From positions 62,001 to 126,000 of the forward strand of contig CALIMJ010000010.1 in NCBI GenBank assembly GCA_938028835.1: a stretch of DNA of 64,000 nt, given 5' to 3'. Of this stretch, positions 1-64,000 are shown one piece after another (positions within the stretch are counted from its first letter, which is position 1; each line of letters begins with the position of its first letter). This DNA is from an uncultured bacterium (GTDB lineage Bacteria > Sysuimicrobiota > Sysuimicrobiia > Sysuimicrobiales > Sysuimicrobiaceae). The translations under genes were made by a program, and so were the position numbers. The notes beneath the pieces are model-generated. The model saw nothing but the letters and a program-made list of their open reading frames with translations. It was not told the origin of the DNA and did no database searches.

Positions 1-383
1 TGCGGGAGACGTCTCCGCGGCCGGTCGTGTTCCTCACCGCCTTCGGCGACCGCGGACTCCTGGAGGCCGCGGCGGCGGCGGGCGGCTTCGGGTACGTGGT
101 CAAGCCCGTGGTGGGGGCGGAGCTGCTGGCCGCGGTGGAGCTCGCGTGGGCCCGCTGGCGCGACCTGCAGGAAGCCCGCGAGGCTCTGGAGACCCGCAAG
201 CTGGTGGAGCGGGCGAAGGGCGTGCTCATGCGCCGCCTGGGCCTAGGCGAGGAGGAGGCGTACCGGTTGCTGCAGCGCCGCAGCCGCAACCTGAGGCGTC
301 CCATGCGGGAGGTCGCACAGGCCGTACTGGTGCACGAGGAAATTGTCTCCCAGTCTCCCAAACCGAAACCGAAAACCCGTTGA
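1..383 (+). CDS. ANTAR-domain response regulator (partial, 5' end outside window)
   Basis: The reading frame is already open at base 3, so the gene begins upstream of the window and the GTG at 27 is internal. The visible protein carries the end of a receiver domain: the beta-4 segment VFLTAF and the conserved lysine in VVKPV. A helical linker and a C-terminal ANTAR domain follow (KLVERAKGVLM, then the helices around EEEAYRLLQRRS and MREVAQAVL). ANTAR proteins (NasR, AmiR, EutV and ANTAR response regulators) bind RNA leaders and prevent intrinsic termination. The next genes are amt and glnA, each behind a leader with terminator hairpins, so these are the likely targets. The TGA stop lies inside the -35 hexamer of the amt promoter. 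The partner sensor kinase is not visible. The domain call is strong; the target assignment is inferred. Confidence 0.88.
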   Translation, partial: RETSPRPVVFLTAFGDRGLLEAAAAAGGFGYVVKPVVGAELLAAVELAWARWRDLQEAREALETRKLVERAKGVLMRRLGLGEEEAYRLLQRRSRNLRRPMREVAQAVLVHEEIVSQSPKPKPKTR

Positions 384-408
384 CATCCTCGGGGCGCGTT
401 GCTATGGT
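380..408 (+). promoter_or_regulatory. sigma-70-type promoter of amt
   Basis: TTGACA at 380-385, a 17-base spacer and TATGGT at 403-408. The -35 box overlaps the TGA stop of the ANTAR gene. The predicted transcription start near 415 puts about 100 nt of leader, including two terminator hairpins, ahead of the amt start codon. Confidence 0.75.
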
Positions 409-418
409 GTGAGCCGGG

Positions 419-459
419 CCGGGACGCCCGCAGGTTCGGACGTCCCGGTTTGTTTTTGT
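419..459 (+). terminator. amt leader terminator hairpin 1 (putative ANTAR-controlled attenuator)
   Basis: A perfect 8-bp stem (CCGGGACG 419-426 with CGTCCCGG 441-448) encloses a 14-nt loop. The loop can itself fold into CCG/CGG closing a six-base loop CAGGTT. The T-rich run at 449-459 makes this a classical intrinsic terminator placed about 5 nt after the predicted transcription start. Hexaloop hairpins are what ANTAR proteins bind, although the published A1/G4 loop rule is only half met here (G at position 4). Confidence 0.7.
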
Positions 460-474
460 CGCGACTTCGGGCCA

Positions 475-505
475 GGACGCCCTCCGGGGCGTCCTTTGGC
501 TTTTT
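475..505 (+). terminator. amt leader terminator hairpin 2
   Basis: An 8-bp stem (GGACGCCC 475-482 with GGGCGTCC 487-494) closes a TCCG tetraloop and is followed by a T-rich tract at 495-505. It ends 11 nt before the amt start and would stop transcription just ahead of the ribosome binding site. Its 5' arm is an exact copy of bases 422-429 inside hairpin 1, so 422-429 could instead pair with 487-494, giving mutually exclusive folds. Confidence 0.68.
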
Positions 506-516
506 CGGGAGGAGCG

Positions 517-1887
517 ATGCGGAAAGCCTGGACCCTGGCCGCAGTTCTGCCGCTGGCCTGTGCGCCCGCCGCGTGGGCGGCAGATCCTACGGGCACCACC
601 ACCTTCAAGGCCGACCCCCACTCAGCCGTGAACTTCACATGGACCCTGGTGGCTGCCTTCCTGGTGTTCTTCATGCAGGCCGGCTTCGCCCTGCTGGGCG
701 CGGGGTTGATCCGATCCAAGAACACCGTCAACTACCTGACGAAGAGCTACATGGACTTCAGCATCGCGGCCCTCAGCTACTGGGCGTTCGGGTTTGCCCT
801 CATGTTCGGAGGCAGCCAGCTCGCCAGCGGCCTGGAGCACGGGACGCCGTGGGTGGGTCTGTCGGGCTTCTTCCTGAGCGGCGCCGCTTACGACGTCACT
901 ACGGCCCTCTACTGGTTCTTCCAGATGGTGTTCGCGGCCACCGCCGCCACCATCGTGGCGGGGGCCATGGCGGAGCGCACCAAGATCCAGGCCTACCTGG
1001 CCTACAGCTTCCTGGTGAGCGCCCTGATCTACCCCATCTACGGCCACTGGGTGTGGGGCGGCGGCTGGCTGGCGAACCTCCCCTTCGGGGTCGGGGCGCG
1101 GGACTTCGCGGGCTCTGGGGTGGTCCACGCGGTGGGCGGACTGCTGGGCCTGGTGGGAGCCGCCATGGTGGGCCCGCGCATCGGGAAGTTCAACCCCGAC
1201 GGTTCCCCGAACCCCATCCCCGGCCACAACATGGCCTACGTGGTCACGGGGACCTTCATCCTGTTCTTCGGCTGGTTCGGGTTCAACCCCGGCAGCACCC
1301 TGGCCGCCACCGACCTGCGGATCTCCGTGGTGGCGGTGAACACCTTCCTCGCGGGCGCCGCCGGGGGCGTGGTGGCCCTGTACGCGACCCTGGCCCGCAC
1401 GGGCAAGGCGGATGTCGCCATGGCCTGCAACGGCGCCCTGGCGGGCCTCGTGGGCATCACCGCGCCGTGCGCGTACGTGCCCACGTGGGCGGCGGTGGTC
1501 ATCGGCGGGGTAGCCGCCCTGGTGATGATGTGGAGCCTCGGGTTCGTGGAGCGGGTCCTCAAGGTGGACGACCCGGTGGGCGCGGTGTCGGTGCACGCCG
1601 CGGGGGGCCTGTGGGGGCTGTTGGCCGTGGGGATCTTCGCGGACGGAACGTACGGGAACGTGCGTGGCCTGATCGTGGGTGAGACCGGCCAGCTGGTGGC
1701 CCAGCTCATCAGCATGGGGGTGGTTACCCTCTGGACCCTCCTCACAGGATATGTGATGTTTGCCCTGATCCGGGCCACCATCGGCCTACGGGCGTCGCGG
1801 GAGGAGGAGCTACAGGGCCTGGACATCCCCGAGCACGGCACACCGGCCTACGCCCCCGAGCCCGTACTGGCCGGCGCCGGGCTGTAG
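517..1887 (+). CDS. amt: Ammonium transporter Amt/AmtB
   Basis: A 456-residue protein with an N-terminal signal peptide ending near residue 21 (APAAWA) and about eleven membrane segments of the Amt/Mep/Rh family. It shows the family landmarks: the AGFALLGAGLIRSKN segment near the start, the conserved FNPGST region, HAVGG in the middle and HAAGGLWG near the end. These include the twin pore histidines in the two HA-GG elements. Amt conducts ammonium/ammonia across the cytoplasmic membrane. I chose the ATG at 517 because GGGAGG precedes it and the product then starts with a signal peptide; a longer frame from 343 runs through the promoter and both leader terminators. It sits between an ANTAR regulator and glnA. 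A PII (glnK) gene, often paired with amt, is not visible. Confidence 0.96.
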   Translation: MRKAWTLAAVLPLACAPAAWAADPTGTTTFKADPHSAVNFTWTLVAAFLVFFMQAGFALLGAGLIRSKNTVNYLTKSYMDFSIAALSYWAFGFALMFGGSQLASGLEHGTPWVGLSGFFLSGAAYDVTTALYWFFQMVFAATAATIVAGAMAERTKIQAYLAYSFLVSALIYPIYGHWVWGGGWLANLPFGVGARDFAGSGVVHAVGGLLGLVGAAMVGPRIGKFNPDGSPNPIPGHNMAYVVTGTFILFFGWFGFNPGSTLAATDLRISVVAVNTFLAGAAGGVVALYATLARTGKADVAMACNGALAGLVGITAPCAYVPTWAAVVIGGVAALVMMWSLGFVERVLKVDDPVGAVSVHAAGGLWGLLAVGIFADGTYGNVRGLIVGETGQLVAQLISMGVVTLWTLLTGYVMFALIRATIGLRASREEELQGLDIPEHGTPAYAPEPVLAGAGL

Positions 1888-1929
1888 CCCTGGACACCGG
1901 AAACGCGCGACGGAAAGGAGGTCGGACCT

Positions 1930-2037
1930 GTGGAAGCGTGGATTGCGGTCGGTTCGTTCGTGGTGTTGTTCTGCGCATGGGTAGTACTCCCCAGTCGTTT
2001 GCTGCGGCGGGCGGAGCGGGCCGACGAGGAGGTTTGA
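1930..2037 (+). CDS. Small single-span membrane protein, 35 aa
   Basis: This short frame starts with GTG at 1930, 7 bases after a strong AAAGGAGG, and ends at TGA 2035-2037. Its predicted product begins MEAWIAVGSFVVLFCAW, one hydrophobic helix of about 18 residues, followed by a basic segment (SRLLRRAER) and an acidic end (ADEEV). That is the look of a one-pass protein with its C-terminus in the cytoplasm. It lies 42 bp after amt, and its stop overlaps the TTGACA of the glnA promoter. The spacing suggests co-transcription with amt. I know no named family for it. The ribosome binding site and protein-like composition support it; expression is unproven. Confidence 0.55.
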   Translation: MEAWIAVGSFVVLFCAWVVLPSRLLRRAERADEEV

Positions 2038-2062
2038 CAGCCCGCCCCGGCTGTGGTATAAG
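2034..2062 (+). promoter_or_regulatory. sigma-70-type promoter of glnA
   Basis: TTGACA at 2034-2039, a 17-base spacer and TATAAG at 2057-2062. The -35 box overlaps the TGA of the small upstream ORF, the same arrangement as at the amt promoter. The predicted start near 2069 gives a leader of about 120 nt containing a terminator. Confidence 0.78.
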
Positions 2063-2096
2063 GGTCGCAAACGGAATCAGCGAACGTGCGGGCCTC

Positions 2097-2136
2097 GACG
2101 CCCCGCGCCTTCCGGCGCCGGGGCGTCTTTGTGTTT
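2097..2136 (+). terminator. glnA leader terminator (putative attenuator)
   Basis: A long GC-rich hairpin: GACGCCCC (2097-2104) pairs with GGGGCGTC (2120-2127), extended inside by GCGCC/GGCGC around a TTCC loop. TTTGTGTTT follows at 2128-2136. It lies within the glnA leader, 51 nt before the start codon. Upstream CGAACG (2081-2086) could pair with CGTTCG (2152-2157) as an alternative fold. With the ANTAR gene two genes upstream, regulated antitermination is the simplest explanation. Confidence 0.65.
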
Positions 2137-2187
2137 CCGCCAAGCTTCCGGCGTTCGTGCGAAACCAACGGACGGGAGGTGCGACAG

Positions 2188-3627
2188 ATGGTTCCCAGGA
2201 CGCCCAGCGACGTGCTGGCCCTGATCAAAGACCAGGGGATCCAGATCGTGGACCTGCGGTTCACCGACCTACCGGGGACGTGGCAGCACGCCTCCGTGCC
2301 CGCCTCCCAGGTGGACCTGTCCACCTTCACGAAGGGGATCGGGTTCGACGGCAGCAGCATCCGGGGCTTCCAGGCCATCCAGGAGAGTGACATGCTGCTG
2401 CTGCCCGACCCCAATACCGCCTTCGTGGACCCCTTCCTGCAAATCCCGACCCTCGTCATGATCTGCGACGTGGTGGATCCCGAGACCCGGGCACCGTACT
2501 CCCGAGACCCCCGGTACGTGGCCCGCAAGGCCGAGGCCTACCTGAAGGAGACGGGGATCGCGGAGGTGAGCTTCTGGGGGCCGGAGATCGAGTTCTTCAT
2601 CTTCGACCACGTGACCTATGAGGTGGCACCCCACCGGTCGGGGTACTGCATCGACAGCCGGGAGGGCATCTGGAACAGCGGCAACGGGGAGGGAAAGAAC
2701 CTCGGCTACAAGATCCGGCCCAAGGAGGGCTACTTTCCCGCCCCGCCCAGCGACACCTTCCAGGACATCCGCAGCGAGGCAGCGCTGATCCTGGAGCAGA
2801 TCGGTATCCCCGTGGAGATGCACCACCACGAGGTGGCGACCGCGGGCCAGGCGGAGGTGGACATGGAGCGTGACACCCTGGTCCGCATGGCAGACAAGGT
2901 GATGGTGTACAAGTACGTCATGCGTAACGTGGCCCGCCGCCACGGCTGCACGGTGACCTTCATGCCGAAACCCCTCTTTGGGGACAACGGGAACGGCATG
3001 CACACCCACCAGAGCCTATGGAAGGACGGCCGGAACCTGTTCTACGGGGAGGGGGGCTACGCGGAGCTGAGCCCCCTCGCTCTCCACTACGTGGCGGGCC
3101 TGCTCACCCACGTGGACGCCCTGCTCGGTCTCACCAGCCCCACCACCAACTCCTACAAGCGGTTGGTGCCCCACTACGAGGCGCCCGTGAACGTGGCGTT
3201 CAGCAAGCGCAACCGCAGCGCCTGCGTTCGGATCCCCATGTACTACTCCGGCGCGGGGTCCGCCGCCAGCAAGCGCATCGAGTTCCGACCGCCGGACCCC
3301 AGCTGCAACCCGTACCTAGCGTTTGCAGCCATGCTCATGGCCGGTCTGGACGGCGTGCGCCGCAGGCTGGACGCCTCTCCCTTCGGCCCCCTGGACGTGA
3401 ACACGTACGAGCTCCCGCCCGAGGAAGCGGCGAAGGTGAAGAGCGTGCCCGGGTCGCTGGCCGCGGTACTGGACGCGCTGGAGGCGGACTGCGAGTTCCT
3501 TCTGGAGGGCGACGTGTTCACCCGGGATCTGTTGGACGCGTGGATCGCGCTCAAGCGGGACCGAGAGCTGCACGAGGTGAACATCCGGCCCCACCCCTAC
3601 GAGTTTTACCTCTACTTCGACGTTTAG
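2188..3627 (+). CDS. glnA: Glutamine synthetase, type I
   Basis: A 479-residue type I glutamine synthetase, which makes glutamine from glutamate, ammonia and ATP in the cytoplasm. The beta-grasp N-domain begins near VLALIKDQGIQIVDLRFTD and reaches the D-x-S loop at GFDGSSIRGF. The catalytic domain holds the metal-binding EIEFFIFD segment, the HHEVATAGQAEVD metal/glutamate region, the MPKPLFGDNGNGMH nucleotide-binding stretch, NRSACVRIP and the EFRPPDPSCNPYLAFAAML signature. The ATG at 2188 follows GGGAGGT at 2174-2180; the longer frame from 2086 would translate through the leader terminator and is rejected. I do not see a clear adenylylation tyrosine motif. It pairs functionally with amt, importing and fixing ammonium. 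Confidence 0.97.
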   Translation: MVPRTPSDVLALIKDQGIQIVDLRFTDLPGTWQHASVPASQVDLSTFTKGIGFDGSSIRGFQAIQESDMLLLPDPNTAFVDPFLQIPTLVMICDVVDPETRAPYSRDPRYVARKAEAYLKETGIAEVSFWGPEIEFFIFDHVTYEVAPHRSGYCIDSREGIWNSGNGEGKNLGYKIRPKEGYFPAPPSDTFQDIRSEAALILEQIGIPVEMHHHEVATAGQAEVDMERDTLVRMADKVMVYKYVMRNVARRHGCTVTFMPKPLFGDNGNGMHTHQSLWKDGRNLFYGEGGYAELSPLALHYVAGLLTHVDALLGLTSPTTNSYKRLVPHYEAPVNVAFSKRNRSACVRIPMYYSGAGSAASKRIEFRPPDPSCNPYLAFAAMLMAGLDGVRRRLDASPFGPLDVNTYELPPEEAAKVKSVPGSLAAVLDALEADCEFLLEGDVFTRDLLDAWIALKRDRELHEVNIRPHPYEFYLYFDV

Positions 3628-3646
3628 GGCTTGGCAGCCTGAGCTG

Positions 3647-3683
3647 GACGCGGACGTGGGGGCTCAGCCCCCGCGTCCGCGTC
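3647..3683. terminator. Strong palindromic hairpin after glnA
   Basis: A near-continuous 17-bp stem: a 10-bp perfect outer arm (GACGCGGACG with CGTCCGCGTC), a T-G wobble, then GGGGGC/GCCCCC around a TCA triloop. It starts 20 nt after the glnA stop. No T tract follows on either strand, so it may act as a Rho-independent-like block or a 3'-end stabiliser rather than a classical terminator. The remaining sequence to 3811 shows nothing further. Confidence 0.45.
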
Positions 3684-3811
3684 TGCAGCGGCCCGCCTCG
3701 CCTGGGTCGCGTCCTCGTCGAGGAGCACGGACCTCGGCCGGTGGTGGGGGAAGTGGCGCGCTCACACCCTAGCGTCCAGCCCGACACCTCCGTTCGGCAC
3801 CCGCGTGTGCA

Positions 3812-4222
3812 CTAGGCGCCCGCCATGCGCAGCAGGCGGCGCCACGATTTCTCATCTACCGGGACCACGGACAGCCGAGGCTGCCGCACCAGGGCGAGAT
3901 GGGACAAGGCAGGGTCCGCCTTGATCTGCGCCAGGGTGACGGGGCGGGGCAGCGGTTGGACCGCCCGCACCTCCACCACCAGCCGCCTGCCGGACGGGTC
4001 CGTGGGGTCCGGGTACGCCTCCCGGACTACCTCCACGACGCCCACCGCGCGCCGCTCCTCCCCCGTGTGGTAAAAGAGTGCCAGGTCGCCCCGCCGCATG
4101 GCCCGCAGGTTCCGGACCGCCTGCGGGTTCGCAACCCCATCCCACACGTCCGTCCCGGCGCGCACCTGATCGTCCCAGGACCACTCCTCGGGCTCGCTCT
4201 TCAGGATCCAGTAACCCACCAC
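3812..4222 (-). CDS. EVE-domain protein (PUA-like fold)
   Basis: A 136-residue protein matching the EVE family (THYN1/YdcA-like) over its whole length. It starts with YWILKSEPEEWSWDDQ, has VWDGVANPQAVRNLRAMRRGDLALFYHTG, then a strand-rich centre and a C-terminal SVVPVDEKSW. EVE domains share the PUA-like fold, bind modified nucleobases, and often occur as small stand-alone cytoplasmic proteins; the substrate here is unknown. It starts with GTG at 4222 behind GGAGGGG. It is transcribed alone, divergently from mfd and convergently to glnA, with the 3647-3683 hairpin between. The family call is strong; the cellular role is not established. Confidence 0.85.
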   Translation of the reverse strand: MVGYWILKSEPEEWSWDDQVRAGTDVWDGVANPQAVRNLRAMRRGDLALFYHTGEERRAVGVVEVVREAYPDPTDPSGRRLVVEVRAVQPLPRPVTLAQIKADPALSHLALVRQPRLSVVPVDEKSWRRLLRMAGA

Positions 4223-4303
4223 GACCCCTCCGGTACCAGGCCTGCGGGCTCCATGCTACCATGGCGGCGGTCTCCTGCCGGAAGGTCTTAAGGTGAGGTC
4301 GCG

Positions 4304-7300
4304 TTGTCGCTCGAGGGCCTGCTGCAGCTGACCCGGTACTGGCCGCGGCTGCGCGAGCTGCGGGACGCCGTGTCCCGGGCGCCGGCCCGTGCGTGGGCCC
4401 TCGTGCCCGCCCAGGGGGCGAAGAGCCTTCTCTTGGCGGATCTGCTGGTCTGGGGGCCGCCGCGGCCAGCCCTGGTCCTTGTGCCCGGCCGGGACGCGGC
4501 GGAGTCGTTGCAGGAAGACCTGTCCGCCTTGGCGCCTGGCCTACGGGACCGCCTGCGCTTCCTGCCGCCCTTGGAAGTGTTGCCCCACGACCCCTTGCCC
4601 CCCGCCCCGGAGGTGGTGGGCGAACGGCTGCGGGCTCTGGCCGACCTGGCCAGCGGGCTACCCGTCATCGTCGTGGCCCCGGTGGCTGCTGCCTGCCGTC
4701 CCGTGCCGGCCGTGTCCACGCTCGGGTCCGTGCGAAGGCTGGTTCGGGTAGGCCAGGAAGTCCCCCTGGAGGACGTCGTCCGCCACCTGCAGCAGGGGGG
4801 CTACCAGCGCGTGGACCTGGTGCAGACCCGCGGGACCTACGCGGTCCGCGGCGGCATCGTGGACGTCTTCCCGCCCGACTCCGAACGGCCGTGGAGGCTG
4901 GAGTGGTTCGGCGATGTGGTGGACTCTATCCGCCGCTTTGACCCGGAGACCCAACGCTCGGAGGCGAAGGAGGATTGCGCGGAGCTGCCGCTGGCGTCCG
5001 AGCCGGAGGGGAATGCTTTACTGGTGGACCTGTTTCCCCCGCAGGCTCTGGTGGTGCTGGACGAGCCTGCGGAGCTGGAGGCTCAGGCCCGGTCTGTATA
5101 CCGGGCTGCCCGGGAAGCGGAGGGCCAACACCAGGCCAGGCCAGCGTACGTGCCGTGGGAAGCGGTGCTGGCCGCCGCACAAAGGCAGTGTCTGGTGGCC
5201 CTCAGCGTCCACCACGACGCCCCGGAGGGCTGGCAGGGCTTTGAGGTCCCCGTACAGCCGGTGGAGGCGTTCGCGGGCCAGACGGCCTTCCTGGCCGACC
5301 TGGTGCGGCGGTGGCTGGGCTCCGGCCAGCGGGTGGTACTGCTCAGCTCCCAGGCGGGCCGGCTGAACGAAATCCTGGCGGACCACGGGGTCCCTGCGGA
5401 CCTATCTCCCCGCCTTGAGAAGCCACCCGCGGCCGGGCTCGCGGTGTCGGTACCCGGCGGCCTGTCCCGCGGCTTCCGGATCCCGGAGCTGCAACTGGTG
5501 GTGGTCACCGACGCCGAGGTGCTGGGCTGGAAGCGCCGCCGCCGTCGGCTCCGGGTGGCGAAGGAGGGGGCCGTCGTCCGGTCGTGGTCGGAGCTCGAAC
5601 CTGGAGACCTGGTGGTGCACCTGCACCACGGGATCGGGCGGTACCGGGGCGTGGTCCGCAAGGCGGTCGCGGGGGCGGAGCGTGACTACCTGCACCTGGA
5701 GTACGCGGAAGGCGACGCGCTGTTCGTCCCCACGGACCAGATCCACCTGGTCCAGCGCTACGTGGGCGTGGAGGGTCACACGCCACGCATCCACCGGCTG
5801 GGAACGGCGGATTGGGAGCGCGAGAAGCGCCGGGTCCGGGAAGCCACCCAGGAGGTGGCGCGGGAGCTGCTGGAGCTGTACGCCCGCCGGGAGGCCGCCC
5901 GCGGCTTCGCCTTCTCCCCGGACACCCCGTGGCAGCGCGAGCTGGAGGCCTCCTTCGAGTTCGAGGAGACCCCGGACCAGTGGAAGGCCATCGAGGATGT
6001 GAAGAGGGATATGGAGTCCCCCCGGCCCATGGACCGGCTGGTGGCGGGGGACGTCGGGTACGGGAAGACGGAGGTGGCGATCCGCGCCGCCTTCAAGGCG
6101 GTGATGGATGGCAAGCAGGTGGCGGTGCTGGTCCCCACCACCCTCCTGGCGCAGCAGCACTGGCAGGTGTTCCGCGCCCGCTTCGCGGCGTTCCCCGTGC
6201 GGGTGGAGATGGTCAGCCGCTTCCGCTCTCCTCGGGAGGTGCGGCGCGTGCTGGAGGACCTGGCCGCGGGTACGGTAGACGTGGTGATCGGCACCCACCG
6301 CCTGCTGCAGAAGGACGTGCGCTTCAAGGACCTGGGGCTGGTAATCATCGACGAGGAGCAGCGGTTCGGGGTCCTGCACAAGGAGCGCCTCAAGCAGCTG
6401 CGCGCCTCCGTCGACGTCCTCACCCTGACTGCCACCCCCATCCCCCGTACCCTCCACATGTCCCTGGTGGGCCTCCGGGACATGTCCCTGATGGAAACAC
6501 CCCCTGACGCCCGCCAGCCCATCCGGACCACGGTGGCGGAGTGGAGTGAGACTCTCGTGCAGGAGGCCATCCGCCGGGAGTTGGCGCGCGGGGGGCAGGT
6601 GTACGTGGTGCACAACCGGGTCAGTACCATCGAGCGCGCGGCCCGGCGCGTGCAGGCCCTGGTGCCCGAGGCTCGGGTGGCGGTGGCCCACGGCCAGATG
6701 CCGGAGTCCCAGCTGGAGCGGGTGATGCTGGACTTCGTGGCCGGCCGCTACGACGTGCTGGTGTCCACCACCATTGTGGAGATCGGGCTGGACATCCCCC
6801 GGGTGAACACCATCCTCGTGGAGGACGCCCACACCCTCGGGCTGGCGCAGCTGTACCAGCTCCGCGGGCGGGTGGGCCGGGCGGACCAGCAGGCCTACGC
6901 GTACCTCCTGTACCCGAAGGGCGCGCAACTGGGAGAAGAGGCCAAGGCGCGGCTGGAGGCGCTGAGGGAGTTCGTAGCCCTGGGCAGCGGCATCCGGCTG
7001 GCCATGCGGGACCTGGAGATCCGCGGGGCCGGTAACCTCCTGGGTCCCGAACAGCACGGCCACATGGCTGCGGTGGGCTTCGACCTCTACACCCGGCTAC
7101 TGGACGAAGCCATCCGCCGCCTGCGGGGCGAGTTCGTGGAGGAAGCACCGGACCCCGTGGTGGAGCTGCGGCTGTCCGCCTACCTCCCGGAGAGCTACGT
7201 GCCCCAGGAGCGCGAGCGCCTGGCCGCGTACCGGAGGCTGGCCACCGCCCGCAGCCCGCAGGAAGTGGTGGCCGTGGAGGAGGAGCTGCGGGACCGGTAC

Positions 7301-7609
7301 GGACCCCTACCGGAGCCCGCCCGGAACCTGGTGCAGGTGGCGGTGCTGCGGGAGATGGCTCGTGGCCTGGGGGTTTCCGCTCTCGTGCGGGAGAGCCGTG
7401 GCGTCCTGGTGCGGGTCCGCGACCGCGTGCCGCCCCGGGAGGTCCGGTGGCTGGCGCTGGAGTACCGGGGCCGCGTGCAGGGAGTACCGGAGGGCCTGCT
7501 GGTGTACGCCGAAACCGCGGACGACGCCCGGGTCCTCCACCTGTTGAGGGACGTGCTGGACAGCTGGGCGGCTTTGCGGCACAGGAGGCCGCAGCCGGTG
7601 ACGGCGTAG
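4304..7609 (+). CDS. mfd: Transcription-repair coupling factor Mfd
   Basis: A 1101-residue Mfd, slightly shorter than the usual ~1150. It binds RNA polymerase stalled at lesions, translocates on DNA to remove it and recruits UvrA. The N-terminal third is UvrB-like (GAKSLLLADLLVWG, then DVFPPDSERPWRLEWFGD). The RNA polymerase-interaction domain contains GDLVVHLHHGIGRYRG near residue 430. The translocase has Walker A GDVGYGKTEVA near 582, IIDEEQRFG near 680, TATPIPRT, and the motif VI region LRGRVGRADQQAYAY. The C-terminal regulatory D7 domain contains the ELRLSAYLPESY segment. TTG at 4304 is preceded by AAGGTGAGG. It heads a same-strand series with the foldase, mazG and the S4 protein, as in Bacillus. 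Confidence 0.97.
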   Translation: MSLEGLLQLTRYWPRLRELRDAVSRAPARAWALVPAQGAKSLLLADLLVWGPPRPALVLVPGRDAAESLQEDLSALAPGLRDRLRFLPPLEVLPHDPLPPAPEVVGERLRALADLASGLPVIVVAPVAAACRPVPAVSTLGSVRRLVRVGQEVPLEDVVRHLQQGGYQRVDLVQTRGTYAVRGGIVDVFPPDSERPWRLEWFGDVVDSIRRFDPETQRSEAKEDCAELPLASEPEGNALLVDLFPPQALVVLDEPAELEAQARSVYRAAREAEGQHQARPAYVPWEAVLAAAQRQCLVALSVHHDAPEGWQGFEVPVQPVEAFAGQTAFLADLVRRWLGSGQRVVLLSSQAGRLNEILADHGVPADLSPRLEKPPAAGLAVSVPGGLSRGFRIPELQLVVVTDAEVLGWKRRRRRLRVAKEGAVVRSWSELEPGDLVVHLHHGIGRYRGVVRKAVAGAERDYLHLEYAEGDALFVPTDQIHLVQRYVGVEGHTPRIHRLGTADWEREKRRVREATQEVARELLELYARREAARGFAFSPDTPWQRELEASFEFEETPDQWKAIEDVKRDMESPRPMDRLVAGDVGYGKTEVAIRAAFKAVMDGKQVAVLVPTTLLAQQHWQVFRARFAAFPVRVEMVSRFRSPREVRRVLEDLAAGTVDVVIGTHRLLQKDVRFKDLGLVIIDEEQRFGVLHKERLKQLRASVDVLTLTATPIPRTLHMSLVGLRDMSLMETPPDARQPIRTTVAEWSETLVQEAIRRELARGGQVYVVHNRVSTIERAARRVQALVPEARVAVAHGQMPESQLERVMLDFVAGRYDVLVSTTIVEIGLDIPRVNTILVEDAHTLGLAQLYQLRGRVGRADQQAYAYLLYPKGAQLGEEAKARLEALREFVALGSGIRLAMRDLEIRGAGNLLGPEQHGHMAAVGFDLYTRLLDEAIRRLRGEFVEEAPDPVVELRLSAYLPESYVPQERERLAAYRRLATARSPQEVVAVEEELRDRYGPLPEPARNLVQVAVLREMARGLGVSALVRESRGVLVRVRDRVPPREVRWLALEYRGRVQGVPEGLLVYAETADDARVLHLLRDVLDSWAALRHRRPQPVTA

Positions 7610-7626
7610 GTCGGGAGGGCTGAATC

Positions 7627-8571
7627 ATGAGGAAGCGAAGCTGGTGGGTCGTCGGAGCCATCGCGGTTCTGGCCGCGGTGGCAGCGGGTGCGCTGGTGGC
7701 GGTCCGCTGGGCCCGGCGGGCGCCGGTGGTGGCGGCCACGGTGAACGGGGAGCCCATCTACACCGCGGAGGTAGACCGCTACGTCCGGGAGATCGGCGCC
7801 CGCTTCGGAGTAGACTTCTCCAGGGCAGAGGCGGCGCGCCAGCGCGCGCAGGTGGCCCGCAGCGTCCTGGACCAGCTCATCGAACGGACCCTGATCCTCC
7901 AGGAGGCGCGGCGGACGGGGCGGCTCGCCGCCGAGGGGGAAGTGGAGGAACGGCTGCGACAGATCGCCTCCAGTTTCTCTTCCCCAGAGGAGTTCGAGCG
8001 GACGCTGCAGCAGCAGGGGGTCTCCCGGGCGGAGCTGCGGGAGCGGGTCCGCTTCGAGCTCACCGTGCGCCGCCTGCTGAACCAGATGGAGGTGCCCGAG
8101 GTCTCCGAGCAGGAGGCCCGTGCGTACTTCGACGCGCACCGGACCGCCTTCGACGAGCCCGAGCGGGTGCGAGTCCGCCACATCCTGGTGGGGACGGAGG
8201 CGGAGGCCCGGGTGGCCCTGGCGCGCCTGCGGGGTGGCGAGTCCTTCGAGAAGCTGGCCCGCGAGCTGAGCCTGGACCCGGGCAGCCGGAGCCAGGGCGG
8301 CGATCTCGGGCTGGTGGCGCCCGGTCAGACCGTCCCGGAGTTCGAGCGGGTGGCCTTCTCCCTCAAACCCGGAGAGGTGAGCGGGCCGGTCCAGACGTCC
8401 TTCGGCTACCACCTGGTGCAGGTCACTCAGCGCCTGCCCGCCCGGAAGGCGACTTGGGAGGCGGCCCGGCGGCAGGTGGTGGAGCTGTTGCGGGAGAACA
8501 AGCGGCGAGAGGCGTTCGAGGCTTGGCTGAAGGACCTGCGGCAGCGGGCGAAGATCGCGGTGCACCTGTGA
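7627..8571 (+). CDS. Membrane-anchored parvulin-type peptidyl-prolyl isomerase (PrsA/SurA family)
   Basis: A 314-residue secreted foldase. Residues 8-28 form an N-terminal hydrophobic anchor (no lipobox cysteine seen). A SurA_N-like chaperone region follows (GEPIYTAEVDRYVREIG to about residue 160), then a parvulin domain (RVRHILVGTEAEA, QGGDLGLV, FGYHLVQV). It should catalyse proline isomerisation and help exported proteins fold outside the membrane. ATG at 7627 follows GGGAGGG by 8 nt. It lies 17 bp after mfd and its TGA overlaps the GTG of mazG. Bacillus PrsA is a lipoprotein encoded elsewhere; placement between mfd and mazG is a lineage feature. Functional class is secure, exact orthology is not. 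Confidence 0.9.
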   Translation: MRKRSWWVVGAIAVLAAVAAGALVAVRWARRAPVVAATVNGEPIYTAEVDRYVREIGARFGVDFSRAEAARQRAQVARSVLDQLIERTLILQEARRTGRLAAEGEVEERLRQIASSFSSPEEFERTLQQQGVSRAELRERVRFELTVRRLLNQMEVPEVSEQEARAYFDAHRTAFDEPERVRVRHILVGTEAEARVALARLRGGESFEKLARELSLDPGSRSQGGDLGLVAPGQTVPEFERVAFSLKPGEVSGPVQTSFGYHLVQVTQRLPARKATWEAARRQVVELLRENKRREAFEAWLKDLRQRAKIAVHL

Positions 8572-9347
8572 GCCGCCCGACCTTTCGGGACCTGGTCCAG
8601 GTCATGGCCACCCTCCGGGGGCCCGGGGGGTGCCCGTGGGACCGACAGCAGACCCACGCCTCCCTCCGCCCGTACCTGCTGGAGGAAGCCTACGAGGTAC
8701 TGGAGGCCATCGAGGCGGACGACCCGGACCGCCTCCGGGAGGAGTTGGGAGACCTGTTGCTCCAGGTGGTCTTCCACGCCCAGATCGCCTCCGAGCGGGG
8801 TCAGTTCACCATCGAGGACGTGGTGGCCACCATCCACGACAAGCTGGTCCGGCGCCACCCTCACGTGTTCGGAGGCGTGCAGGGCGTGGACACTCCCGAA
8901 AAGGTGAAGGAACGGTGGGAGGCTCTGAAGCGCGCCGAGCGCGGGGTGGACGCTTCCGCCCTGGAAGGAGTGCCCAGCTCCCTGCCCGCCCTAATCCGGG
9001 CGCAGAAGCTCTACCAGCGCGCGTCGCAGGCGGGGTTCGAATGGCCCGACCCCCGAAGCGCCCTGGACAAGGTGCACGAGGAGCTGGCGGAGCTGGACGA
9101 AGCGGTGGCCTCCCACGACACCGCCGCCGTCCAGGAGGAGGTGGGCGACGTGCTCATGACCGTGGCGAAGGTGGCCGCCTTCGCGGGCGTGGATGCGGAA
9201 CAGGCCCTGCGGGACGCCTGTGCGAAGTTCACCCGCCGCTTCCGCTCGCTGGAGCGGCTGGCCGCCGAGCGCGGGCAGCGCATCGAGCAGCTGTCCCTGC
9301 CGGAACTGGAGCACCTGTGGCGCGAGGCCAAACACGCCACCGGCTAG
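8568..9347 (+). CDS. mazG: Nucleoside triphosphate pyrophosphohydrolase MazG
   Basis: A 259-residue two-domain MazG, which hydrolyses (d)NTPs to NMP and pyrophosphate and cleans the nucleotide pool. The first domain holds LRGPGGCPWDRQQTHASL and the EExx12-28ExxD metal site (LLEEAYEVLEAIE, EELGDLLLQVVFHA). The second repeats the fold with DKVHEELAELDEAV and EEVGDVLMTVAKVA. GTG at 8568 overlaps the stop of the foldase gene (GTGA), giving the normal MazG N-terminus SRPTFRDLVQVMATLRGPGG. A longer frame open from 7644 is a shadow over the foldase gene. The length matches E. coli MazG. Neighbours fit the conserved mfd-mazG-S4-divIC block. Confidence 0.95.
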   Translation: MSRPTFRDLVQVMATLRGPGGCPWDRQQTHASLRPYLLEEAYEVLEAIEADDPDRLREELGDLLLQVVFHAQIASERGQFTIEDVVATIHDKLVRRHPHVFGGVQGVDTPEKVKERWEALKRAERGVDASALEGVPSSLPALIRAQKLYQRASQAGFEWPDPRSALDKVHEELAELDEAVASHDTAAVQEEVGDVLMTVAKVAAFAGVDAEQALRDACAKFTRRFRSLERLAAERGQRIEQLSLPELEHLWREAKHATG

Positions 9348-9432
9348 GAGAGTGCCCCCGAAGGGGTGACCGGCCGAGCCCGAGCGGGCTGCCTGCAAAG
9401 CGCGCCGGAGATGCGTAGGGTGGCCTAGAGCC

Positions 9433-11686
<2,254 letters not shown>

Positions 11687-11720
11687 CAGGCCTCGCCGGA
11701 AACCCCCGGAAGGAAATCCT

Positions 11721-11754
11721 CGGCGCCGTCGCGAAAGGCTGAGCGACGGCGCCG
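11721..11754. other. Stable hairpin between transglycosylase and divIC
   Basis: A perfect 12-bp stem (arms 11721-11732 and 11743-11754, core GGCGCCGTCGC) with a 10-nt loop. It lies in the 98-bp gap before the divIC start and has no T tract, so it is not an obvious intrinsic terminator. It could be an RNA processing or stability element. Confidence 0.4.
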
Positions 11755-11784
11755 GCGCCGCAGAGCGTCCCGCGGAGCGAACTC

Positions 11785-12105
11785 GTGGCAACCGACGCAG
11801 CGAAACTGGTTCACCCGCGGCGGCTGGCGTGGGTCCTGGGTGTGGCCGCGGCCGGCCTGTTCGCACTGTCCTCCGGGCAGGCGGCACTGCGCCTGTACCA
11901 TCTCAGTCGCCAGCTGGCGGAACTCGAGCACCAACGTGACACCCTACTAGCGGAGAACCGTAGGCTGCGCGAGGAGATCCGTCGGCTGCACGACCCCGCC
12001 TACGTGGAGCGCCTGGCCCGGGAGGAGCTGGGCCTGGTGCGCCCCGGTGAGATTGCGGTGGTCCTGGTCCCCGAACCCACCCCCAGCCCGCGGCCACGCC
12101 GCTAG
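11785..12105 (+). CDS. Septum formation initiator, DivIC/FtsB family
   Basis: A 106-residue bitopic membrane protein: a short cytoplasmic N-terminus, one transmembrane helix (about 15-34) and a coiled coil (about 36-70, with heptads in LSRQLAELEHQRDTLLAENRRLREEIRRL). It then has the conserved DPAYVERLAREELGLVRPGE motif typical of FtsB/DivIC, and a proline-rich tail. It forms the FtsB-FtsL-FtsQ type complex that activates septal wall synthesis. The start is GTG at 11785 with only a weak GCGGAG upstream. Position after mazG and the S4 gene matches Bacillus divIC; position after enolase also matches E. coli eno-ftsB. Confidence 0.9.
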   Translation: MATDAAKLVHPRRLAWVLGVAAAGLFALSSGQAALRLYHLSRQLAELEHQRDTLLAENRRLREEIRRLHDPAYVERLAREELGLVRPGEIAVVLVPEPTPSPRPRR

Positions 12106-12134
12106 AACCCCCGTGCGAGGCCCGGGCGCTCGGC

Positions 12135-12700
12135 TCACAACCAGCCTGTGCGGCGCAACCCTAACTCGCGTCCCGTCAGGACCTCCCCATAGGTGTCCAG
12201 CATGTCGGTCACGACAGGGCCCCCACCGGGACGGGGCCCGTACGGTCTCCTCCCGCTCGTCCAGGGCCTCCCCCACCGCATCCAGCAGGGGGAAAGTACC
12301 CTTCCTCCACCACCACGTCCAGCAGCGCGTGCACCACGTGCCCGGGCGTCGCCGGCGCATGTCGGTCCAACCTACGCCGCGCCCCCTCCACCACAGGTCC
12401 CGGGCTGGACGGTCACCACGTAGTTGGAGCCTGCGAACACGTCCAGTTCCCGGAACTCGGCGCCTTCGGGCTCGCACCGCACGGGGTTGAGGATCAGGAA
12501 CAGGTGTCCATCGTACTCCCCAGCCTTCGGCCGCTGCCGCTGGTTGCGGGTGTCCTCGATAGCCCAAGGGGCCGAAGCCGAACACCTCCGCCATGAGCCG
12601 CACGTCCGCCTCCTCGGGGCCCCGCAGGTCTACCCACAGCACGCCCCGGAGCGCAACAGCTCCGGGATTGCCCTGGGCTCCGACCGCGCGGGTAGCAGGC
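12135..12700 (-). pseudogene. CorA-type Mg2+/Co2+ transporter remnant, multiply frameshifted
   Basis: No intact frame exists here, but reading the minus strand with at least four frame changes recovers successive CorA cytoplasmic-domain blocks. From about 12660 downwards these are VLWVDLRGPEEADVRLMAEVF, then AIEDTRNQRQRPKAGEYDGH, FRELDVFAGSNYVVTVQPG, VVEGARRRLDRHA..GHVVHALLDVVVEEGYFP, LLDAVGEALDEREETV, and a final VTDMLDTYGEVLTGREL ending at the stop at 12135. The C-terminal membrane helices with the GMN motif are absent. It is therefore a decayed gene, both frameshifted and truncated. This accounts for the apparently gene-free 620 bp between divIC and the DUF4870 gene. Confidence 0.8.
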
Positions 12701-12726
12701 CGTGCGCGGACACCCTAGGGGGTGGT

Positions 12727-13092
12727 TTAGGTTTCGCCGAGCATGTACTTGCGGGCCGCGTTGGTCACCACGGGGATCTCGAACCGCTGCCCCTGGTACG
12801 CACGCACCGCGTACAGGACCGACAGGACCACCCAAGCCGCGAACAGCAGCGTCCCGGTGAGGAAGCTGAACAGAAGTCCGAGGAAGGGGACGAAGCTCAG
12901 GACCGTGCCCACCACGGAGAGTCCCACCCACACCACCAGCCAAGCGATCCCCCAGAATAGAGCTTGCCAGCCGTGGTACCGCAGGAAGGGATCCTTTCTG
13001 AGGTCGGTCAGTACCACCACCAAGGCCACGATCCAGATCGGGTAGCCCAGGGCGGCCAGCAGCCGGTTCTCCGAACTCGCGGCCGTGCTCAC
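12727..13092 (-). CDS. DUF4870 (Tic20-like) small membrane protein
   Basis: A 121-residue protein with three to four hydrophobic helices. The landmarks are ENRLLAALGYPIWIVALVVVL, then KDPFLRYHGWQALFWGIAWLV, a central LSFVPFLGLLFSFLTG and a final LYAVRAYQGQRFEIPVV. The F-x-R-x-H-x-x-Q-A-L pattern is typical of DUF4870/Tic20-like proteins, whose function in bacteria is unknown. GTG at 13092 follows GGGGGGAG. Its stop is adjacent to the corA remnant. The family assignment rests on this motif and the helix layout. Confidence 0.78.
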   Translation of the reverse strand: MSTAASSENRLLAALGYPIWIVALVVVLTDLRKDPFLRYHGWQALFWGIAWLVVWVGLSVVGTVLSFVPFLGLLFSFLTGTLLFAAWVVLSVLYAVRAYQGQRFEIPVVTNAARKYMLGET

Positions 13093-13167
13093 ATCTCCCC
13101 CCTCGCCTCGGGATCGGCGCGGCGCGCCGTCGCTGCAGGCTTCGCCACCCCGACCCGTGGCTCCTTC

Positions 13168-13215
13168 AAATCAAAAAGAAGGCCGGCCTGGCGCGGACGG
13201 TGTCCGCGCCAGGCC
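13168..13215 (-). terminator. Intrinsic terminator of hsp20
   Basis: A perfect 14-bp stem (13185-13198 with 13202-13215) around a GGT loop. On the minus strand it is followed by a T-rich run (complement of 13168-13180). It begins 15 bp after the hsp20 stop and is oriented to end that transcript. Confidence 0.85.
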
Positions 13216-13229
13216 CAAGACCCCTCGGA

Positions 13230-13724
13230 TCACCGCGCCGCGCCGGCCAGCATCTTTTCGCCAGACCCAGCCACCTCCACGGTTACCTTTCGCGGCAGGG
13301 CGCTTTCCACCACCGGGACCCGGATCTCCAGGACCCCGTGCTCGTAGCGCGCGGAAACCTGGTCGGTCTTCAGGTGCTGCGGCAGGGTGAGGGTCCGCTC
13401 GAACCGGCCGTAGGCCACCTCGCTGAACACGTAGTCGTCCCGGGGCACGTCCAGGCCCAGCTTGCGCTCGCCGCGGATGGTGAGGATGTTGTCGGTGACC
13501 GTGACATCCACGCTGCTGGGGTCTACCCCGGGCAGGAAGCACCGCAGCACCAGCGCACCCCCGTGGTAGAAGGCCTCCATGGGAGGCACCCACTCCACGG
13601 TCCGCGCGCCGCCAGCCAGCGCCGCCTCCGTGGTACCCAAGACCCGGTCGAAGAGGTTGCGGATCTCACGCTGGATGGCACGGATCTCCTCGAAGGGGTC
13701 CCACCGGTTCCACCGGCTCAGCAT
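13230..13724 (-). CDS. Small heat-shock protein, Hsp20/alpha-crystallin family
   Basis: A 164-residue sHsp, an ATP-independent holdase that keeps unfolding proteins soluble. The N-terminal arm has the family RWDPFEEIRAIQREIRNLFD. The alpha-crystallin domain runs from about 45 to 140 (PPMEAFYHGGALVLRCFLPGV, DNILTIRGERK, GRFERTLTLPQ) and ends with the conserved YEHGVLEIRVP. The C-terminal I-x-I/V anchor may be LPRKVTVEV. ATG at 13724 follows GAGGAGGTGATGCGGG. The gene is monocistronic, with a sigma-70-like promoter overlapped by inverted repeats upstream and a strong terminator downstream, which suggests repressor control under heat stress. Confidence 0.95.
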   Translation of the reverse strand: MLSRWNRWDPFEEIRAIQREIRNLFDRVLGTTEAALAGGARTVEWVPPMEAFYHGGALVLRCFLPGVDPSSVDVTVTDNILTIRGERKLGLDVPRDDYVFSEVAYGRFERTLTLPQHLKTDQVSARYEHGVLEIRVPVVESALPRKVTVEVAGSGEKMLAGAAR

Positions 13725-13748
13725 CCCGCATCACCTCCTCCCCACGAG

Positions 13749-13824
13749 TGTCAAGGGTGATTGACATCGTTCCGTCCAAACCTTTAGCGCATCGGAACGG
13801 GTTTGTCAAGCGTATGACTTGACA
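13749..13824 (-). promoter_or_regulatory. hsp20 promoter with two TGTCAA/TTGACA palindromes
   Basis: Reading the minus strand: TTGACA (complement of 13804-13809), a 17-nt spacer and TAAAGG (complement of 13781-13786). The -35 box is one arm of a perfect 7-bp inverted repeat, TGTCAAG-N7-CTTGACA (13804-13824). A second repeat, TGTCAA-N6-TTGACA (13749-13766), lies in the leader, 25 bp before the start codon. Neither fits CIRCE, and the arms resemble HspR's HAIR element only in spacing (N7). Confidence 0.6.
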
Positions 13825-13826
13825 GA

Positions 13827-15188
13827 CTAGGGGCCCGGGCAGGCGGGCACCGCGGCGGACTCTCCCCGCACCGCCCGGTCCGCCCTCAGGAGGCCGCAGC
13901 CGCTTTCCGGATCGACCCCGGGCTCCCCGATGTCCTCCGCAGCCCGCTGCAGCTTCCCACGTACTTGGTCGGGGGTCAGGGAGCGCCACCGGGACAGTAC
14001 CAGGGCCGCGGTTCCGCTCACGTGAGGGGCCGCGAAGGACGTACCCGCGGCGCACGGGTAGTCCTCCGGGTTGGAGGCGGAGGGGCTGGCGGTCCGCACG
14101 TCCGCATTGCAGGAGCCGAAGTTGCTGCCCCCGGGGGCGGCCAGATCCACCTCGGGGCCGCGGCTGGAGTACCACGCCACCGTGCCATCGGGCGCGACGG
14201 CGGCTACCGCAACCACCTCCGTAAGGTTGGCCGGGCAGACCACGGTCCCTGCTCCCGGTCCGTTGTTCCCCGCGGCCGCCACCACCAGCACGCCCCGCCT
14301 GACTACTTCCCGCACGGCGGCCCGCAGGCCGTCCGGGCAGGCTACTGGCTCTGGAGTCCCCAAGCTGAGGTTCGCCACCCGCGCTCCCGCATCCGCAGCC
14401 CACCGCAAAGCCTCCTCTACGTCCAGGAGACTACCGTTCCCCTGCTCGTCCAGGACCCGCGCCACCAGGAGCTGTAGGCCTCCCCACGTCACACCCGCCA
14501 TCCCCCGCCCGTTGTTGGTGAGCGCCGCCAGCACGCTGGTCACCATCGTCCCGTGACTGGTGCAGTCGAAGTTGGGATCTCCGGGGTCGGTGGGGTCCGC
14601 GTCGTCCTCCACGAAGTCGTAACCTGCCGCCGGCCGCGGGACGTCTGGGTGCGGGAGGATGCCGGTGTCCACCACCGCCACCTTCACCCCGTCGCCCACG
14701 GCGACCCCCCAGGCGTCGGGTGCGCGGATCTGAGCGAGCGCCCACTGCCCCGGGTACAGCGGGTCGTCCGGGGGCACCTGCAAGGCCCGCACGCGCACGT
14801 GCGGCTCGACCCGGGCAACCCTGGGGTCCGCGGCAAGCCGGGTCGACAGCTGGACCAACCCCACGCCGCCCCGCGGCCTCACGACCAGTGCCCGCGCCCG
14901 GCGCCGTACCTTGACCACCTCCCCGCCCGCGCCACCGACCGATTCCGCGGCCTGCCCCAAGGGCACGCCTGGTCGCAGCCGCACCACAAGTTCACCGGCC
15001 GGCGGCACGCGCTGGGTGGGGCGGCGGAGCAGCGTCCCGCGCGCCAGGGCCTGGCAGCTGGCCGGAGTCGGGCTCGGCGCAGGGGCGACCCCGCTCTGCC
15101 CGCACGCCACCGCCAACGCCGCCACCACCAGCCCCGCGGCTGCCCGCTCGAGCCTGCGGAGGCCGGTCAGGCAGGGGCGTCCAGCCAC
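13827..15188 (-). CDS. Subtilisin-family serine protease, probable lipoprotein
   Basis: A 453-residue S8 peptidase. A signal peptide ends in a lipobox-like LAVAC with Cys29, so it is probably anchored to the outer face of the membrane. Residues about 60-135 form an inhibitor-like propeptide (GELVVRLRPGVPL..VEPHVRV). The catalytic triad is D174 (VAVVDTGI), H212 (SHGTMV) and S384 (GTSFAAPHVSG), with oxyanion N308 (AAAGNNGP). The GTG at 15188 overlaps the upstream PP-loop gene by 22 bp, so the pair is probably co-transcribed; a slightly later start would also keep the signal peptide. Several extra cysteines suggest disulfides. Likely function is extracellular protein degradation or surface-protein processing. 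Confidence 0.93.
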   Translation of the reverse strand: MAGRPCLTGLRRLERAAAGLVVAALAVACGQSGVAPAPSPTPASCQALARGTLLRRPTQRVPPAGELVVRLRPGVPLGQAAESVGGAGGEVVKVRRRARALVVRPRGGVGLVQLSTRLAADPRVARVEPHVRVRALQVPPDDPLYPGQWALAQIRAPDAWGVAVGDGVKVAVVDTGILPHPDVPRPAAGYDFVEDDADPTDPGDPNFDCTSHGTMVTSVLAALTNNGRGMAGVTWGGLQLLVARVLDEQGNGSLLDVEEALRWAADAGARVANLSLGTPEPVACPDGLRAAVREVVRRGVLVVAAAGNNGPGAGTVVCPANLTEVVAVAAVAPDGTVAWYSSRGPEVDLAAPGGSNFGSCNADVRTASPSASNPEDYPCAAGTSFAAPHVSGTAALVLSRWRSLTPDQVRGKLQRAAEDIGEPGVDPESGCGLLRADRAVRGESAAVPACPGP

Positions 15189-16156
15189 TCGAACGCCACC
15201 ACGTGGAAGGTGTTCAGACGACCGTTAGAGGAGGGCAGCCAGCGCACCTCGATGGGGTACGCGAAGTCCGGCTGCATCCGGCCGTACTGCAGCCAGTACC
15301 GCGCGTGGGGGTCTCCCAGGATGCCGGGGTTCGCCTTCGCCACCAGGCGCAGCGGGCGGTCCACCAAGTACACCTCCTCCAGCTCCGGGACCTGCCCTAC
15401 TCGGCGTAGCACTTCTCGTGCCACGCCCGCTGGCGGCGGAGGCCACAGGTTCACTAACCCCACGTTGCGCCGCAGGGGCCCGATCACCTTCACGTTGGCC
15501 AACTGCGCGGGAACGCCGAGATCCCGGACCGCCTCGAGCACCGCCTCGTTGGCACGCGCCACCGCGCGGCCGTGATAGTCCGGGTTGGCGAGGGGCTTGA
15601 GCAGGTGCTTCAACTTGCACCCCTCGCGGCCGGGGCTCTCGCCGATCTTGGTCTGCGGCGGGTCGATCCCCAGCTGCAGCGCCAGGCACCGGATCTGGGG
15701 CTTGTCCAGTTCCAGCAGCGGTGCGTAGTAGCCGTTGCAGAGCTTCAGCCCCATCTGGCCCCACGTGTCCGACCGGTTGGCGCCCGTGACCACCAAGCGC
15801 CCGCGGGCTGCCGCCTTCACCAGGCCCAGCTTGATGTCCCGGGTGCACCGGTTGCACGCGGGACCGCCGGCCATGATCCGGTCCTGCAGGGCCTGGCCCA
15901 ACAGGCACCGCTGCGGCAGCCCGAGCCGCTCCGCCATCTCCAGCACGATCTCGTTGCCGCGGCGGTACGCGTACTGACCCATGTTCACGGTGACCAGCAG
16001 CACCCGTTCCGACCCCAGCGCCTCCCGGCACAGGGCTGCGGCCACGCTGCTGTCCAGGCCGCCGCTGAAGGCTACCGCCACCGGCTGGCCGTCGGTGACC
16101 TGCCGGACCTCCTCCACCAGCGCCTGTAAGAGACCCACGGCTCCAATGTACGGCAT
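15167..16156 (-). CDS. PP-loop ATPase (adenine nucleotide alpha-hydrolase superfamily)
   Basis: A 329-residue cytoplasmic protein. The PP-loop SGGLDSS is at residues 31-37, showing that it activates a substrate by adenylation, as in LarE, TtuA and related sulfur or amido transferases. A Cys pair C101-x-x-C104 (ACNRCTRDIK) could bind metal or carry sulfur, and GRLVVTGANRSDTWG corresponds to the second nucleotide-binding segment. The C-terminal ~130 residues (from about 200) match nothing I can name. The product may be a sulfur-transferase-like enzyme, but the substrate is unknown. It starts with ATG at 16156, divergent from the peptide transporter, and overlaps the protease gene downstream. 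Confidence 0.75.
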   Translation of the reverse strand: MPYIGAVGLLQALVEEVRQVTDGQPVAVAFSGGLDSSVAAALCREALGSERVLLVTVNMGQYAYRRGNEIVLEMAERLGLPQRCLLGQALQDRIMAGGPACNRCTRDIKLGLVKAAARGRLVVTGANRSDTWGQMGLKLCNGYYAPLLELDKPQIRCLALQLGIDPPQTKIGESPGREGCKLKHLLKPLANPDYHGRAVARANEAVLEAVRDLGVPAQLANVKVIGPLRRNVGLVNLWPPPPAGVAREVLRRVGQVPELEEVYLVDRPLRLVAKANPGILGDPHARYWLQYGRMQPDFAYPIEVRWLPSSNGRLNTFHVVAFEWLDAPA

Positions 16157-16269
16157 CCGCTAGCTCCCGGCACAGCAGGAGCGGACGTACTTTCGGTCGT
16201 GCAGGACCGCATTCAGCAATGTCGAATTAAAAGGGGAGCCGGTGAATCCACTGGAAGGGGGGATTGTCG

Positions 16270-17859
16270 GTGCGGAGTTTCCTGCTCGTGTCGGTGGCGG
16301 CTGTGCTAGCGCTAGCGGCGGGCCTGCCTGCGGCCAGCGGTCCGGCTACGCCCGCCCCGCGGCCCGGCGGCACGCTGATCATCGGTCGTGGGGTCGACTC
16401 GGTCACCCTGAGTCCCTACGCCTCTGCCTCACCGGACGCGGAGGTGATCTCCCACGTGGCGGAGACCCTGTATCAGCTCACCCCGGAGGGGCGGATCGAA
16501 CCCCTGCTCGCGGAACGTCTGCCCCACGTGTCCCCGGACGGCCGCAGCATGACCATCCCGCTGCGCCGCGGGATCCGGTTCCACGACGGTACGCCTTTCG
16601 ACGCGACCGCCGTCAAGTGGAACTTCGACTTCATCCTCAACCCCGAGAACCGCGCCCCCTTCCGTGCCATCCTCCTCGGGGAGGTCACCAGCGTGGACGT
16701 GGTGGACGCTTACACCGTCCGCCTGAACCTGCGCCGGCCCTTCGTGCCGCTCCTGGCACACCTCACCCACGACTTTCTCGCCATCCACAGCCCCACCGCG
16801 GTGCAGCGGGCCGGTGGGATGCGGCCTCCCACGGGCGAGCCCTACGGCCGTCAGCCCGTGGGGACCGGCCCCTTCCGGTTCCGGGAGTGGGTCCGCGGGG
16901 ACCGCATCGTGCTGGAGCGTAACCCCGACTACTGGGGTCCCCGCAAGCCTTTCCTGGACCAAGTGGTGTTCCGAGCAATCCCCGACGACGGGGCTCGGGT
17001 GCTGGCCCTGGAGGGCGGACAGATCCACGTGGCGGTGCGGGTGCCGCCCCGGGAGACCACCCGGCTCGCCCTGAACCGGGCCCTGCGTATCGACCGGACC
17101 AGCAGCGTCCGGACCATCTACATCGCCTTCAACAACCAGAAGCCGCCCTTCACGGACGCCCGGGTCCGCCAGGCTTTCAACCACGCGGTGAACAAGCGGG
17201 CCATCGTGCAGACGGTGCTGGGCGGAGCTGCCCGGGTGTCCGACGCGCCCATCTCGCCCGGCATCGTGGGCTACAGTCCGATCCAGCCCGGGGGGTGGCC
17301 CTACGACGTAGAGCGGGCGAAGCGGCTGCTGGCGGAGGCGGGCCACGGGGGAGGGCTGAACGTGACCCTGCTGCACCCCACGGGTCGGTACGTACAGGAC
17401 GCCGCGGTGGCGGCCGCGGTGCAGGCACAGCTCCGAGCGGCGGGGATCAACGCGCGCCTGCAGACCATGGAGTGGGCCGCGTACTTGAGCTTCACCAACC
17501 AGCCCGTGGACCGTACCCCCGTGGAGATGTTCATGCTGGGGTGGGGCACGGTCACCGGCGACGCCGACTACGGACTGTTCAGCCTGTTCCACAGCAGCCA
17601 GTGGGCCCCCGCCGGGTTCAACCGGTTCTTCTACCGCAACCCGCAGGTGGACCAGCTGCTGGAGGAGGCCCGGGCCATCACCGACCCCGCGCGCCGCGCG
17701 GCCACCTACAAGCAGGCCATGGAGCTGATCTGGCGGGACGCCCCGTGGCTGTTCCTCCACAGCGAGTCCCAGGTGACGGGGCTGCGCCGCGAAGTGCAGG
17801 GGTTAGTGGTGCACCCCACGGAACGGGTCCTGGCCCACACCGCCTGGCTCGCCAGGTAG
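16270..17859 (+). CDS. ABC transporter substrate-binding protein, peptide family (SBP_bac_5)
   Basis: A 529-residue extracytoplasmic solute-binding protein of the DppA/OppA family. A signal peptide (RSFLLVSVAAVLALAAGL) precedes PGGTLIIGRGVDSVTLSPYA. Family landmarks follow: FHDGTPFDATAVKWNFDFIL, GTGPFRFREWVRGDRIVLERNPDYWG, RVRQAFNHAVNKRAIV and a C-terminal APWLFLHSESQVTGLR. No lipobox cysteine is seen, so it may be membrane-tethered by its signal or free. I prefer GTG at 16270 because the GGGGGG at 16256-16261 is then about 8 nt away; TTG at 16264 is too close. It is the first gene of the importer operon, and a terminator separates it from the permeases, which should raise its level over theirs. 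Confidence 0.92.
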   Translation: MRSFLLVSVAAVLALAAGLPAASGPATPAPRPGGTLIIGRGVDSVTLSPYASASPDAEVISHVAETLYQLTPEGRIEPLLAERLPHVSPDGRSMTIPLRRGIRFHDGTPFDATAVKWNFDFILNPENRAPFRAILLGEVTSVDVVDAYTVRLNLRRPFVPLLAHLTHDFLAIHSPTAVQRAGGMRPPTGEPYGRQPVGTGPFRFREWVRGDRIVLERNPDYWGPRKPFLDQVVFRAIPDDGARVLALEGGQIHVAVRVPPRETTRLALNRALRIDRTSSVRTIYIAFNNQKPPFTDARVRQAFNHAVNKRAIVQTVLGGAARVSDAPISPGIVGYSPIQPGGWPYDVERAKRLLAEAGHGGGLNVTLLHPTGRYVQDAAVAAAVQAQLRAAGINARLQTMEWAAYLSFTNQPVDRTPVEMFMLGWGTVTGDADYGLFSLFHSSQWAPAGFNRFFYRNPQVDQLLEEARAITDPARRAATYKQAMELIWRDAPWLFLHSESQVTGLRREVQGLVVHPTERVLAHTAWLAR

Positions 17860-17879
17860 AAACCGGGCGCACGCCAGCC

Positions 17880-17911
17880 AAGGGGCCGGCCCTGCCGGCC
17901 CCTTTGTTCTT
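17880..17911 (+). terminator. Intercistronic terminator after the binding protein
   Basis: An 11-bp perfect stem (AAGGGGCCGGC 17880-17890, GCCGGCCCCTT 17894-17904) with a CCT loop, followed by a T-rich stretch to 17911. It lies between the substrate-binding gene and the permease genes. Partial termination here would give more binding protein than permease, a common design. Confidence 0.75.
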
Positions 17912-17936
17912 GGGTACCATAGGACGGGTGACTGCC

Positions 17937-18857
17937 GTGTGGCGCTACGTGCTCAAGCGCCTGCTGCTGGCGCTCCCGGTGCTCCTGGGGGTGTCGGTGG
18001 TGGTGTTTGTGGCCATCCGCTTGATCCCCGGCGACCCCGCCCAGATCATGGCAGGGCAGGCCGCCACCGAGGAAGTGGTGCGCCAGATCCGACAGTCCCT
18101 GGGACTGGACCGGCCGTTACCCGTGCAGTACCTGTACTTCCTCCGCAACGTGGTCCGGGGCGACCTGGGTCGGTCCCTGTTCAACGGCGCCCCCGTGGTG
18201 GAGGAGCTGGGCCAGCGCTTCCCCAGGACCGTCCGCCTCGCCCTGGCGAGCATGGTGGTGGCCTCCGTGATCGGTATCCCCGCGGGAATTCTGGCCGCCA
18301 CCCGCCACCTCTCGTGGGTGGATACCCTGGTGATGCTGGTGGCCCTCGTGGGGGTGTCCATGCCCGTGTTCTGGCTCGGGCTCAACCTTATCCTGGTCTT
18401 CTCCGTGCGGCTCCAGTGGCTGCCTGCGTTCGGCTACGAAACCTGGCGGCACCTGTTGCTGCCCTCCGTCACCCTGGGCGCGGCCTCCGCGGCTATCGTG
18501 GCCCGCATGACCCGCTCCGCCATGCTGGAGGTCCTGGGCCAGGACTACATCCGCACCGCCCGGGCCAAGGGCCTCGCGGAGCGGGTGGTGGTGAACCGCC
18601 ACGCCCTGCGCAACGCCCTGATCCCCGTGGTGACCGTCCTGGGGCTCCAGCTGGGCACCCTTCTTTCGGGCGCCGTCCTCACGGAGACCGTGTTCGCCTG
18701 GCCCGGCATCGGCCGTCTGCTGGTGGACGCGGTGCTGGCCCGTGACTACCCCATCATCCAGGGCGCCACCCTGCTCATCGCCGCCACCTTCGTGGCCCTC
18801 AACCTGGCCGTGGACGTGCTGTACGGTCTGCTGGACCCCCGGATCCGCTATGAGTAA
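17937..18857 (+). CDS. ABC transporter permease, DppB type
   Basis: A 306-residue inner-membrane permease of the dipeptide/oligopeptide/nickel family. It begins WRYVLKRLLLALPVLLGVSVVVF and has six predicted helices, with the N-terminal TM plus LGLDRPLPVQYLYFL region specific to DppB. The EAA loop that docks to the ATPase reads YIRTARAKGLAERVV, and the tail is LDVLYGLLDPRIRYE-like. GTG at 17937 has GGGTGA ahead of it; GTG at 17928 is an alternative adding three residues. It ends with an 8-bp overlap into the second permease. No ATP-binding subunit is encoded in this cluster. Confidence 0.93.
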   Translation: MWRYVLKRLLLALPVLLGVSVVVFVAIRLIPGDPAQIMAGQAATEEVVRQIRQSLGLDRPLPVQYLYFLRNVVRGDLGRSLFNGAPVVEELGQRFPRTVRLALASMVVASVIGIPAGILAATRHLSWVDTLVMLVALVGVSMPVFWLGLNLILVFSVRLQWLPAFGYETWRHLLLPSVTLGAASAAIVARMTRSAMLEVLGQDYIRTARAKGLAERVVVNRHALRNALIPVVTVLGLQLGTLLSGAVLTETVFAWPGIGRLLVDAVLARDYPIIQGATLLIAATFVALNLAVDVLYGLLDPRIRYE

Positions 18858-19764
18858 CGCACCGCGCCCCTCTGCGGTCGTCGCGCCTGCCCCGGTGGAG
18901 CCGGTCGGTCGGGCGCAGGGGGTGGTGTCCGCCGGAGCCCTGGTGTGGCGTCGGCTGCGCCGCAGCCGCTCCGCCATGCTGGGCCTGGGCATCCTCGCCG
19001 TGTTCGCCGCCTGCGGGGTCCTGGCTCCCTGGATCGCCCCGTACGACCCCTACGCCTCGGACCTGGAGAACAGCCTCAAGCCGCCCAACAGCCGGCACTG
19101 GCTGGGCACCGATGAGCTGGGCCGCGATCTGCTGAGTCGGATCCTGTACGGCGCCCGCCTGTCCATGGTCATCGGCACCATCGCGGTGGCCATCGGCGTG
19201 ACCCTGGGCGTTCCCCTCGGGCTGCTCTCGGGGTACCTTGGCGGCTGGTTCGACCTGGTGGTGCAGCGGGCCATCGACGTCCTGTTGGCGTTTCCCAGTA
19301 CCGTGCTGGCCATCCTGCTGGTCACCATCCTGGGGGTGGGCCTGGTGAACGTGATGATCGCCGTGGGGATCGTATCCGTCCCCACGTACACCCGCCTGGT
19401 CCGCGGGCAGGTGCTCTCCCTGAAGGAACAGGAGTTCGTGCACGCCGCCCGGGCCCTGGGCGCCGGGAGCTTGCGCATCGTGTTCCGCCACATCCTCCCC
19501 AACACCCTCGCGGTGCTCATCGTCCAGACCACCCTCCAGGTGGCAAGCGCCATCCTGTCTGCCGCGGCCCTGGGATTCCTCGGGCTGGGCGTCCAGCAGC
19601 CCACCGCGGAGTGGGGCGCCATGCTGTCGACCGCCCGCCAGTACATCCAGCTGGCCCCGCACACCCTGGTGTTCCCCGGCCTGGCCATCGTGCTGACGGT
19701 GCTGGGGTTCAACCTGTTCGGGGATGGCCTCCGGGACGCCCTGGATCCCCGGCTCCGGGTGTAA
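18850..19764 (+). CDS. ABC transporter permease, DppC type
   Basis: A 304-residue permease of the DppC family. About 30 cytoplasmic residues lead to the N-terminal OppC-type segment (WRRLRRSRSAMLGLGILAVF), then APYDPYASDLENSLKPPNSRHWLGTDELGRDLLSRILYG, the hallmark of the family. Five further helices follow, with an EAA loop (FVHAARALGAGSLRIVFRHILPN) that contacts the ATPase, and the closing GDGLRDALDPRLRV. ATG at 18850 overlaps the dppB-like stop. With the binding protein and first permease it forms an importer for peptides or similar oligomeric ligands. The DppD/DppF ATPases expected next are missing and must be supplied from elsewhere in the genome. Confidence 0.94.
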   Translation: MSNAPRPSAVVAPAPVEPVGRAQGVVSAGALVWRRLRRSRSAMLGLGILAVFAACGVLAPWIAPYDPYASDLENSLKPPNSRHWLGTDELGRDLLSRILYGARLSMVIGTIAVAIGVTLGVPLGLLSGYLGGWFDLVVQRAIDVLLAFPSTVLAILLVTILGVGLVNVMIAVGIVSVPTYTRLVRGQVLSLKEQEFVHAARALGAGSLRIVFRHILPNTLAVLIVQTTLQVASAILSAAALGFLGLGVQQPTAEWGAMLSTARQYIQLAPHTLVFPGLAIVLTVLGFNLFGDGLRDALDPRLRV

Positions 19765-19796
19765 CCGGTGTCTGGCACCAGGTGTCGGGCAGCCCG

Positions 19797-19802
19797 TAGA
19801 AT
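19797..19802 (+). promoter_or_regulatory. Probable -10 element (TAGAAT) for the Uma2-family gene
   Basis: TAGAAT in the context CCCGTAGAATGGGC, the same context seen before the lipid-kinase gene at 47585. No good -35 is present at 17 bp. Predicted start about 19809, 12 nt before the chosen GTG. Confidence 0.35.
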
Positions 19803-19820
19803 GGGCGCGAGGTGAGGGAA

Positions 19821-20387
19821 GTGGCCCACCCACACGTCGTGCGGCGCAAGTTCACCGTGGAGGAGTACCACCTCCTCGCCCGCGCCGGCATCCTCAGGGA
19901 GGACGACCGGGTCGAGCTCATCGACGGGGAGGTGGTAGAAATGAGTCCCGTCGGCAGCAGGCACGCAGGCACCGTCAAGCGCCTGCTGGACCGGTTTCTC
20001 CCCCTGCAGGTCGCGAAGAGGGTCGTGCTGAGTGTCCAGGATCCCGTCCGCCTGGGGGAGTTCACGGAGCCCCAGCCCGACCTAGCCCTCCTCCGCCCCC
20101 GGGCCGACTTTTACACCGCCGGCCACCCCACCCCTGAGGACGTCCTGCTCCTGGTCGAGGTCGCCGAGACCTCCGCAGACTACGACCGCCAGGTCAAGTT
20201 GCCCGTCTACGCCCGCTGGAGCATCCCCGAAGTCTGGATCCTGGACCTGGACCACGACCGCATCGAGGTCTACCGGGACCCCTCCCCCAACGGCTACCGG
20301 GACGCCCGCACCGTCACGAGAGGTCAGCCCCTCTCGCCCTCCGCCTTCCCCGACCTGAACCTGCCCGCAGACGAGCTCCTGGGTTAG
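19821..20387 (+). CDS. Uma2/DUF820 family protein (PD-(D/E)XK nuclease fold)
   Basis: A 188-residue protein of the Uma2 family. It has the typical N-terminus (RRKFTVEEYHLLARAGIL), DDRVELIDGEVVEMSPVGSRHAGTVKRLLDRF, then EPQPDLALLRP, VLLLVEVAETSADYDRQVKLPVYARWSIPEVWILDLD. These carry the E/D-x-x..E-x-x-x-K pattern of the restriction-like fold. Uma2 proteins are widespread in cyanobacteria and Chloroflexota-type genomes, often in many copies, and have no settled function. GTG at 19821 follows GAGGTGA by 5 nt and is preferred to GTG 19812. It stands alone, with no partner toxin, methylase or transposase gene. Confidence 0.85.
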   Translation: MAHPHVVRRKFTVEEYHLLARAGILREDDRVELIDGEVVEMSPVGSRHAGTVKRLLDRFLPLQVAKRVVLSVQDPVRLGEFTEPQPDLALLRPRADFYTAGHPTPEDVLLLVEVAETSADYDRQVKLPVYARWSIPEVWILDLDHDRIEVYRDPSPNGYRDARTVTRGQPLSPSAFPDLNLPADELLG

Positions 20388-20590
20388 CCGCTCAGCCGCC
20401 GCCCTACGGGGAAGCCCCGGCCTGACAGGCGGAACAGGCACTGGGAACCGCCCTGCCAGGACCACGGACGCAAGGAGTGGCTCCCCAGCTCACCGAACCC
20501 CAAAAGCTCGTCGACGCCTCGCGCGCTCCGGGGAGGCTACCGCCCCATTCGTGAAAGTCCTGGAGTAGGAGCGTCCCCTACAATTGGGAC

Positions 20591-20680
20591 GGAGGGGTGC
20601 CGGAGCGGTTGAACGGGGCGGTCTTGAAAACCGCTAGGGTGGAAGCACCCGCGTGGGTTCGAATCCCACCCCCTCCGCCA
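20591..20680 (+). tRNA. tRNA-Ser (anticodon TGA)
   Basis: The acceptor stem GGAGGGG pairs with CCCCTCC, then discriminator G and an encoded CCA (20678-20680). The D arm contains GCCGGAGCGGTTGAACGGGGC. The anticodon loop is CTTGAAA (TGA) on a GCGGT/ACCGC stem. A long variable arm (AGGGTGGAAGCACCC) and a GTGGG/CCCAC T arm with TTCGAAT complete a class II serine tRNA. The preceding ~200 bp from 20388 hold no gene I can support; only a possible TACAAT at 20579-20584 is seen. Confidence 0.97.
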
Positions 20681-20731
20681 CCGGCCACACGGCCCCGGCC
20701 CGCGTCCCCTGTACCCTCGTGGGCCGGCGAC

Positions 20732-21841
20732 CTATGCCCGGATCCACTCCCTCCGGACGGTGACCCGGTCCACCCGGTCCCGCCGGACCCGGGGCGCGAT
20801 TCCAGCCTCCGCGGGCACGCGCACGGTCCCGTCCGGCTCCAGCACCACCGGCGGTTCGATCAGGTCCTCCTCGAAGTAGCGGTCCGACGCGGAAAGGTCC
20901 CCGGGCAGCCGGAAGTTTGGTAGGGAGGCCAGGGCGAGGTTCGCCAGCCGGCCGATCCCCGTCTCCAGCATGCCCCCACACCACACGGGAATGCCATGCG
21001 ACGCACACACGTCGTGGGTGTCCAGCGCGGCGGCTAAGCCTCCTAGCCGCGCAGGCTTGATGTTCACCACCCGACAGCTACCCAGTTCGATGGCCTTCCG
21101 GGCATCGTGGGGGTGTACGATGGACTCGTCCAGGCAGACGGCGGTCCGCAGGCGAGCCTGCAGTTTCGCGTGGTCCACGAGGTCGTCCTCGCCGAGCGGC
21201 TGCTCAATCAACAGCAATCCGAACTCGTCCAGGGTCTCGAACACCGGCGCGTCCTCCAAGGCGTAGGCGGAGTTGGCGTCCACCTGCAGAGGGAGGTCGG
21301 GGAACTGGTGCCGGATCTCCCGTACCACGTCCACATCCCAGCCGGGGCGGATCTTCACCTTCACCCGCCGGTAGCCCCGTCGGACGAACGCCTCGACCCG
21401 CCGCACGAGCTCCGGCACCGTGGGCTCGATCCCCAGACTCACCCCCACTTCCACTCGCTCCCGGACTCCGCCCAGCAGGTCCCGGAGGCTGCGGCCCGCC
21501 CGCTGGGCGAAGAGATCCCACACCGCCGCCTCCAGGCCCGCCTTAGCCATGTGGTGGCGGCGGACGAAGCGCAGGCGCTCCCGCACCTCCCGGGGGTGCG
21601 CGACAGGGGCGCCGAGGACTGCGGGCACGAGGAAATCCCGCAGCACGTGCCACGCGGTCTCCACCGTCTCCTCGTTGTACAGCGGCGCGGCCATCACCGG
21701 TGCCTCGCCCCAGCCCTCCAGGCCCTCCGCCTGCGCGCACACCAGCACCGCGCGCTTCACCTCCTCCCGCCCAAAGCTGGTCTCAAACGGGAAGCGCAAC
21801 GGCAGCTCCACAACGCGCAACTCGACCGCCTCGACCCTCAC
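20732..21841 (-). CDS. Enolase-superfamily racemase/OSBS (MenC2 / N-acylamino acid racemase type)
   Basis: A 369-residue enolase-superfamily enzyme of the MLE subgroup. The N-terminal capping domain begins VEAVELRVVELPLRFPFETSFG, the usual start of MenC2/NSAR proteins. The barrel has the base K161-x-K163 (RRVKVKIRPG), metal ligands D189 (VDANSAY), E214 (LLIEQPL) and D239 (CLDESI), and the second base K263 (NIKPARLGG). The end segment SDRYFEEDLIEPPVVLEPDGTV is typical of NSAR/OSBS. GTG at 21841 overlaps the stop of the acyltransferase gene, so the two are coupled; the longer frame from 21952 overlaps that gene. Known enzymes of this type with a GNAT partner convert N-succinyl D-amino acids to the L form. 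No other menaquinone gene is near, favouring racemase over menaquinone synthesis. Confidence 0.85.
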   Translation of the reverse strand: MRVEAVELRVVELPLRFPFETSFGREEVKRAVLVCAQAEGLEGWGEAPVMAAPLYNEETVETAWHVLRDFLVPAVLGAPVAHPREVRERLRFVRRHHMAKAGLEAAVWDLFAQRAGRSLRDLLGGVRERVEVGVSLGIEPTVPELVRRVEAFVRRGYRRVKVKIRPGWDVDVVREIRHQFPDLPLQVDANSAYALEDAPVFETLDEFGLLLIEQPLGEDDLVDHAKLQARLRTAVCLDESIVHPHDARKAIELGSCRVVNIKPARLGGLAAALDTHDVCASHGIPVWCGGMLETGIGRLANLALASLPNFRLPGDLSASDRYFEEDLIEPPVVLEPDGTVRVPAEAGIAPRVRRDRVDRVTVRREWIRA

Positions 21842-22632
21842 CGGGACCGCTCCAGCACGTAGAATCCCCTTCCGCCCTCCCGAGCGAAGTCCACCGCCAC
21901 GTAGCCCTCCCGGAAGCACCGCAGGAAGGCCTGGCGGGTCGCCAGCCTCCACGCCAGGGCCAGCTCCGGGTCGCGCTCCCGCAAGACGCTGATGGACGCG
22001 GGTACCTCCAGCCGAAGCAGGGTGCCCGCTGGCCGGCGTACGCGGCCTGGGGCGTCGCCTTCCGCTTCCAGGACCGGGCGGGCATCTTCCAGATGCGCCG
22101 CGGCCCAGCGGCCCTCCAGGCGTGCCACGACGGACTTACTGGTTACCCACCAGTCCACCTCCAGCCGGTCCGTGGGCAGGCCCCGGTTCAGCTCGTCGTC
22201 CATCTCGCCATAGTAGTTCACCTCGTACCGCTCCGACCGCGCTCCCAGTTTGTGCAGGTTGAAGTACGCGTTCCGGCTCTGCAGCGGGTCGAAGGTCCAC
22301 ACCACGCGCCGGTAGCCCTGAGCCAGCGCCCACTCCCGCTGCGCCAGCTTCAGCCGGTAGCCCACGTCCCGGTCCTGCAGGCCCGGCAGAACCGCGGTCA
22401 TGTGAGAGTGCAGGACCCGCTCGCCCTCCCGCCAGCCCACGAAAGCGTAGCAGAACCCCACCAGCCGGCCTTCGGAGAACGCCCCGAGCACCACGCCCCC
22501 GTTCCGGACCGCGGCCAGAAGCTGGTGGCAGGGCACCACCTCGCGGTCGGGCATGCCCCACACCGCCTGCTGCAGGCCCTCTACCGCCCGCAGCTCCGCC
22601 ACCGCCTCGAGGGGGCGGATCTCCACCCACAC
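21838..22632 (-). CDS. GNAT acyltransferase, COG3375-like, partner of the racemase
   Basis: A 264-residue protein of the predicted acetyltransferase group that often adjoins MenC2-type racemases. It begins WVEIRPLEAVAELRAVEGLQQAVWG. The acyl-CoA-binding core has VLGAFSEGRLVGFCYAFVG, LHSHMTAVLPGLQDRDVGYRLKLAQREWAL, then WTFDPLQSRNAYFNLHKLG. The C-terminal part is strand-rich. GTG at 22632 with GAAGGG upstream fits the family start; longer frames to 22914 run under the divergent MBL gene. In Geobacillus a GNAT succinyltransferase, racemase and hydrolase together turn D- into L-amino acids. I infer the same role here. A dedicated desuccinylase is not seen in the window. Confidence 0.8.
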   Translation of the reverse strand: MWVEIRPLEAVAELRAVEGLQQAVWGMPDREVVPCHQLLAAVRNGGVVLGAFSEGRLVGFCYAFVGWREGERVLHSHMTAVLPGLQDRDVGYRLKLAQREWALAQGYRRVVWTFDPLQSRNAYFNLHKLGARSERYEVNYYGEMDDELNRGLPTDRLEVDWWVTSKSVVARLEGRWAAAHLEDARPVLEAEGDAPGRVRRPAGTLLRLEVPASISVLRERDPELALAWRLATRQAFLRCFREGYVAVDFAREGGRGFYVLERSR

Positions 22633-22741
22633 AAGGATGCCCTTCGACCCCACCGGGCAGGTTGCCTGCCATGGCGACGGTGCCCGCCACGCTCCATCGG
22701 GTAGAATGTCCGCGTCAGCCATCGGCGCAGAGGAGGAGGGG

Positions 22742-23335
22742 ATGAGCCCGTTAGCGGAAGGGGTCCGTGTCCTCCGCTTCGAGGGGCCCTTCCGCCGCAC
22801 CCGGGTGACGGTACACCCGGTGCTCCTGCAGGATCCCCAGGGCCCCATGGTGGCGGACACGGGCCTGCCCGGCCAGGTGGACACCCTTCCCCAGCTGCTC
22901 GCGGAGCACGGCACCCAGCTCGCCCACCTCCGCTGGCTCGTCCTGACCCACGAGGATCTGGACTACATCGGCAACGCGCCTGAGGTGGCCACGGAAAGCG
23001 GCGCCCAGGACCCCCCGCGGGTCCGGGTCTCCCGCTACCTGCAGGACGGCGAGGGACTGCCCTCAGTGGGCGAAGCCCTGGTGGCCTACACCCCCGGTCA
23101 CCTCAGCCTGTACCTGGAAGCCCACCGGGTCCTGGTGGCTGGTGACGCCCTGGTGGTCGCCGACGGACAGCTACAGGGCCCGCGCCCCGAGGTCACCCTC
23201 AACATAGGGGAAGCCCTGCGCTCCGTCGCCAAGCTCGCCGTCCTCGAGCCGGACTACGTGCTCTGCTACCACGGAGGCGTCTTCGGGCCGGGTGCTGCAG
23301 CCCGGCTTCGGGAGATCGCCGCCCAGGCAAGGTGA
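22742..23335 (+). CDS. Metallo-beta-lactamase-fold protein with degenerate metal site
   Basis: A 197-residue MBL-fold protein (YflN-like group). It has the early strand VLLQDPQGPMVADTGLPG, the motif-2 region RWLVLTHEDLDYIGNAPE, YTPGHLSLYLE, GDALVVADGQLQGPRP and the C-terminal CYHGGVFG. The normal H-x-H/D-x-D-H reads H-E-D-L-D-Y, so a key histidine is tyrosine. The segment after IGNAPE is about 30 residues shorter than usual, and the customary double TPGHT(P)GH is reduced. Hydrolase activity is therefore doubtful. ATG at 22742 has a strong AGGAGGAGGGG, and a TAGAAT at 22702-22707 may be its -10. It is divergent from the GNAT gene and overlaps the nuclease gene by 4 bp. Confidence 0.75.
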   Translation: MSPLAEGVRVLRFEGPFRRTRVTVHPVLLQDPQGPMVADTGLPGQVDTLPQLLAEHGTQLAHLRWLVLTHEDLDYIGNAPEVATESGAQDPPRVRVSRYLQDGEGLPSVGEALVAYTPGHLSLYLEAHRVLVAGDALVVADGQLQGPRPEVTLNIGEALRSVAKLAVLEPDYVLCYHGGVFGPGAAARLREIAAQAR

Positions 23336-23883
23336 CCTCGCGCGCCGTGCGCGGGCTGATCGGCCTCGCAGCCGCGCTGCTTGCCTTGGCTGGCGCCGAA
23401 CCTCTGGGGCCACCGGCTCCCTGCTCCCACCCCCCGCGGCCGGACGCACTGCGGGAGGCCCGCGTGGTTCGGGTGGTGGACGGGGACACCCTCCGGGCCC
23501 GGTTGGACGGCGGGGAAGAACGGATACGGCTGGTCGGACTGGACGCGCCCGAGCGTTTCCCGGGTCCGCGGCTGGAGCATCAGGCGCGCCAGACGGGAGT
23601 ACCGCCCGAAGCGCTCCGCCGCTGGGGGAACGCTGCGTACGGCTTCGCCCGCCGGTACCTGGGCGGGCGGACCGTGAGCCTGGAGCTGGACGTCCAGGAG
23701 CGAGACGAGTTCGGACGGCTCCTCGCGTACGTGTGGACGGGGCGGGTGCTGTTCAACCTGGAGCTAGTCCGGCGAGGGTACGCGTGGGCCCACCCGGTCC
23801 CCCCGAACCTCCGCTACGCTGAGCTTTTCGCCGCCTGCCAGCAGGAGGCGCAGGCGGCGCGGCGAGGGCTGTGGGACCGCTGA
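23332..23883 (+). CDS. Secreted thermonuclease (SNase family)
   Basis: A 183-residue Staphylococcus-nuclease-type enzyme with an N-terminal hydrophobic export signal (about 6-22). The OB-fold core shows ARVVRVVDGDTLRARLD, IRLVGLDAPERF and LDVQERDEFGRLLAYVW. These give the calcium-binding aspartates and the two catalytic arginines with the ERD-x-F-GR glutamate. The end, QEAQAARRGLWDR, is the usual family terminus. It should degrade extracellular DNA or RNA in a calcium-dependent way. GTG at 23332 overlaps the stop of the MBL gene (GTGA). Function in nucleic-acid scavenging would suit the purine-catabolic genes elsewhere in the window, but this is only suggestive. Confidence 0.9.
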   Translation: MTSRAVRGLIGLAAALLALAGAEPLGPPAPCSHPPRPDALREARVVRVVDGDTLRARLDGGEERIRLVGLDAPERFPGPRLEHQARQTGVPPEALRRWGNAAYGFARRYLGGRTVSLELDVQERDEFGRLLAYVWTGRVLFNLELVRRGYAWAHPVPPNLRYAELFAACQQEAQAARRGLWDR

Positions 23884-23890
23884 CCGGCTC

Positions 23891-23929
23891 TAAAAAAGAG
23901 GGCGTGGGCGACAGGCTCAGCCCCCGCCC
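23891..23929 (-). terminator. Intrinsic terminator of the DEAD-box gene
   Basis: A 10-bp stem with one mismatch (23900-23909 with 23920-23929) and a 10-nt loop that includes the helicase stop codon. On the minus strand it runs into TCTTTTTT (complement of 23892-23899). It sits in the 33-bp gap between the converging nuclease and helicase genes. Confidence 0.75.
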
Positions 23930-25116
23930 GCGTACAGGTTTAGGGGGTGGCGCTGCCACCGTGGTCCCAGCACCCGCTGCAGGCGGTCGAACATCTCCAT
24001 GTCGTACTGACCCACCAGGGTGATGGCGGTTCCCGTGGCGCCCGCCCGCGCGGTGCGGCCCACCCGGTGTACGTAGGTTTCCACGTCCTCCGGCATGTCG
24101 AAGTTGACCACATGGGACACCCTGGGCAGGTCCAGGCCGCGCGAGGCGACGTTGGTCACCACCAGGACCGGAGTGCGGCCTGATGCGAACGCCCGGAGGG
24201 CGGCGAACCTAGCCCCCTGCCGCATGCCACCGTGGAGGGCAGCCACCCCCGGCTGCTCGCGCGCCAGCACGTCCGCCAGCCGCTGCGCGGCCCGCTGCGT
24301 CCTGCGGAAGATCAGGGCGGAGCGCACCGGCTCGCTCCGAAGCAGCGCCCGCAGGGCCCGGACCTTGTCCTGTTCGGCGACCTCCACGTAAAACTGCAGG
24401 ACTCCGTCTACCGTGGGCGCCGGCCCCTCCATCCGCACCCACACGGGGTCCTGCAGCGTCCGTCGCACCAGCCCGGTGACCGCCGGGGGTAGGGTGGCGG
24501 AAAACAGCGCTGTCTGCCGTCCCTTGGGCGTGGCACCGAGGATCCGCTCCACGTCGGGCAAGAACCCTACCTCCAGCATGCGGTCCGCCTCGTCCAGCAC
24601 CGCCATCCGTACCGATCCCAGGTGCACGGCACCCCGGCCCAGGAAGTCCAGCAGCCGGCCGGGAGTGGCCACCACCACCTGGGGCCGCCGCCGCAACGCG
24701 CCCAGCTGGGCTCCCACGGACCCGCCACCGTACAGGCAGGCCACCCGGACCGGTCGGCCCCGTGCCAGAGCCCGTAGGTGCTCTCCCACCTGGAGGGCGA
24801 GCTCCCGGGTCGGCACGAGCACGAGCGCCTGCGCGGGGTCGCCGCCGGGATCCACCCGCTCCACCACCGGGATCCCGTAGGCCGCGGTCTTGCCTGAACC
24901 GGTCTGCGCCTGTACCGCCACGTCGCGGCCTGCCAGCAGCAGAGGGATGGCGCGGAGCTGGACAGGAGTCGGGGCCTCCCAGCGGAGCGACCGCACCCCC
25001 GCCAGCGTCTGCGGGCTCAAGTTTAGCGCTGCGAAGGATTCCGGGCCCTGACTGGGCGCCCGGTTCCTGTGTGTGGAGGGATCCTGCGTGGGAACCCTCG
25101 GAACCGTCGTAGACAT
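23917..25116 (-). CDS. DEAD-box ATP-dependent RNA helicase
   Basis: A 399-residue DEAD-box helicase of minimal length. The Q-motif region is FAALNLSPQTLAGVRSLRWEAPTPVQ, Walker A AQTGSGKT (70-77), PTRELALQ, TPGRLLD, DEAD (175-178) and SAT (206-208). The second RecA domain has ALIFRRTQRAAQRLA, LVVTNVASRGLDLPRV and YVHRVGRTARAG. There is only a short C-terminal tail, so no accessory RNA-binding domain. It would unwind RNA duplexes in ribosome assembly or RNA decay. ATG at 25116 follows a perfect AAGGAGGT; the frame runs on to 25293 but lacks a ribosome site there. The ~180-bp upstream leader shows no clear cold-box or promoter that I can define. Confidence 0.94.
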   Translation of the reverse strand: MSTTVPRVPTQDPSTHRNRAPSQGPESFAALNLSPQTLAGVRSLRWEAPTPVQLRAIPLLLAGRDVAVQAQTGSGKTAAYGIPVVERVDPGGDPAQALVLVPTRELALQVGEHLRALARGRPVRVACLYGGGSVGAQLGALRRRPQVVVATPGRLLDFLGRGAVHLGSVRMAVLDEADRMLEVGFLPDVERILGATPKGRQTALFSATLPPAVTGLVRRTLQDPVWVRMEGPAPTVDGVLQFYVEVAEQDKVRALRALLRSEPVRSALIFRRTQRAAQRLADVLAREQPGVAALHGGMRQGARFAALRAFASGRTPVLVVTNVASRGLDLPRVSHVVNFDMPEDVETYVHRVGRTARAGATGTAITLVGQYDMEMFDRLQRVLGPRWQRHPLNLYAGGG

Positions 25117-25299
25117 GCTTAGACCTCCTTCGGCCGCGGCCACCGCCGCGGGGTTTCGGTGTCGGCATCCCGTGTCCCGCCCGACCCGTCCCCGACCGAA
25201 GAAGGCCCGCGAAACACACACCGGGGCTGTCTCCCACCCCGGGTCCAGCAATGACGACGCAGTAACCCTACCACACGGCTCCCCCACGCGCAACCCCCC

Positions 25300-25506
25300 T
25301 CAACGCACGGTCCGCGCCACCGCGTACGCGGCCCCACGCACGGCGCCCCAAACGGCGAAGACAACTCCTCTGCCACCCCGGGCCCTGCCAGGCGGGCGGA
25401 AGGTTTCCTCCGCCAGCCGCGCCCTGCGAGCAGCCTCCGCGTCGCGCAGCTCCTGCCTCATGCGCTCCGCGGCCAGCTCCATCAGCAACCAGGTGCTGTG
25501 TAGCAC
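25300..25506 (-). CDS. Small basic hypothetical protein, 68 aa
   Basis: A 68-residue protein read from GTG at 25506, behind AGGAGGTG. The first half is a charged helix (MELAAERMRQELRDAEAARRARLAEE); the second half is glycine/arginine-rich and then hydrophobic (GVVFAVWGAVRGAAYAVA), possibly membrane-associated. It overlaps the end of the upstream EamA gene by 25 bp, so it is probably translated from the same message. I recognise no family. The strong ribosome binding site is the main support. Confidence 0.5.
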   Translation of the reverse strand: MLHSTWLLMELAAERMRQELRDAEAARRARLAEETFRPPGRARGGRGVVFAVWGAVRGAAYAVARTVR

Positions 25507-26438
25507 CCCGCACCTCCTCTCTCTGTGGCCCGCACCCGTGCCCGCCGTTCCTGGCCAACCTCCCGTCCCACCAGCATCAACACCACGCCCACCAGGATCA
25601 GCGCCATCCCTCCCAGGCCCGGCAGGCTCACCGCTTCGCCCATCGCCAGCGCACCCAAGGTCACCGCCACCACGGGGTTGACGTACGCGTGGCTCGTGGC
25701 GAGCCCCGGCCGCACCCGCCGGAGGAGGTAAGCGTAGGCGCTGAACGCCAGGAGGGAGCCGAACACCGTCAGGTAGCCGGCCGCTACCCATGCGCGGACC
25801 GGTACGGGGCCCTCCAAGCGCTCCCCGCCGAACAGCGACATCCCCAGTAGCGCCGCGCCGCCCACCATCATCTGTGCCGCACTCCCCAAAAGCCCTGAGG
25901 GGAGTCGCACGCGCTGACTCCACACCGACCCCGCGGCCCACAGAGCCGCCGCGAGGACTAGGGCCGCGGCACCCACGGGCTGGCCGCGCAGGCCCTGCTC
26001 TCCTTGCAGCAGCGCCACGCCCGCGAACCCGACGAGAAGACCCGCGCGCTCCCACCGGCTGGGCCACTGGCCCGACAGCCCCGAGAACACCCCGGCCCAC
26101 AGGGGAACCGTGGCCACCACCACGGACGCGAGCCCGGACGCCACCCACTGCTGCGCGAACGTCACGAGCCCGTTCCCGCCCACGAGCAGCAGGACGCCTA
26201 CGATACCAGCGCTCCTCCATTCCGCCGCCGTGGGGGCTGGCTGGCCGCGCAAGCGCAGGAAGGCGTACAGGGCCAGGCCGGCGAGGATGAAGCGACCAGC
26301 CCCGAGCAGGAACGGGGGGAACCCTTCCAGCGCAACCCGGATGCCGAGGTAGGAGGATCCCCACACGAGGTACACCGTCGCGAGGGCCAGCCACACTCTC
26401 CGCCCTAGGGCCCCCCACCCTTCCTGACGCGCGCTCAT
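25482..26438 (-). CDS. EamA/DMT-superfamily exporter (RhaT/YedA-like)
   Basis: A 318-residue membrane protein with ten predicted helices arranged as two EamA repeats. Repeat one runs from LALATVYLVWGSSYLGIRVAL through RFILAGLALYAFLRLRG to about residue 145. Repeat two runs from AAALVLAAALWAAGSVWSQR to the final VGVVLMLVGREVG. The SSY-x-G-I-R-x-A-L and P-x-x-L-x-x-x-R-F pattern is that of YedA-like drug/metabolite exporters; the substrate cannot be predicted. ATG at 26438 follows CGAGGAGGCGGG; the frame is open to 26477 without a better site. It is followed by the small overlapping gene and lies downstream of the GntR gene. Confidence 0.9.
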   Translation of the reverse strand: MSARQEGWGALGRRVWLALATVYLVWGSSYLGIRVALEGFPPFLLGAGRFILAGLALYAFLRLRGQPAPTAAEWRSAGIVGVLLLVGGNGLVTFAQQWVASGLASVVVATVPLWAGVFSGLSGQWPSRWERAGLLVGFAGVALLQGEQGLRGQPVGAAALVLAAALWAAGSVWSQRVRLPSGLLGSAAQMMVGGAALLGMSLFGGERLEGPVPVRAWVAAGYLTVFGSLLAFSAYAYLLRRVRPGLATSHAYVNPVVAVTLGALAMGEAVSLPGLGGMALILVGVVLMLVGREVGQERRARVRATERGGAGCYTAPGC

Positions 26439-26511
26439 CCCGCCTCCTCGCCCCTGGCTCACGGCTGCGTGCAGCACGGGCCAGCGGGCTCTTTGGGCCC
26501 TCCCGGACGGG

Positions 26512-27528
26512 TCAGGCCCGCTTCCGCTGAACCTGTAGCCTTGCAGGCATCTCCGCGAGCCTAGCCCGCAGCATCTCCAAGCTGGCCCGGTCCAGTTCCA
26601 TCTGGTACGTGTGCAGCCGACTGTGTTCTCCCACCAAACGCTTCGCCACGGGGTAGGCCGCAGTGGAGACGTACACCTCCTGTGCCTCCCTCAGGGCCCG
26701 TCGGAAGCGGTCCGGGTCGTCCACCCCAACGGCCACCACGTCCACGTGCCGTACCCCCGCGTTCACCACTAGGGTGCGGACTCTCGCAGCCCGCTCACGG
26801 TCCAGGCAGCAGACCGCCACCCGCGTCCCCGCCGGCAGCTGTGCCAGGGAACGCAGGAATCGGATTTCCAACCCAGCTCCCAGGCCCACCACTTCCGCGG
26901 CGCGCCGAATGAGGCGCTGCACTTCCTCGAAGTGGAACAGGGTGGTCACCACGCAACCGACCTCGGCGGCCTGCCGACGGAATCCGGCGGGGTCACGACG
27001 GACGTCGTCCAGGTGCACGCCGCCCACCGCCACCCCGAGTTCCCGGGATAGGGTGCGGCTGTGTTGCTCGATCTCCGACACGTTGCACTCCACGAATAGC
27101 ACCCGCCCCTGCGTCCGACGCGCCTCCTGCATGCGCGCGAGGGCCCCGGCTGCCTCCGCGAACTCCCCAGGCGTGAATCCCATCTCCACGGCCCGTTCCA
27201 GCGCGCGCTCCACCACGTCCCGCAGGGCCGCCCGCTGCAGCGCCGCTCGCGTCGCCTCGCTGTCCGCCACGAAGGTGCCCGCCCCTCGGCGCGACACTAG
27301 GTAGCCCTCCTCCTGCAGGCTCGCGTAGACCGCGGCCACGGTGTTCCGGTGTACCCGCAGGTGGCGCGCCAGCTCCTGGACGGTGGGCAAGCGGTCTCCG
27401 GGCTTGAGCTCGCCCAGGGCCACCAGCCATCGGATCTGCTCTGCCAGCTGCGCCTGCAGCGGTTCAGCGAGCCGGTGGTCCACCGCCAGGGGAGGGTGCA
27501 CCGCGGCACTGGATGAAGCTCTTTTCAT
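26512..27528 (-). CDS. GntR-family transcriptional regulator with an unusual C-terminal domain
   Basis: A 338-residue regulator. The N-terminal ~75 residues are a GntR winged helix (LAEPLQAQLAEQIRWLVALGELKPGDRLPTVQELARHL, then RNTVAAVYASLQEEGYLVSRRGAGTFV). The remaining ~250 residues are not the common FCD, UTRA or aminotransferase-like module. They include a helical linker and alternating alpha/beta segments (GRVLFVECNVSEIEQHSRTL, VVTTLFHFEEVQRLI), somewhat like a periplasmic-binding-type effector domain. It is divergent from the P5C dehydrogenase gene and may regulate it and itself. The predicted promoter puts the mRNA start a few bases before ATG, with a palindrome over the -10. Confidence 0.85.
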   Translation of the reverse strand: MKRASSSAAVHPPLAVDHRLAEPLQAQLAEQIRWLVALGELKPGDRLPTVQELARHLRVHRNTVAAVYASLQEEGYLVSRRGAGTFVADSEATRAALQRAALRDVVERALERAVEMGFTPGEFAEAAGALARMQEARRTQGRVLFVECNVSEIEQHSRTLSRELGVAVGGVHLDDVRRDPAGFRRQAAEVGCVVTTLFHFEEVQRLIRRAAEVVGLGAGLEIRFLRSLAQLPAGTRVAVCCLDRERAARVRTLVVNAGVRHVDVVAVGVDDPDRFRRALREAQEVYVSTAAYPVAKRLVGEHSRLHTYQMELDRASLEMLRARLAEMPARLQVQRKRA

Positions 27529-27529
27529 G

Positions 27530-27568
27530 ATTGTTTGTCACAATAGCAAATCTTGGCGCTCCCCGCAA
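27530..27568 (-). promoter_or_regulatory. GntR-gene promoter with overlapping operator palindrome; probable leaderless start
   Basis: Minus strand: TTGCGG (complement of 27563-27568), 17-nt spacer, TATTGT (complement of 27540-27545). The predicted start is only about 5 nt before the ATG at 27528, and no ribosome binding site is present. A perfect 15-nt palindrome, ATTGT-N5-ACAAT (27530-27544), covers the -10 and the start point, fitting autorepression. Confidence 0.6.
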
Positions 27569-27669
27569 GGGAGTCGTGGACCCCTCAGGCGGACTCCGTG
27601 GCCCCACCCACCCCGGCGGTTCGCAGCCAGGGACGACCTGCGGTTCGCCTGGCGCTGCCTGCGGGCGGC

Positions 27670-27675
27670 TATAAT
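27670..27675 (+). promoter_or_regulatory. -10 element (TATAAT) before the P5C dehydrogenase gene
   Basis: A consensus TATAAT lies 33 nt before the ATG. The best -35 candidates (TTCGCC at 27644) are poorly spaced. The sequence between 27569 and 27669 shows nothing else identifiable. Confidence 0.5.
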
Positions 27676-27707
27676 GGGGCCGCTGGCAGCACGCTTGGGG
27701 GTGACGC

Positions 27708-29258
27708 ATGGCCCTACCCGAGTTCCGCAACGAGCCCTTCACGGACTTCAGCGCGGAGGCCAATCAAAAGCTCATGCGGGAGGCGATCGCGGCCGTGGAA
27801 GCGCGGATGGGACTAGAGCTCCCCGCCGTGGTGGGGGGCGAGCGGCTGCACGTGCCCGACAGGTTCGAATCCCGCAACCCCTCGAAGAAGGAGGAGGTGG
27901 TGGCCCGGGCGCCCCTGGGCTCCCGGGAACTGGTGGACCGCGCGGTGGACGTGGCGTGGCTGGCGTTTCGCGCGTGGAAGCGGGTGCCGCCGGAGGACAA
28001 GGCCGCCCTGTTCCTGCGCGCCGCGGAGCTGCTGCGCCGCCGGAAGTTCGAGGCCGCGGCGTGGATGGTGCTGGAGGTGGGCAAGAACTGGGCGGAGGCT
28101 GACGCGGACGTGGCGGAGGCCATCGACCACCTGGAGTACTTTGCCCGGGAGATCCTGCGGTACGCGGAAGGCAAGCCCACCACCCCCCACCCGCACGAGG
28201 TCTCGTACTACACCTACGAGCCGCTGGGGGTGGTGGCGGTGATCCCGCCGTGGAACTTCCCCCTGGCCATCCCCATGGGGATGGCCCTGGGGGCCATCGC
28301 GGCGGGGAACACGGTGGTCCTCAAGCCGAGCAGCGACGCCCCAGCCACCGTCTACACGTTCCTGGAGGTCATGGAGCAGGCAGGCCTGCCGCCCGGAGTC
28401 CTCAATCTCGTTCCCGGTTCCGGCTCCGTCGTCGGAGACTTGCTTGTAACCCACCCGCGGGTGCGGATGGTTGCCTTCACGGGCTCCCGGGAGGTGGGCT
28501 GCCGGATCTACGAGCAGGCCGCCAGGGTCCAGCCCGGGCAGGTATGGCTCAAGCGTGTCATCGCGGAGATGGGAGGCAAGAACGCGGTGGTGGTCGCGGA
28601 GGACGCGGACCTGGAGGAGGCGGTGGCCGCCGCGGTGACCTCCGGGTACGGGTACCAAGGCCAGAAGTGCTCCGCGGGCTCGCGGCTCGTGGTGACCGGT
28701 CCGGTCTACGACCGGGTCGTGGAGGCCTTCGTGGAACGCGTGCGGGGCCTGCGGGTAGGGCCCGCGAAGGACAACTACCCCGTGGGTCCGGTGATCAACG
28801 AGCGCGCGTATCGCACCATCCTGGAGTACATCGAGGTCGGGAAGCGCGAGGGACGGCTCCTCTGTGGTGGAGAGCCCGCGGACGGGGAAGGCTACTACAT
28901 CCAGCCCACGGTGTTTGCGGACGTGAGCCCCCACGCGCGGATCGGTCAGGAGGAGATCTTCGGCCCCGTGGTGGCCGTGATCCGCGCGCGCGACTTCGAC
29001 CACGCTCTGGAGATCGCGAACGCCACGGACTACGGGCTCACGGGCGCAGTGTTCACCCGGGACCCGGACCGCATCGCAAAAGCTCGCGCCGAGTTCCACT
29101 GCGGCAATCTGTACATCAACCGGAAGTGCACGGGGGCGTTGGTGGGGGTCCATCCCTTCGGCGGCTTCAACATGAGCGGAACGGACGCCAAGGTCGGCGG
29201 CCCCGACTACCTCCTGTGGTTCCTACAGCCCAAGGTGACCAGCATCAAGTACCGCTAG
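27708..29258 (+). CDS. rocA: L-glutamate gamma-semialdehyde (1-pyrroline-5-carboxylate) dehydrogenase
   Basis: A 516-residue aldehyde dehydrogenase of the RocA/PutA-C type, oxidising glutamate semialdehyde to glutamate with NAD+ in proline and arginine breakdown. The N-terminus (LPEFRNEPFTDFSAEANQ) is typical of the Bacillus RocA group. Other landmarks are VIPPWNFPLAIP, VLKPSSDAP, FTGSREVG, general base E287 (IAEMGGKN), nucleophile C321 (QGQKCSAGSR), EEIFGPV and the C-terminal GVHPFGGFNMSGTDAKVGG. ATG at 27708 has a modest GGGGGTGA ahead. No proline dehydrogenase, arginase or ornithine aminotransferase lies near. The divergent GntR gene is the likely regulator. Confidence 0.93.
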   Translation: MALPEFRNEPFTDFSAEANQKLMREAIAAVEARMGLELPAVVGGERLHVPDRFESRNPSKKEEVVARAPLGSRELVDRAVDVAWLAFRAWKRVPPEDKAALFLRAAELLRRRKFEAAAWMVLEVGKNWAEADADVAEAIDHLEYFAREILRYAEGKPTTPHPHEVSYYTYEPLGVVAVIPPWNFPLAIPMGMALGAIAAGNTVVLKPSSDAPATVYTFLEVMEQAGLPPGVLNLVPGSGSVVGDLLVTHPRVRMVAFTGSREVGCRIYEQAARVQPGQVWLKRVIAEMGGKNAVVVAEDADLEEAVAAAVTSGYGYQGQKCSAGSRLVVTGPVYDRVVEAFVERVRGLRVGPAKDNYPVGPVINERAYRTILEYIEVGKREGRLLCGGEPADGEGYYIQPTVFADVSPHARIGQEEIFGPVVAVIRARDFDHALEIANATDYGLTGAVFTRDPDRIAKARAEFHCGNLYINRKCTGALVGVHPFGGFNMSGTDAKVGGPDYLLWFLQPKVTSIKYR

Positions 29259-29301
29259 GCTGCCCTGCCGAGCTCCGAAGGGTGCGGCTCCCACGGGGGC
29301 C

Positions 29302-29318
29302 CTGTCCCCGGGGGACAG
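29302..29318. repeat. 17-nt palindrome between rocA and tRNA-Ala
   Basis: CTGTCCCC-G-GGGGACAG, flanked by related GGGACAG and GAGACAG copies up to 29344. It may be part of a rocA transcript end, but lacks a T tract. Confidence 0.4.
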
Positions 29319-29407
29319 AGCTCAGGGACAGTTCCGGGAGACAGGTCCAGGAAACGAAGGCGACAGCGACGCCCGGACTGGCGCGGTGGTATGCTAAAGG
29401 ATGGTCT

Positions 29408-29482
29408 GGGGACGTAGCTCAGCGGGAGAGCACCTGGTTTGCAACCAGGGGGTCGCCGGTTCGAATCCGGTCGTCTCCACCA
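29408..29482 (+). tRNA. tRNA-Ala (anticodon TGC)
   Basis: The acceptor stem GGGGACG pairs with CGTCTCC (one G-U). The D arm has AGCTCAGCGGGAGAGC, the anticodon arm CTGGT/ACCAG with loop TTGCAAC (TGC), and the T arm GCCGG-TTCGAAT-CCGGT. Discriminator A at 29479 is followed by encoded CCA at 29480-29482. A TATGCT at 29390 could be its -10. Confidence 0.97.
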
Positions 29483-29603
29483 GGGCGTGGTTTCACGCCG
29501 ACTTGCGGACGGCTAACGCCTGACCGAGGGCGCAAACCCGATTTCAGCCGACCCGCGACGTTCTCAGGCGCGGCTTAGGACCTGGACCAGTCCCGTAGGT
29601 CCG

Positions 29604-29635
29604 TCCCCTCGCGGGCCGGGGAAACCGCGAGGGGA
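29604..29635. other. GC-rich hairpin after tRNA-Ala
   Basis: An 11-bp perfect stem (TCCCCTCGCGG with CCGCGAGGGGA) and a 10-nt loop, in the ~200-bp gap between tRNA-Ala and the end of the AbrB half-gene. It could end either transcript, but there is no T run. Nothing else is seen in this gap. Confidence 0.4.
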
Positions 29636-29680
29636 GAATACGTCAAGCTCACCCCTGAGCCGCAGTGCGCCCTGGACCCC

Positions 29681-30166
29681 CTACCCCGCAGCCCACGCCA
29701 CCAGCCACGGCACGCAGGCGATCACGGTTATGACCCGCGCCACGTGCAGGGACGCGATCGAGGGTGCGTCCAGTCCCATGTCGTCCGCGGCCATGGAGAT
29801 CTCCGTGAGACCCGCGGGTGCGGAGCTGAGGAACGCCACTGGCCACGGCCAGCGTGTCAGGATTGCCACTCCCCACGCAATCACCGCGGAGACAGCCAGC
29901 AGGTAGGCGGTGAGGCCCAGGGCGGGTACGAGCACCCGTCGTGCGACCTCCGGGTGCCAGGTGGCGGACACCGCCAGGATGATCCCCACCGCCAGCTGCA
30001 CCACGCGCCGCACGTGCAGGGACAGCTCCCGGACGGGTCCCCCCGCCAGGCGCAGCGCCGCCACCGCCACCATGGAACCCACCAAGCCTCCCGCCGGCAC
30101 GCCGAGCCACAGGGCGACCCAGCCCCCTCCCACCCCTACCACCAGCGTCACCAGCAGCTCCTTCAA
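29681..30166 (-). CDS. AbrB-family membrane protein, C-terminal half-gene
   Basis: A 161-residue integral membrane protein matching one AbrB_dup repeat (PF05145-type membrane proteins, not the AbrB DNA-binding regulator). It has four to five helices, with LGVPAGGLVGSMVAVAALRLAG, RRVVQLAVGIILAVS and the repeat signature FLSSAPAGLTEISMAADDMGLDAPSIASLHVARVI. TTG at 30166 overlaps the stop of the companion half (TTGA). Family members are normally single ~350-residue proteins carrying both repeats. Here each repeat is its own gene, presumably forming a heterodimer. Their transport role is poorly defined; association with TRAP transporters and dicarboxylate genes is a repeated context. Confidence 0.82.
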   Translation of the reverse strand: MKELLVTLVVGVGGGWVALWLGVPAGGLVGSMVAVAALRLAGGPVRELSLHVRRVVQLAVGIILAVSATWHPEVARRVLVPALGLTAYLLAVSAVIAWGVAILTRWPWPVAFLSSAPAGLTEISMAADDMGLDAPSIASLHVARVITVIACVPWLVAWAAG

Positions 30167-30687
30167 CCCTCCACCTCCGCGCGGCGCAACCACAGGCGGA
30201 CCAGCGGTAGGGTCACCAGCAAGGTGGTCACCACCCGCACCAGCTGGACCGTGGTCACCGTGTCCACCGGGCGGTCTAGGGCCAGGGCGATCAGCACCAT
30301 CTCCGGCATCCCCCCCGGGGTGGCCGCCAGTAGGGCCGTCCCCCATTCCAGGCCGGCCAGGGCACGGAGCAGCCACGCCCCTCCCACCGCGCCCACCAAC
30401 GCCGCCAGCACCACCAGGAAGGCGGCCCGCGATGCCCGGCGCACGTTCGGCAAGGTATCCGGCCGGACCCGGGAGCCCAGCGTGATGCCCACCGCGATCT
30501 GCAGCCACCGGCGCACCGAGGGGTCCACGGGAGGAATCTGCATCGGGAGCACGGACAGGGCTGCGAGGGCGCCTAGCAACCCACCCAGCAGAGCGCCCGC
30601 CGGCAGGCGGAGCCGGATCCCCGCGAGTCCTCCTGTGGCCCCTGCGGCCACCACGAAGGCTGTGGCCAGGACTTGCTCCGCGCTCAC
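30163..30687 (-). CDS. AbrB-family membrane protein, N-terminal half-gene
   Basis: A 174-residue integral membrane protein, the first AbrB_dup repeat. It begins [21 protein letters not shown], then [20 protein letters not shown] and [16 protein letters not shown]. The signature [36 protein letters not shown] parallels the SSAPAGLTEISMAADDMG element of the other half. GTG at 30687 overlaps the TGA of the SDR remnant upstream, and its own stop overlaps the TTG of the second half. So the transcript continues from the TRAP operon and translation of the two halves is coupled, favouring equal amounts. Confidence 0.83.
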
Positions 30688-31046
30688 ACCGACCTCACCC
30701 AGCCTCCGTCCACGACGATGGTCTGGCCTGTGACGTAGCTCGCCCGCGGAGAAACGAAGAAGGCCACCACCGCGGCCACCTCTTCCGGCCGGCCGTGGCG
30801 GCCCAGTGGCACGTCCTCCGCTTCCTCCACCACCGCCTCCTGCAGCGGAATCCCCCGACGCGCCGCCGACTCTTCCAGGCGCCGCAGTCTGCGTTCCGTA
30901 AGGATGCGTCCGGGGGCCACGCAGTTCACCGTCACGCGGGGCGCCAGCTCCTCCGCCAGGCTCGCGGTGAGGTTCGCCAGCGCCGCCTTCGCCGCGTTGG
31001 ACGGCGCCTGGCCCGGGTGCGGGCGCTTCCCGGACGCCGCGCGGCC
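30684..31046 (-). pseudogene. Short-chain dehydrogenase remnant (C-terminal half only)
   Basis: The frame encodes the back half of an [23 protein letters not shown], then [19 protein letters not shown], a variable loop, [16 protein letters not shown] and [13 protein letters not shown]. The N-terminal Rossmann segment with TG-x3-G-x-G is absent. The catalytic Y-x3-K position reads S-N-A-A-K, without the tyrosine. The frame opens into unrelated sequence above about 31046. A GTG at 30935 could start an 83-residue product, but it would lack cofactor binding. I read this as a truncated, inactive gene joined to the lyase remnant upstream. Its stop still overlaps the AbrB start. Confidence 0.75.
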
Positions 31047-31076
31047 GGCACGCGATCTACGACGCGAGCACCCGTA

Positions 31077-31544
31077 TCAGGTTTCCCGCCTCAACGGGCG
31101 TACGCCGGCACCCGTCTTTCTCGGGCGGTCAGCCAACTGAGCCGTGACGGACTCGGCTGGGGCGACGAGTTCTAAACACCTGCATCCCTCCTGGAGAGCC
31201 ACCAGAAGCCCGCCCTGAGCGCCACGAGCGTAAGCCACGAGCAGGCCACCCGGACCGGCGGGAGCCGCTTCCGACCTTCCCGCGGCGGCCCGAGCCCGCA
31301 TCGCCAGGGCCACGGGGGCCGGGCCCCGGCCAGCAACCTTGGCATGAACGGGGGGGCCGAGCCCATCGCCGGCGTCCGGGAAACCGAGGGTGCGGGCGAT
31401 GGCGCCACCGCTGGCGTACGCCACTTCGAACCCGCAGACCTCCACCAGACGGGCGGAGAGCGCGTCGAAGACCCCCGGCGCCACGACGAGGGGGCCCTCC
31501 TGCAGGCGCCACCGCAGCCAGCCCCGCCTCTGGCCGGGGCTCAT
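31077..31544 (-). pseudogene. Isocitrate lyase/PEP mutase-family lyase remnant (N-terminal part)
   Basis: ATG at 31544 overlaps the TRAP stop (ATGA). The first ~55 residues match the start of 2-methylisocitrate lyase/PEP-mutase family enzymes: LRWRLQEGPLVVAPGVFDAL, SARLVEVCGFEVAYASGGAIARTLGFPD. After about residue 58 the similarity stops. The rest of the 155-residue frame is arginine/alanine/glycine-rich shadow-like sequence, and the metal-binding and K-R-C-G-H catalytic segments are missing. The gene therefore seems truncated by a deletion that also removed the front of the SDR. An intact copy would be expected to split a C5 or C6 hydroxy-diacid into pyruvate-type products. Confidence 0.7.
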
Positions 31545-33637
31545 ACGCGTTCCGTGGTCACGCCCCCGGGCTGCGGGACGGCCAGGGGCGCCCGGAGGCG
31601 CTGCAAGGCCACCGCCGCTGCCAGCAGCCCGAAGCCCGCGCTGTCCGTGAGGACCCCGGGCTTGATGAGCAACAGGGCGGCGCCAAACAAAAGCAAGCGT
31701 TCCAGCGGGGTGGCCGGCCTGAGTAGGTAGCCCACCACCGCACCGCCCAGGCACAGGGTCCCGATCGTTCCCGTGACGACCGCCCAGAGCACCTCATACC
31801 ACTGACCCTGCATGAGCAGCGCGGGCCCGAACACGAACATGTACGGGACGATGAAGCCCGCCAGGGCGAAGCGCACCGACTGCCAGCCCGTCTCCCACAT
31901 GGGCGCCCGGGCAAGGCTGGCGGCGGCGAAGCTGGCGAGGGCCACCGGCGGGGTCAGCGCGGACAGGCAGGCGAAGTAGAACAGGAACAGGTGCGCGGCC
32001 ATGGGAGGGATCCCGGCCTGGACCAGGGCAGGGGCGAGCGTGCTGGCCATGATGGCGTAGGCGGCGGTGGTGGGAAGTCCCATCCCCAGAAGCAGCGCCA
32101 CCAACATGGCCACCACGAGCATGGGCAGCACGTTGCCGCCTGCGAGGGTGAGCAACGCCAGCGACAGCTTGCCGCCCAGACCCGTGAGGGAGAGGATCCC
32201 CACCACCATGCCCGCGGCCGCGGTGGTGGCCGCGATCTCTACCGACCTCCAGGACCCGTCGTACAGCGCGTCCACCAAGCGGCGGATGCCCTCCCGGGCT
32301 TCGGGCCGCCACGCGTACACCACCGCCACGGCAGCGCATCCAACGAGGAAACTCCACAGGGACGGTACGCCCAGCCGGCTCGCCACCCCGTACGCCACGG
32401 CCGCCAGCAGCACCCATGGGTGCGCCACCCGCTCCCCGCGGCCCGCCCACGAGGCCACCACGGTGGCACCGAGCCCCCACAGGGCCGCCCGGAAGGGCGA
32501 CTGATCGAACCCCATGATCAGGACGAGGATGAGGGCCAGCGGCCCCAGGAGGAACCCCTGCTGGACCAGCACCGCGCCCAGCTTCGGCAGCCGGTCCCGC
32601 GGCAACCCCCGCAGGCCGTTGCGAGCCGAGTAGAAGTCGATCATCCAGTAGGCTGCCACGTAGTACAGCAGGGCGGGGATCAAGGCCGACAGAGCCACCC
32701 GGGAGTACGGAACCCCGAGGATGTCCGCCATCAGGAACGCCGCGGCCCCCATCACGGGAGGGACCAGCTGTCCGCCCGTGGAGTTCATGGCCTCGATGGC
32801 CCCCGCCACCGAAGGGCGGAACCCCGTGGACTTCATCAAGGGCACGTTGATCACGCCGTCCACCATCACGTTGGCCGCGGAGGACCCCGAGGCGGTGCCG
32901 AACAGGGCGCTGGTGAGGATGGATACCTTCGCGGGGCCACCCCGCCGGTGGCCCGCCAGGCTCAAGCCCAGGTTGACGATGAACTTCCCGATCCCCGAGG
33001 CTTCCAGGAACGCCCCGAACAGGATGAACAGGTACACGTACCGCGCGGAGGCCGCGATGGGCGCGCTGTAGATGCCGTTGTCGCTGAACAGGAACGAGAT
33101 CGTGGTGCTGAAGGGGAAGCCGTTGTGTCGGAACAGGCTCGGCAGGTACGGCCCGAGGAACGCATACAGCACGAACAGCCCACCCAGGATGGGCATGGCC
33201 CACCCCGAGGTCCGGCGGACCATCTCCACCACAACGACCAGCAGCAGCAGGCCCACCCCCACGTCCGCAAGGGTCGGCATCACACCTGCTCGGTTCGTCA
33301 GCTCCGAGAAGAACAGCAGCTGGTAGACCACCACCCCCACGCTGGCCATCGCGAGGAGGAGGTCCCAGGCGGTGGGGGTCGGGGACACGCGTCCCTTGCG
33401 GGCGGGCAGAAGCAGGAATACCAGGAGGGACGCGAACATCAGGTGGAACGCGTACATCTTCTGGGGGTCGGTGGAGTAGAAGCCCAGCACCGCCACGTGG
33501 TAGAGAGCCATGGCGACGCCCACCACGCGGGCCACCAGCCACCAGCGACCCGACAGCTGCCTTCCCCGGAGCTCTTCCGTGGATCCCAGTTGCTCCTCGG
33601 TGACCGCCAGAACCGCCCCGCCCTCCGCCGCCCGCAC
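31541..33637 (-). CDS. TRAP transporter fused 4TM/12TM permease (TAXI type)
   Basis: A 698-residue membrane protein fusing the small (DctQ-like) and large (DctM-like) TRAP subunits, the usual form paired with TAXI binding proteins. The first third supplies four to five helices. The DctM part starts near YLFILFGAFLEASGIGKFIVNL and holds FGTASGSSAANVMVDGVINVPLMKSTGF, AGAIEAMNSTGGQLVPPVMGAAAF, and later LLLGMGLPTTAAYAI and SALTPPVALASFAAASLA, characteristic of the family. It should co-transport an organic acid with Na+ or H+. GTG at 33637 follows AGGAGG by 7 nt; the longer frame overlaps the binding-protein gene. It lies 44 bp after that gene. Confidence 0.94.
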   Translation of the reverse strand: MRAAEGGAVLAVTEEQLGSTEELRGRQLSGRWWLVARVVGVAMALYHVAVLGFYSTDPQKMYAFHLMFASLLVFLLLPARKGRVSPTPTAWDLLLAMASVGVVVYQLLFFSELTNRAGVMPTLADVGVGLLLLVVVVEMVRRTSGWAMPILGGLFVLYAFLGPYLPSLFRHNGFPFSTTISFLFSDNGIYSAPIAASARYVYLFILFGAFLEASGIGKFIVNLGLSLAGHRRGGPAKVSILTSALFGTASGSSAANVMVDGVINVPLMKSTGFRPSVAGAIEAMNSTGGQLVPPVMGAAAFLMADILGVPYSRVALSALIPALLYYVAAYWMIDFYSARNGLRGLPRDRLPKLGAVLVQQGFLLGPLALILVLIMGFDQSPFRAALWGLGATVVASWAGRGERVAHPWVLLAAVAYGVASRLGVPSLWSFLVGCAAVAVVYAWRPEAREGIRRLVDALYDGSWRSVEIAATTAAAGMVVGILSLTGLGGKLSLALLTLAGGNVLPMLVVAMLVALLLGMGLPTTAAYAIMASTLAPALVQAGIPPMAAHLFLFYFACLSALTPPVALASFAAASLARAPMWETGWQSVRFALAGFIVPYMFVFGPALLMQGQWYEVLWAVVTGTIGTLCLGGAVVGYLLRPATPLERLLLFGAALLLIKPGVLTDSAGFGLLAAAVALQRLRAPLAVPQPGGVTTERV

Positions 33638-33681
33638 GCCTTCGCCTCCTGCCGTGGTCAGCCTGGAAAAGCGGCTCGTCC

Positions 33682-34662
33682 CTACCGAGGCGGCTGGTGC
33701 GCCGGTCGCAGCTGCACGCCCCGCTCCCGATAGTACCGGAGGGCGCCAGGGTGGAGCGGACCATTGATGTAGTAGATGTGTACGGGCACCGTCTCCGCTC
33801 CCGTGGGGTGCACCTGCTCCAGCAGCTCGCGGTTTTCGAACATGGTCTTGGTCAGCTCGTACACGAAGTCGTCGGGCATGTCCTTGTGTACGATGGCCGC
33901 GTTCCACATCTGGACGGTCCGAATGACGTAGTCCTGGCCGCGGTAGACGTTCGCCCGGATCGCGCCGGAGGCCAAGTACGGGTACTGTCCGGTTAGCCGT
34001 GCGATCTGCTCAGGGCTCGGCGCGACGAACCTCGTGGGCCGCGTGAGGGACAGCTCCACCCACGCCGGGACGGGAACCCCAATCGTGATGCAGCTGGCGT
34101 CAACCAGGCCATCCCTCAGAGCGTTGGCGCCCTCCGCCAGCGAAAGGTTGACGATCCGGGCGGGACGGATGTTTAGGAGCTCGAAGGCTTTCAGGGAAAC
34201 GAACTCGCCCGAGCCTCCCCGGGGACCGACGTCCACGACCCGGCCCTGCAAGTCGCTGAATGCCCGCACCGGACCGTCGCCCCGTACCACGCAATGGTAG
34301 TACGAGGTGTACATCGGCCAGGTGAACCGGATCGCGTCGTGGCGGACGCCCCGGGCCCAGCCAATCCCTTGCATCCCCTCATACGCAGGCCCCATGGTGG
34401 TGAGCCCCAGCTCGATCTGCTTGGCCTGCACCAGCTGGACGTTCTGTACGGGTCCACCCGTGACCCGGTTGGAGGCCGGGATCCCCAGCTTCTCCTGGAT
34501 GACCTTGGCGTAGCCGCCCGCCACCACGTAGTACACGCCGCCGATGGAGGCCGAGCCGATGGTAATGCTTCGCGGCCAGTTGGCGCGGACCTGACCCCAG
34601 GCCGGCACCACCAGGGCAAGCGCCAGCGCGACCCCCGCAGAGCGAACGACCCAGCGCTTCAC
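33682..34662 (-). CDS. TAXI-family TRAP transporter solute-binding protein
   Basis: A 326-residue exported receptor. The signal peptide (about 1-24, ALALALVVPAWG) is followed by the TAXI hallmark SITIGSASIGGVYYVVAGGYAKVI, then NRVTGGPVQNVQLVQAKQIELGLTTMG, the DLQGRVVDVGPRGGSGEF segment and C-terminal TVPVHIYYINGPLHPGALRYYRERG. TAXI proteins deliver carboxylates (glutamate, 2-oxoglutarate, fumarate in known cases) to fused TRAP permeases. Context with fumarase and CoA-transferase genes suggests a C4/C5 dicarboxylate. GTG at 34662 follows AAGGGGGGAG. It is encoded between the GntR/FCD regulator and the permease. Confidence 0.93.
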   Translation of the reverse strand: MKRWVVRSAGVALALALVVPAWGQVRANWPRSITIGSASIGGVYYVVAGGYAKVIQEKLGIPASNRVTGGPVQNVQLVQAKQIELGLTTMGPAYEGMQGIGWARGVRHDAIRFTWPMYTSYYHCVVRGDGPVRAFSDLQGRVVDVGPRGGSGEFVSLKAFELLNIRPARIVNLSLAEGANALRDGLVDASCITIGVPVPAWVELSLTRPTRFVAPSPEQIARLTGQYPYLASGAIRANVYRGQDYVIRTVQMWNAAIVHKDMPDDFVYELTKTMFENRELLEQVHPTGAETVPVHIYYINGPLHPGALRYYRERGVQLRPAHQPPR

Positions 34663-34706
34663 GTGACTCCCCCCTTTCCGGTCTTCCGGCTATGCTACGG
34701 TACGCT

Positions 34707-35396
34707 CTACCCCGAACGGACTCCTCCCGGCCCGCCTCCCCGACGCCGCAGGGACCTCACGAGGGCTTCCCCTGCCTGCCCCACGTGCCGGCGCATGGCT
34801 GCGCCGGCCCCCCTCGCGGATCGCATTTCCAGCTGATGCACGATCTCCGCGTGGTCCCGCACCAGGCGGGGAAGCTGCTCGGGCACCGCCAGGGCCGCCA
34901 GGGGCGGTAGCCCAGACCATACGGCTTCGATGGCCCGGACCAGCCGCGGGTTGCCGCACGCGCGGTAAATGCAGAAGTGGAACTGCTGGTTGTACTCCAC
35001 GAAGGCGTCCGTGTCCCCCGCACGCGCAACCTTTTCCAGCGCCCCGTGCAGGTGCCGCAATTCCGCCAGCTCCTCCGCGCCCAGCCGCCCTGCGGCCCGA
35101 GCCGTGGCCGGCGGTTCCAGCAACAGGCGCACCCCGTACAGCTGGGCTACCTCCTCCGGGCCCCACCGCAGGACGTGGTAGGTGCCGCGGCCGTCCGCTT
35201 CCACCAGGCCGTCCCGCTCGAGCTGACGCAGGGCGTCCCGCACGGGCAACCGGCTGGTCCCCAGCCGGCCCGCCAGCTCCTCCTGCACCAGCCGCTGCCC
35301 GGGCACCAGCTCGCCCCGAACGATGGCCCGGCGTAGGGCGCGGTACACCTGCTCGTCCAGCCGCACCCGTTCTACCACGGCTAGAGGGGCCCTCAT
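34707..35396 (-). CDS. GntR-family regulator with FCD ligand domain
   Basis: A 229-residue FadR/VanR-type repressor. The winged helix (about 8-75) reads RVRLDEQVYRALRRAIVRGEL, VQEELAGRLGTSRLPVRDALRQLERDGLVE. The C-terminal FCD domain (about 85-215) has LYGVRLLLEPPATARAA, a D-x3-H metal site candidate in FHFCIYRACGNPRLV and a late DHAEIVHQLEMRSARGA. FCD domains bind small carboxylates, fitting the dicarboxylate genes on both sides. ATG at 35396 lies about 4-5 nt from the predicted mRNA start, so it is probably leaderless; upstream ATG codons to 35507 would lie beyond the promoter. It likely controls both the TRAP operon and the divergent fumarase operon through the 40-bp shared region. Confidence 0.88.
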   Translation of the reverse strand: MRAPLAVVERVRLDEQVYRALRRAIVRGELVPGQRLVQEELAGRLGTSRLPVRDALRQLERDGLVEADGRGTYHVLRWGPEEVAQLYGVRLLLEPPATARAAGRLGAEELAELRHLHGALEKVARAGDTDAFVEYNQQFHFCIYRACGNPRLVRAIEAVWSGLPPLAALAVPEQLPRLVRDHAEIVHQLEMRSARGAGAAMRRHVGQAGEALVRSLRRRGGGPGGVRSG

Positions 35397-35401
35397 GACG
35401 G

Positions 35402-35435
35402 TTGACAGTTTACGGTATACGGGATAGTTTGGCAA
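35402..35435. promoter_or_regulatory. Face-to-face divergent promoters sharing 34 bp with a central GTATAC operator
   Basis: Plus strand: TTGACA 35402-35407, 17-nt spacer, TAGTTT 35425-35430, start predicted at about 35437, the G of the fumarase GTG. Minus strand: TTGCCA (complement of 35430-35435), 17-nt spacer, TAAACT (complement of 35407-35412), start predicted near 35400, next to the regulator ATG at 35396. The two promoters occupy the same DNA, so only one polymerase can bind. GTATAC (35415-35420) lies at the centre and is a plausible half-site core for the FCD regulator. Confidence 0.65.
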
Positions 35436-35436
35436 C

Positions 35437-36279
35437 GTGGCGCCCCGACGGCTGTCCGTGGACCGGGTGCGGGAGGCGGTGGCGGCTCTCCTGCAAGAAT
35501 CCGTCACGCGACTGCCCGCAGACTATCTCGAAGCGCTCCGCCAGGCCGAGGCCCGGGAGGAGTCGCCGCTGGGACGCCGCATGCTCCGCATGCTGCTGGA
35601 AAACGCAGAGCTGGCCGAGCGAGAAGGGGTCGCCACCTGTCAGGACACGGGTGTACCGGTCCTTTTCGTCCAGGTCGGTCAGGACGTCCACCTCACCGAC
35701 GGATCGCTGGCAGAGGCGCTGGAAGAAGCGGTGCGCGAGGCGTACCGCGACCTGCGCAAGTCCGTGGTCCGCGACCCCCTGCTGCGGGAGAACACCGGGG
35801 ACAACACCCCGCCGGTGGTGCACTACGAGATCGTGCCGGGAGACCGCGTGCGCATCGCCGCCCTGGTGAAGGGGTTTGGGGCGGAGATGACCAGTGCCCT
35901 GCGCATGCTCCCGGCCACCGCGGGCGAGGGAGAAGTGAAGCGCTTCGTGGTGGAGGTGGTGCAGCGGGCGGGCCCCAACGCGTGCCCTCCTGTGATCGTG
36001 GGCGTGGGACTCGGCAGCTCCTTCGACGGCGTCGCCGTGTTGGCCAAGAAGGCCCTGCTGCGGCCGCTGGGGCTCCCGAACCCCAAGCCGCACCTGGCGC
36101 GGTTGGAAGGGGAACTGCTGGACGCCATCAACGCTACCGGGTTGGGGCCTCAGGGCCTGGGCGGTCGCTTCACCGCGCTCGCGGTCCACGTGGAGAGCGC
36201 CCCGACCCACATCGCGGCGCTGCCTGTGGCCGTGAACCTGAACTGCTCCGCACCCCGGCGGGCGGAGGTAGTGCTGTGA
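35437..36279 (+). CDS. Class I fumarate hydratase/L-tartrate dehydratase-type, alpha subunit
   Basis: A 280-residue iron-sulfur hydro-lyase subunit. The three cluster ligands are C68 (VATCQDTGVPVLF), C183 (AGPNACPPVIVGVGLG) and C270 (VNLNCSAPRRAEV), exactly the pattern of class I fumarase/TtdA. The substrate-binding RENTGDNTPPVVHYEIV and GFGAEMTSALRML segments are present. With the beta subunit next door it forms the oxygen-sensitive 4Fe-4S enzyme. Substrate could be fumarate/malate, mesaconate/citramalate or tartrate; the CoA-transferase and MaoC genes downstream make mesaconate attractive. GTG at 35437 coincides with the predicted transcription start, with no ribosome binding site. Confidence 0.9.
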   Translation: MAPRRLSVDRVREAVAALLQESVTRLPADYLEALRQAEAREESPLGRRMLRMLLENAELAEREGVATCQDTGVPVLFVQVGQDVHLTDGSLAEALEEAVREAYRDLRKSVVRDPLLRENTGDNTPPVVHYEIVPGDRVRIAALVKGFGAEMTSALRMLPATAGEGEVKRFVVEVVQRAGPNACPPVIVGVGLGSSFDGVAVLAKKALLRPLGLPNPKPHLARLEGELLDAINATGLGPQGLGGRFTALAVHVESAPTHIAALPVAVNLNCSAPRRAEVVL

Positions 36280-36830
36280 GGGAGTGGCACCTCCGCACCC
36301 CGCTGCGAGAGGAGGACGTAGTCCGCCTGCGCGCCGGCGACTGGGTGTACCTGTCCGGTGTCGTGTACGGAGCCAGGGACGTGGCCCACCAGCGCATGGC
36401 GGAGGCTCTGCTCCGGGGCGAGGCGCTCCCGATTCCCGTAGAAGGTCAGGTCCTGTACTACGTGGGCCCGGCTCCTGCAAAGGCGGGATGGGCCGTGGGG
36501 CCTGCCGGGCCCACCACCAGCGGCCGTATGGACCCGTTCACGGTTCCGCTCCTCGAGCGGGGCCTTAAAGCCACGGTGGGGAAAGGCACGCGATCCCAGG
36601 AGGTGAAGGAGGCGCTCGTGCGCTGCCGGGCGGTCTACCTCGCCACGGTGGGGGGAGCGGCGGCCCTGCTGGCCCGGCACATCGTCCGGGCTTACCCCGT
36701 GGCCTACCCCGAGCTGGGAACGGAGGCCATCTGGGAGCTGGAGTTCCGCGAGTTCCCCGCGGTCGTGGTCAACGACGCCCACAGCGGGGACCTGTACGCC
36801 ATCGCCTCGCAGCCGTATGCTCGGTCCTGA
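36276..36830 (+). CDS. Class I fumarate hydratase/L-tartrate dehydratase-type, beta subunit
   Basis: A 184-residue beta subunit. It begins WHLRTPLREEDVVRLRAGDWVYLSGVVYGARDVAHQRMAEAL, the normal fumarase C-terminal-domain start. It continues with LYYVGPAPAK, GPTTSGRMDPFTVPLLERGLKATVGKG, the family signature, and AIWELEFREFPAVVVNDAHSGDLY. GTG at 36276 overlaps the alpha stop (GTGA). The swivelling beta domain supplies substrate-binding residues at the interface with alpha. Its end overlaps the acyl-CoA dehydrogenase start by 14 bp, so the operon is tightly coupled. Confidence 0.9.
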   Translation: MREWHLRTPLREEDVVRLRAGDWVYLSGVVYGARDVAHQRMAEALLRGEALPIPVEGQVLYYVGPAPAKAGWAVGPAGPTTSGRMDPFTVPLLERGLKATVGKGTRSQEVKEALVRCRAVYLATVGGAAALLARHIVRAYPVAYPELGTEAIWELEFREFPAVVVNDAHSGDLYAIASQPYARS

Positions 36831-37974
36831 CCCGTACCGCGACCTCCGCGACGGGGTGCGCAAGCTGTGCGCCCGCTTCCCCGACAGCTATTGGCGGGAG
36901 CTGGACGAACGGGGTGCCTACCCCGAAGCGTTCGTGCGGGCCATGACCGACGCCGGATACCTGGCCGCCCTAATCCCACCCGAGTACGGGGGTGCGGGGT
37001 TGGGGGTGGCGGAGGCCTCCGTGATCCTGGAAGAGGTCCACCGCTGCGGCGGCAACGCCGCGGCCTGCCACGCGCAGATGTACGTCATGGGGGCCATCCT
37101 GCGCCACGGGACCCCCGAACAGAAGCGGCGCTACCTACCCCGCATCGCCCGGGGAGAACTGCGGCTGCAGGCCTTCGCGGTCACCGAGCCGGAGGCAGGC
37201 TCGGACACCCCCAGCATCCGCACCACGGCGGTCCGGCACGGGGACCGCTACGTGATCTCCGGGCAGAAGGTGTGGACCAGCCGGGTGGAGGAGTCCGACC
37301 TGATGCTGCTGCTGGCCCGAACGACCCCTCCCGACCAGGTGCGGCGCCGCGGGGAAGGCCTGTCCCTTTTCCTGGTGGATCTGCGGGCGAACCTGGGGAA
37401 AACCATCCACGTGCGGCCCATCCGGACCATGATCAACCACCCCACCGCGGAGGTGTTCCTGGAGGACCTGGAGGTACCCCTGGAGGACCGGGTCGGCGAG
37501 GAGGGCCAGGGGTTCCGGTGCATCCTCGACGGCATGAACGTGGAGCGCATCCTCATCGCGGCGGAGTGCATCGGTGACGGGGACTACTTCCTGGACCGTG
37601 CGACCGCGTACGCGAAAGAGCGCCGGGTGTTCGGCCGGCCCATCGGGCAGAACCAGGGCATCCAGTTCCCCCTGGCGCAGGCGTACGCGCGGGTGCGGGC
37701 CGCGGACCTGATGCGGTTCCGCGCCGCGGAGCTGTACGACGCGGGCCTGCCGTGTGGCCCTGAAGCCAACATGGCCAAGCTGCTGGCGGCGGAAGCCTCC
37801 TGGGAGGCCGCCAACGCGGCGCTCCAGACATTCGGCGGCTACGGGTTCGCTCGGGAGTACCCCATCGAGCGGAAATTCCGGGAGACCCGCCTGTACCAGG
37901 TCGCCCCCGTGTCCACCAACCTGGTCCTCGCGTACCTGGCCCACCAAGTACTGGGCCTGCCCCGGTCCTACTGA
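36817..37974 (+). CDS. Acyl-CoA dehydrogenase
   Basis: A 385-residue flavoprotein of the acyl-CoA dehydrogenase family. It has the N-terminal helical domain (LAALIPPEYGGAGLG), FAD/substrate motifs AFAVTEPEAGSDTPSIRTTAV and GDRYVISGQKVWTSR, then TMINHPTAEVFLEDLEVP, YAKERRVFGRPIGQNQGIQF and ALQTFGGYGFAREYPIERKFRETRLYQVAPVST. At the place of the usual catalytic glutamate (Y-E-G-T in MCAD) the sequence reads QVAPVST, as in a CaiB-associated group; the base must lie elsewhere or the chemistry differs. It would oxidise a short acyl- or dicarboxyl-CoA. ATG at 36817 overlaps the fumarase beta gene; its stop overlaps the CoA-transferase ATG (TGATG). Confidence 0.9.
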   Translation: MLGPDPYRDLRDGVRKLCARFPDSYWRELDERGAYPEAFVRAMTDAGYLAALIPPEYGGAGLGVAEASVILEEVHRCGGNAAACHAQMYVMGAILRHGTPEQKRRYLPRIARGELRLQAFAVTEPEAGSDTPSIRTTAVRHGDRYVISGQKVWTSRVEESDLMLLLARTTPPDQVRRRGEGLSLFLVDLRANLGKTIHVRPIRTMINHPTAEVFLEDLEVPLEDRVGEEGQGFRCILDGMNVERILIAAECIGDGDYFLDRATAYAKERRVFGRPIGQNQGIQFPLAQAYARVRAADLMRFRAAELYDAGLPCGPEANMAKLLAAEASWEAANAALQTFGGYGFAREYPIERKFRETRLYQVAPVSTNLVLAYLAHQVLGLPRSY

Positions 37975-39122
37975 TGCGGGCGCTTGGCGGGGTCACCGTG
38001 GTCAGCGTGGAGCAGGCGGTGGCCGCACCCTTCGCCACACGCCAGCTAGCGGACCTGGGGGCCCGGGTCATCAAGGTGGAGCGGCCGGAAGGTGACTTCG
38101 CCCGCGGCTACGACCGCTCCGTGCGCGGCTGGTCCAGCCACTTCGTCTGGCTGAACCGTTCGAAGGAGTCCGTGGTGTTGGATCTCAAGACGGAAGGGGG
38201 CCGGCGGGGCCTGGAACGGCTGCTGGCGCGGGCGGACGTCTTCGTGCAGAACCTGAGCCCCGGCGCCCTGGACCGGCTGGGCTTCGCGCCCGAGGAGGTG
38301 AGCCGCCGGTACCCGCGCCTGGTGGTGTGCAGCATCTCCGGCTACGGCCGCACGGGGCCGTACCGGGACCGCAAGGCGTACGACCTGCTGGTGCAGGCCG
38401 AGTCAGGCCTGATGTCCATCACGGGTACGCCCCACGAACCGGTGAAGGTCGGCATCTCTGTGGCAGACATCGCCGCCGGCATGTACGCCTTCAGCGGGAT
38501 CCTCGCGGCCCTGTATCGCCGGGAGCGCACGGGACGGGGCGCCCTGCTGGAGGTCTCCCTGCTGGAGGCCCTGGCGGAGTGGATGGGATACCCCCTGTAC
38601 TACACAGCTTACGGCGGGCAGGCCCCAGCCCGGACGGGTGCTCACCACGCCACCATCGCGCCCTACGGGCCGTTCCCCACCCGGGATGGCGTGGTCTTCC
38701 TGGCTATCCAGAACGACCGGGAGTGGGCCCGGTTCTGCCACCGGGTGCTGGAACAGCCTCAGCTGGCGGAGGATCCCCGTTTTGCCACCAACCCCGACCG
38801 CCTGGCACACCGCGCCGAGCTCGAAGAGGTCATCCTCGCCGTCTTCAGCCGCTGGACCACGGAGGAGCTCGCGGGGCGGTTGAAGGCCGCGGATGTGGCG
38901 TACGCGGAGATGCGGACCGTGCAGGGGCTACTGGAGCACCCGCAGCTACGGGCGCGGAACCGCTGGCGGCAGGTCCCCTCCCCCGTGGGTCCCCTGCTGG
39001 CCCTGCTGCCACCACTCAGCCTTCCGGACGAGGAGCCGGAGCTGGGGCCGGTGCCGGAGCTGGGCCAACATACCCAGGCGGTGCTCCGGGAGCTAGGCCT
39101 GGAAGAGGAGGTGGAGTCGTGA
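37974..39122 (+). CDS. Family III CoA-transferase (CaiB/BaiF)
   Basis: A 382-residue family III CoA-transferase, moving CoA between carboxylic acids through an aspartyl-CoA intermediate. The start GGVTVVSVEQAVAAPFATRQLADLGARVIKVE, then LNRSKESVVLDLK, SPGALDRLGF, ISGYGRTGPYRDRKAYDLL and the catalytic D165 in SVADIAAGMYAFSG. The family includes formyl-CoA, succinyl-CoA:mesaconate/itaconate/citramalate and carnitine transferases. Located between an acyl-CoA dehydrogenase and a mesaconyl-CoA-hydratase-like MaoC gene, it probably activates a C4/C5 dicarboxylate with succinyl-CoA. Specificity cannot be read from sequence. Confidence 0.92.
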   Translation: MRALGGVTVVSVEQAVAAPFATRQLADLGARVIKVERPEGDFARGYDRSVRGWSSHFVWLNRSKESVVLDLKTEGGRRGLERLLARADVFVQNLSPGALDRLGFAPEEVSRRYPRLVVCSISGYGRTGPYRDRKAYDLLVQAESGLMSITGTPHEPVKVGISVADIAAGMYAFSGILAALYRRERTGRGALLEVSLLEALAEWMGYPLYYTAYGGQAPARTGAHHATIAPYGPFPTRDGVVFLAIQNDREWARFCHRVLEQPQLAEDPRFATNPDRLAHRAELEEVILAVFSRWTTEELAGRLKAADVAYAEMRTVQGLLEHPQLRARNRWRQVPSPVGPLLALLPPLSLPDEEPELGPVPELGQHTQAVLRELGLEEEVES

Positions 39123-39619
39123 CGGACGCGCCGGGCCGGTTCTACGAGGACTTCCAGGTGGGGGACGTCTACCACCACCCCTGGGGACGTACGGTCACCC
39201 AGGCGGACAATGTGTGGTTCAGCCTCCTGACCCTGGCCACCAACCCCATCCACTTCGACGCAGGGTACGCGGCCCGCACGGAGTTCGGCCGACCCCTGGT
39301 GAATTCGTGCTTCACCCTGAGCCTGGTGACCGGGCTGTCCGTGGCGGACCTTTCACAGAATGCGGTGAACCTGGGCTGGGACCAGGTACGCCTACCCCAC
39401 CCGGTGTTCGAGGGCGACACCCTGTACGCCCGCAGTGAGGTGGTGGAGAAGCGGGAGTCCCGCTCGCGTCCGGGCATGGGGATCGTCCGGGTGAAGACCA
39501 CGGGGTACAACCAGAACGGCGTGGTGGTGATCGAGTTCTTCCGGACGATCCTGGTGTACAAACGGGAGGCTTCGCCCCGCACCGTGCCGGCAGCTCGGGA
39601 GCCGGCCCCGGGGAGCTAG
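39119..39619 (+). CDS. MaoC-family hydratase (mesaconyl-CoA hydratase-like)
   Basis: A 166-residue single hot-dog hydratase. It begins GRFYEDFQVGDVYHHPWGRTVTQADNVWFSLLTLATNPIHFD, where N-P-I-H-F-D is the MaoC active-site region. The hydratase-2 Asp of the G-D-x-N-P-I-H motif is replaced (TLATNPIH), as in mesaconyl-CoA hydratase-type proteins. FGRPLVNSCFTLSLVTGLSV and the C-terminal VKTTGYNQNGVVVIEFFRTILV follow the same pattern. GTG at 39119 overlaps the CoA-transferase stop. It would add water to an enoyl-CoA such as mesaconyl-CoA. Its TAG shares the palindrome CTAG with the stop of the convergent peptidase gene. Confidence 0.87.
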   Translation: MTDAPGRFYEDFQVGDVYHHPWGRTVTQADNVWFSLLTLATNPIHFDAGYAARTEFGRPLVNSCFTLSLVTGLSVADLSQNAVNLGWDQVRLPHPVFEGDTLYARSEVVEKRESRSRPGMGIVRVKTTGYNQNGVVVIEFFRTILVYKREASPRTVPAAREPAPGS

Positions 39620-41370
39620 CCGAGCTCTAGCTCCTCCGCCAGCGCGCGGGCCACGGGAGCCAGCACGTCTTCGTCCAGGCCGAAGCGGAAACCTGCGGCC
39701 TCGAACAGCTCCCGCAGCGGCCGGGATCCGCCCAGCCTCAGGGCGGCCCGGTAGCGGGCCACCGCCTCGGCGAAGTCCTCCCGAGAGCGCAGCCACAGCT
39801 GCAGCGCGCCCACCTGCGCGACCCCATACTCGATGTAGTAGAAGGGGTGCACGAACAGGTGCACCTGCCGGTGCCACAGGTACGCTTCCGCCTCCTCGTA
39901 CCCTGACCAGTCCACCCCTCGCTGGAAACGCCGGAACGCCGCCAGCCACCATCGCGCGCGTTCTTCCCCGCTGTGCTCGGGCTCAGCGTACAGCTGGTGC
40001 TGGAACGCGTCCACGGTGGCGACCCACGGCAACAGCCGCACGACCCCTTCGAAGAACTCCCGCCGGGCCCGCCGGAGGTCCGCGGGGTCCGGGTAGAACA
40101 CGCCCAGGTGGGGAAGGCTCAACACCTCCATGCCCATGGAGGCCACCTCCGAGAACTCCGTGGGCGCGTGGCGGTAGCTCAGGAGCGGCTCGTCCCGCAC
40201 TGCGAGGGCGTGGAAGGCATGGCCCGCTTCGTGCACCAGGGTCCGCACGTCCGAAGCCAGCCCCGCGGCGTTCATGAAGATGAACGGCCACCGGCGTTCG
40301 TCGAAGGTGGCCTGGTAGCCGCCCGGGGCCTTTCCTTTGCGGCTGTCCAAGTCCAGCAGGCCTTGCTGGACCAGGAAGCGAAACTGCGCTCCCAGCTCCG
40401 GGTGGATCCGGTCGAACAGCTGGACCCCCTTGCGGGCGAGCTCCTCTCCGTCGGCAAAGGGCCGCAGAGGCGGAAGGCCCTGCGGGTCCACCTCCAGGTC
40501 CCAGGGCCGCAGCCGGTCCACGCCCAGCTCCCGCCGCCGTCGCGCGTACACGGCCTCCAGCAACGGCACCACGTGCCGCTCCACCGCCGCGTGGAAGGCC
40601 CGGCAGTCCTCCGGGGTGTAGTCCCACCGTCCCAGGGCACGGAAGGCGTAGGCCCGGTAGTCGGAAAAGCCCGCGTTACGGGCGATCCGGCCGCGCAGCC
40701 GGACCAGCTGGTCGAACAGCGCGTCCAGGACCTCCCGGTCCTCCAGCCGACGCCGCACCACTGCCTCCCACGCCTCCTGCCGGAGGGCGCGATCCGGCGC
40801 TTCCAGGAAACGGCCCATCTGCTGGACCGTGTACTCCCGCCCCCGGAAGTGCACCGTCCACGCAGCCGCGACCTTCTGGTAGCGCTGCTCCAGCTCCGCC
40901 TCCTGCACCCGCAGGGGCACGTTCTCCTCCCGGAACAGCTCCACCGCGTTGCGCACTTCCCGGTCGAAGACGAAGTAGCGGTCCTCCGGAAGGGGATAGC
41001 GGCTCCGCAGCTCCAGGTACCGTCGGCGGAGGTCGAACCACAGGGGCTCGGCCCGCGGCTGGATCTCCCTCACGAAGCGCAGGTAGGCGGCTTCCCGACC
41101 GGGGTCGTCCGTCTGCCGGGTCATGGCCACGTAGCGGCGGCTCCGCTCCTCCGAAAGCGCAGACGCGAGCTCGCTGCAGTCCAAAAGCCAGTGCTCCAGG
41201 CCGGTCGCGGAGTCCACGGGCCGCTGCAAAAGGCTGCGGAACAGGGGTTCGACCTGTGACCAGTCCCCAAGGTCTGCGTCTGGCGGTACGAAGCGGCGGC
41301 TGGGCGTGCCTAGAAGGTCTGCAGGCACGGTCTGGGTTAACGTGACGTCGGGGTTTGCGGGCGCGCCCAC
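39616..41370 (-). CDS. M3-family oligoendopeptidase (PepF-like)
   Basis: A 584-residue zinc metallopeptidase. The zinc site is H380-E-A-G-H384 in DVRTLVHEAGHAFHAL, with the third ligand in the downstream helix (APTEFSEVASMGMEVL). Family segments include DYRAYAFRALGRWDYTPEDC, KGKAPGGYQATFDERRWPFIFMN and YIEYGVAQVGALQLW. It should cut short peptides in the cytoplasm, as no signal peptide is present. GTG at 41370 is just after the stop of the GGDEF gene (5 bp); the ribosome site is weak, so translational coupling is likely. The ORF is slightly shorter than typical PepF (~600). Confidence 0.93.
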   Translation of the reverse strand: MGAPANPDVTLTQTVPADLLGTPSRRFVPPDADLGDWSQVEPLFRSLLQRPVDSATGLEHWLLDCSELASALSEERSRRYVAMTRQTDDPGREAAYLRFVREIQPRAEPLWFDLRRRYLELRSRYPLPEDRYFVFDREVRNAVELFREENVPLRVQEAELEQRYQKVAAAWTVHFRGREYTVQQMGRFLEAPDRALRQEAWEAVVRRRLEDREVLDALFDQLVRLRGRIARNAGFSDYRAYAFRALGRWDYTPEDCRAFHAAVERHVVPLLEAVYARRRRELGVDRLRPWDLEVDPQGLPPLRPFADGEELARKGVQLFDRIHPELGAQFRFLVQQGLLDLDSRKGKAPGGYQATFDERRWPFIFMNAAGLASDVRTLVHEAGHAFHALAVRDEPLLSYRHAPTEFSEVASMGMEVLSLPHLGVFYPDPADLRRARREFFEGVVRLLPWVATVDAFQHQLYAEPEHSGEERARWWLAAFRRFQRGVDWSGYEEAEAYLWHRQVHLFVHPFYYIEYGVAQVGALQLWLRSREDFAEAVARYRAALRLGGSRPLRELFEAAGFRFGLDEDVLAPVARALAEELELG

Positions 41371-41374
41371 CCCG

Positions 41375-42451
41375 TCAGGACGCCTCCACGCGGTTGCCCC
41401 CCGCCCGCTTGGCCCGGTACATGGCCTCGTCGGCGGCCCGCACCAGGGCGTCGGGGGTGTTGCCGTCGTCGGGGAAGACGGCGACGCCGAAGCTGGCGCT
41501 CAGCCGCAGCCCCTCCTCTAGGGACGTCTCCTCGATCCGTCTGCGGAGCCGCTCCGCTACCTGCAAGGCTGCCAGCTTAGGCGCGTGGGGCAGGACCAGT
41601 ACGAACTCCTCTCCCCCGAGCCGCGCGGGGAGGTCCATGCCGCGGCAGGCCTCCGTAGCCATGCGTGCCACCTGCCGGAGTACTTCGTCCCCGTAGGGGT
41701 GGCCGAACAGGTCGTTCACCTGCTTGAAGCCGTCCAGGTCCAGCAGCACCACGGACAGCGGGAACGAATACCGGGAAGCCTGCGCCAGCTCCCTCCGCAG
41801 GGTCTGGTACAGGGCCCTGTGGTTGGCCAGCCCCGTAAGCGGGTCCGTGAGGGCCAGCCGGCTCAGCTCCGCGTCCCGCTCCGCCCTCTGCACCGCCGCG
41901 GCCAGCAGGAGGGCGTACGCCTCCAGCAGGCTCCGGGAGTCCTCGGAAAACGCCTCCGGCTCGGTGCTGGCCACACTCAACACGCCCACGGTCTCGCTCA
42001 CTTCCGGCCGCAAGGGCAGCGCCAGCTCGCTGCGCACCCCCGCTGCGATCTCCAGGTACCTGGGGTCCCGCTGTACGTCGGGCGCGTAATACGGCCATCC
42101 GGTGTACGCCACCCACGCGGCCACTCCCTCTCGGCCCACGCGGTAACGCCGCCGGACGGCCTCCGGTGCCCAGCCCCGGTGGGCCGCGCACCACAGCTCC
42201 CGTGCCTCCCGGTCCAGGAGCAGGACCGCGGAGATCCGGTACCCGAACACGGTGTGGACCACCGTCAGGGCTTCCTCCAGAACCCCCTGCAGGTCCATGG
42301 GCCGCAGGATGCGCCGTGCGGCCTCCAGGAGGCTCTGCTGGGAGACCCGGGATCCCCGCCACGCGACCTCGTGCCGCAGGCTGAACCCCAAAACCCACGG
42401 CTCCCTCTGGAGCTGCGTGAGCGGCTCGTGCGCCAGCGAAACCCCGTGCAT
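41375..42451 (-). CDS. GAF-GGDEF diguanylate cyclase
   Basis: A 358-residue cytoplasmic signalling protein. A GAF sensor occupies about 45-190 (QGVLEEALTVVHTVFGYRISAVLL, then ELALPLRPEVSETVGVLSV). The GGDEF domain follows from about 200 (LTDPLTGLANHRALYQTL, LLDLDGFKQVNDLFGHPYGDEVL). The active-site motif is intact, GGEEF at 279-283, with an inhibitory RxxD (R270-GMD273) five residues upstream, so it should make cyclic di-GMP with product inhibition. ATG at 42451 gives the shortest sensible product; the frame runs on to 42949 under the divergent hydroxylase gene. It has no transmembrane segment, so it senses a cytoplasmic ligand. Confidence 0.9.
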   Translation of the reverse strand: MHGVSLAHEPLTQLQREPWVLGFSLRHEVAWRGSRVSQQSLLEAARRILRPMDLQGVLEEALTVVHTVFGYRISAVLLLDREARELWCAAHRGWAPEAVRRRYRVGREGVAAWVAYTGWPYYAPDVQRDPRYLEIAAGVRSELALPLRPEVSETVGVLSVASTEPEAFSEDSRSLLEAYALLLAAAVQRAERDAELSRLALTDPLTGLANHRALYQTLRRELAQASRYSFPLSVVLLDLDGFKQVNDLFGHPYGDEVLRQVARMATEACRGMDLPARLGGEEFVLVLPHAPKLAALQVAERLRRRIEETSLEEGLRLSASFGVAVFPDDGNTPDALVRAADEAMYRAKRAGGNRVEAS

Positions 42452-42602
42452 CCTTGACCACCCACCGTCCCGGGGGGCGCAGCAGCCCCTTTTCGGCGGG
42501 GATTCCGCAGCCGGGGGCAGATTTCCTGCCGCCCGGTAGGGTCTTCCTGGCCAGGCGGCGAATACAGAGGCTTTGTTCCGGACATTGCGAAGAGGGACGG
42601 CC

Positions 42603-44942
42603 ATGACCACCCGCTGGCTCGGCGCGCCCATCAAGCGCAACGAGGACCCTCGCCTTCTGGTGGGGCAGGGCCTGTTCGTAGATGACGTCCAGCTGCCGGG
42701 GATGCTGCACGCCGTGGTACTCCGCAGCCCCCACGCCCACGCCCGCATCCTGCGGATCGACGTCCGGCGGGCCCTCGAACACCCGGACGTGCTCCTGGTG
42801 CTCACCCACGCGGACCTTCCCCCTAGTCTCCGGGAGCCGCTACCCAAGCTGATCCCCCACCCAGACCTCAAGCACCACAAGACCCAGTACACGCTGGCCC
42901 CCGACAAGGTCCGGCACGTGGGCGAACCTGTGGCGTTCGTAGTGGCCACCAGCCGCTACGCGGCGGAAGACGCCGCAGAGCTCATCGAGGTGGACTACGA
43001 ACCCCTGCCGGCGGTGGTGGACCTGGAGGACGCCGCAGCCGGCCGGCCTGCCCTGGTGCATGAGGACATCGGCACCAACGTGGCTGCCCACTCCGTCCAG
43101 CGCGTGGGCGACTACGAGGCGGCGCGCGCCCGCGCGGATCTCGTCCTGGCGCGGCGCTTCGTGGTGGACCGGGGGTGCGCGTCGCCCATGGAAACCCGCG
43201 GGGTCGTTGCGCAGTGGGACCCCAGGGCACGCCAGCTGACGGTGTGGGACAGCACCCAGGCTCCCATCCCCATCCGGAACGGGCTGGCGGCGCTGTTCGG
43301 GCTGGCCCAGAAGGACGTGCGGGTGATCGCGCCGGACGTGGGCGGCGGCTTCGGGCCAAAGATCATGATGTTCTACCCCGAGGAGGTGCTGGTGCCTCTG
43401 GCGGCCATGCGGCTGGGCCGCCCCGTGAAGTGGATCGAGGACCGGCGGGAGCACTTCGTCGCCACCAACCACGAGCGCACCCAGATCCACCACGCGGAGA
43501 TCGCCCTGGACCGCGAGGGCCACATCCTCGGGGTCCGCACGGTGTTCCTACACGACGCGGGTGCGTACATCCCCTATGGCCTCATCGTCCCCATCGTGGC
43601 GGAGTGCACGCTGCCGGGGCCGTACCGGATCCCCAACTACCACGCGGAGTTCCGCGCGGTGTTCACCAACAAGACCATCGTGAGCCCGTACCGGGGTGCG
43701 GGTCGGCCCCACGGGGTGTTCGTCATGGAGCGGCTGCTGGACCTCGCCGCCCGCGAGCTCGGCATGGATCGCGCGGAGATCCGCCGCCGAAACTTCATCC
43801 AGCCTCACGAGTTCCCCTACGACGTGGGCTTGATCTACCAGGACAACGCGCCCCTAGTGTACGACAGCGGGAACTACCCCGCGGCCCTGGAACGCGCCCT
43901 GGAGGCGGTGGACTACCCCCGCTGGCCGGAGGAGAAGGCCCGCTACCGGGCCCAGGGCCGCCGGGTGGGGCTGGGGTTCGCGTGCTACGTGGAGGGCTCC
44001 GGCATCGGTCCGTACGAGGGCTGCCGCGTCACCGTGGAACCCTCAGGAAAGGTGTACGTGGCTACGGGCGTAGGCACCCAGGGCCAGGGCCACTTCACCT
44101 CCCTGGCCCAGGTGGTGGCGGAAGCCCTGGGCGTGGACGTCCGGGACGTCCACGTGGTCACCGGGGACACCGGCGCCTTCGGGTGGGGGACCGGGACGTT
44201 TGCCAGCCGGGCCGCGGTGGTGGCCGGCAGCGCGGTGCACCTGGCGGCCCAGGCGGTCCGGCAGAAGGCCCTGCAGGTGGCCGCCTCCCTGCTGGAGGCC
44301 AGTCCGGAGGACCTGGAGCTGGCAGACGGACAGGTCCGGGTGCGCGGGGCGCCGTCGCGCTCCGTGAGCCTAGGCGAGGTGGCCCGAGCGGCGAACCCGT
44401 TGCGGGGCGTGATCCCCTCGGAGTGGGAGGGACCGGGCCTGGAAGCCACCCGCTACTTCGCGCCGCCACGGGGGACCTTTTCCCACGGGGTCCACGCAGC
44501 GCTGGTGGAGGTGGACCCGGAAACCGCCACCCTGCGTTTCCTGCGGTACGTGGTGGTGCACGACTGCGGGACGATCCTCAACCCCCTTATCCTGGACGGC
44601 CAGATTCACGGTGGGGTAGCCCAGGGGATCGGGGGATCCTTCTTCGAGCGCCTGGTGTACGACGACTCCGGGCAGCTCCTGTCGGGCTCCTTCATGGACT
44701 TCCACATCCCCACCGCGGTGGAGATCCCGGAAATCGAGGTGATCCACCAGGAGACCCCCTCGCCCCTGAACCCCATCGGCGCCAAGGGGGCGGGGGAAGG
44801 AGGCGTGATCCCGGTTCCCGCGCTTGTGGCACAGGCCATCGAGGACGCCCTAGACGATCTGGAGCTGGAGATCCTCCGCATGCCGCTGCATCCGGACGCC
44901 CTGTTCGAACTGATCCAGAAAGCTACCCGGAGGGGATCATGA
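42603..44942 (+). CDS. Molybdenum hydroxylase large subunit (xanthine dehydrogenase / form II CoxL-like)
   Basis: A 779-residue molybdopterin-binding subunit. It starts WLGAPIKRNEDPRLLVGQGLFVDDVQLPGMLHAVVLRSPHAHARI, the standard family N-terminus, with VGEPVAFVVA and the ADLVLARRFVVDRGCASPMETRG region. The Mo site includes PDVGGGFGPKIMMFYPEE and, near residue 362, SPYRGAGRPHGVFVMERLLD. AYRGAGR is the form II signature, distinct from the VAYRCSFR of true CO dehydrogenase. The terminal GAKGAGEGGVIPVPA carries the conserved glutamate. It likely hydroxylates a purine or other heterocycle or aldehyde. ATG at 42603 follows GAGGGA. It is the first of an overlapping four-gene operon. Confidence 0.92.
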   Translation: MTTRWLGAPIKRNEDPRLLVGQGLFVDDVQLPGMLHAVVLRSPHAHARILRIDVRRALEHPDVLLVLTHADLPPSLREPLPKLIPHPDLKHHKTQYTLAPDKVRHVGEPVAFVVATSRYAAEDAAELIEVDYEPLPAVVDLEDAAAGRPALVHEDIGTNVAAHSVQRVGDYEAARARADLVLARRFVVDRGCASPMETRGVVAQWDPRARQLTVWDSTQAPIPIRNGLAALFGLAQKDVRVIAPDVGGGFGPKIMMFYPEEVLVPLAAMRLGRPVKWIEDRREHFVATNHERTQIHHAEIALDREGHILGVRTVFLHDAGAYIPYGLIVPIVAECTLPGPYRIPNYHAEFRAVFTNKTIVSPYRGAGRPHGVFVMERLLDLAARELGMDRAEIRRRNFIQPHEFPYDVGLIYQDNAPLVYDSGNYPAALERALEAVDYPRWPEEKARYRAQGRRVGLGFACYVEGSGIGPYEGCRVTVEPSGKVYVATGVGTQGQGHFTSLAQVVAEALGVDVRDVHVVTGDTGAFGWGTGTFASRAAVVAGSAVHLAAQAVRQKALQVAASLLEASPEDLELADGQVRVRGAPSRSVSLGEVARAANPLRGVIPSEWEGPGLEATRYFAPPRGTFSHGVHAALVEVDPETATLRFLRYVVVHDCGTILNPLILDGQIHGGVAQGIGGSFFERLVYDDSGQLLSGSFMDFHIPTAVEIPEIEVIHQETPSPLNPIGAKGAGEGGVIPVPALVAQAIEDALDDLELEILRMPLHPDALFELIQKATRRGS

Positions 44943-45382
44943 GGATCGAGGGGACCGAGACCCTGCACGCACCCCGGGATCGCGTGTGGGCATTGCTGGA
45001 CGACCCGCAGGCCCTGGCCAGCTGCACGCCCGGCATGCAAGAGCTCCGGCCCACGGGCCCTGACGAGTTCGAGGCGGTGCTGTCCATCGGGATCGCCGCG
45101 GTCCGGGGCACGTACAAGGGGAAGCTCCGGATTACCGAGCGCACCCCGCCCGAACGCTACGCCGTGCAGGTGGAGGGTACCAGCGGCGCGGGCTTCGTGC
45201 GGGCCGTGGGGGTGCTGGAGCTGGAAGACCAGGGGGCACAGACCGGCGTGCGCTGGTCCGGAGAGGTGCAGGTGGGAGGCGCCCTGACCCTCGGCAGCCG
45301 CATGATCCCGGGCATCGCCCGCATGCTGGCCGGCCAGTTCTTCCAGTGCCTGGACCGAAAGCTGCAGGAGGGCTCCCCGTGA
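44939..45382 (+). CDS. CoxG-like SRPBCC protein
   Basis: A 147-residue member of the CoxG/carbon-monoxide dehydrogenase subunit G family (SRPBCC fold). The sequence begins RIEGTETLHAPRDRVWALLDDPQALASCTPGMQEL, then ISIGIAAVRGTYKGKLRI-like strands, and ends LGSRMIPGIARMLAGQFFQCLDRKL. In Oligotropha CoxG recruits the dehydrogenase to the membrane. It lacks the long membrane-anchoring C-terminal tail of some CoxG proteins. ATG at 44939 overlaps the large-subunit stop (ATGA) and its own stop overlaps the next gene. Confidence 0.87.
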   Translation: MRIEGTETLHAPRDRVWALLDDPQALASCTPGMQELRPTGPDEFEAVLSIGIAAVRGTYKGKLRITERTPPERYAVQVEGTSGAGFVRAVGVLELEDQGAQTGVRWSGEVQVGGALTLGSRMIPGIARMLAGQFFQCLDRKLQEGSP

Positions 45383-46266
45383 AGCCGCCGGTTTTCGACT
45401 ACCAGGACCCCGCATCGGTGGAGGAGGCGGTGGACGTTCTCGCACGCCACGGAGCGGCCGCGAAGGTGCTGGCAGGCGGCCAGAGCCTCGTGCCCCTGCT
45501 GAACCTACGGCTGGCGCGTCCGGAGGTGGTGGTGGACATTAACCGCATCGACGCGCTGGACTACCTGACCGAGGAGTCTGGCTGGTTGCGGGTGGGCGCC
45601 CGGGTCCGCCAGCGTCGGCTGGAGCGGGAAGGGGACGTGCGGCGCACGGTCCCCCTGCTGGCGGAGGCGGTGCGGTTCGTGGGCCACCCGCAGATCCGGA
45701 ACCGGGGCACGGTCTGCGGAAGCTTGGCTCACGCGGACCCCGCGGCGGAGCTGCCGGCGGCAGCGGTAGCGGTGGGCGCGCGGCTGGTGGCCCACAGCCG
45801 GTCCGGGATCCGGGAGATCCCTGCCGAGGAGTTCTTCACCGGGCCTCTCACCACGGCTCTCCGGCCCGACGAGCTGCTGGTGGAGGCACGTTTCCCGTGC
45901 ACCGGTCCGGACTGGGGCTGGGCCTTCCTGGAGGTGAGCAACCGCCACGGCGACTACGCGCTGTGCGGGGTGGCCGCGGGCGTGCGGGCCCGAGACGGAC
46001 GGGTTCAGGACGCCCGGCTGGCGTACGCGGGCGCAGGTCCGGTGCCGGTCCGGCTGCGCCAAGCCGAGGTAGCCCTGGTGGAACACGCGGACCTGGAGGA
46101 GGGGATCCGGGCCGCCGCCGCGGAGGCGCGCCGCGTTCTCCGCCCGGACGGAGACCTCCACGCCTCCAGTGAGTTCCGGCGGCACCTGGCCGCGGTGCTG
46201 ACCGCGCGCGCGCTCCGGCTCGCCTGGAGTCGCGCCAGTACCTGCTCCGGAGGCGCCCATGCGTGA
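45379..46266 (+). CDS. Molybdenum hydroxylase FAD-binding subunit (CoxM/XdhB-like)
   Basis: A 295-residue flavin subunit. It begins VFDYQDPASVEEAVDVLARHGAAAKVLAGGQSLVPLLNLRLARPEVVVDINRI, the FAD-binding AGGQSL-P element. RFVGHPQIRNRGTVCGSLAHADPAAELPAAAVA follows, the second FAD site (TxGG/CGS-x-A-x-A-D-P). The C-terminal domain has FLEVSNRHGDYALCGVAA and EFRRHLAAVLTARAL. It relays electrons from the 2Fe-2S subunit to an acceptor. GTG at 45379 overlaps the CoxG-like stop; the end overlaps the small-subunit ATG by 8 bp. Confidence 0.92.
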   Translation: MKPPVFDYQDPASVEEAVDVLARHGAAAKVLAGGQSLVPLLNLRLARPEVVVDINRIDALDYLTEESGWLRVGARVRQRRLEREGDVRRTVPLLAEAVRFVGHPQIRNRGTVCGSLAHADPAAELPAAAVAVGARLVAHSRSGIREIPAEEFFTGPLTTALRPDELLVEARFPCTGPDWGWAFLEVSNRHGDYALCGVAAGVRARDGRVQDARLAYAGAGPVPVRLRQAEVALVEHADLEEGIRAAAAEARRVLRPDGDLHASSEFRRHLAAVLTARALRLAWSRASTCSGGAHA

Positions 46267-46747
46267 GCCCCTGCGGACGGTCCAGCTCGAGGTGAACGGC
46301 AAAGCTTACACGGTGACGGTGCCCGTCCGCAAGACGCTGGCAGACGTCCTTCGGGAGGACCTGCAGCTCACCGGCACCCACGTGGGCTGCGAGCAGGGCG
46401 TGTGCGGCGCGTGTACGGTGTGGCTGGACGGTGAGCCTGTGCGGTCGTGCCTGTTGCTGGCGGTCCAGGCTGCCGGCCACCGGGTGACGACGGTGGAGGC
46501 CCTGGGTACCGTGGACCGGCTCCACCCCGTACAGGAGGCCTTCTGGGAGAACCACGGGCTGCAGTGCGGGTTCTGCACGCCGGGGATCCTGATGACGGTG
46601 GCGGCCTTCCTGCGGGAGCACCCCGCCCCCTCCCGCCAGGAGATCCGGGAAGTTCTCGCAGGCCACCTCTGCCGGTGCACCGGTTACCAGAACATCGTGC
46701 GGGCGGTGGAGGACGCGGCACGCCGTCTGCAGGCTCGCCGCACCTGA
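46259..46747 (+). CDS. Molybdenum hydroxylase 2Fe-2S subunit (CoxS/XdhC-like)
   Basis: A 162-residue small subunit with two 2Fe-2S clusters. The N-terminal plant-ferredoxin-type cluster uses C44, C49, C52 and C64 (HVGCEQGVCGACTVWLDGEPVRSC). The C-terminal helical cluster uses C103, C106, C138 and C140 (LQCGFCTPGILMTVAAF, GHLCRCTGYQNI). This set of eight cysteines is complete, so electron transfer should work. The subunit order L-G-M-S is unlike the M-S-L order of CO dehydrogenase. The AllH-like gene begins 6 bp after its stop. Confidence 0.95.
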   Translation: MREPLRTVQLEVNGKAYTVTVPVRKTLADVLREDLQLTGTHVGCEQGVCGACTVWLDGEPVRSCLLLAVQAAGHRVTTVEALGTVDRLHPVQEAFWENHGLQCGFCTPGILMTVAAFLREHPAPSRQEIREVLAGHLCRCTGYQNIVRAVEDAARRLQARRT

Positions 46748-46753
46748 AGCGTC

Positions 46754-47587
46754 GTGCGCGTCCTCGCGTACCCCTCTTGGCTTGAGCCGCTCCGCGCCCG
46801 GGGCGCACAAGGCCGGGTGCTGGCCACCTTCCGCCGCAGCGCCTACGTGGCCTTCTCCGGGCTCGAGGAGGCGGTGGCCGCGCTGGTGGCGCCAGACCTC
46901 GGTCGGGGGCCGTTGAGTCTGCCGACCGACGGCGTCTTATGGGCGTGCCTGCGGCCCGGGGATCCCGTGCGGATCGCCTCCTCCTGCCTGCAAGCGGGCG
47001 ATCAGACTCTGCACCTGGACGGTGCGGAGCCGTGGGACCCTACGCTGCCCCGCGTCCGGCCCCAGCCCGCACAGGTGCGCCGTTGCTGCGAGTGGCTGGT
47101 GGCGTCGGCTCCCCCGGAAAGCCTCGCACCCGTGGTCCCCCACCTGGTGGAAGGCCGCGGCCCCGCCCTACGCGACTGGCAGCGAAGGGCTCTGGAGGGA
47201 GCCCAGGCCCTCGCTGCGGGTGCGTATGCGTCCGGCTGCGAGCTGCTGTGCGGCCTCGGCCCAGGGCTCACGCCCAGCGGGGACGACTTCCTGTGCGGCT
47301 GGATGCTGGCCCTCTACCTGCACGGCCGGCCGCGGGAGACGCTGCTGCAACACGTGCGGGGCACCCACCGCATCGCCCGAGCCTACCTGCGGGCCGCCGC
47401 CGCCGGGTTTGCCTCCGAAGCGTGGCACCGCTTCGCGGCCTCCCTGCAAGGAGGACACTGGGTCGCGGCCGCTCGGGAGGTCCTGTTGGCCGGTGAGACC
47501 TCCGGCGCGGACACCCTCGCGGGCTTCCTGGCGGGACTGGTGGCTGGCGCGGGCTCCCGACCGGCTCGGTCCGTCCCGGTACCGTAG
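46754..47587 (+). CDS. DUF2877 protein (AllH-like, oxamate carbamoyltransferase type)
   Basis: A 277-residue DUF2877 protein. Its family signature ELLCGLGPGLTPSGDDFLCGWMLALYLHG is at about 163-191, with a nearby THRIARAYLRAAAAGFASEAWH and GETSGADTLAGFLAGL. E. coli YlbF (AllH) belongs to this family and works with FdrA (AllF) and YlbE (AllG, DUF1116) in the carbamoyl-transfer step of allantoin breakdown. Genes for the other two partners lie at the end of this window (61.5-64 kb). Here it is attached to the molybdenum hydroxylase operon, 6 bp after the iron-sulfur subunit. GTG at 46754 has no strong ribosome binding site, fitting coupling. Confidence 0.85.
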   Translation: MRVLAYPSWLEPLRARGAQGRVLATFRRSAYVAFSGLEEAVAALVAPDLGRGPLSLPTDGVLWACLRPGDPVRIASSCLQAGDQTLHLDGAEPWDPTLPRVRPQPAQVRRCCEWLVASAPPESLAPVVPHLVEGRGPALRDWQRRALEGAQALAAGAYASGCELLCGLGPGLTPSGDDFLCGWMLALYLHGRPRETLLQHVRGTHRIARAYLRAAAAGFASEAWHRFAASLQGGHWVAAAREVLLAGETSGADTLAGFLAGLVAGAGSRPARSVPVP

Positions 47588-47590
47588 AAT
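47585..47590 (+). promoter_or_regulatory. Probable -10 element (TAGAAT), leaderless start for the lipid-kinase gene
   Basis: TAGAAT in ACCGTAGAATGGGC lies exactly six bases before GTG 47597, so the predicted transcription start falls on the start codon. It overlaps the end of the DUF2877 gene. No good -35 is seen. Confidence 0.4.
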
Positions 47591-47596
47591 GGGCTT

Positions 47597-48571
47597 GTGG
47601 TGCAGCCGCTGCTTCTGGTGGTCAACCCGTACGCGGGTGGCGGACGGATCGCGGACGCGCTGCCCCTGGTGACGCGGGTGCTCCGCGGCCGGGGCGTGGC
47701 CTACGAGGTCCAGCAGGCCGCGGGCTTCCACGCCCTCGCGGAGGCCGCGGAGCGCGGCAGCCGGGCCGGGTTTCCCGCGGTGGTGGCGGTAGGCGGGGAC
47801 GGCACCGTAAACGCGGTGGTGAACGGGGTGATGCGGGCAGGCGGACGCAGTGCGGTGGGGATCATTCCCGCGGGCACGGCCAACGAGTTCGTGCGGGGGT
47901 TGCCCATCCCTCGGAGCCTGCAGCGGGCCACGCAGGCCCTGATCCACGCGGAGCCCGCGGCCTTCGATGTGGCGGAGGCCAACGGCCGATTCTTCGCCAA
48001 CGTCTTCGGGATCGGCTTCGACGCGCGGGTGGCGGTGGGCGCGAACCGCCTTCGGGACCGGCGCATCCTGCGGGGCCGCGCGGTCTACTTCCTGGCGAGC
48101 CTGCTGGAGCTGGTGGGCGGCCGCGACCCCCTCGAGGTAGAGGTCACCACCGAGTCCGAGCGGTTTACGGGCCGGGTCTTGCTGGTGGCGGTGGTGAACG
48201 GACGCATGTACGGAGAGCGGGTGGCCGCTCTGCCCACCCCGAGTCTCCGGGACGGGTTGCTGGACCTGTACATCATCCAGGAGATGCGCCGCATGCGATC
48301 CCTGAACGCGGCGCTGAAGATGCTCCGCAGATCCCCCCTCCCGGAAATCGTGATCCAGAGGTGCCGCCGGGTCACCGTGGACGCGGACCGGCCCGTGGAG
48401 ACCCACGTGGACGGGAACCCCATGGAGGCAGCGCGGAGGATTCAGGCCCGGGTGCTCCCCCGTGCCCTGCGGATCCTGCTGCCGCCCGACTCCCTTCCGT
48501 GGAAGGCCGCGGAGGACGCCGGCCAGTGGACCCCGGGAATCGCGCCGGCGATCTCCGGGGAGGTCCCGTAG
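47597..48571 (+). CDS. Diacylglycerol/sphingosine kinase-family lipid kinase (YegS/DgkB-like)
   Basis: A 324-residue kinase of the DAGK catalytic family. It begins QPLLLVVNPYAGGGRIADAL; the nucleotide-binding GGDGTVN is at 66-72, followed by GIIPAGTANEFVRGLPIPR. The C-terminal beta domain carries FFANVFGIGFDARV, VAVVNGRMYGERVAALPTPSLRDGLLDLYIIQ and a final THVDGNPM. It should phosphorylate diacylglycerol or a similar lipid at the membrane surface. It lies 3 bp from the glycosyltransferase gene, which uses diacylglycerol-type acceptors, so the two may act on the same lipid pool. GTG at 47600 is an equally possible start. Confidence 0.9.
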   Translation: MVQPLLLVVNPYAGGGRIADALPLVTRVLRGRGVAYEVQQAAGFHALAEAAERGSRAGFPAVVAVGGDGTVNAVVNGVMRAGGRSAVGIIPAGTANEFVRGLPIPRSLQRATQALIHAEPAAFDVAEANGRFFANVFGIGFDARVAVGANRLRDRRILRGRAVYFLASLLELVGGRDPLEVEVTTESERFTGRVLLVAVVNGRMYGERVAALPTPSLRDGLLDLYIIQEMRRMRSLNAALKMLRRSPLPEIVIQRCRRVTVDADRPVETHVDGNPMEAARRIQARVLPRALRILLPPDSLPWKAAEDAGQWTPGIAPAISGEVP

Positions 48572-48574
48572 GCC

Positions 48575-49738
48575 ATGGATCGCGTCCCTTCCTCCCAGGT
48601 GCCGTCCTTCCTGGTGCTCTCCGCCTCCTACGGGGGCGGACACCAGCGGGTGGCGGAGGTCCTGGCAGACGCCTGGCGCCGCTCGTTGCCACGGGTCCGG
48701 GTGGACGTGGTAGATTTCTTCGAACAGTTCGTGAACCCCGCGGTGAACCGGCTCACCCGATCCCTGTACGTCCGCAGCGTCCGTCACGCGCCGCGCCTGT
48801 GGGGCGCGTTCTACTACGCCACCGGCAACATCCGACCGGATTCCCCCACGCAGCGGTTCATCAACCGCCTGGGGAAGACCCGGCTGCTGGCGTACCTCCG
48901 GCAACGCGGCCCCCACGTGGTCGTCTCCGTTCACCCCACACCCGCGGGCTCCCTGTCCGAGCTCAAGGGGGAGGGGAAGGCGTCGCAACCCTCCGCGGTG
49001 GTGCTGACCGACTACGCGGTGCACTCCCAGTGGATCCACCCGCACGTGGACCTGTACTGCGTGGCTTCCGAGGAGGTCCGCGCAGGACTGACCGACCGTG
49101 GGGTGCCGGCCAGCCGCATCCGGGTCACGGGCATCCCCGTGGATCCCGCGTTCGCACAGCCGGTGGACCGGGCCCAGGTGGCAAGCCGGCTGGGCGTGGA
49201 CCCTGCGCGGACCACGGTGCTGGTGATGGCGGGGGCCTACGCGATGCTGGGGGGCATCCTGGATGTCCACCGGGCGCTGTCGGCGCTCCCACAGCCGGTC
49301 CAGGCGGTGTTCGTGTGCGGGCGGGACGAGGCGTTGGTGGCGCGCCTGAGGCAGCGCAGCCGGCGCCGGCCGGACTTCCACGTGTACGGGTTCGTGTCCA
49401 ACGTGCACGAGTGGATGGCGGTGGCGGACCTGCTGGTGACCAAGGCCGGCGGGATCACCGTGTCCGAGGCGTTGGTGCGGGAGCTGCCCATGGTCATCTA
49501 CCGCCCCATCCCCGGCCAGGAGGAGTGGAATACGCGGATGCTGGTGGCCTCCGGAGCGGCACGGGTGGCGCGGGACCCGGAGGAGCTCCGGCGGGTCGTG
49601 GTCCAGCTGGTGAGCGACCCCGCGGCGCTGGAGTCCATGCGGGCCGCGGCCCGGAGGGTGCGCAGGCCCCGAGCGGCCCAGGAGGCCGCGGAGGCGATCA
49701 CCCAACTTCTCCCGGAGGCGTTGCGGGGTGCGCGGTAA
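48575..49738 (+). CDS. GT28-family glycosyltransferase (MGDG synthase/UgtP-like)
   Basis: A 387-residue glycosyltransferase of the MurG/MGDG-synthase fold. The N-terminal domain starts FLVLSASYGGGHQRVAEVLADAW, the S-A-S-x-G-x-G-H motif of MGDG synthases and UgtP, then VDVVDFFEQFVNP. The C-terminal donor-binding domain has VLVMAGAYAMLGGILDV, FVSNVHEWMAVADLLVTKAGGITVSEAL and PIPGQEEWN. It would move a hexose from a nucleotide sugar to diacylglycerol, making membrane glycolipid. It overlaps the MFS gene by 11 bp. Sugar donor and anomeric outcome cannot be read from sequence. Confidence 0.9.
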   Translation: MDRVPSSQVPSFLVLSASYGGGHQRVAEVLADAWRRSLPRVRVDVVDFFEQFVNPAVNRLTRSLYVRSVRHAPRLWGAFYYATGNIRPDSPTQRFINRLGKTRLLAYLRQRGPHVVVSVHPTPAGSLSELKGEGKASQPSAVVLTDYAVHSQWIHPHVDLYCVASEEVRAGLTDRGVPASRIRVTGIPVDPAFAQPVDRAQVASRLGVDPARTTVLVMAGAYAMLGGILDVHRALSALPQPVQAVFVCGRDEALVARLRQRSRRRPDFHVYGFVSNVHEWMAVADLLVTKAGGITVSEALVRELPMVIYRPIPGQEEWNTRMLVASGAARVARDPEELRRVVVQLVSDPAALESMRAAARRVRRPRAAQEAAEAITQLLPEALRGAR

Positions 49739-50933
49739 CCGCGCCGCCTCCCACGCGGCCCTGGTGGGACTTGTGGAGTGCGCCCGCGGCGCGCTCCTGT
49801 TCACCCTCCTACCCAACCACCTGCGCTTCGGCGTCGGACACGGAATGTCCGTGGTGGGGCTCACCCTCTCCGTTTACTACCTGTCGGAGCTGGCCCTGAA
49901 GGTCCCGTCCGGGTGGCTGGTAGACCGCTGGGGTCGGCGGCTTCCGGTCGTGGCGGGGCTTTCCCTGACCCTGCTAGCTACCCTGCTGTTCGCTCGGCTG
50001 GAAGCGGTGTGGGCCTTGCTGGTGGCGGCGGCGGTGGGTGGGGCGGGGGCCTCCCCCGTCTGGCCCGCGGTGGTGAGCGGCGTGGCGGACGCCACGGAGG
50101 AGGGCGGCCGGGGCAGCGCCATGGGCGCGGTGTTCACCAGCTGGCTGGTGGGGACCGGGTTGGGGTTCGTGCTGGCCAACTTCCTCCTGGAGGTGCACAC
50201 CGCAGCGGCTTTCGGGCTGGTGGCCGCCTGCCAGCTGGCGGCCCTAGCCTTGGCAGGCCGGCTGGAGGCCCGCTCCCGCGGCCACGTACAGGAGGAGCTG
50301 CGGGAGTCGGTTCACGACGTAGAGCTCACCGCGGGACGTCTGTGGCCCCTGGTGGCGGGGATGGCGGTGCAGACGCTGGCCATGGGCATGCTGGTGCCCA
50401 CCCTGTCCCCCTACGCCCGTGAGGTCCTGAAGCTCACACCCCTTTGGATCGGGGTCCTGCTGCTGGCGGGCCCCGGCCTCACGGTGCTCTTGCTAGTTCC
50501 CCTGGGTCGCCTCATCGACCGCCTGGACCGGCTGGAGGTGCTCCCGATGTGCATCGGAGCAGGAGCCGCCGTGCTTTTCGTCCTCCCCTTCTTCCGGTCC
50601 CTGTGGATCTTGATCCCGCTGGTTGCGATCCTGGGACTCGGCTACGCCACCATGCTTCCCGCGTGGAATGCCCTCTTGATGGACCTGCTGCCCCCTGCCC
50701 GGCGCGCCACCCTCCTGGGCCTCGCGATGTCCATCGAGGGCGCCGGGGTTGCCCTGGGTACCGCCCTCGGCGGGGTCCTGTGGGATGCCATGGGGCCCTC
50801 TGCTCCGTTCCACGCCGCCGGACTGTTCCTGTTCCTGGTGGCGGTCAACTACCTCATGCTGCTGCCCCGTTCCCTGGAACCCGTGCTACGGCGGAAGAAC
50901 GCAAGGGGCGGCTGGCAGCCCAAAGAGGGGTGA
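49728..50933 (+). CDS. Major facilitator superfamily transporter
   Basis: A 401-residue membrane protein with twelve predicted helices. The inter-helix 2-3 MFS motif is present as GWLVDRWGRRLPVV; a related GRLIDRLDRLEVLP lies between helices 8 and 9. Other conserved parts are SPVWPAVVSGVADATEEGGRGSAMG and GLGYATMLPAWNALLMDLLPPARRATLLGLAMS. Substrate unknown; in context of a glycolipid synthase and a lipid kinase, a lipid-linked or drug-type substrate is possible, and LtaA-like glycolipid flippases are MFS proteins adjoining UgtP-like enzymes. GTG at 49728 overlaps the glycosyltransferase stop. Confidence 0.88.
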   Translation: MRGNRAASHAALVGLVECARGALLFTLLPNHLRFGVGHGMSVVGLTLSVYYLSELALKVPSGWLVDRWGRRLPVVAGLSLTLLATLLFARLEAVWALLVAAAVGGAGASPVWPAVVSGVADATEEGGRGSAMGAVFTSWLVGTGLGFVLANFLLEVHTAAAFGLVAACQLAALALAGRLEARSRGHVQEELRESVHDVELTAGRLWPLVAGMAVQTLAMGMLVPTLSPYAREVLKLTPLWIGVLLLAGPGLTVLLLVPLGRLIDRLDRLEVLPMCIGAGAAVLFVLPFFRSLWILIPLVAILGLGYATMLPAWNALLMDLLPPARRATLLGLAMSIEGAGVALGTALGGVLWDAMGPSAPFHAAGLFLFLVAVNYLMLLPRSLEPVLRRKNARGGWQPKEG

Positions 50934-50935
50934 GC

Positions 50936-51661
50936 GTGTGGCCGTGGGCTGTGCTGGCCGCCGCGGGGGTGGGGTACACCGCGGGCGCCCAGGTGGCGGC
51001 GAGGATCAGGCTTGCGGTGCGCCGCGGTCCTGTTCGGCCCCAGGTGGCGCTCACCTTCGACGACGGGCCCCACCCCGACTACACCCTGCGCATCCTGGAC
51101 GTGCTGGCCCGCTACCGGGTGCGGGCCACCTTCTTCTTCGTGGGCCGCTACGCCCTGGAGTTGCCGGACATCGCCCGGGAGGTCGCTCGGGCGGGGCACG
51201 CCTTGGGCAGCCACACGTTCAGTCACACCCACCTGTGGGCGCTCGGACCCCAGGCCACCTGGCGGGAGGTGGCGGAAGGAGTGCGGGCCGTGCAGCAGGC
51301 CACGGGCGTGCGGCCGATTTACTTCCGGCCACCGTGGGGCGCTTTCAACCTGGCGGCGCTCGGGGCCTGCCGGCGCCTGGGGCTGGTGGCGGTGTTGTGG
51401 ACCGTGCGCGGTGAGGGGTACCGGTGGAAGCCCACCGCGGAGCAGATGGCACGAGAGGTGGTCCGGCGGGCCCACCCCGGGGCCGTGGTGAACCTTCACG
51501 ACCGCGGGGGCTTCCCGGACACTCCGCAGCGGGTTCTGGAAGCCCTTCCCCGCATGGTGGAGGGCCTGCGCTCACGGGGTCTGGAACCGGTCTCCCTGGA
51601 CGAGCTGCTCAGGACGGGCCACGGAGCCCGCTCGGCGGGCGGTCCCGTACAGCTGCAGTAG
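50936..51661 (+). CDS. Polysaccharide deacetylase (NodB/CE4 family)
   Basis: A 241-residue protein with one N-terminal membrane anchor (about 3-23) and a NodB domain outside the cell. Motif 1 is TFDDGPH (D42, D43), motif 2 HTFSHTH (H93, H97), followed by FRPPWGAFN (motif 3), VLWTVRGEGYRWKP and AVVNLHDRGGFPDTPQRVLEALP (motif 5). It likely removes acetyl groups from peptidoglycan or an exopolysaccharide. I prefer GTG at 50936, which uses GAGGGGTGA as ribosome site; GTG 50930 overlaps the MFS stop and is an alternative. The last 90 bp overlap the convergent YkoP-like gene. Confidence 0.88.
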   Translation: MWPWAVLAAAGVGYTAGAQVAARIRLAVRRGPVRPQVALTFDDGPHPDYTLRILDVLARYRVRATFFFVGRYALELPDIAREVARAGHALGSHTFSHTHLWALGPQATWREVAEGVRAVQQATGVRPIYFRPPWGAFNLAALGACRRLGLVAVLWTVRGEGYRWKPTAEQMAREVVRRAHPGAVVNLHDRGGFPDTPQRVLEALPRMVEGLRSRGLEPVSLDELLRTGHGARSAGGPVQLQ

Positions 51662-52195
51662 CCGGGTGCGGGACATCCAGATCTGCCGCACCCGCGCCAG
51701 GCGGCCGCGACCCACAGTCCGCCGGATCCCCAGGGGGTGGTAGTACCATACCAGGAACCGTAGCCACACGTTGAGGAACCAGCGGTGGAACCCCGGCGGA
51801 AGGTCGCGGACCTCCCACCCCAGCCGTTCGGCACCCTGCCAGTACAGGGTGTTGCCGAACACCGCCACCGCAGCTACGTCCGGGTTGTCCTGGAAGTACG
51901 CGGCCAGGGCGGTGAACGCGTCCGTCAGCCGTCGCGCGAACTGCAGCCCCACGCGGCGGGGATCCTCCACCTCCTGGTGAAGCCGCGCCACCTGCGCGCT
52001 GTCCACGTGCACCTCCGCCACTGGGTCCCCGGGACGCACCACCGTACCGTCCGACAGCTCCACCTCAGGACCCGCGTGACGGTGCAGCTGCAGGCGCAGC
52101 ACGCTCCCGGGCGCGTACTCGAACACCCCGTACCGACGAGCCCACCAGCGCTCGAAGCGGCCAAACCACGGGCGCGGGATCAGGCGCTGCAGCAT
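51572..52195 (-). CDS. YkoP-like protein
   Basis: A 207-residue cytoplasmic protein resembling Bacillus YkoP and relatives, which are found beside polysaccharide deacetylases and glycosyltransferases. Recognisable segments are RFERWWARRYGVFEYAPGSVLRLQLHRH, DPVAEVHVDSAQVARLHQEV, VAAVAVFGNTLYWQGAERLGWEVRDLP and FLVWYYHPLGIRR. The function is unknown. It runs convergently into the deacetylase gene with 90 bp of shared sequence, and its ATG is 17 bp from the divergent EamA gene. Composition and the conserved core make it a real gene; the C-terminal 30 residues, in the overlap, are less certain. Confidence 0.72.
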   Translation of the reverse strand: MLQRLIPRPWFGRFERWWARRYGVFEYAPGSVLRLQLHRHAGPEVELSDGTVVRPGDPVAEVHVDSAQVARLHQEVEDPRRVGLQFARRLTDAFTALAAYFQDNPDVAAVAVFGNTLYWQGAERLGWEVRDLPPGFHRWFLNVWLRFLVWYYHPLGIRRTVGRGRLARVRQIWMSRTRLLQLYGTARRAGSVARPEQLVQGDRFQTP

Positions 52196-52212
52196 CGCCG
52201 CCAGTGTACACC

Positions 52213-53136
52213 ATGAAGCCCGCGGAGCGGGCCGCTCCCTCCAGGGCCGCCGGATACGCCGCGGTGTTGCTAGCGGCCAGCCTGTGGGGCGTTTCGGGTG
52301 TTGTGGCCAAGACCCTGTTCGCGGAGCAGGTCGCCCCCCAGACCCTGGTGGCCATCCGCCTCTGGGGCGCGGCCGCGGTGGCCATGCTGTACGCAGCCTC
52401 CCGCCGTCCAGGTGGCCTGCGGGAGGCGTGGGCGCGCCGCTGGCGGGTGGGCCTGCTGGGCGTGTGCCTGAGCGGAACCCAGTTCGCGTATTACGCCGCC
52501 ATCGCCTCCGCGGACGTGGCCACGGCCATCTTCCTGCAGTACCTGGCGCCCGTGCTGCTGGTGGTCTGGGCGCGTCTGGCGGAGGGGGACCCCATGACCC
52601 CCTCCCGGACCGCCACGGTGCTCCTGGCCTGGTGTGGCGCCCTCCTGCTGGTGGCGGGCCCAGGGGGCCTGCTGATCACGCCCGCGGGGCTGGGGTGGGG
52701 CCTGGCTTCCGCGGTGCTTTTCGCCGCGTATACGGTGCTCGCCCGACGCGAGGTGGCACACTCGGACTCCTGGGGCGTGCTGGCCCTCGCGCTGGCGGCG
52801 GGCGCTGTGGCCTGGAGTCTGGTGGTTCCTCCGTGGGAGGCCTGGCTGCGGCCGTACACCGCCACCCAGTGGCTGCGCTTCCTGCACCTAGCGGTGCTGG
52901 CCACCGTACTGCCCTTCGGGCTGTTCCTGTACGGGTTACGGGCGGTGTCCCCCGCGCGGGCCGGCCTGCTGGCCACCTGGGAGCCGGTGGTGGCCGCCCT
53001 GAGCGCCCACCTGCTGCTGCACGAGCGCTTGACCGCTCCGCAAGCCGCGGGGGCGGCGTTCATCCTGGCCGCGGTGGCCTGGACGAACTGGGAAGGGTTT
53101 CGGGAGGCGAAGCCCCGCTGGCCCGCGCCCGACTGA
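52213..53136 (+). CDS. EamA/DMT-superfamily transporter
   Basis: A 307-residue, ten-helix EamA-type protein. Repeat one starts AAGYAAVLLAASLWGVSGVVAKTLF and includes PQTLVAIRLWGAAAVAML and YYAAIASADVATAIFLQYLAPVL. Repeat two has GWGLASAVLFAAYTVLARREV, LRAVSPARAGLLATWEPVVAALSAHLLLHERL and the final AAGAAFILAAVAWTN. This resembles carboxylate/amino-acid/amine exporters of the YdcZ/RarD-distant groups, with unknown substrate. ATG at 52213 lacks a ribosome binding site and lies close to the divergent YkoP-like gene, so a leaderless mRNA is possible. GTG 52204 is an alternative start adding three residues. Confidence 0.9.
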   Translation: MKPAERAAPSRAAGYAAVLLAASLWGVSGVVAKTLFAEQVAPQTLVAIRLWGAAAVAMLYAASRRPGGLREAWARRWRVGLLGVCLSGTQFAYYAAIASADVATAIFLQYLAPVLLVVWARLAEGDPMTPSRTATVLLAWCGALLLVAGPGGLLITPAGLGWGLASAVLFAAYTVLARREVAHSDSWGVLALALAAGAVAWSLVVPPWEAWLRPYTATQWLRFLHLAVLATVLPFGLFLYGLRAVSPARAGLLATWEPVVAALSAHLLLHERLTAPQAAGAAFILAAVAWTNWEGFREAKPRWPAPD

Positions 53137-53140
53137 GCCT

Positions 53141-54334
53141 TCAGGTACCTACACCCACCACGCCGAGACGCTGGAGTTCCTCCACCTCCTCTTCGCTGTA
53201 CCCCAGCTCCCACAGGACGGGCCGCGTGTGCTGGCCCAGCAGGGGCGGCGGGGTCCGCACCGAACCCGGGGTGTCCGAGAACTTGATAGGCACCCCCGTT
53301 ACGGTGATCCGCCCCGCCTTCGGGTGGTCGAGCTCCACCCGCATCTGCCGGTGCAGGGTCTGCGGGTCCTGAAACACCTGGGAGACGGTGTAGATCGGGC
53401 CGCAGGGAACGCCCGCCGCCTCCAGGATCTGGACCCACTCCCGGGTAGGGCGCTGGCGGAAGCGCGCCTCCAGCAGCGGGACCAGCTCGTTGCGGTGACG
53501 CACCCGGTCGGCGTTGGCACGGAAACGCTCGTCGTCCGCCAGCCGGGGGTCTATGACCTCGCAGAACCGCTTCCAGATCGCCTCACTCCCCACCGCCACG
53601 TTCAGGTACCCGTCCTGGGTCTGGAACGCCTGGTACGGGCACAGGTTCGGGTGCGCGGAACCCATTCGCACTGGGTCCTGGCCCGTGGCGAAGTAGTTGG
53701 CGGCCGCGTAGGTGAGCCACGCCACCTGTCCGTCCAGCAGGGATGCGTCCACCCACTGGCCCCTGCCCGTGCGCTCCCGTACCCGCAGGGCCGCGAGGAT
53801 CCCGAATGCCGCGAACATCCCCGCGCAGATGTCCGCCACCGCCACGCCGACCTTCACCGGCGGGCCGTCCTCCTCCCCGGTGATCCCCATGATCCCGCCC
53901 ATCCCTTGCAGGATGAGGTCGTAGGCAGGCTTCTCCCGGTAGGGTCCGGTCTGCCCGAATCCGGAGATGGAGCAGTACACTAGACGCGGGTACCGGTCGT
54001 GCACCGACGGGTAGTCCAACCCCAGGCGCTCCATCACCCCCGGCCGGAAGTTCTCCACCAGCACGTCCGCCCGCTCCAGCAACCGGTGCAGTACCTCCAC
54101 CCCGCGGGGGTGCTTGAGGTTCAGCGCCACCGACTCCTTGTTGCGGTTGACGCTCATGAAGTACGCACTCTCGCCCTCCAGGAAGGGCGGACCCCACCCC
54201 CGGGTGTCGTCCCCGCCCTCCGGGGATTCCACCTTGATCACCCGGGCGCCCAGGTCCGCCAGCATCATGGTGCAGTACGGCCCCGCCAGCGCCCGGGTGA
54301 GGTCCACCACCACCACGTCGTCCAGGGGCTGCAC
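53141..54334 (-). CDS. Family III CoA-transferase (formyl-CoA transferase-like)
   Basis: A 397-residue family III CoA-transferase. It starts QPLDDVVVVDLTRALAGPYCTMMLADLGARVIKVESPEGGDDTRGW, then YFMSVNRNKESVALNLK, ENFRPGVMERLGLDY, ISGFGQTGPYREKPAYDLI and catalytic D168 in AVADICAGMFAAFGIL. The glycine-rich QGMGGIMGITG loop is as in formyl- and succinyl-CoA:dicarboxylate transferases. It begins 1 bp after the cyclase stop, so the cyclase product or a related acid may be its substrate. It is only about 40% like the other CoA-transferase in this window by eye, so the two are paralogues with different partners. Confidence 0.92.
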   Translation of the reverse strand: MQPLDDVVVVDLTRALAGPYCTMMLADLGARVIKVESPEGGDDTRGWGPPFLEGESAYFMSVNRNKESVALNLKHPRGVEVLHRLLERADVLVENFRPGVMERLGLDYPSVHDRYPRLVYCSISGFGQTGPYREKPAYDLILQGMGGIMGITGEEDGPPVKVGVAVADICAGMFAAFGILAALRVRERTGRGQWVDASLLDGQVAWLTYAAANYFATGQDPVRMGSAHPNLCPYQAFQTQDGYLNVAVGSEAIWKRFCEVIDPRLADDERFRANADRVRHRNELVPLLEARFRQRPTREWVQILEAAGVPCGPIYTVSQVFQDPQTLHRQMRVELDHPKAGRITVTGVPIKFSDTPGSVRTPPPLLGQHTRPVLWELGYSEEEVEELQRLGVVGVGT

Positions 54335-54335
54335 G

Positions 54336-55172
54336 TCACTCCCGCACGAAGGCCACGAACCGGCAGAACGCCGCCTCCCCGCCCTTGAACCGGAAGGGGA
54401 AGGCGCCCACCCACACCCGGCGGTTCAGCACGAGGTCGATGTCGCCGCCCACGTTCTCCACGTGGAACACCCCTCGGGGGAACAGCTTCGTGTGGGTGGC
54501 CTGGTAGTCCCGCGGCCAGGGGAACGCCTCCTCCAGGGCCATGCCGATCTTGCGTTCCACTTCCGGGATCAGGTCCCGGCGTGCCTCCCGGACCTTGGTG
54601 TTGAAGGGGTGGTCGGTGGAGATGGCGTCCACCGCCAGCCAGCGGATCTTCCGGTCCAGGACCCACTCGCAGAACTCCGCCCGCGGCCCGGGGTGCCTGA
54701 GGAAGGACCGCGGGAGATCCGGCGCCGCGTCCGGGTGGCGCTCCTTCGTGTGGGGGGACCAGTCCTCGTTGTAGTAGGCGTGGTAGCCCGTGTGGATCAC
54801 CAGGATGTCGTCGGGTTCGATCCGGATGCCCGTGCGCCGCTCCCACTCCTCGAAGTGCTGGGGACCGTAGATGTCGTAGTCCCCGATCCCGAACTGCTGC
54901 AGGTCCACGATGCACGCGGGCCCCACGAGCCGCTCGATGGGGATCCCGGAGATGTCCGGGCCCGGGTCGTAGAAGTGCAGGGGGGAGTCCAGGTGGGTGG
55001 CGATGTGGTTGGTGGTAGACAGGTGCTGGGCGTTCACCCCCTCGAAGGCGATCTTCTTCACCCACTTGATGGTGGGCCCGTCGTAGTAGGCGAAGGGCGG
55101 GGAGTCCATGCTGAAGTTCTGGGAGAGGTCCAACACCCGACAGCCCCGTAGGTCGAACAGGTCGAAGGCCAT
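54336..55172 (-). CDS. Cyclase-family metal-dependent hydrolase (kynurenine formamidase/isatin hydrolase fold)
   Basis: A 278-residue cyclase-family (PF04199) protein. It starts FDLRGCRVLDLSQNFSMDSPPFAYYDGP. The metal motif H-x3-H-x-D-x-P-x-H is clear in TTNHIATHLDSPLHFYD. DILVIHTGYHAYYNED and WLAVDAISTDHPFNT follow, the latter typical of larger cyclases. Members hydrolyse N-formylkynurenine, isatin and other cyclic amides or lactones. ATG at 55172 follows GGAGGTGAG; the frame to 55187 adds five residues without support. It is paired with the CoA-transferase gene downstream. The true substrate is unknown. Confidence 0.87.
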   Translation of the reverse strand: MAFDLFDLRGCRVLDLSQNFSMDSPPFAYYDGPTIKWVKKIAFEGVNAQHLSTTNHIATHLDSPLHFYDPGPDISGIPIERLVGPACIVDLQQFGIGDYDIYGPQHFEEWERRTGIRIEPDDILVIHTGYHAYYNEDWSPHTKERHPDAAPDLPRSFLRHPGPRAEFCEWVLDRKIRWLAVDAISTDHPFNTKVREARRDLIPEVERKIGMALEEAFPWPRDYQATHTKLFPRGVFHVENVGGDIDLVLNRRVWVGAFPFRFKGGEAAFCRFVAFVRE

Positions 55173-55238
55173 ACGCCTCACCTCCATAGCCCGGGATGGG
55201 ATTTCCTGTACGCGGTCGGAGCCGCGTCCTCCTGCGGC

Positions 55239-56978
55239 TCAGGGCGCTTCTGACACTTTCGGGGCGGGCCGGCGAAGCCGGCGCGCCACGCCCTCCCGCA
55301 GCTCCTCCAGTTCCTCCTGCAGCACCACCTTCCAGTACGCCCCCACCTGGCCGATGTGACGGTACCGGCGGTAGCGCTCCCGCAGCAGTCGCCGCAGGGG
55401 CTGGGCCTGGACCTCCCGGAGGGCGTCCACTAGGTGGTCCCGCAGCAGCTCCGCGGCCTTCTGGGGGTCCGTGTGGGCGCCCCCCGGAGGCTCCGGCACC
55501 ACTCGATCCACCACCCCCAGGCGCTTCAGATCCGAGGACGTCAGCCGCAACGCTTCCGCTACCTCCGGCGCACGGCCGGCGTTCCGGTACAGGATGGCCG
55601 CCGCCCCCTCCGGGGAGATGACGGAGTAAATGGCGTGCTCCAGCATCAGCACGCGGTCCGCGGTGGCCAGGGCCAGGGCTCCGCCGCTGCCCCCTTCCCC
55701 GATCACCACCGCCACCGTGGGGACCGGCAGCGCCACCATGGTGGCCAGGCATTCCGCGATGGCCACCGCGATCCCCCGCCGCTCCGACTCCGGCCCAGGG
55801 TACGCCCCAGGCGTGTCTACCAGCGTCACCACCGGCAGCTGGAACTTGCTCGCCAGACGCATCACCCGGCAGGCCTTCCGGAAACCTTCGGGAAGGGCCA
55901 TGCCCCGCCGGCGTCGCGCCTGCTCGTCTTCCGTCCGCCCTCGCTCCTGGGCCAGTACGAACACCGTCTGGCCCGCGAGCTCCGCTAGCCCCGTCACCAC
56001 CGCAGGGTCGTCCCCGGAAGCCCGGTCCCCGTGCAGTTCCACGAACCCGTCGAACACCCGGGACAGGTAGTCCACGGACGTGGGCCTCCCCACGCGGCGC
56101 GCCAGCTGCACCGTCTCCCAAGCGGACAGGTATGCGGGCTCCGGCAGGGGTGGCAGCTGCGGCCGGGCGGCGCGTCCCGTCGGTGCGGGGCGCAGGTGCC
56201 GCAGCAGGTAGCTCAACACCCTCCGCTGCTGTCCCCGCGGCACCACCATGTCCAACAACCCGTGGCGCAGCAGCGTCTCCGCTCGGTAGGCCTCCTCCGG
56301 GGCCGCCTCGCCCGTGGTCATCTCCACCACCCGCGGACCCACGAATCCCACCAGGGCCTCCGGCTCCGCCACCAGCACGTCGGCCCGCACCCCGAAGGAC
56401 GCCGCTACCCCGCCGAAGGTGGGGTTCGCCAGCACCGCGATGTACGGGAGCCCCGCGGAGTGGTGCTGCCCCGCCGCCGCCGCCGTCTTCGCCATCTGCA
56501 GCAGGGACAGCATCCCCTCCTGCATCCGCGCGCCACCCGAAGCGGTCACCGCGATTACCGGAAGCCGTTTCCGGGTGGCCCCCTCGAAGGCCCGCGCTAC
56601 CTTCTCCCCCACCGCGGACCCCATGGTGCCTCCCAGGAACCGGAAGTCGAAGGCCACCAGCACGAAGGGTTGGCCGTCCAGGGTCGCCTGGCCGGTCACC
56701 ACCGCCTCCCGCAAGCCCGTCAGGTGCCGCGCCTCGGCCAGACGTTCCCGGTACGGCTTCTGGTCTGTGAAACCCAGGGGGTCCACCGACGTCAGGCCCC
56801 GGTCCCACTCCCGGAAGGACCGAGCGTCTGCCAGCTGCGCCACCCGCAGGGAAGCCGGCATAGGCAGGTGGGCGTGACAGTTCGGGCACACGTACCAGGA
56901 AGCCGCCAGCACCGACTCGTCCACCGAGTTCCCGCACCGCGGGCAGCTCACCTGGGCCAGCGTCTTCCGCTCCGCCAT
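55239..56978 (-). CDS. Acetyl-CoA carboxylase carboxyltransferase, fused beta-alpha subunits (AccD-AccA)
   Basis: A 579-residue single-chain carboxyltransferase. The first half is AccD-like: the four-cysteine zinc ribbon (C12, C15, C31, C34), GFTDQKPYRERL, FRFLGGTMGSAVGEK and SGGARMQEGMLSLLQMAKT. The second half, from about 290, is AccA-like: RPTSVDYLSRVFDGFVELHGDR, ERGRTEDEQARRRRGMALPEGFRKACRVMRLA, TLVDTPGAYPGPESERRG, GEGGSGGALALATADRVLMLEHAIYSVISPEGAA. It transfers carboxyl from biotin to acetyl-CoA to give malonyl-CoA for fatty-acid synthesis. The two are separate genes in most bacteria. Biotin carboxylase and carrier genes are not in the window. ATG at 56978 follows GGGAGAAG. Confidence 0.94.
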   Translation of the reverse strand: MAERKTLAQVSCPRCGNSVDESVLAASWYVCPNCHAHLPMPASLRVAQLADARSFREWDRGLTSVDPLGFTDQKPYRERLAEARHLTGLREAVVTGQATLDGQPFVLVAFDFRFLGGTMGSAVGEKVARAFEGATRKRLPVIAVTASGGARMQEGMLSLLQMAKTAAAAGQHHSAGLPYIAVLANPTFGGVAASFGVRADVLVAEPEALVGFVGPRVVEMTTGEAAPEEAYRAETLLRHGLLDMVVPRGQQRRVLSYLLRHLRPAPTGRAARPQLPPLPEPAYLSAWETVQLARRVGRPTSVDYLSRVFDGFVELHGDRASGDDPAVVTGLAELAGQTVFVLAQERGRTEDEQARRRRGMALPEGFRKACRVMRLASKFQLPVVTLVDTPGAYPGPESERRGIAVAIAECLATMVALPVPTVAVVIGEGGSGGALALATADRVLMLEHAIYSVISPEGAAAILYRNAGRAPEVAEALRLTSSDLKRLGVVDRVVPEPPGGAHTDPQKAAELLRDHLVDALREVQAQPLRRLLRERYRRYRHIGQVGAYWKVVLQEELEELREGVARRLRRPAPKVSEAP

Positions 56979-57069
56979 CGCGCTTCTCCCTTCCGCCAGC
57001 GTCTCTTTGAGGCGGACGCCCTCTCCTGTGAGCGTACCACTTCCGCGGTCCGGACCCGCGGACCGGCCG

Positions 57070-58050
57070 CTAGCGCCGCTCCACGATCCGGTCGGTCACC
57101 TCCTCGATGCGCTCCTGGCGCAGCACCACCGCCCGCCACACCTCCTGCACCCGGCGGGACACCTCCGGCGGCACGTTCCTCGGCGGGGTGAGGCCGAAGC
57201 CCGCTCCCGGCCGCATCTCGTAGTAGCCGGACCGCCGGCCCGCCAGGATCTGCCGGACCACTTCCACGTAGGGCTTGCCGAAGTTGGACACCAGGGAGGT
57301 GGTGAAGTGCTGGGGCGCGTAGCTGCTCTTGTCGGTGTAGAAGGTGGTCAGGAGTACCGGCCGCCGGGCGGCCCGGGCCGCCTCGATGACGCCCACGGTG
57401 CCCAAATTCACGCTGATCACGATGAAGTCCACCCCCGCGGCGATCTGGGACTCCGCGGCCTGTCGGGCCTTCACGGGGTCGTTCTGGTCGCCCACGAAGG
57501 TGTACAGGACCTCCGCCCGGGGGTTGTACTTACCCACCGCCTGGAACACCGCGTTCAGCGACGCGACGAAGTCTGGCAGCCGGATCCCGGCGATGTAGCC
57601 GACCTTGTTGGAGCGGGTGCCCAGGGCTCCCAGAACCCCCAACACGTAGAAGCCCTCGTAGAACTTCCGGCCGATGTTCCACACGTTGGCGGGTAGGTTG
57701 GGGATCTGCCCAGCGGACTCCATGATGAAGGTGGCGTCCGGGAACAGGGGTGCCAGCTTCTGCACGATGGTGAGGTACTGACCGCCGTGGAACGCCACGA
57801 TGCTGTAGCCCGCACCCAGGTACTCACGGGCCACCCGCTCTGCGTCCGCCACCGCCACCTGCTCGGAGTGCGCGGTCTGCACCCCCGTGGTGGACTGCAC
57901 TTCCTTCAAAGCCTGGTAGCCCACCGCGTTGAAGTCCGCGTCCTGGATCACCCCCGGCAGGATCATGGCCATCCGGGGCCGGGCCGGACCCGCGCCGGAG
58001 GGCCCGGCCACCACCAAGACCGCCACCAGCATCCACAGGAGCCTTCGCAC
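57070..58050 (-). CDS. BMP-family ABC transporter substrate-binding protein (PnrA-like)
   Basis: A 326-residue exported receptor of the basic membrane protein (BMP/PnrA) family, whose known members bind purine nucleosides. A signal peptide (about 1-22) ends before GPARPRMAMILPGVIQDADFNAVGYQALKEV. The ligand pocket region holds SEQVAVADAERVAREYLGAGYSIVAFHGGQY, RSNKVGYIAGIRLPDFVASLNAVFQA and the hinge ARPRV-type segments. No lipobox Cys is evident. GTG at 58050 follows a perfect AAGGAGGTGAC, 25 bp after the second permease. It is the last gene of the operon, whereas this gene usually comes first. A 7-bp hairpin without T tract (57046-57065) lies just after it. Confidence 0.9.
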   Translation of the reverse strand: MRRLLWMLVAVLVVAGPSGAGPARPRMAMILPGVIQDADFNAVGYQALKEVQSTTGVQTAHSEQVAVADAERVAREYLGAGYSIVAFHGGQYLTIVQKLAPLFPDATFIMESAGQIPNLPANVWNIGRKFYEGFYVLGVLGALGTRSNKVGYIAGIRLPDFVASLNAVFQAVGKYNPRAEVLYTFVGDQNDPVKARQAAESQIAAGVDFIVISVNLGTVGVIEAARAARRPVLLTTFYTDKSSYAPQHFTTSLVSNFGKPYVEVVRQILAGRRSGYYEMRPGAGFGLTPPRNVPPEVSRRVQEVWRAVVLRQERIEEVTDRIVERR

Positions 58051-58075
58051 GTCACCACCTCCTTCCATGGGTTCC

Positions 58076-59014
58076 CTATGCACGCGCCTCCCGGTGGTAC
58101 GGCTTCCCGAGGGCTTCCGGTGCCCGCGCGCCCCGGTAGGCCCGGACCAGCACCGCCACCGCGAAGGCGTAGGGTAACATCTGCAGGAACTGAGGCGGAA
58201 CCGCCCGGCTCACCATCGCCAGCTTGAACTGTAGCGCCTCCACGTACGCGAACAGCAGGGCCCCCGCGGCGGCCCCCGCGGGCGTCCACCGGCCGAAGAT
58301 CACCAGCATCAGCGCGATCCACCCCCGGCCGCCCGCGATCCCCTCCGTGAAGGTCCCCGTCAGGGTGAAGGGGAGGCTGGCACCCGCCAGCCCCACCAGA
58401 GCCCCACCCGCTGCCGCCGCCGCCTTGCGCAGACGGAACACGTCCACGCCCACGGTGTCCGCAGCCACGGGGTTCTCACCTGCCGCCCGCAGCCGCAGCC
58501 CCAGGCTCGTCCGGAAGAGGACTAGGTGCACCCCCGCCACCACGGCGGCGGACAGGTAGACCAGGGCGTGTTGGCTGAACAACACCTCGCCCACCAGGGG
58601 GAGCCTTCCCACACCGGGCAGGAGCAGGGGTTGTAGGGTCTCCACCCGCGGGGGCGTGAGCCGGACGCCCACCACCACCCGGTACAGGAGGGACGACAGC
58701 CCCAGGCAGAGTACGTACAGGGTCAGGCCCACGGTCACCTGCTCCTGCCTCCACGCCACCGCGTAGTGGGCGAACACCACCGCTACGACCACTCCGGACA
58801 GCGCCGCGGCCAGCAGCCCCAGTCCCGTGCTCCCCGCGGCGAAGCTGGCGAGAAACGCCGCCGCGGCTCCCAGGGTCACCATCCCCTCGATGGCCACGTT
58901 CAGCAACCCGGACCGCTCCATCAGGATCTCGCCCGCGCTGGCCAGCACCAGGGGCACCGACATGGCCACCGCGAGGCGGAACAGGGAGGGGTCCAGGAAC
59001 AGCTCCCAGCTCAC
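58076..59014 (-). CDS. Nucleoside-type ABC transporter permease (YufQ/NupQ-like)
   Basis: A 312-residue permease of the branched-chain-amino-acid/ribose/nucleoside group. It begins LFRLAVAMSVPLVLASAGEILMERSGLLNVAIEGMVTLGA, the S-G-x-x-N-x-x-x-E-G motif of BMP-system permeases. It includes GLRLRAAGENPVAADTVGVDVFRLRKAAAAAGGALVGLAGA, the loop docking to the ATPase, and GRGWIALMLVIFGRWTPAGAAAGALLFAYVEAL. GTG at 59014 overlaps the stop of the other permease (GTGA). The two permeases form the membrane pore with the double-domain ATPase. Confidence 0.92.
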   Translation of the reverse strand: MSWELFLDPSLFRLAVAMSVPLVLASAGEILMERSGLLNVAIEGMVTLGAAAAFLASFAAGSTGLGLLAAALSGVVVAVVFAHYAVAWRQEQVTVGLTLYVLCLGLSSLLYRVVVGVRLTPPRVETLQPLLLPGVGRLPLVGEVLFSQHALVYLSAAVVAGVHLVLFRTSLGLRLRAAGENPVAADTVGVDVFRLRKAAAAAGGALVGLAGASLPFTLTGTFTEGIAGGRGWIALMLVIFGRWTPAGAAAGALLFAYVEALQFKLAMVSRAVPPQFLQMLPYAFAVAVLVRAYRGARAPEALGKPYHREARA

Positions 59015-60045
59015 GGCGCGCCCCGCCGCACGCCCTCCGCGGCCAGCAAAACCAGCAACACCACTGCCTGCACCACGAACACAGCGCTGGACGGCAGACC
59101 CACGCTGCGCTGCAGGGAGTCCGTCCCCACCAGGAGGGCCGCGAAACCCATAGCCGCCGGCACCGCTAGCACCGGGTGCCGGCGGCTGAGGACCGCGATC
59201 AGGATGGCCATCATTCCGTAGCCGGGCGAAAGCCCCAGGATGAGCCGGTAGTGGAACCCGCTCACCTCCACCGCGCCTGCCAGCCCCGCCAGTCCTCCGC
59301 TCGCCACCAGCGCGACGCCCACCGCCCGACGGACGGGCACGCCACCCAAGAGCGCCGCGGAGGGATTGTCTCCCGCAGCCCGCAGCTCGTAGCCGAAGAC
59401 CGTACGGAACAGCAGCCACCACACCCCCACCGCCGCGGCCAGGGCCAGCAGGATCCCCGCGTGGGCGCCGGCGCGGGGCCACAGGTAGGGCAAGGTGGCC
59501 TCCGGGGGAATGGCCCGGGTGATGGCCTCCCCCGCGGTGGGGTCGTTCCACGGCCCGGTGCTCAGGTACTCCACCAGGAACACCGCCACGAAGTTCAGCA
59601 TCACCGTGACGAAGATCTCGCTGACCCCCAGCCGTGCCCGCAGCACGCCCGGTAGCGAGCCCCACACGGCTCCCCCCGCCAGGCCCGCCAGCAACACCAC
59701 GGGCAGGACCGCGGCCTTCGGCGCTGTCCACAGGAGGAAGGCCGCGCCCGTGGCGGCCACCGCGCCCGCGTAGATCTGCCCGTCCACCCCGATGTTGAAC
59801 ACGCCGCCCCGCAGCCCCAGGATCACCGCCAGGCTGCCCAGCAGGAGCGGCGTAGTCTTGTTGAGGGTCTGGCCCAGCCCCGCGCCACTACCCAGGGAGG
59901 CCCGAACGAGGCCCGCCAGGGCCTGGGAGGCGTCCCCGCCCAGCATCGCCACCAGAGCGGCCAGGAGAACCAGGGCGATCGCGAGGGCGCCCGCGTACGG
60001 CCACACCACCTGCCAGCGGCCACGCGCCGCGGCCTCCGTGGTCAA
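59011..60045 (-). CDS. Nucleoside-type ABC transporter permease (YufP/NupP-like)
   Basis: A 344-residue permease. Its long N-terminal region has a first helix (ALAIALVLLAALVAML). Then come LNKTTPLLLGSLAVILGLRGGVFNIGVDGQIYAGAV, with the N-x-G-x-x-G-Q motif of the family, LRARLGVSEIFVTVMLNFVAVFLVEY and GYELRAAGDNPSAALLGGVPVRRAVGVALVASGGLAGLAGAVEV (ATPase contact loop). TTG at 60045 overlaps the ATPase stop (TTGA). Partner of the other permease in the BMP importer. Confidence 0.92.
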   Translation of the reverse strand: MTTEAAARGRWQVVWPYAGALAIALVLLAALVAMLGGDASQALAGLVRASLGSGAGLGQTLNKTTPLLLGSLAVILGLRGGVFNIGVDGQIYAGAVAATGAAFLLWTAPKAAVLPVVLLAGLAGGAVWGSLPGVLRARLGVSEIFVTVMLNFVAVFLVEYLSTGPWNDPTAGEAITRAIPPEATLPYLWPRAGAHAGILLALAAAVGVWWLLFRTVFGYELRAAGDNPSAALLGGVPVRRAVGVALVASGGLAGLAGAVEVSGFHYRLILGLSPGYGMMAILIAVLSRRHPVLAVPAAMGFAALLVGTDSLQRSVGLPSSAVFVVQAVVLLVLLAAEGVRRGAP

Positions 60046-61556
60046 GCCGGCACGCCCCCCGTCATAGCCCGCCCGATGGCGTAGCGGTCGAACTGCTCCC
60101 TCGCAAACTCCGCCACCACGCGGCCTCGGTACAGCACCCCGATGCGGTCCGCCAGCTTCAGCAGCTCGTCTAGGTCCTCAGAGATCAGGAGCACCGCACC
60201 CCCCTTGGCGCAGAACTCCACCAGCCGCGCGTGCAGGAACTCGGTGGACGGTACGTCAAGACCCCGGGTGGGGTTGTGGGCCACCAGCAGCCGGGCCTCA
60301 CGCTCCCGGGCGGCGTCGAACACCCGCGCGGCGATCAGCCTCTGAAGGTTGCCCCCGCTGAGCTGCCCCGCGGCCGCGTCGGGTCCGGGGCAGACGATGC
60401 GGAACTCCTCGATCGCGTGGCGGGCAAGCCGCCGGCTGGTCTCCGGGTCGTAGCGGACACCCGGGAAGTACAGTCGGTGGCGTCCGAGGACCACGTTCTC
60501 CGCCACGCTCATCCGCGGCAGGATCCCGTCCCTCAGGCGGTCCTCAGGGATGGTCAACACGCCCGCCCGCATGCGGTCCAGCACCCCGTGCCGCTCCGCG
60601 GGCCGACCTCGGATGCGCAGCACGCCCGCCGCCGGCCGCGCGGTGCCCGCGACCACCGCGGCCAGGGCCTGCTGACCGTTCCCGCTGACCCCCGCCACGC
60701 CCACCAACTCACCCTCGCGGACGACCAGGCTGCAGCCGTCGAGGACCGCCACACCCCGCTCGTCCACCACCCGAACCGCTTCCAGCTCCAGGACCGGACT
60801 GCCCGGACGGGTGGCCTCCCGAGCCGGCGGCGGCGGAGGGGCGGTACCCACCATCCACTCCACCAACCGTACGGGGTCCGCCTCCCGCCGATCCACCGTG
60901 ACCACGCGGCGCCCTCGGCGCATCACGGTGACGCGGTCGCAGCTGCGCAGGACCTCGTGGAGCTTGTGGGTGATGAACACCACCGAGACGCCGGCCTCCA
61001 CCAGCGTCCGGAGGGACGCCAACAGTGCGTCCACCTCCTGGGGGGTCAGCAGGGTAGTGGGCTCGTCCAGGATCAGCACCCGCGCGCCGCGGTACAGGGC
61101 TTTCAGGATCTCCACCTTCTGCTGGACGCCCACCGGGAGGTCGCGGACACGCCGGTCCAGGGGGACGGCGAGGCCCACCCGCTCCATGAGGGCCTCCACC
61201 TCCCGCCGCAGCCGATCCGGCCGGAGCCACGCGCTTCCCTCCCGGCCCAGGATCACGTTCTCCAGGGCGGTGAAGTGGCCCACCAGCTCGAAATGCTGGT
61301 GAACCATCCCCACGCCCAACTGGACCGCGTCCCGGGGCTCCCGGATGCTGACGGGACGGCCGAGGACTTCCAAGTCCCCCGCGTCCGCCCGGTACAGCCC
61401 CGCCAGAACGTTCATCAGGGTGGTCTTGCCAGCGCCGTTCTCCCCCAGCAAGCCGTGGATCTCACCCGCCGCGAGCTCAAAGTCCGCGCCATCCAGAGCC
61501 ACCACGGGCCCGAAGCGCTTGTACACGCCCCGCAGCCGGACCAGGGGCGGGCTCAC
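60042..61556 (-). CDS. Nucleoside-type ABC transporter ATPase, two NBDs (YufO/NupO-like)
   Basis: A 504-residue double ATPase. NBD1 has Walker A GENGAGKT (38-45), the Q-loop GVGMVHQHFELV, signature LPVGVQQKVEILKAL and Walker B ARVLILDEPTTLLTP. NBD2 has a degenerate Walker A (GVSGNGQQ, lysine replaced), intact LSGGNLQ, and AHNPTRGLDVPSTEF. This pattern of one good and one altered site is normal for sugar and nucleoside importers. GTG at 61556 overlaps the stop of the DUF1116 gene, so transporter and metabolic gene are translated together. It energises the two permeases downstream. Confidence 0.94.
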   Translation of the reverse strand: MSPPLVRLRGVYKRFGPVVALDGADFELAAGEIHGLLGENGAGKTTLMNVLAGLYRADAGDLEVLGRPVSIREPRDAVQLGVGMVHQHFELVGHFTALENVILGREGSAWLRPDRLRREVEALMERVGLAVPLDRRVRDLPVGVQQKVEILKALYRGARVLILDEPTTLLTPQEVDALLASLRTLVEAGVSVVFITHKLHEVLRSCDRVTVMRRGRRVVTVDRREADPVRLVEWMVGTAPPPPPAREATRPGSPVLELEAVRVVDERGVAVLDGCSLVVREGELVGVAGVSGNGQQALAAVVAGTARPAAGVLRIRGRPAERHGVLDRMRAGVLTIPEDRLRDGILPRMSVAENVVLGRHRLYFPGVRYDPETSRRLARHAIEEFRIVCPGPDAAAGQLSGGNLQRLIAARVFDAAREREARLLVAHNPTRGLDVPSTEFLHARLVEFCAKGGAVLLISEDLDELLKLADRIGVLYRGRVVAEFAREQFDRYAIGRAMTGGVPA

Positions 61557-62794
61557 CGGGAAACCAGCTCCGCCAGAGCGCGGAGCGCCTCCTGGAAGGG
61601 TGCCACGGGTGGCCGCACCAGGCCGGCCCCGATCTGCCCCACGCCCGGCTCGCGGTGGGCAATGCCCGTGTTGACCCGGGGCGTGATCCCGGTCCGCACC
61701 ACCTTCCGGACGTCGATGGCCGTAGGAGTCCCCCGGAAGTCCAGCTGGGGGATGGCGAAGGCGGGGTTTTCCGTCAAGGTGATCTCGTACATCTCCAGGG
61801 TGGCGGCCAGGGCGTCCTGCGGGGTCCCCCCCACGAACCTCACGATGGCGGGTGCCGCGGCCATGGCAAAGGCACCGATCCCCGCCGTCTCCGTGATGGT
61901 GGAGTCGCCGATGTCGGGGTTGGCGTCCTCTTCCCGGAAGCCCGGAAAGTACAGCCCTCTCGGCACCGGAGCCGGGGCGGTGAACCACCGGTCTCCCAGG
62001 CCGGAAACCCGGATCCCGAACTCCGTGCCGTTCCGGGCCATACAGCTAACTACCGTGGACCCCGGTACACCGTGAGCCGCGTCCATGGTGGCCTTGCACG
62101 CCGCCATCACCGGGTTGAGGATGGCGAGGTCGTTCTCCGCCAGGTAGCGGAGCACACCCGTCAGCTCGTCTCGGGCAAGGCCGCAGTCCGCCAGGGAAGG
62201 GGCCAGCTGGCGGGCGAAGAGGCTGGAGCCCGCCACGTTCCGGTTGTGCCCTTCGTCCCCCATGGTGAGCTGCCGGGCGATGGTAGCCTTCATGTCCAGC
62301 CCGCCCATGCGCTGAAGAGCCTGCCCGAGTGCAGGCGCCACGGTCTCGTTGATCCACCGGAGCCGATCCAGGACCTCCGGCGCATACGCGCCGTACCGCA
62401 GCACCCGGCCGTAGCCCTCGTTGAAGTTGGCGTACGCGCGGTTGCCGTGCGTGCGGTTCTCCACGATGTAGACGGGCATGGACGCGGAGGTGACCCCCGC
62501 CATAGGGCCCACGGCCGCGTGGTGGTGGCAGGGCTCGAACCGCACGGCACCGGAGGCCGCCAGCTCCCCGGCCTCCCGTTCGTCCCGGGCCATGCCCTCG
62601 TACAGCAACGCGCCGATCACCGCCCCACGCAGCGGACCGCACATGCGATCCCAGGTGACCGGCGGGCCCGCGTGCAGGATGAGGTCCTTGCGCATCCCCG
62701 GAACCACGTCCAGGGCCCTGCCCACGCCCACCAGCACGGGGTGCGCATCCAGGATCCTCCGCACTACCACCTCGTTGGCCGCGTCCACATCCAT
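61553..62794 (-). CDS. DUF1116 protein (YlbE/AllG-like, oxamate carbamoyltransferase type)
   Basis: A 413-residue DUF1116 protein. It starts DVDAANEVVVRRILDAHPVLVGVGRALDVVPGM, then LHAGPPVTWDRMCGPLRGAVIGALLYEG, RFEPCHHHAAVGPMAGVTSASMPVYIVEN, MGDEGHNRNVAGSSLFAR and GIRVSGLGDRWFTAPAPVP, all conserved family blocks. E. coli YlbE (AllG) acts with FdrA (AllF) and YlbF (AllH) to make carbamoyl phosphate and oxamate from oxalurate. FdrA is the next gene upstream. ATG at 62794 follows GGAGG by 6-7 nt; the longer frame from 62830 has no ribosome site. Coupling to a nucleoside importer suggests purine-derived ureide use. Confidence 0.88.
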   Translation of the reverse strand: MDVDAANEVVVRRILDAHPVLVGVGRALDVVPGMRKDLILHAGPPVTWDRMCGPLRGAVIGALLYEGMARDEREAGELAASGAVRFEPCHHHAAVGPMAGVTSASMPVYIVENRTHGNRAYANFNEGYGRVLRYGAYAPEVLDRLRWINETVAPALGQALQRMGGLDMKATIARQLTMGDEGHNRNVAGSSLFARQLAPSLADCGLARDELTGVLRYLAENDLAILNPVMAACKATMDAAHGVPGSTVVSCMARNGTEFGIRVSGLGDRWFTAPAPVPRGLYFPGFREEDANPDIGDSTITETAGIGAFAMAAAPAIVRFVGGTPQDALAATLEMYEITLTENPAFAIPQLDFRGTPTAIDVRKVVRTGITPRVNTGIAHREPGVGQIGAGLVRPPVAPFQEALRALAELVSR

Positions 62795-62899
62795 GGGTTG
62801 CCTCCAGGTCCCTGGAAAGTCTGCATCCAACGGAGCACGGCCCCGGCAGGCGTTCCAGCCGCCGGGCCCTTTCCATCTTAACCGGAACCCAGGGCGGGT

Positions 62900-64000
62900 T
62901 CAGCCGCCCAGCCGCGAGAGCAGCTCCAGCAGCTCCGCGTCGCCCGCGGCAGGTGGCTTCCAGTCCACGGACACCACCGGAACGCCCTGCGACTCCAGGC
63001 TCTGGGCGAACGACTCCAGGCCCACGTTGACCGCCCGCACCGGTCCGCGGAGGAGTTCCCGCACCGCGGGGGATACCTCGTGGGTCATACCCTCTCCGTC
63101 CCGGAGGTCCACGGTGGGCAGCGGCCCCTGCTCGCTCGGGGCTCCGGCCCGGCCGCACAAAGCTCCCGCCACCCGGGCCGCCGCCGCGTTCGTGGGCGCC
63201 ACCAGTACCCCACGGCCCCGCAGCCGCTCCACCTGGCGCCCGTACGGCTGCGGGTCTAGCTCCGTCCCGCACACCGAGGCCACGCACACCAGCTCCCGCC
63301 CCGACCGCCGGGCGGTGCGCGTGGCCTCCTCCCACACCTGCGCCAGCTCGCCCGCGGGGTCCGGGTGCGCACCGAAGCCCAGCACCACGTCCACCAGCAG
63401 GACTGCCACCTCCGGATCCCGCGCCTCGTGCAACAGCCTTTGGCTGCGCACGGACGGGTCCAGCATCGGGTGCAGCCGCCCCACGGTGAACTCGTCGGAG
63501 CCCACGTCCACCACGGTGTGCTCCCGGCTCGCCAGCGGGTCCGGGAGCCGCGCGTCCGGGCTGAGAGGAACGTTGGACCACACCCGGCCGACACTCCCGC
63601 GCAGCACCAGTTGGGCCTCCGCGCACAGGCTGCCCCCCACGAATAGGCCCCGGAGCCACCGCTGGCCCACTGCCCACCGCACCCCCTCCGGCTCGGGCTC
63701 GCGCTCCGCCGGCGGGTGCCCGCCAGAGAGCCGGACCGCCAGGTGTGCCGCCTCCTCGAGGGTCGACGCGAAGTACAGATTCCCCACCTGAGGCGGCCCC
63801 TGCGCACCCAAGAAGTTCACCACCACCGGCTTGTCACACCGCCGGGCCAACGCAAGCACCCGCCTCGCCACCTGAGGGGACGGCGGCTTGGACAAAAGCA
63901 CCACCACCTCGGTGTCAGGATCCTCCGCCAGGGCCGTCAGGGCCGTGGCGAAGCTCGTCCCGCCTACCGGGTCGGACAGGTCGCGCCCGCCCGCGCCCAG
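62900..64000 (-). CDS. FdrA/AllF-like acyl-CoA-synthetase-fold protein (partial, N-terminus outside window)
   Basis: The frame is open to the last base, so the protein continues past the window; 366 residues of its C-terminal part are visible. It opens LGAGGRDLSDPVGGTSFATAL, like the succinyl-CoA synthetase alpha segment G-V-G-G-R-D-L. VVVLLSKPPSPQVARRVL, ASREHTVVDVGSDEFTVGRLHPMLDPSVRSQRL, VLLVDVVLGFGAHPDPAGELA and PVRAVNVGLESFAQSLESQGVPVVSVDWKPPAAGD follow, all FdrA landmarks. FdrA belongs to the succinate-CoA ligase-like family and is one part of the oxalurate-cleaving complex. It is first of the minus-strand operon and is separated from DUF1116 by 105 bp with no clear feature. Confidence 0.9.
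   Translation of the reverse strand: MGAGGRDLSDPVGGTSFATALTALAEDPDTEVVVLLSKPPSPQVARRVLALARRCDKPVVVNFLGAQGPPQVGNLYFASTLEEAAHLAVRLSGGHPPAEREPEPEGVRWAVGQRWLRGLFVGGSLCAEAQLVLRGSVGRVWSNVPLSPDARLPDPLASREHTVVDVGSDEFTVGRLHPMLDPSVRSQRLLHEARDPEVAVLLVDVVLGFGAHPDPAGELAQVWEEATRTARRSGRELVCVASVCGTELDPQPYGRQVERLRGRGVLVAPTNAAAARVAGALCGRAGAPSEQGPLPTVDLRDGEGMTHEVSPAVRELLRGPVRAVNVGLESFAQSLESQGVPVVSVDWKPPAAGDAELLELLSRLGG

Follow-up and report, generated by a model that had tools for sequence, protein, structure and literature searches.

The 64,000-nucleotide stretch of Sysuimicrobiota DNA analysed here (the window) carries the three AllFGH carbamoyltransferase families in two separate gene runs, one with a molybdenum hydroxylase and one with an importer. 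This raises the question of whether the two runs act together and, if so, on which compound. We investigated the locus in its source genome, G000, and across 43 genomes of the class (CSP1-3/Sysuimicrobiota).

Organization of the locus

AllF, AllG and AllH were each detected above cut-off in the genome (NF004760, PF06545 and PF11392). Profile matches and coordinates confirmed a preliminary description of the window, which had placed AllF and AllG at the head of a BMP-importer operon and AllH at the end of a cox-type operon about 14 kb away; the measured distance from AllH to AllG is about 13,966 bases (Table 1). The first run has the order CoxL-CoxG-CoxM-CoxS-AllH, with AllH starting a few bases 3' of CoxS. 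The second had been described as an overlapping operon, which holds for AllG and the importer ATPase gene (about 22 bases), but between AllF and AllG there is a gap of about 70-105 bases, its size varying with the choice of start codon. AllF continues about 657 bases past the window end (whole gene, L009:10400-12157), and another BMP importer operon, divergently oriented to it, lies just outside the window (L009:12317-17172). The importer set is complete, consisting of a PF02608 binding protein, an ATPase and two permeases, and the best NCBIfam match of the binding protein reached only 61 bits against a cut-off of 400.

Beyond the importer, the operon continues on the same strand with genes for a fused AccDA, a cyclase-family protein and a CaiB-type CoA-transferase. 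CaiB and AccDA, the potential malonate side of the locus, had been overlooked. The classic ring-opening genes had been reported absent; this stands for allantoinase, whose best match in this genome (209 bits) fell short of the cut-off of 358, but the cyclase, a candidate ring opener within the same region, had been missed.

Table 1. Features of the two gene runs, with positions in the window
Feature	Position	Strand	Evidence
CoxL, form II-type molybdenum hydroxylase large subunit	42603..44942	+	Pfam MoCoBD_1/2, Ald_Xan_dh_C; NF040766 1040 bits (cut-off 950)
CoxG (SRPBCC) accessory protein	44936..45382	+	PF06240 90.7 bits
CoxM, FAD subunit	45382..46266	+	PF00941, PF03450
CoxS, [2Fe-2S] subunit	46259..46747	+	PF01799, PF00111
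AllH (DUF2877), carbamoyltransferase subunit	46754..47587	+	PF11392 78.6 bits (cut-off 25)
CaiB/BaiF family III CoA-transferase	53141..54334	-	PF02515 485 bits
Cyclase-family (PF04199) metal hydrolase, candidate ring opener	54336..55187	-	PF04199 115 bits
Fused AccD-AccA carboxyltransferase, module-specific second copy	55239..56978	-	NF004344 AccA 362 bits (cut-off 357)
BMP/PnrA-type binding protein	57070..58083	-	PF02608 103.8 bits
Importer permease B	58076..59008	-	Open reading frame, conserved homologues
Importer permease A	59011..60045	-	Open reading frame, conserved homologues
Importer ATPase	60042..61574	-	Open reading frame, conserved homologues; overlaps AllG end
AllG (DUF1116), carbamoyltransferase subunit, module subfamily	61553..62794	-	PF06545 319.8 bits (cut-off 27)
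AllF (FdrA), carbamoyltransferase subunit	62900..64000, on to ~64657	-	NF004760 536 bits (cut-off 433); CoA-ligase domains

Conservation and linkage of the gene set

AllG was found in 38 of the 43 class genomes and AllH in 35, a co-occurrence that exceeds chance. About 19 genomes have both genes on a single contig, at a distance of 6-37 kb and on opposite strands; the split between AllF/AllG and AllH is ancient, not odd. Of the 27 AllH loci of the class, 25 have cox genes next to AllH, both exceptions being at sequence ends, and a same-strand cyclase gene lies within 12 kb of 23 of the 24 module AllG genes of the class (in the lone exception, G001, it is 25 kb off). CaiB and the cyclase are direct neighbours in 21 of 26 loci of the class. 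Cyclase, AllG and AllH are all missing from three genomes (G036, G037 and G042), as is the fused AccDA, while separate accA and accD genes are retained there. From these gene neighbourhoods, the linkage among the cox hydroxylase, the cyclase, the AllFGH subfamily, CaiB and AccDA is strong.

The same genes were found outside the class. A Symbiobacterium-like genome (L158) contains CoxM-S-L-E-D-XdhC-AllH, with AllF-AllG-cyclase some 14 kb away, and Acidobacteriota contain a single operon, CoxM-CoxS-amidase-AllF-AllG-cyclase-CoxL. Since hydroxylase, amidase, AllF/AllG and cyclase share this one operon, the two gene runs are very likely halves of one pathway. The earlier proposal that uptake, first oxidation and carbamoyl transfer are joined was supported: the combination recurs throughout the class, and in Acidobacteriota it is merged into a single operon. 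The BMP importer accompanies the three families here, as had been proposed, but is not a constant part of the set: other members contain Dpp-type, Liv-type or NMT1-type transporter genes instead of or besides it. AllH was missing from the tested Acidobacteriota genomes, and its profile had no match in the flanking regions searched, whether from Acidobacteriota or other genomes. Apparent AllF fusions of 1000 residues in L131, L132 and L134 were rejected as over-extended frames, in which the upstream part corresponds to an amidase gene read in a different frame.

A hydroxylase without the active-site cysteine of CO dehydrogenase

CoxL genes of form II are widespread, and many are labelled as CO dehydrogenase, the name that NCBIfam would also assign to CoxL of the window. 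The L, M and S subunits are present and the catalytic glutamate motif (GAKGAGE) is kept, identifying a form II Cox-type molybdenum hydroxylase of the xanthine oxidase family. Its active-site loop reads PYRGAGR, compared with YRCSFR in the CO dehydrogenase structure 1n5w, and the copper-ligating cysteine of the form I loop (AYxCSFR) is absent. Although a xanthine-dehydrogenase-like operon had been described, and a molybdenum hydroxylase it is, the curated xanthine dehydrogenase models stayed below cut-off (XdhA 405 bits, cut-off 780; PucD 301 bits, cut-off 784). CO is not considered a physiological substrate of form II enzymes (PMC6794299), whose actual substrate is unclear. The present enzyme resembles them in its subunits, its glutamate motif and the missing cysteine, and differs in being tied to putative ureide catabolism.

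A separate AllFGH subfamily

In the AllG tree, the module proteins formed a clade (support 100/99) apart from E. coli AllG, which grouped with two class paralogues (97/93; the E. coli sequences have long branches). These paralogues sit beside allantoinase-family genes. No oxalurate pathway genes or carbamate kinase were found in the module cluster, and no allantoinase exceeded the cut-off across the family of this genome, including the 100%-complete G035. We consider the module AllFGH to represent a separate subfamily, with a donor that is probably not oxalurate. The earlier suggestion of some other compound as carbamoyl donor looks right, and the purine reading that accompanied it was not supported, given the lack of allantoinase above cut-off, the position of AllG outside the E. 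coli clade and a hydroxylase that is not a xanthine dehydrogenase.

Absence of carbamate kinase from the genome had been named among the arguments against the proposed module. A search located a carbamate kinase gene elsewhere in the genome (G000:C6:111882-112805; TIGR00746, 365 bits, cut-off 358), so this objection fails. The ATP step is putative: carbamate kinase genes are unlinked to the module, and several near-complete genomes that carry the module have no full-length copy.

The cyclase, CaiB, AccDA and their partners

Structural relatives of the cyclase in the PDB include kynurenine formamidase and isatin hydrolase. Its motif HxxTHxDxPxHF was invariant in 13 sequences, and its predicted structure was poor (mean pLDDT 58.5). 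To our knowledge, AtzD/Bar (PF09663) is the only barbiturase family; it had no match in this genome and occurred in 2 of the 43 class genomes. The closest solved structure to CaiB is succinate--hydroxymethylglutarate CoA-transferase (9br6, 399 bits). A housekeeping role of AccDA as acetyl-CoA carboxylase was rejected because class genomes contain a separate accA/accD pair (G000:C13:49773-51507 in the source genome).

Partner genes in other members favoured a pyrimidine route. Cytosine deaminases above curated cut-offs (512 bits, cut-off 438; 492 bits, cut-off 483; about 410 bits to E. coli CodA) adjoin the cyclase in several genomes, and are absent from this genome and about half of the class. 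In the Acidobacteriota operons, the amidase is closest to malonamidase E2 and the ligase to malonyl-CoA synthetase (373 bits, versus 240 for oxalate-CoA ligase). A malonamidase-like amidase lies upstream of CoxL in G041; amidases are found within the module in a minority of class members, and here the nearest relative (45%) is on another contig. Neither the malonamidase-like and MatB-like enzymes of the Acidobacteriota operons nor AccDA of the class scored above a malonate-specific cut-off.

A candidate oxidative pyrimidine pathway

Because cytosine deaminase, malonamidase-like and MatB-like partners occur elsewhere, a pyrimidine is favoured over a purine as substrate, an assignment that we hold at about even confidence. 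The conserved gene set probably oxidises and opens a nitrogen ring of the ureide type and keeps some of its energy as carbamoyl phosphate. With the same even confidence, this catabolic module would lead from uracil through barbiturate and ureidomalonate to carbamoyl phosphate and malonamate. The Cox hydroxylase would hydroxylate uracil, which members with a CodA-type deaminase would obtain from cytosine, to barbiturate, which the cyclase would open to ureidomalonate. Ureidomalonate is an N-acylurea, the homologue of oxalurate that is one CH2 longer. AllFGH would split it with phosphate into carbamoyl phosphate and malonamate, and the amidase would release malonate and ammonia from the latter. 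Malonyl-CoA would be formed by CaiB, or by the MatB-like ligase in Acidobacteriota, and AccDA could convert it to acetyl-CoA; ATP might be recovered by the carbamate kinase encoded elsewhere. Several observations speak against this proposal: AccDA might run in the carboxylating direction instead, an AtzD/Bar ring opener is lacking, cytosine deaminase is lacking here and in about half of the class, the amidase belongs to the module in only a minority of class members, AllH (and in two cases also AllF) is missing from the tested Acidobacteriota genomes, and CaiB resembles transferases for larger dicarboxylates.

An unlikely alternative lies on the purine or imidazole side, where the hydroxylase would act on a purine or hydantoin, the cyclase would open a ring such as parabanate, AllFGH would convert oxalurate to carbamoyl phosphate and oxamate, and CaiB would activate oxalate. 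The E. coli enzyme, which requires all three proteins, is proven on oxalurate/oxamate (PMC11326118), CaiB shows distant similarity to CoA:oxalate and formyl-CoA transferases, and BMP importers lie beside allFGHK in nitrifiers (PMC12625717). However, the module occurs without allantoinase over cut-off throughout this genome's family, the class has the E. coli-type AllG as a distinct paralogue, accompanied in G001 by allantoinase and a PucD-type xanthine dehydrogenase, and the malonate-type partners are left unexplained. In L158, the gene after AllH encodes a PucR-type regulator, a possible pointer to purines and against the pyrimidine route.

Slightly less probable still is another ring with an N-C(=O)-N unit (a substituted hydantoin, modified pyrimidine or vitamin-derived compound) whose carbon skeleton CaiB and AccDA would handle. 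The strong variation in transporter types, the best matches of CaiB to glutarate/hydroxymethylglutarate transferases and the closeness of the hydroxylase to quinoline and hydroxypseudooxynicotine dehydrogenases are consistent with such a substrate. Against it stand the partner genes of several members, namely cytosine deaminase and the malonamidase-like and MatB-like enzymes.

It is improbable that AllF and AllG catalyse another acyl or CoA-type transfer, with AllH as a hydroxylase accessory. AllF has CoA-ligase-like domains, AllH is grouped with cox genes instead of AllF/AllG, and, among Acidobacteriota drafts with AllG, neither AllF nor AllH was detected in two, and AllH was lacking in three more; yet most class genomes have all three families, which are lost together, AllG shares 51% identity with its E. 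coli counterpart, and the E. coli activity needs all three proteins (PMC11326118). CO oxidation with an incidental AllH neighbourhood, as the NCBIfam name of CoxL would imply, was rejected as highly implausible on the cysteine-free loop, the AllH-cox linkage in two phyla and the single AllFG-cyclase-cox operon in a third.

Returning to the pyrimidine route, we propose more tentatively, at somewhat less than even confidence, that the module encodes an undescribed energy-conserving oxidative pathway in which the form II "CO dehydrogenase" would be a dehydrogenase of uracil (cytosine-derived), the cyclase a new kind of barbiturase, and the AllFGH subfamily a phosphate-dependent ureidomalonate-splitting enzyme feeding malonyl-CoA. 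If so, the energy of the carbamoyl bond would be kept, unlike in the known route, which discards this carbon and nitrogen as urea, and the pathway would be near-universal in Sysuimicrobiota and present also in Acidobacteriota and Symbiobacteriaceae. Our literature search turned up no reference gene for a uracil dehydrogenase or for a hydroxylase acting on thymine, and the module offers candidate genes for oxidative pyrimidine steps for which that search found none. It also points to a possible function for a widespread enzyme that mostly goes under the wrong name of "carbon monoxide dehydrogenase". The conserved cox-ureide tie is a testable alternative role for form II CoxL and a warning for trace-gas surveys.

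Comparison with known systems

The known urea-forming oxidative pyrimidine route ends in malonate (PMC3758960; PMC7662398). As far as the pathway of Soong et al. is described in PMC3758960, the module would share with it hydroxylation, ring opening, N-acylurea cleavage and the malonate end point; it differs in lacking an AtzD-type barbiturase, in its cyclase-family ring opener and in the expected formation of carbamoyl phosphate instead of urea. With E. coli AllFGH and AllK (PMC11326118, PMC9843812) it shares the three protein families and the presumed phosphate-driven split of an N-acylurea to carbamoyl phosphate, whereas its AllG forms a separate clade, AllH lies in another operon, allantoin genes and a linked kinase are lacking, and hydroxylase, cyclase, CaiB and AccDA are joined to it.

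A BMP importer beside allFGHK is already published: comammox and Nitrososphaerales MAGs contain bmpA-nupABC with allFGHK (PMC12625717). Those loci differ in their triuret/biuret genes or gatCAB and their linked kinase, and no hydroxylase-cyclase-CaiB-AccDA set was reported for them. The E. coli yahEFG-yahI-yahJ set likewise encodes DUF2877, FdrA-like and DUF1116 proteins and adds a carbamate kinase-like protein and an amidohydrolase. In contrast to the module, it contains no hydroxylase or cyclase; YahG is 51% identical and falls outside the module clade, and YahJ is only 26% identical to the CodA-like protein.

Organization and conservation of the module

The genes for AllF (FdrA) and AllG (DUF1116) and the gene for AllH (DUF2877) lie in two runs in G000, a draft genome (2.16 Mb, 94.7% complete) of the CSP1-3 lineage, which carries the name Sysuimicrobiota (PMC11604079). 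Gene limits and operons were deduced from reading frames and spacing alone. The window spans G000:C10:62001-126000. Within it, AllH and AllG are separated by ~13,966 bases; just past its end, a second BMP importer operon is divergent from AllF. The preliminary description gave this layout correctly as far as it went, but omitted the last three genes of the AllF-AllG operon, which encode a fused AccDA, a cyclase-family metal hydrolase (cyclase) and the family III CoA-transferase CaiB. A tRNA-Pro called by ARAGORN within the AllG frame is probably a false positive. The window also encodes another family III CoA-transferase, which shares 45% identity with the module CaiB but is unlinked to the module.

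Positions of the module genes and of other features discussed in the text
Feature	Location	Strand	Remark
CoxL-CoxG-CoxM-CoxS-AllH	window 42603-47587	+	overlaps or few-base gaps between genes
AllF-AllG-BMP importer (4 genes)-fused AccDA-cyclase-CaiB	AllF start ~657 bases past the window end, down to 53141	-	
Second family III CoA-transferase	window 37974-39122		
tRNA-Pro call	window 61951-62048	-	
Carbamate kinase gene, G000	G000:C6:111882-112805		
Carbamate kinase gene with neighbor, G000 and G036	L005:1441-2385; L147:5439-6389		
C-N hydrolase island, G001	L141:2159-18247		cyclase-to-AllG stretch
E. coli-type AllG paralogue cluster, G033	L099:9128-13914		
Third AllF-AllG type	L097:7664-12417		

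The split of AllF/AllG from AllH was confirmed and is conserved across the class (43 genomes), in which AllG was found in 38 genomes and AllH in 35. AllH adjoined same-strand cox genes in 25 of 27 class loci, the remaining two being at sequence ends, and a same-strand cyclase gene lay ≤12 kb from 23 of the 24 module AllG genes, the exception being G001 (25 kb). CaiB was directly beside the cyclase in 21/26 class loci, and AccDA was ≤6 kb from it in 20/26. Among the module enzymes checked, the cyclase was the most conserved, with aligned sequences 72-97% identical to that of the window, and AllH was only ~32-41% identical outside the genus. The transporter was the variable element, with BMP importer, Dpp-type, Liv-type or NMT1-type genes.

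AllG, AllH, the cyclase and the fused AccDA were all missing from three class genomes (G036, G037 and G042), which retain separate accA and accD like other class genomes. Since the fused AccDA was lost with the module while accA and accD remained, it was assigned to the module, and a housekeeping role was rejected. Given that G036 and G037 are sisters, the number of independent losses is perhaps two rather than three.

Linkage in other phyla

In Acidobacteriota, three loci (L131, L132 and L134) contained a single co-directional operon, CoxM-CoxS-amidase-AllF-AllG-cyclase-CoxL, and two (L135 and L138) contained AMP-binding ligase-CoxM-CoxS-amidase-AllG-cyclase-CoxL. The split layout recurred in a Symbiobacterium-like genome, where CoxM-CoxS-CoxL-CoxE-AAA-XdhC-AllH, with a CoxL 74% identical, was followed by a PucR-type regulator; AllF-AllG was divergent from the cyclase and ~14 kb from the AllH run, and a carbamate kinase and a second, XDH-like hydroxylase followed the cyclase. 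The hydroxylase is thus tied to AllFG(H) and the cyclase in three phyla, and this linkage is firm.

AllH was undetected in the tested Acidobacteriota genomes, drafts that may be incomplete, and the two genomes with the ligase operon (G046 and G047) also lacked detectable AllF genome-wide, though AllG sits in their cox-amidase-cyclase operon. Because activity in E. coli requires AllF, AllG and AllH together (PMC11326118), these genomes have either a simpler enzyme, undetected subunits or an AllG with another function.

AllFGHK genes next to BMP importers have been published for nitrifiers (PMC12625717). In the openly accessible papers searched, we found none that joins AllFGH to a form II hydroxylase, cyclase, CaiB and AccDA; novelty is thus unproven, and we regard the module as a new and conserved variant on ureide catabolism.

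AllG phylogeny and the purine reading

In a 39-sequence tree, module AllG of all three phyla formed one group (support 100/99), and E. coli AllG clustered (97/93) with two class paralogues, although the E. coli branches are long and call for caution. One paralogue (L108, G001) neighbors an allantoinase (529 bits, cut-off 358) and a PucD xanthine dehydrogenase (870 bits, cut-off 784). The other (L099, G033) has two notable neighbors: an amidohydrolase that fell short of the allantoinase cut-off and whose nearest match was hydantoin-5-propionate amidohydrolase, and a member of the gamma-glutamyltransferase family that may be an oxamate hydrolase. Both genomes hold the module in addition. These contexts agree with the tree, by which, long branches permitting, module AllG is not close kin of the E. 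coli enzyme. No allantoinase scored above cut-off in the entire family of G000 (7 genomes, five with the module).

The split genes had been interpreted as a purine-to-ATP-and-nitrogen module. The hydroxylase linkage supports part of this interpretation; the position of module AllG outside the E. coli group and the lack of allantoinase in the family argue against purines. The main text of the Sysuimicrobiota paper (PMC11604079) does not mention purine, pyrimidine, allantoin or xanthine.

The L099 cluster, which also includes a class-V aminotransferase and a creatininase-like protein, is likely a true oxalurate branch. A third AllF-AllG type (L097) is linked to a carbamate kinase gene and to one for a protein whose best match was the biuret hydrolase BiuH (280 bits, cut-off 370); this arrangement resembles the nitrifier cluster of PMC12625717.

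Candidate substrate and enzymes

Four clues favor a pyrimidine substrate, the leading hypothesis, together with malonate. A CodA-type cytosine deaminase (≥~69% identity, over two curated cut-offs) was found in ~16 genomes of the class, several of which have it next to the cyclase. Of the solved structures, malonamidase E2 is nearest in sequence to the amidase of the Acidobacteriota operons, and a malonamidase-like amidase lies directly upstream of CoxL in G041. The best family of the AMP-binding ligase was malonyl-CoA synthase (480-498 bits, below the cut-off of 558), and its best structure match was MatB, well ahead of oxalate-CoA ligase. The module-specific AccDA, judged by family, would interconvert malonyl-CoA and acetyl-CoA. 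No malonate-specific model was passed by the module partner enzymes. G000 lacks the CodA-type deaminase and an AtzD-type barbiturase, and its nearest malonamidase-like amidase (45% identity) is on a different contig from the module, so the pyrimidine reading there rests on relatives. The cyclase-to-AllG stretch of G001 is a dense C-N hydrolase island (ATZ/TRZ-type amidohydrolase, nitrilase-family protein, hydantoinase/carbamoylase-family amidase, another amidase and CodA-like deaminase).

Ureidomalonate and oxalurate are N-acylureas one CH2 apart, a likeness by which AllFGH chemistry could carry over from oxalurate to ureidomalonate. The known oxidative pathway converts barbiturate to malonate and urea (PMC3758960; PMC7662398).

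The HxxTHxDxPxHF metal motif was kept in all aligned cyclase sequences, and PDB matches included isatin hydrolase and kynurenine formamidase. Isatin hydrolase hydrolyzes a cyclic amide and kynurenine formamidase an aryl formamide, so it is plausible that the cyclase opens a ureide ring.

CoxL matched NF040766 (1040 bits), by which its NCBIfam name would be CO dehydrogenase. Its closest solved relatives included, alongside CO dehydrogenases, quinoline and 6-hydroxypseudooxynicotine dehydrogenases, which both act on N-heterocycles. The loop reads PYRGAGR where true CO dehydrogenase has the copper-binding Cys, and the catalytic GAKGAGE is retained; by these motifs CoxL is of the form II type, for which CO is not considered the physiological substrate (PMC6794299).

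Carbamate kinase

A search for carbamate kinase in G000 found a gene on another contig, through which carbamoyl phosphate could yield ATP. Carbamate kinase scored over the curated cut-off in 22/43 class genomes, and additional full-length copies fell slightly short of it. It was not seen inside the class module loci examined, and several near-complete module genomes (G023, G026 and G034) had no full-length copy; carbamoyl phosphate may go into biosynthesis instead. The main role of the kinase may lie in ornithine/arginine catabolism. In G000 and in module-less G036, its gene adjoins a reading frame for a putative 2,4-diaminopentanoate dehydrogenase-like protein.
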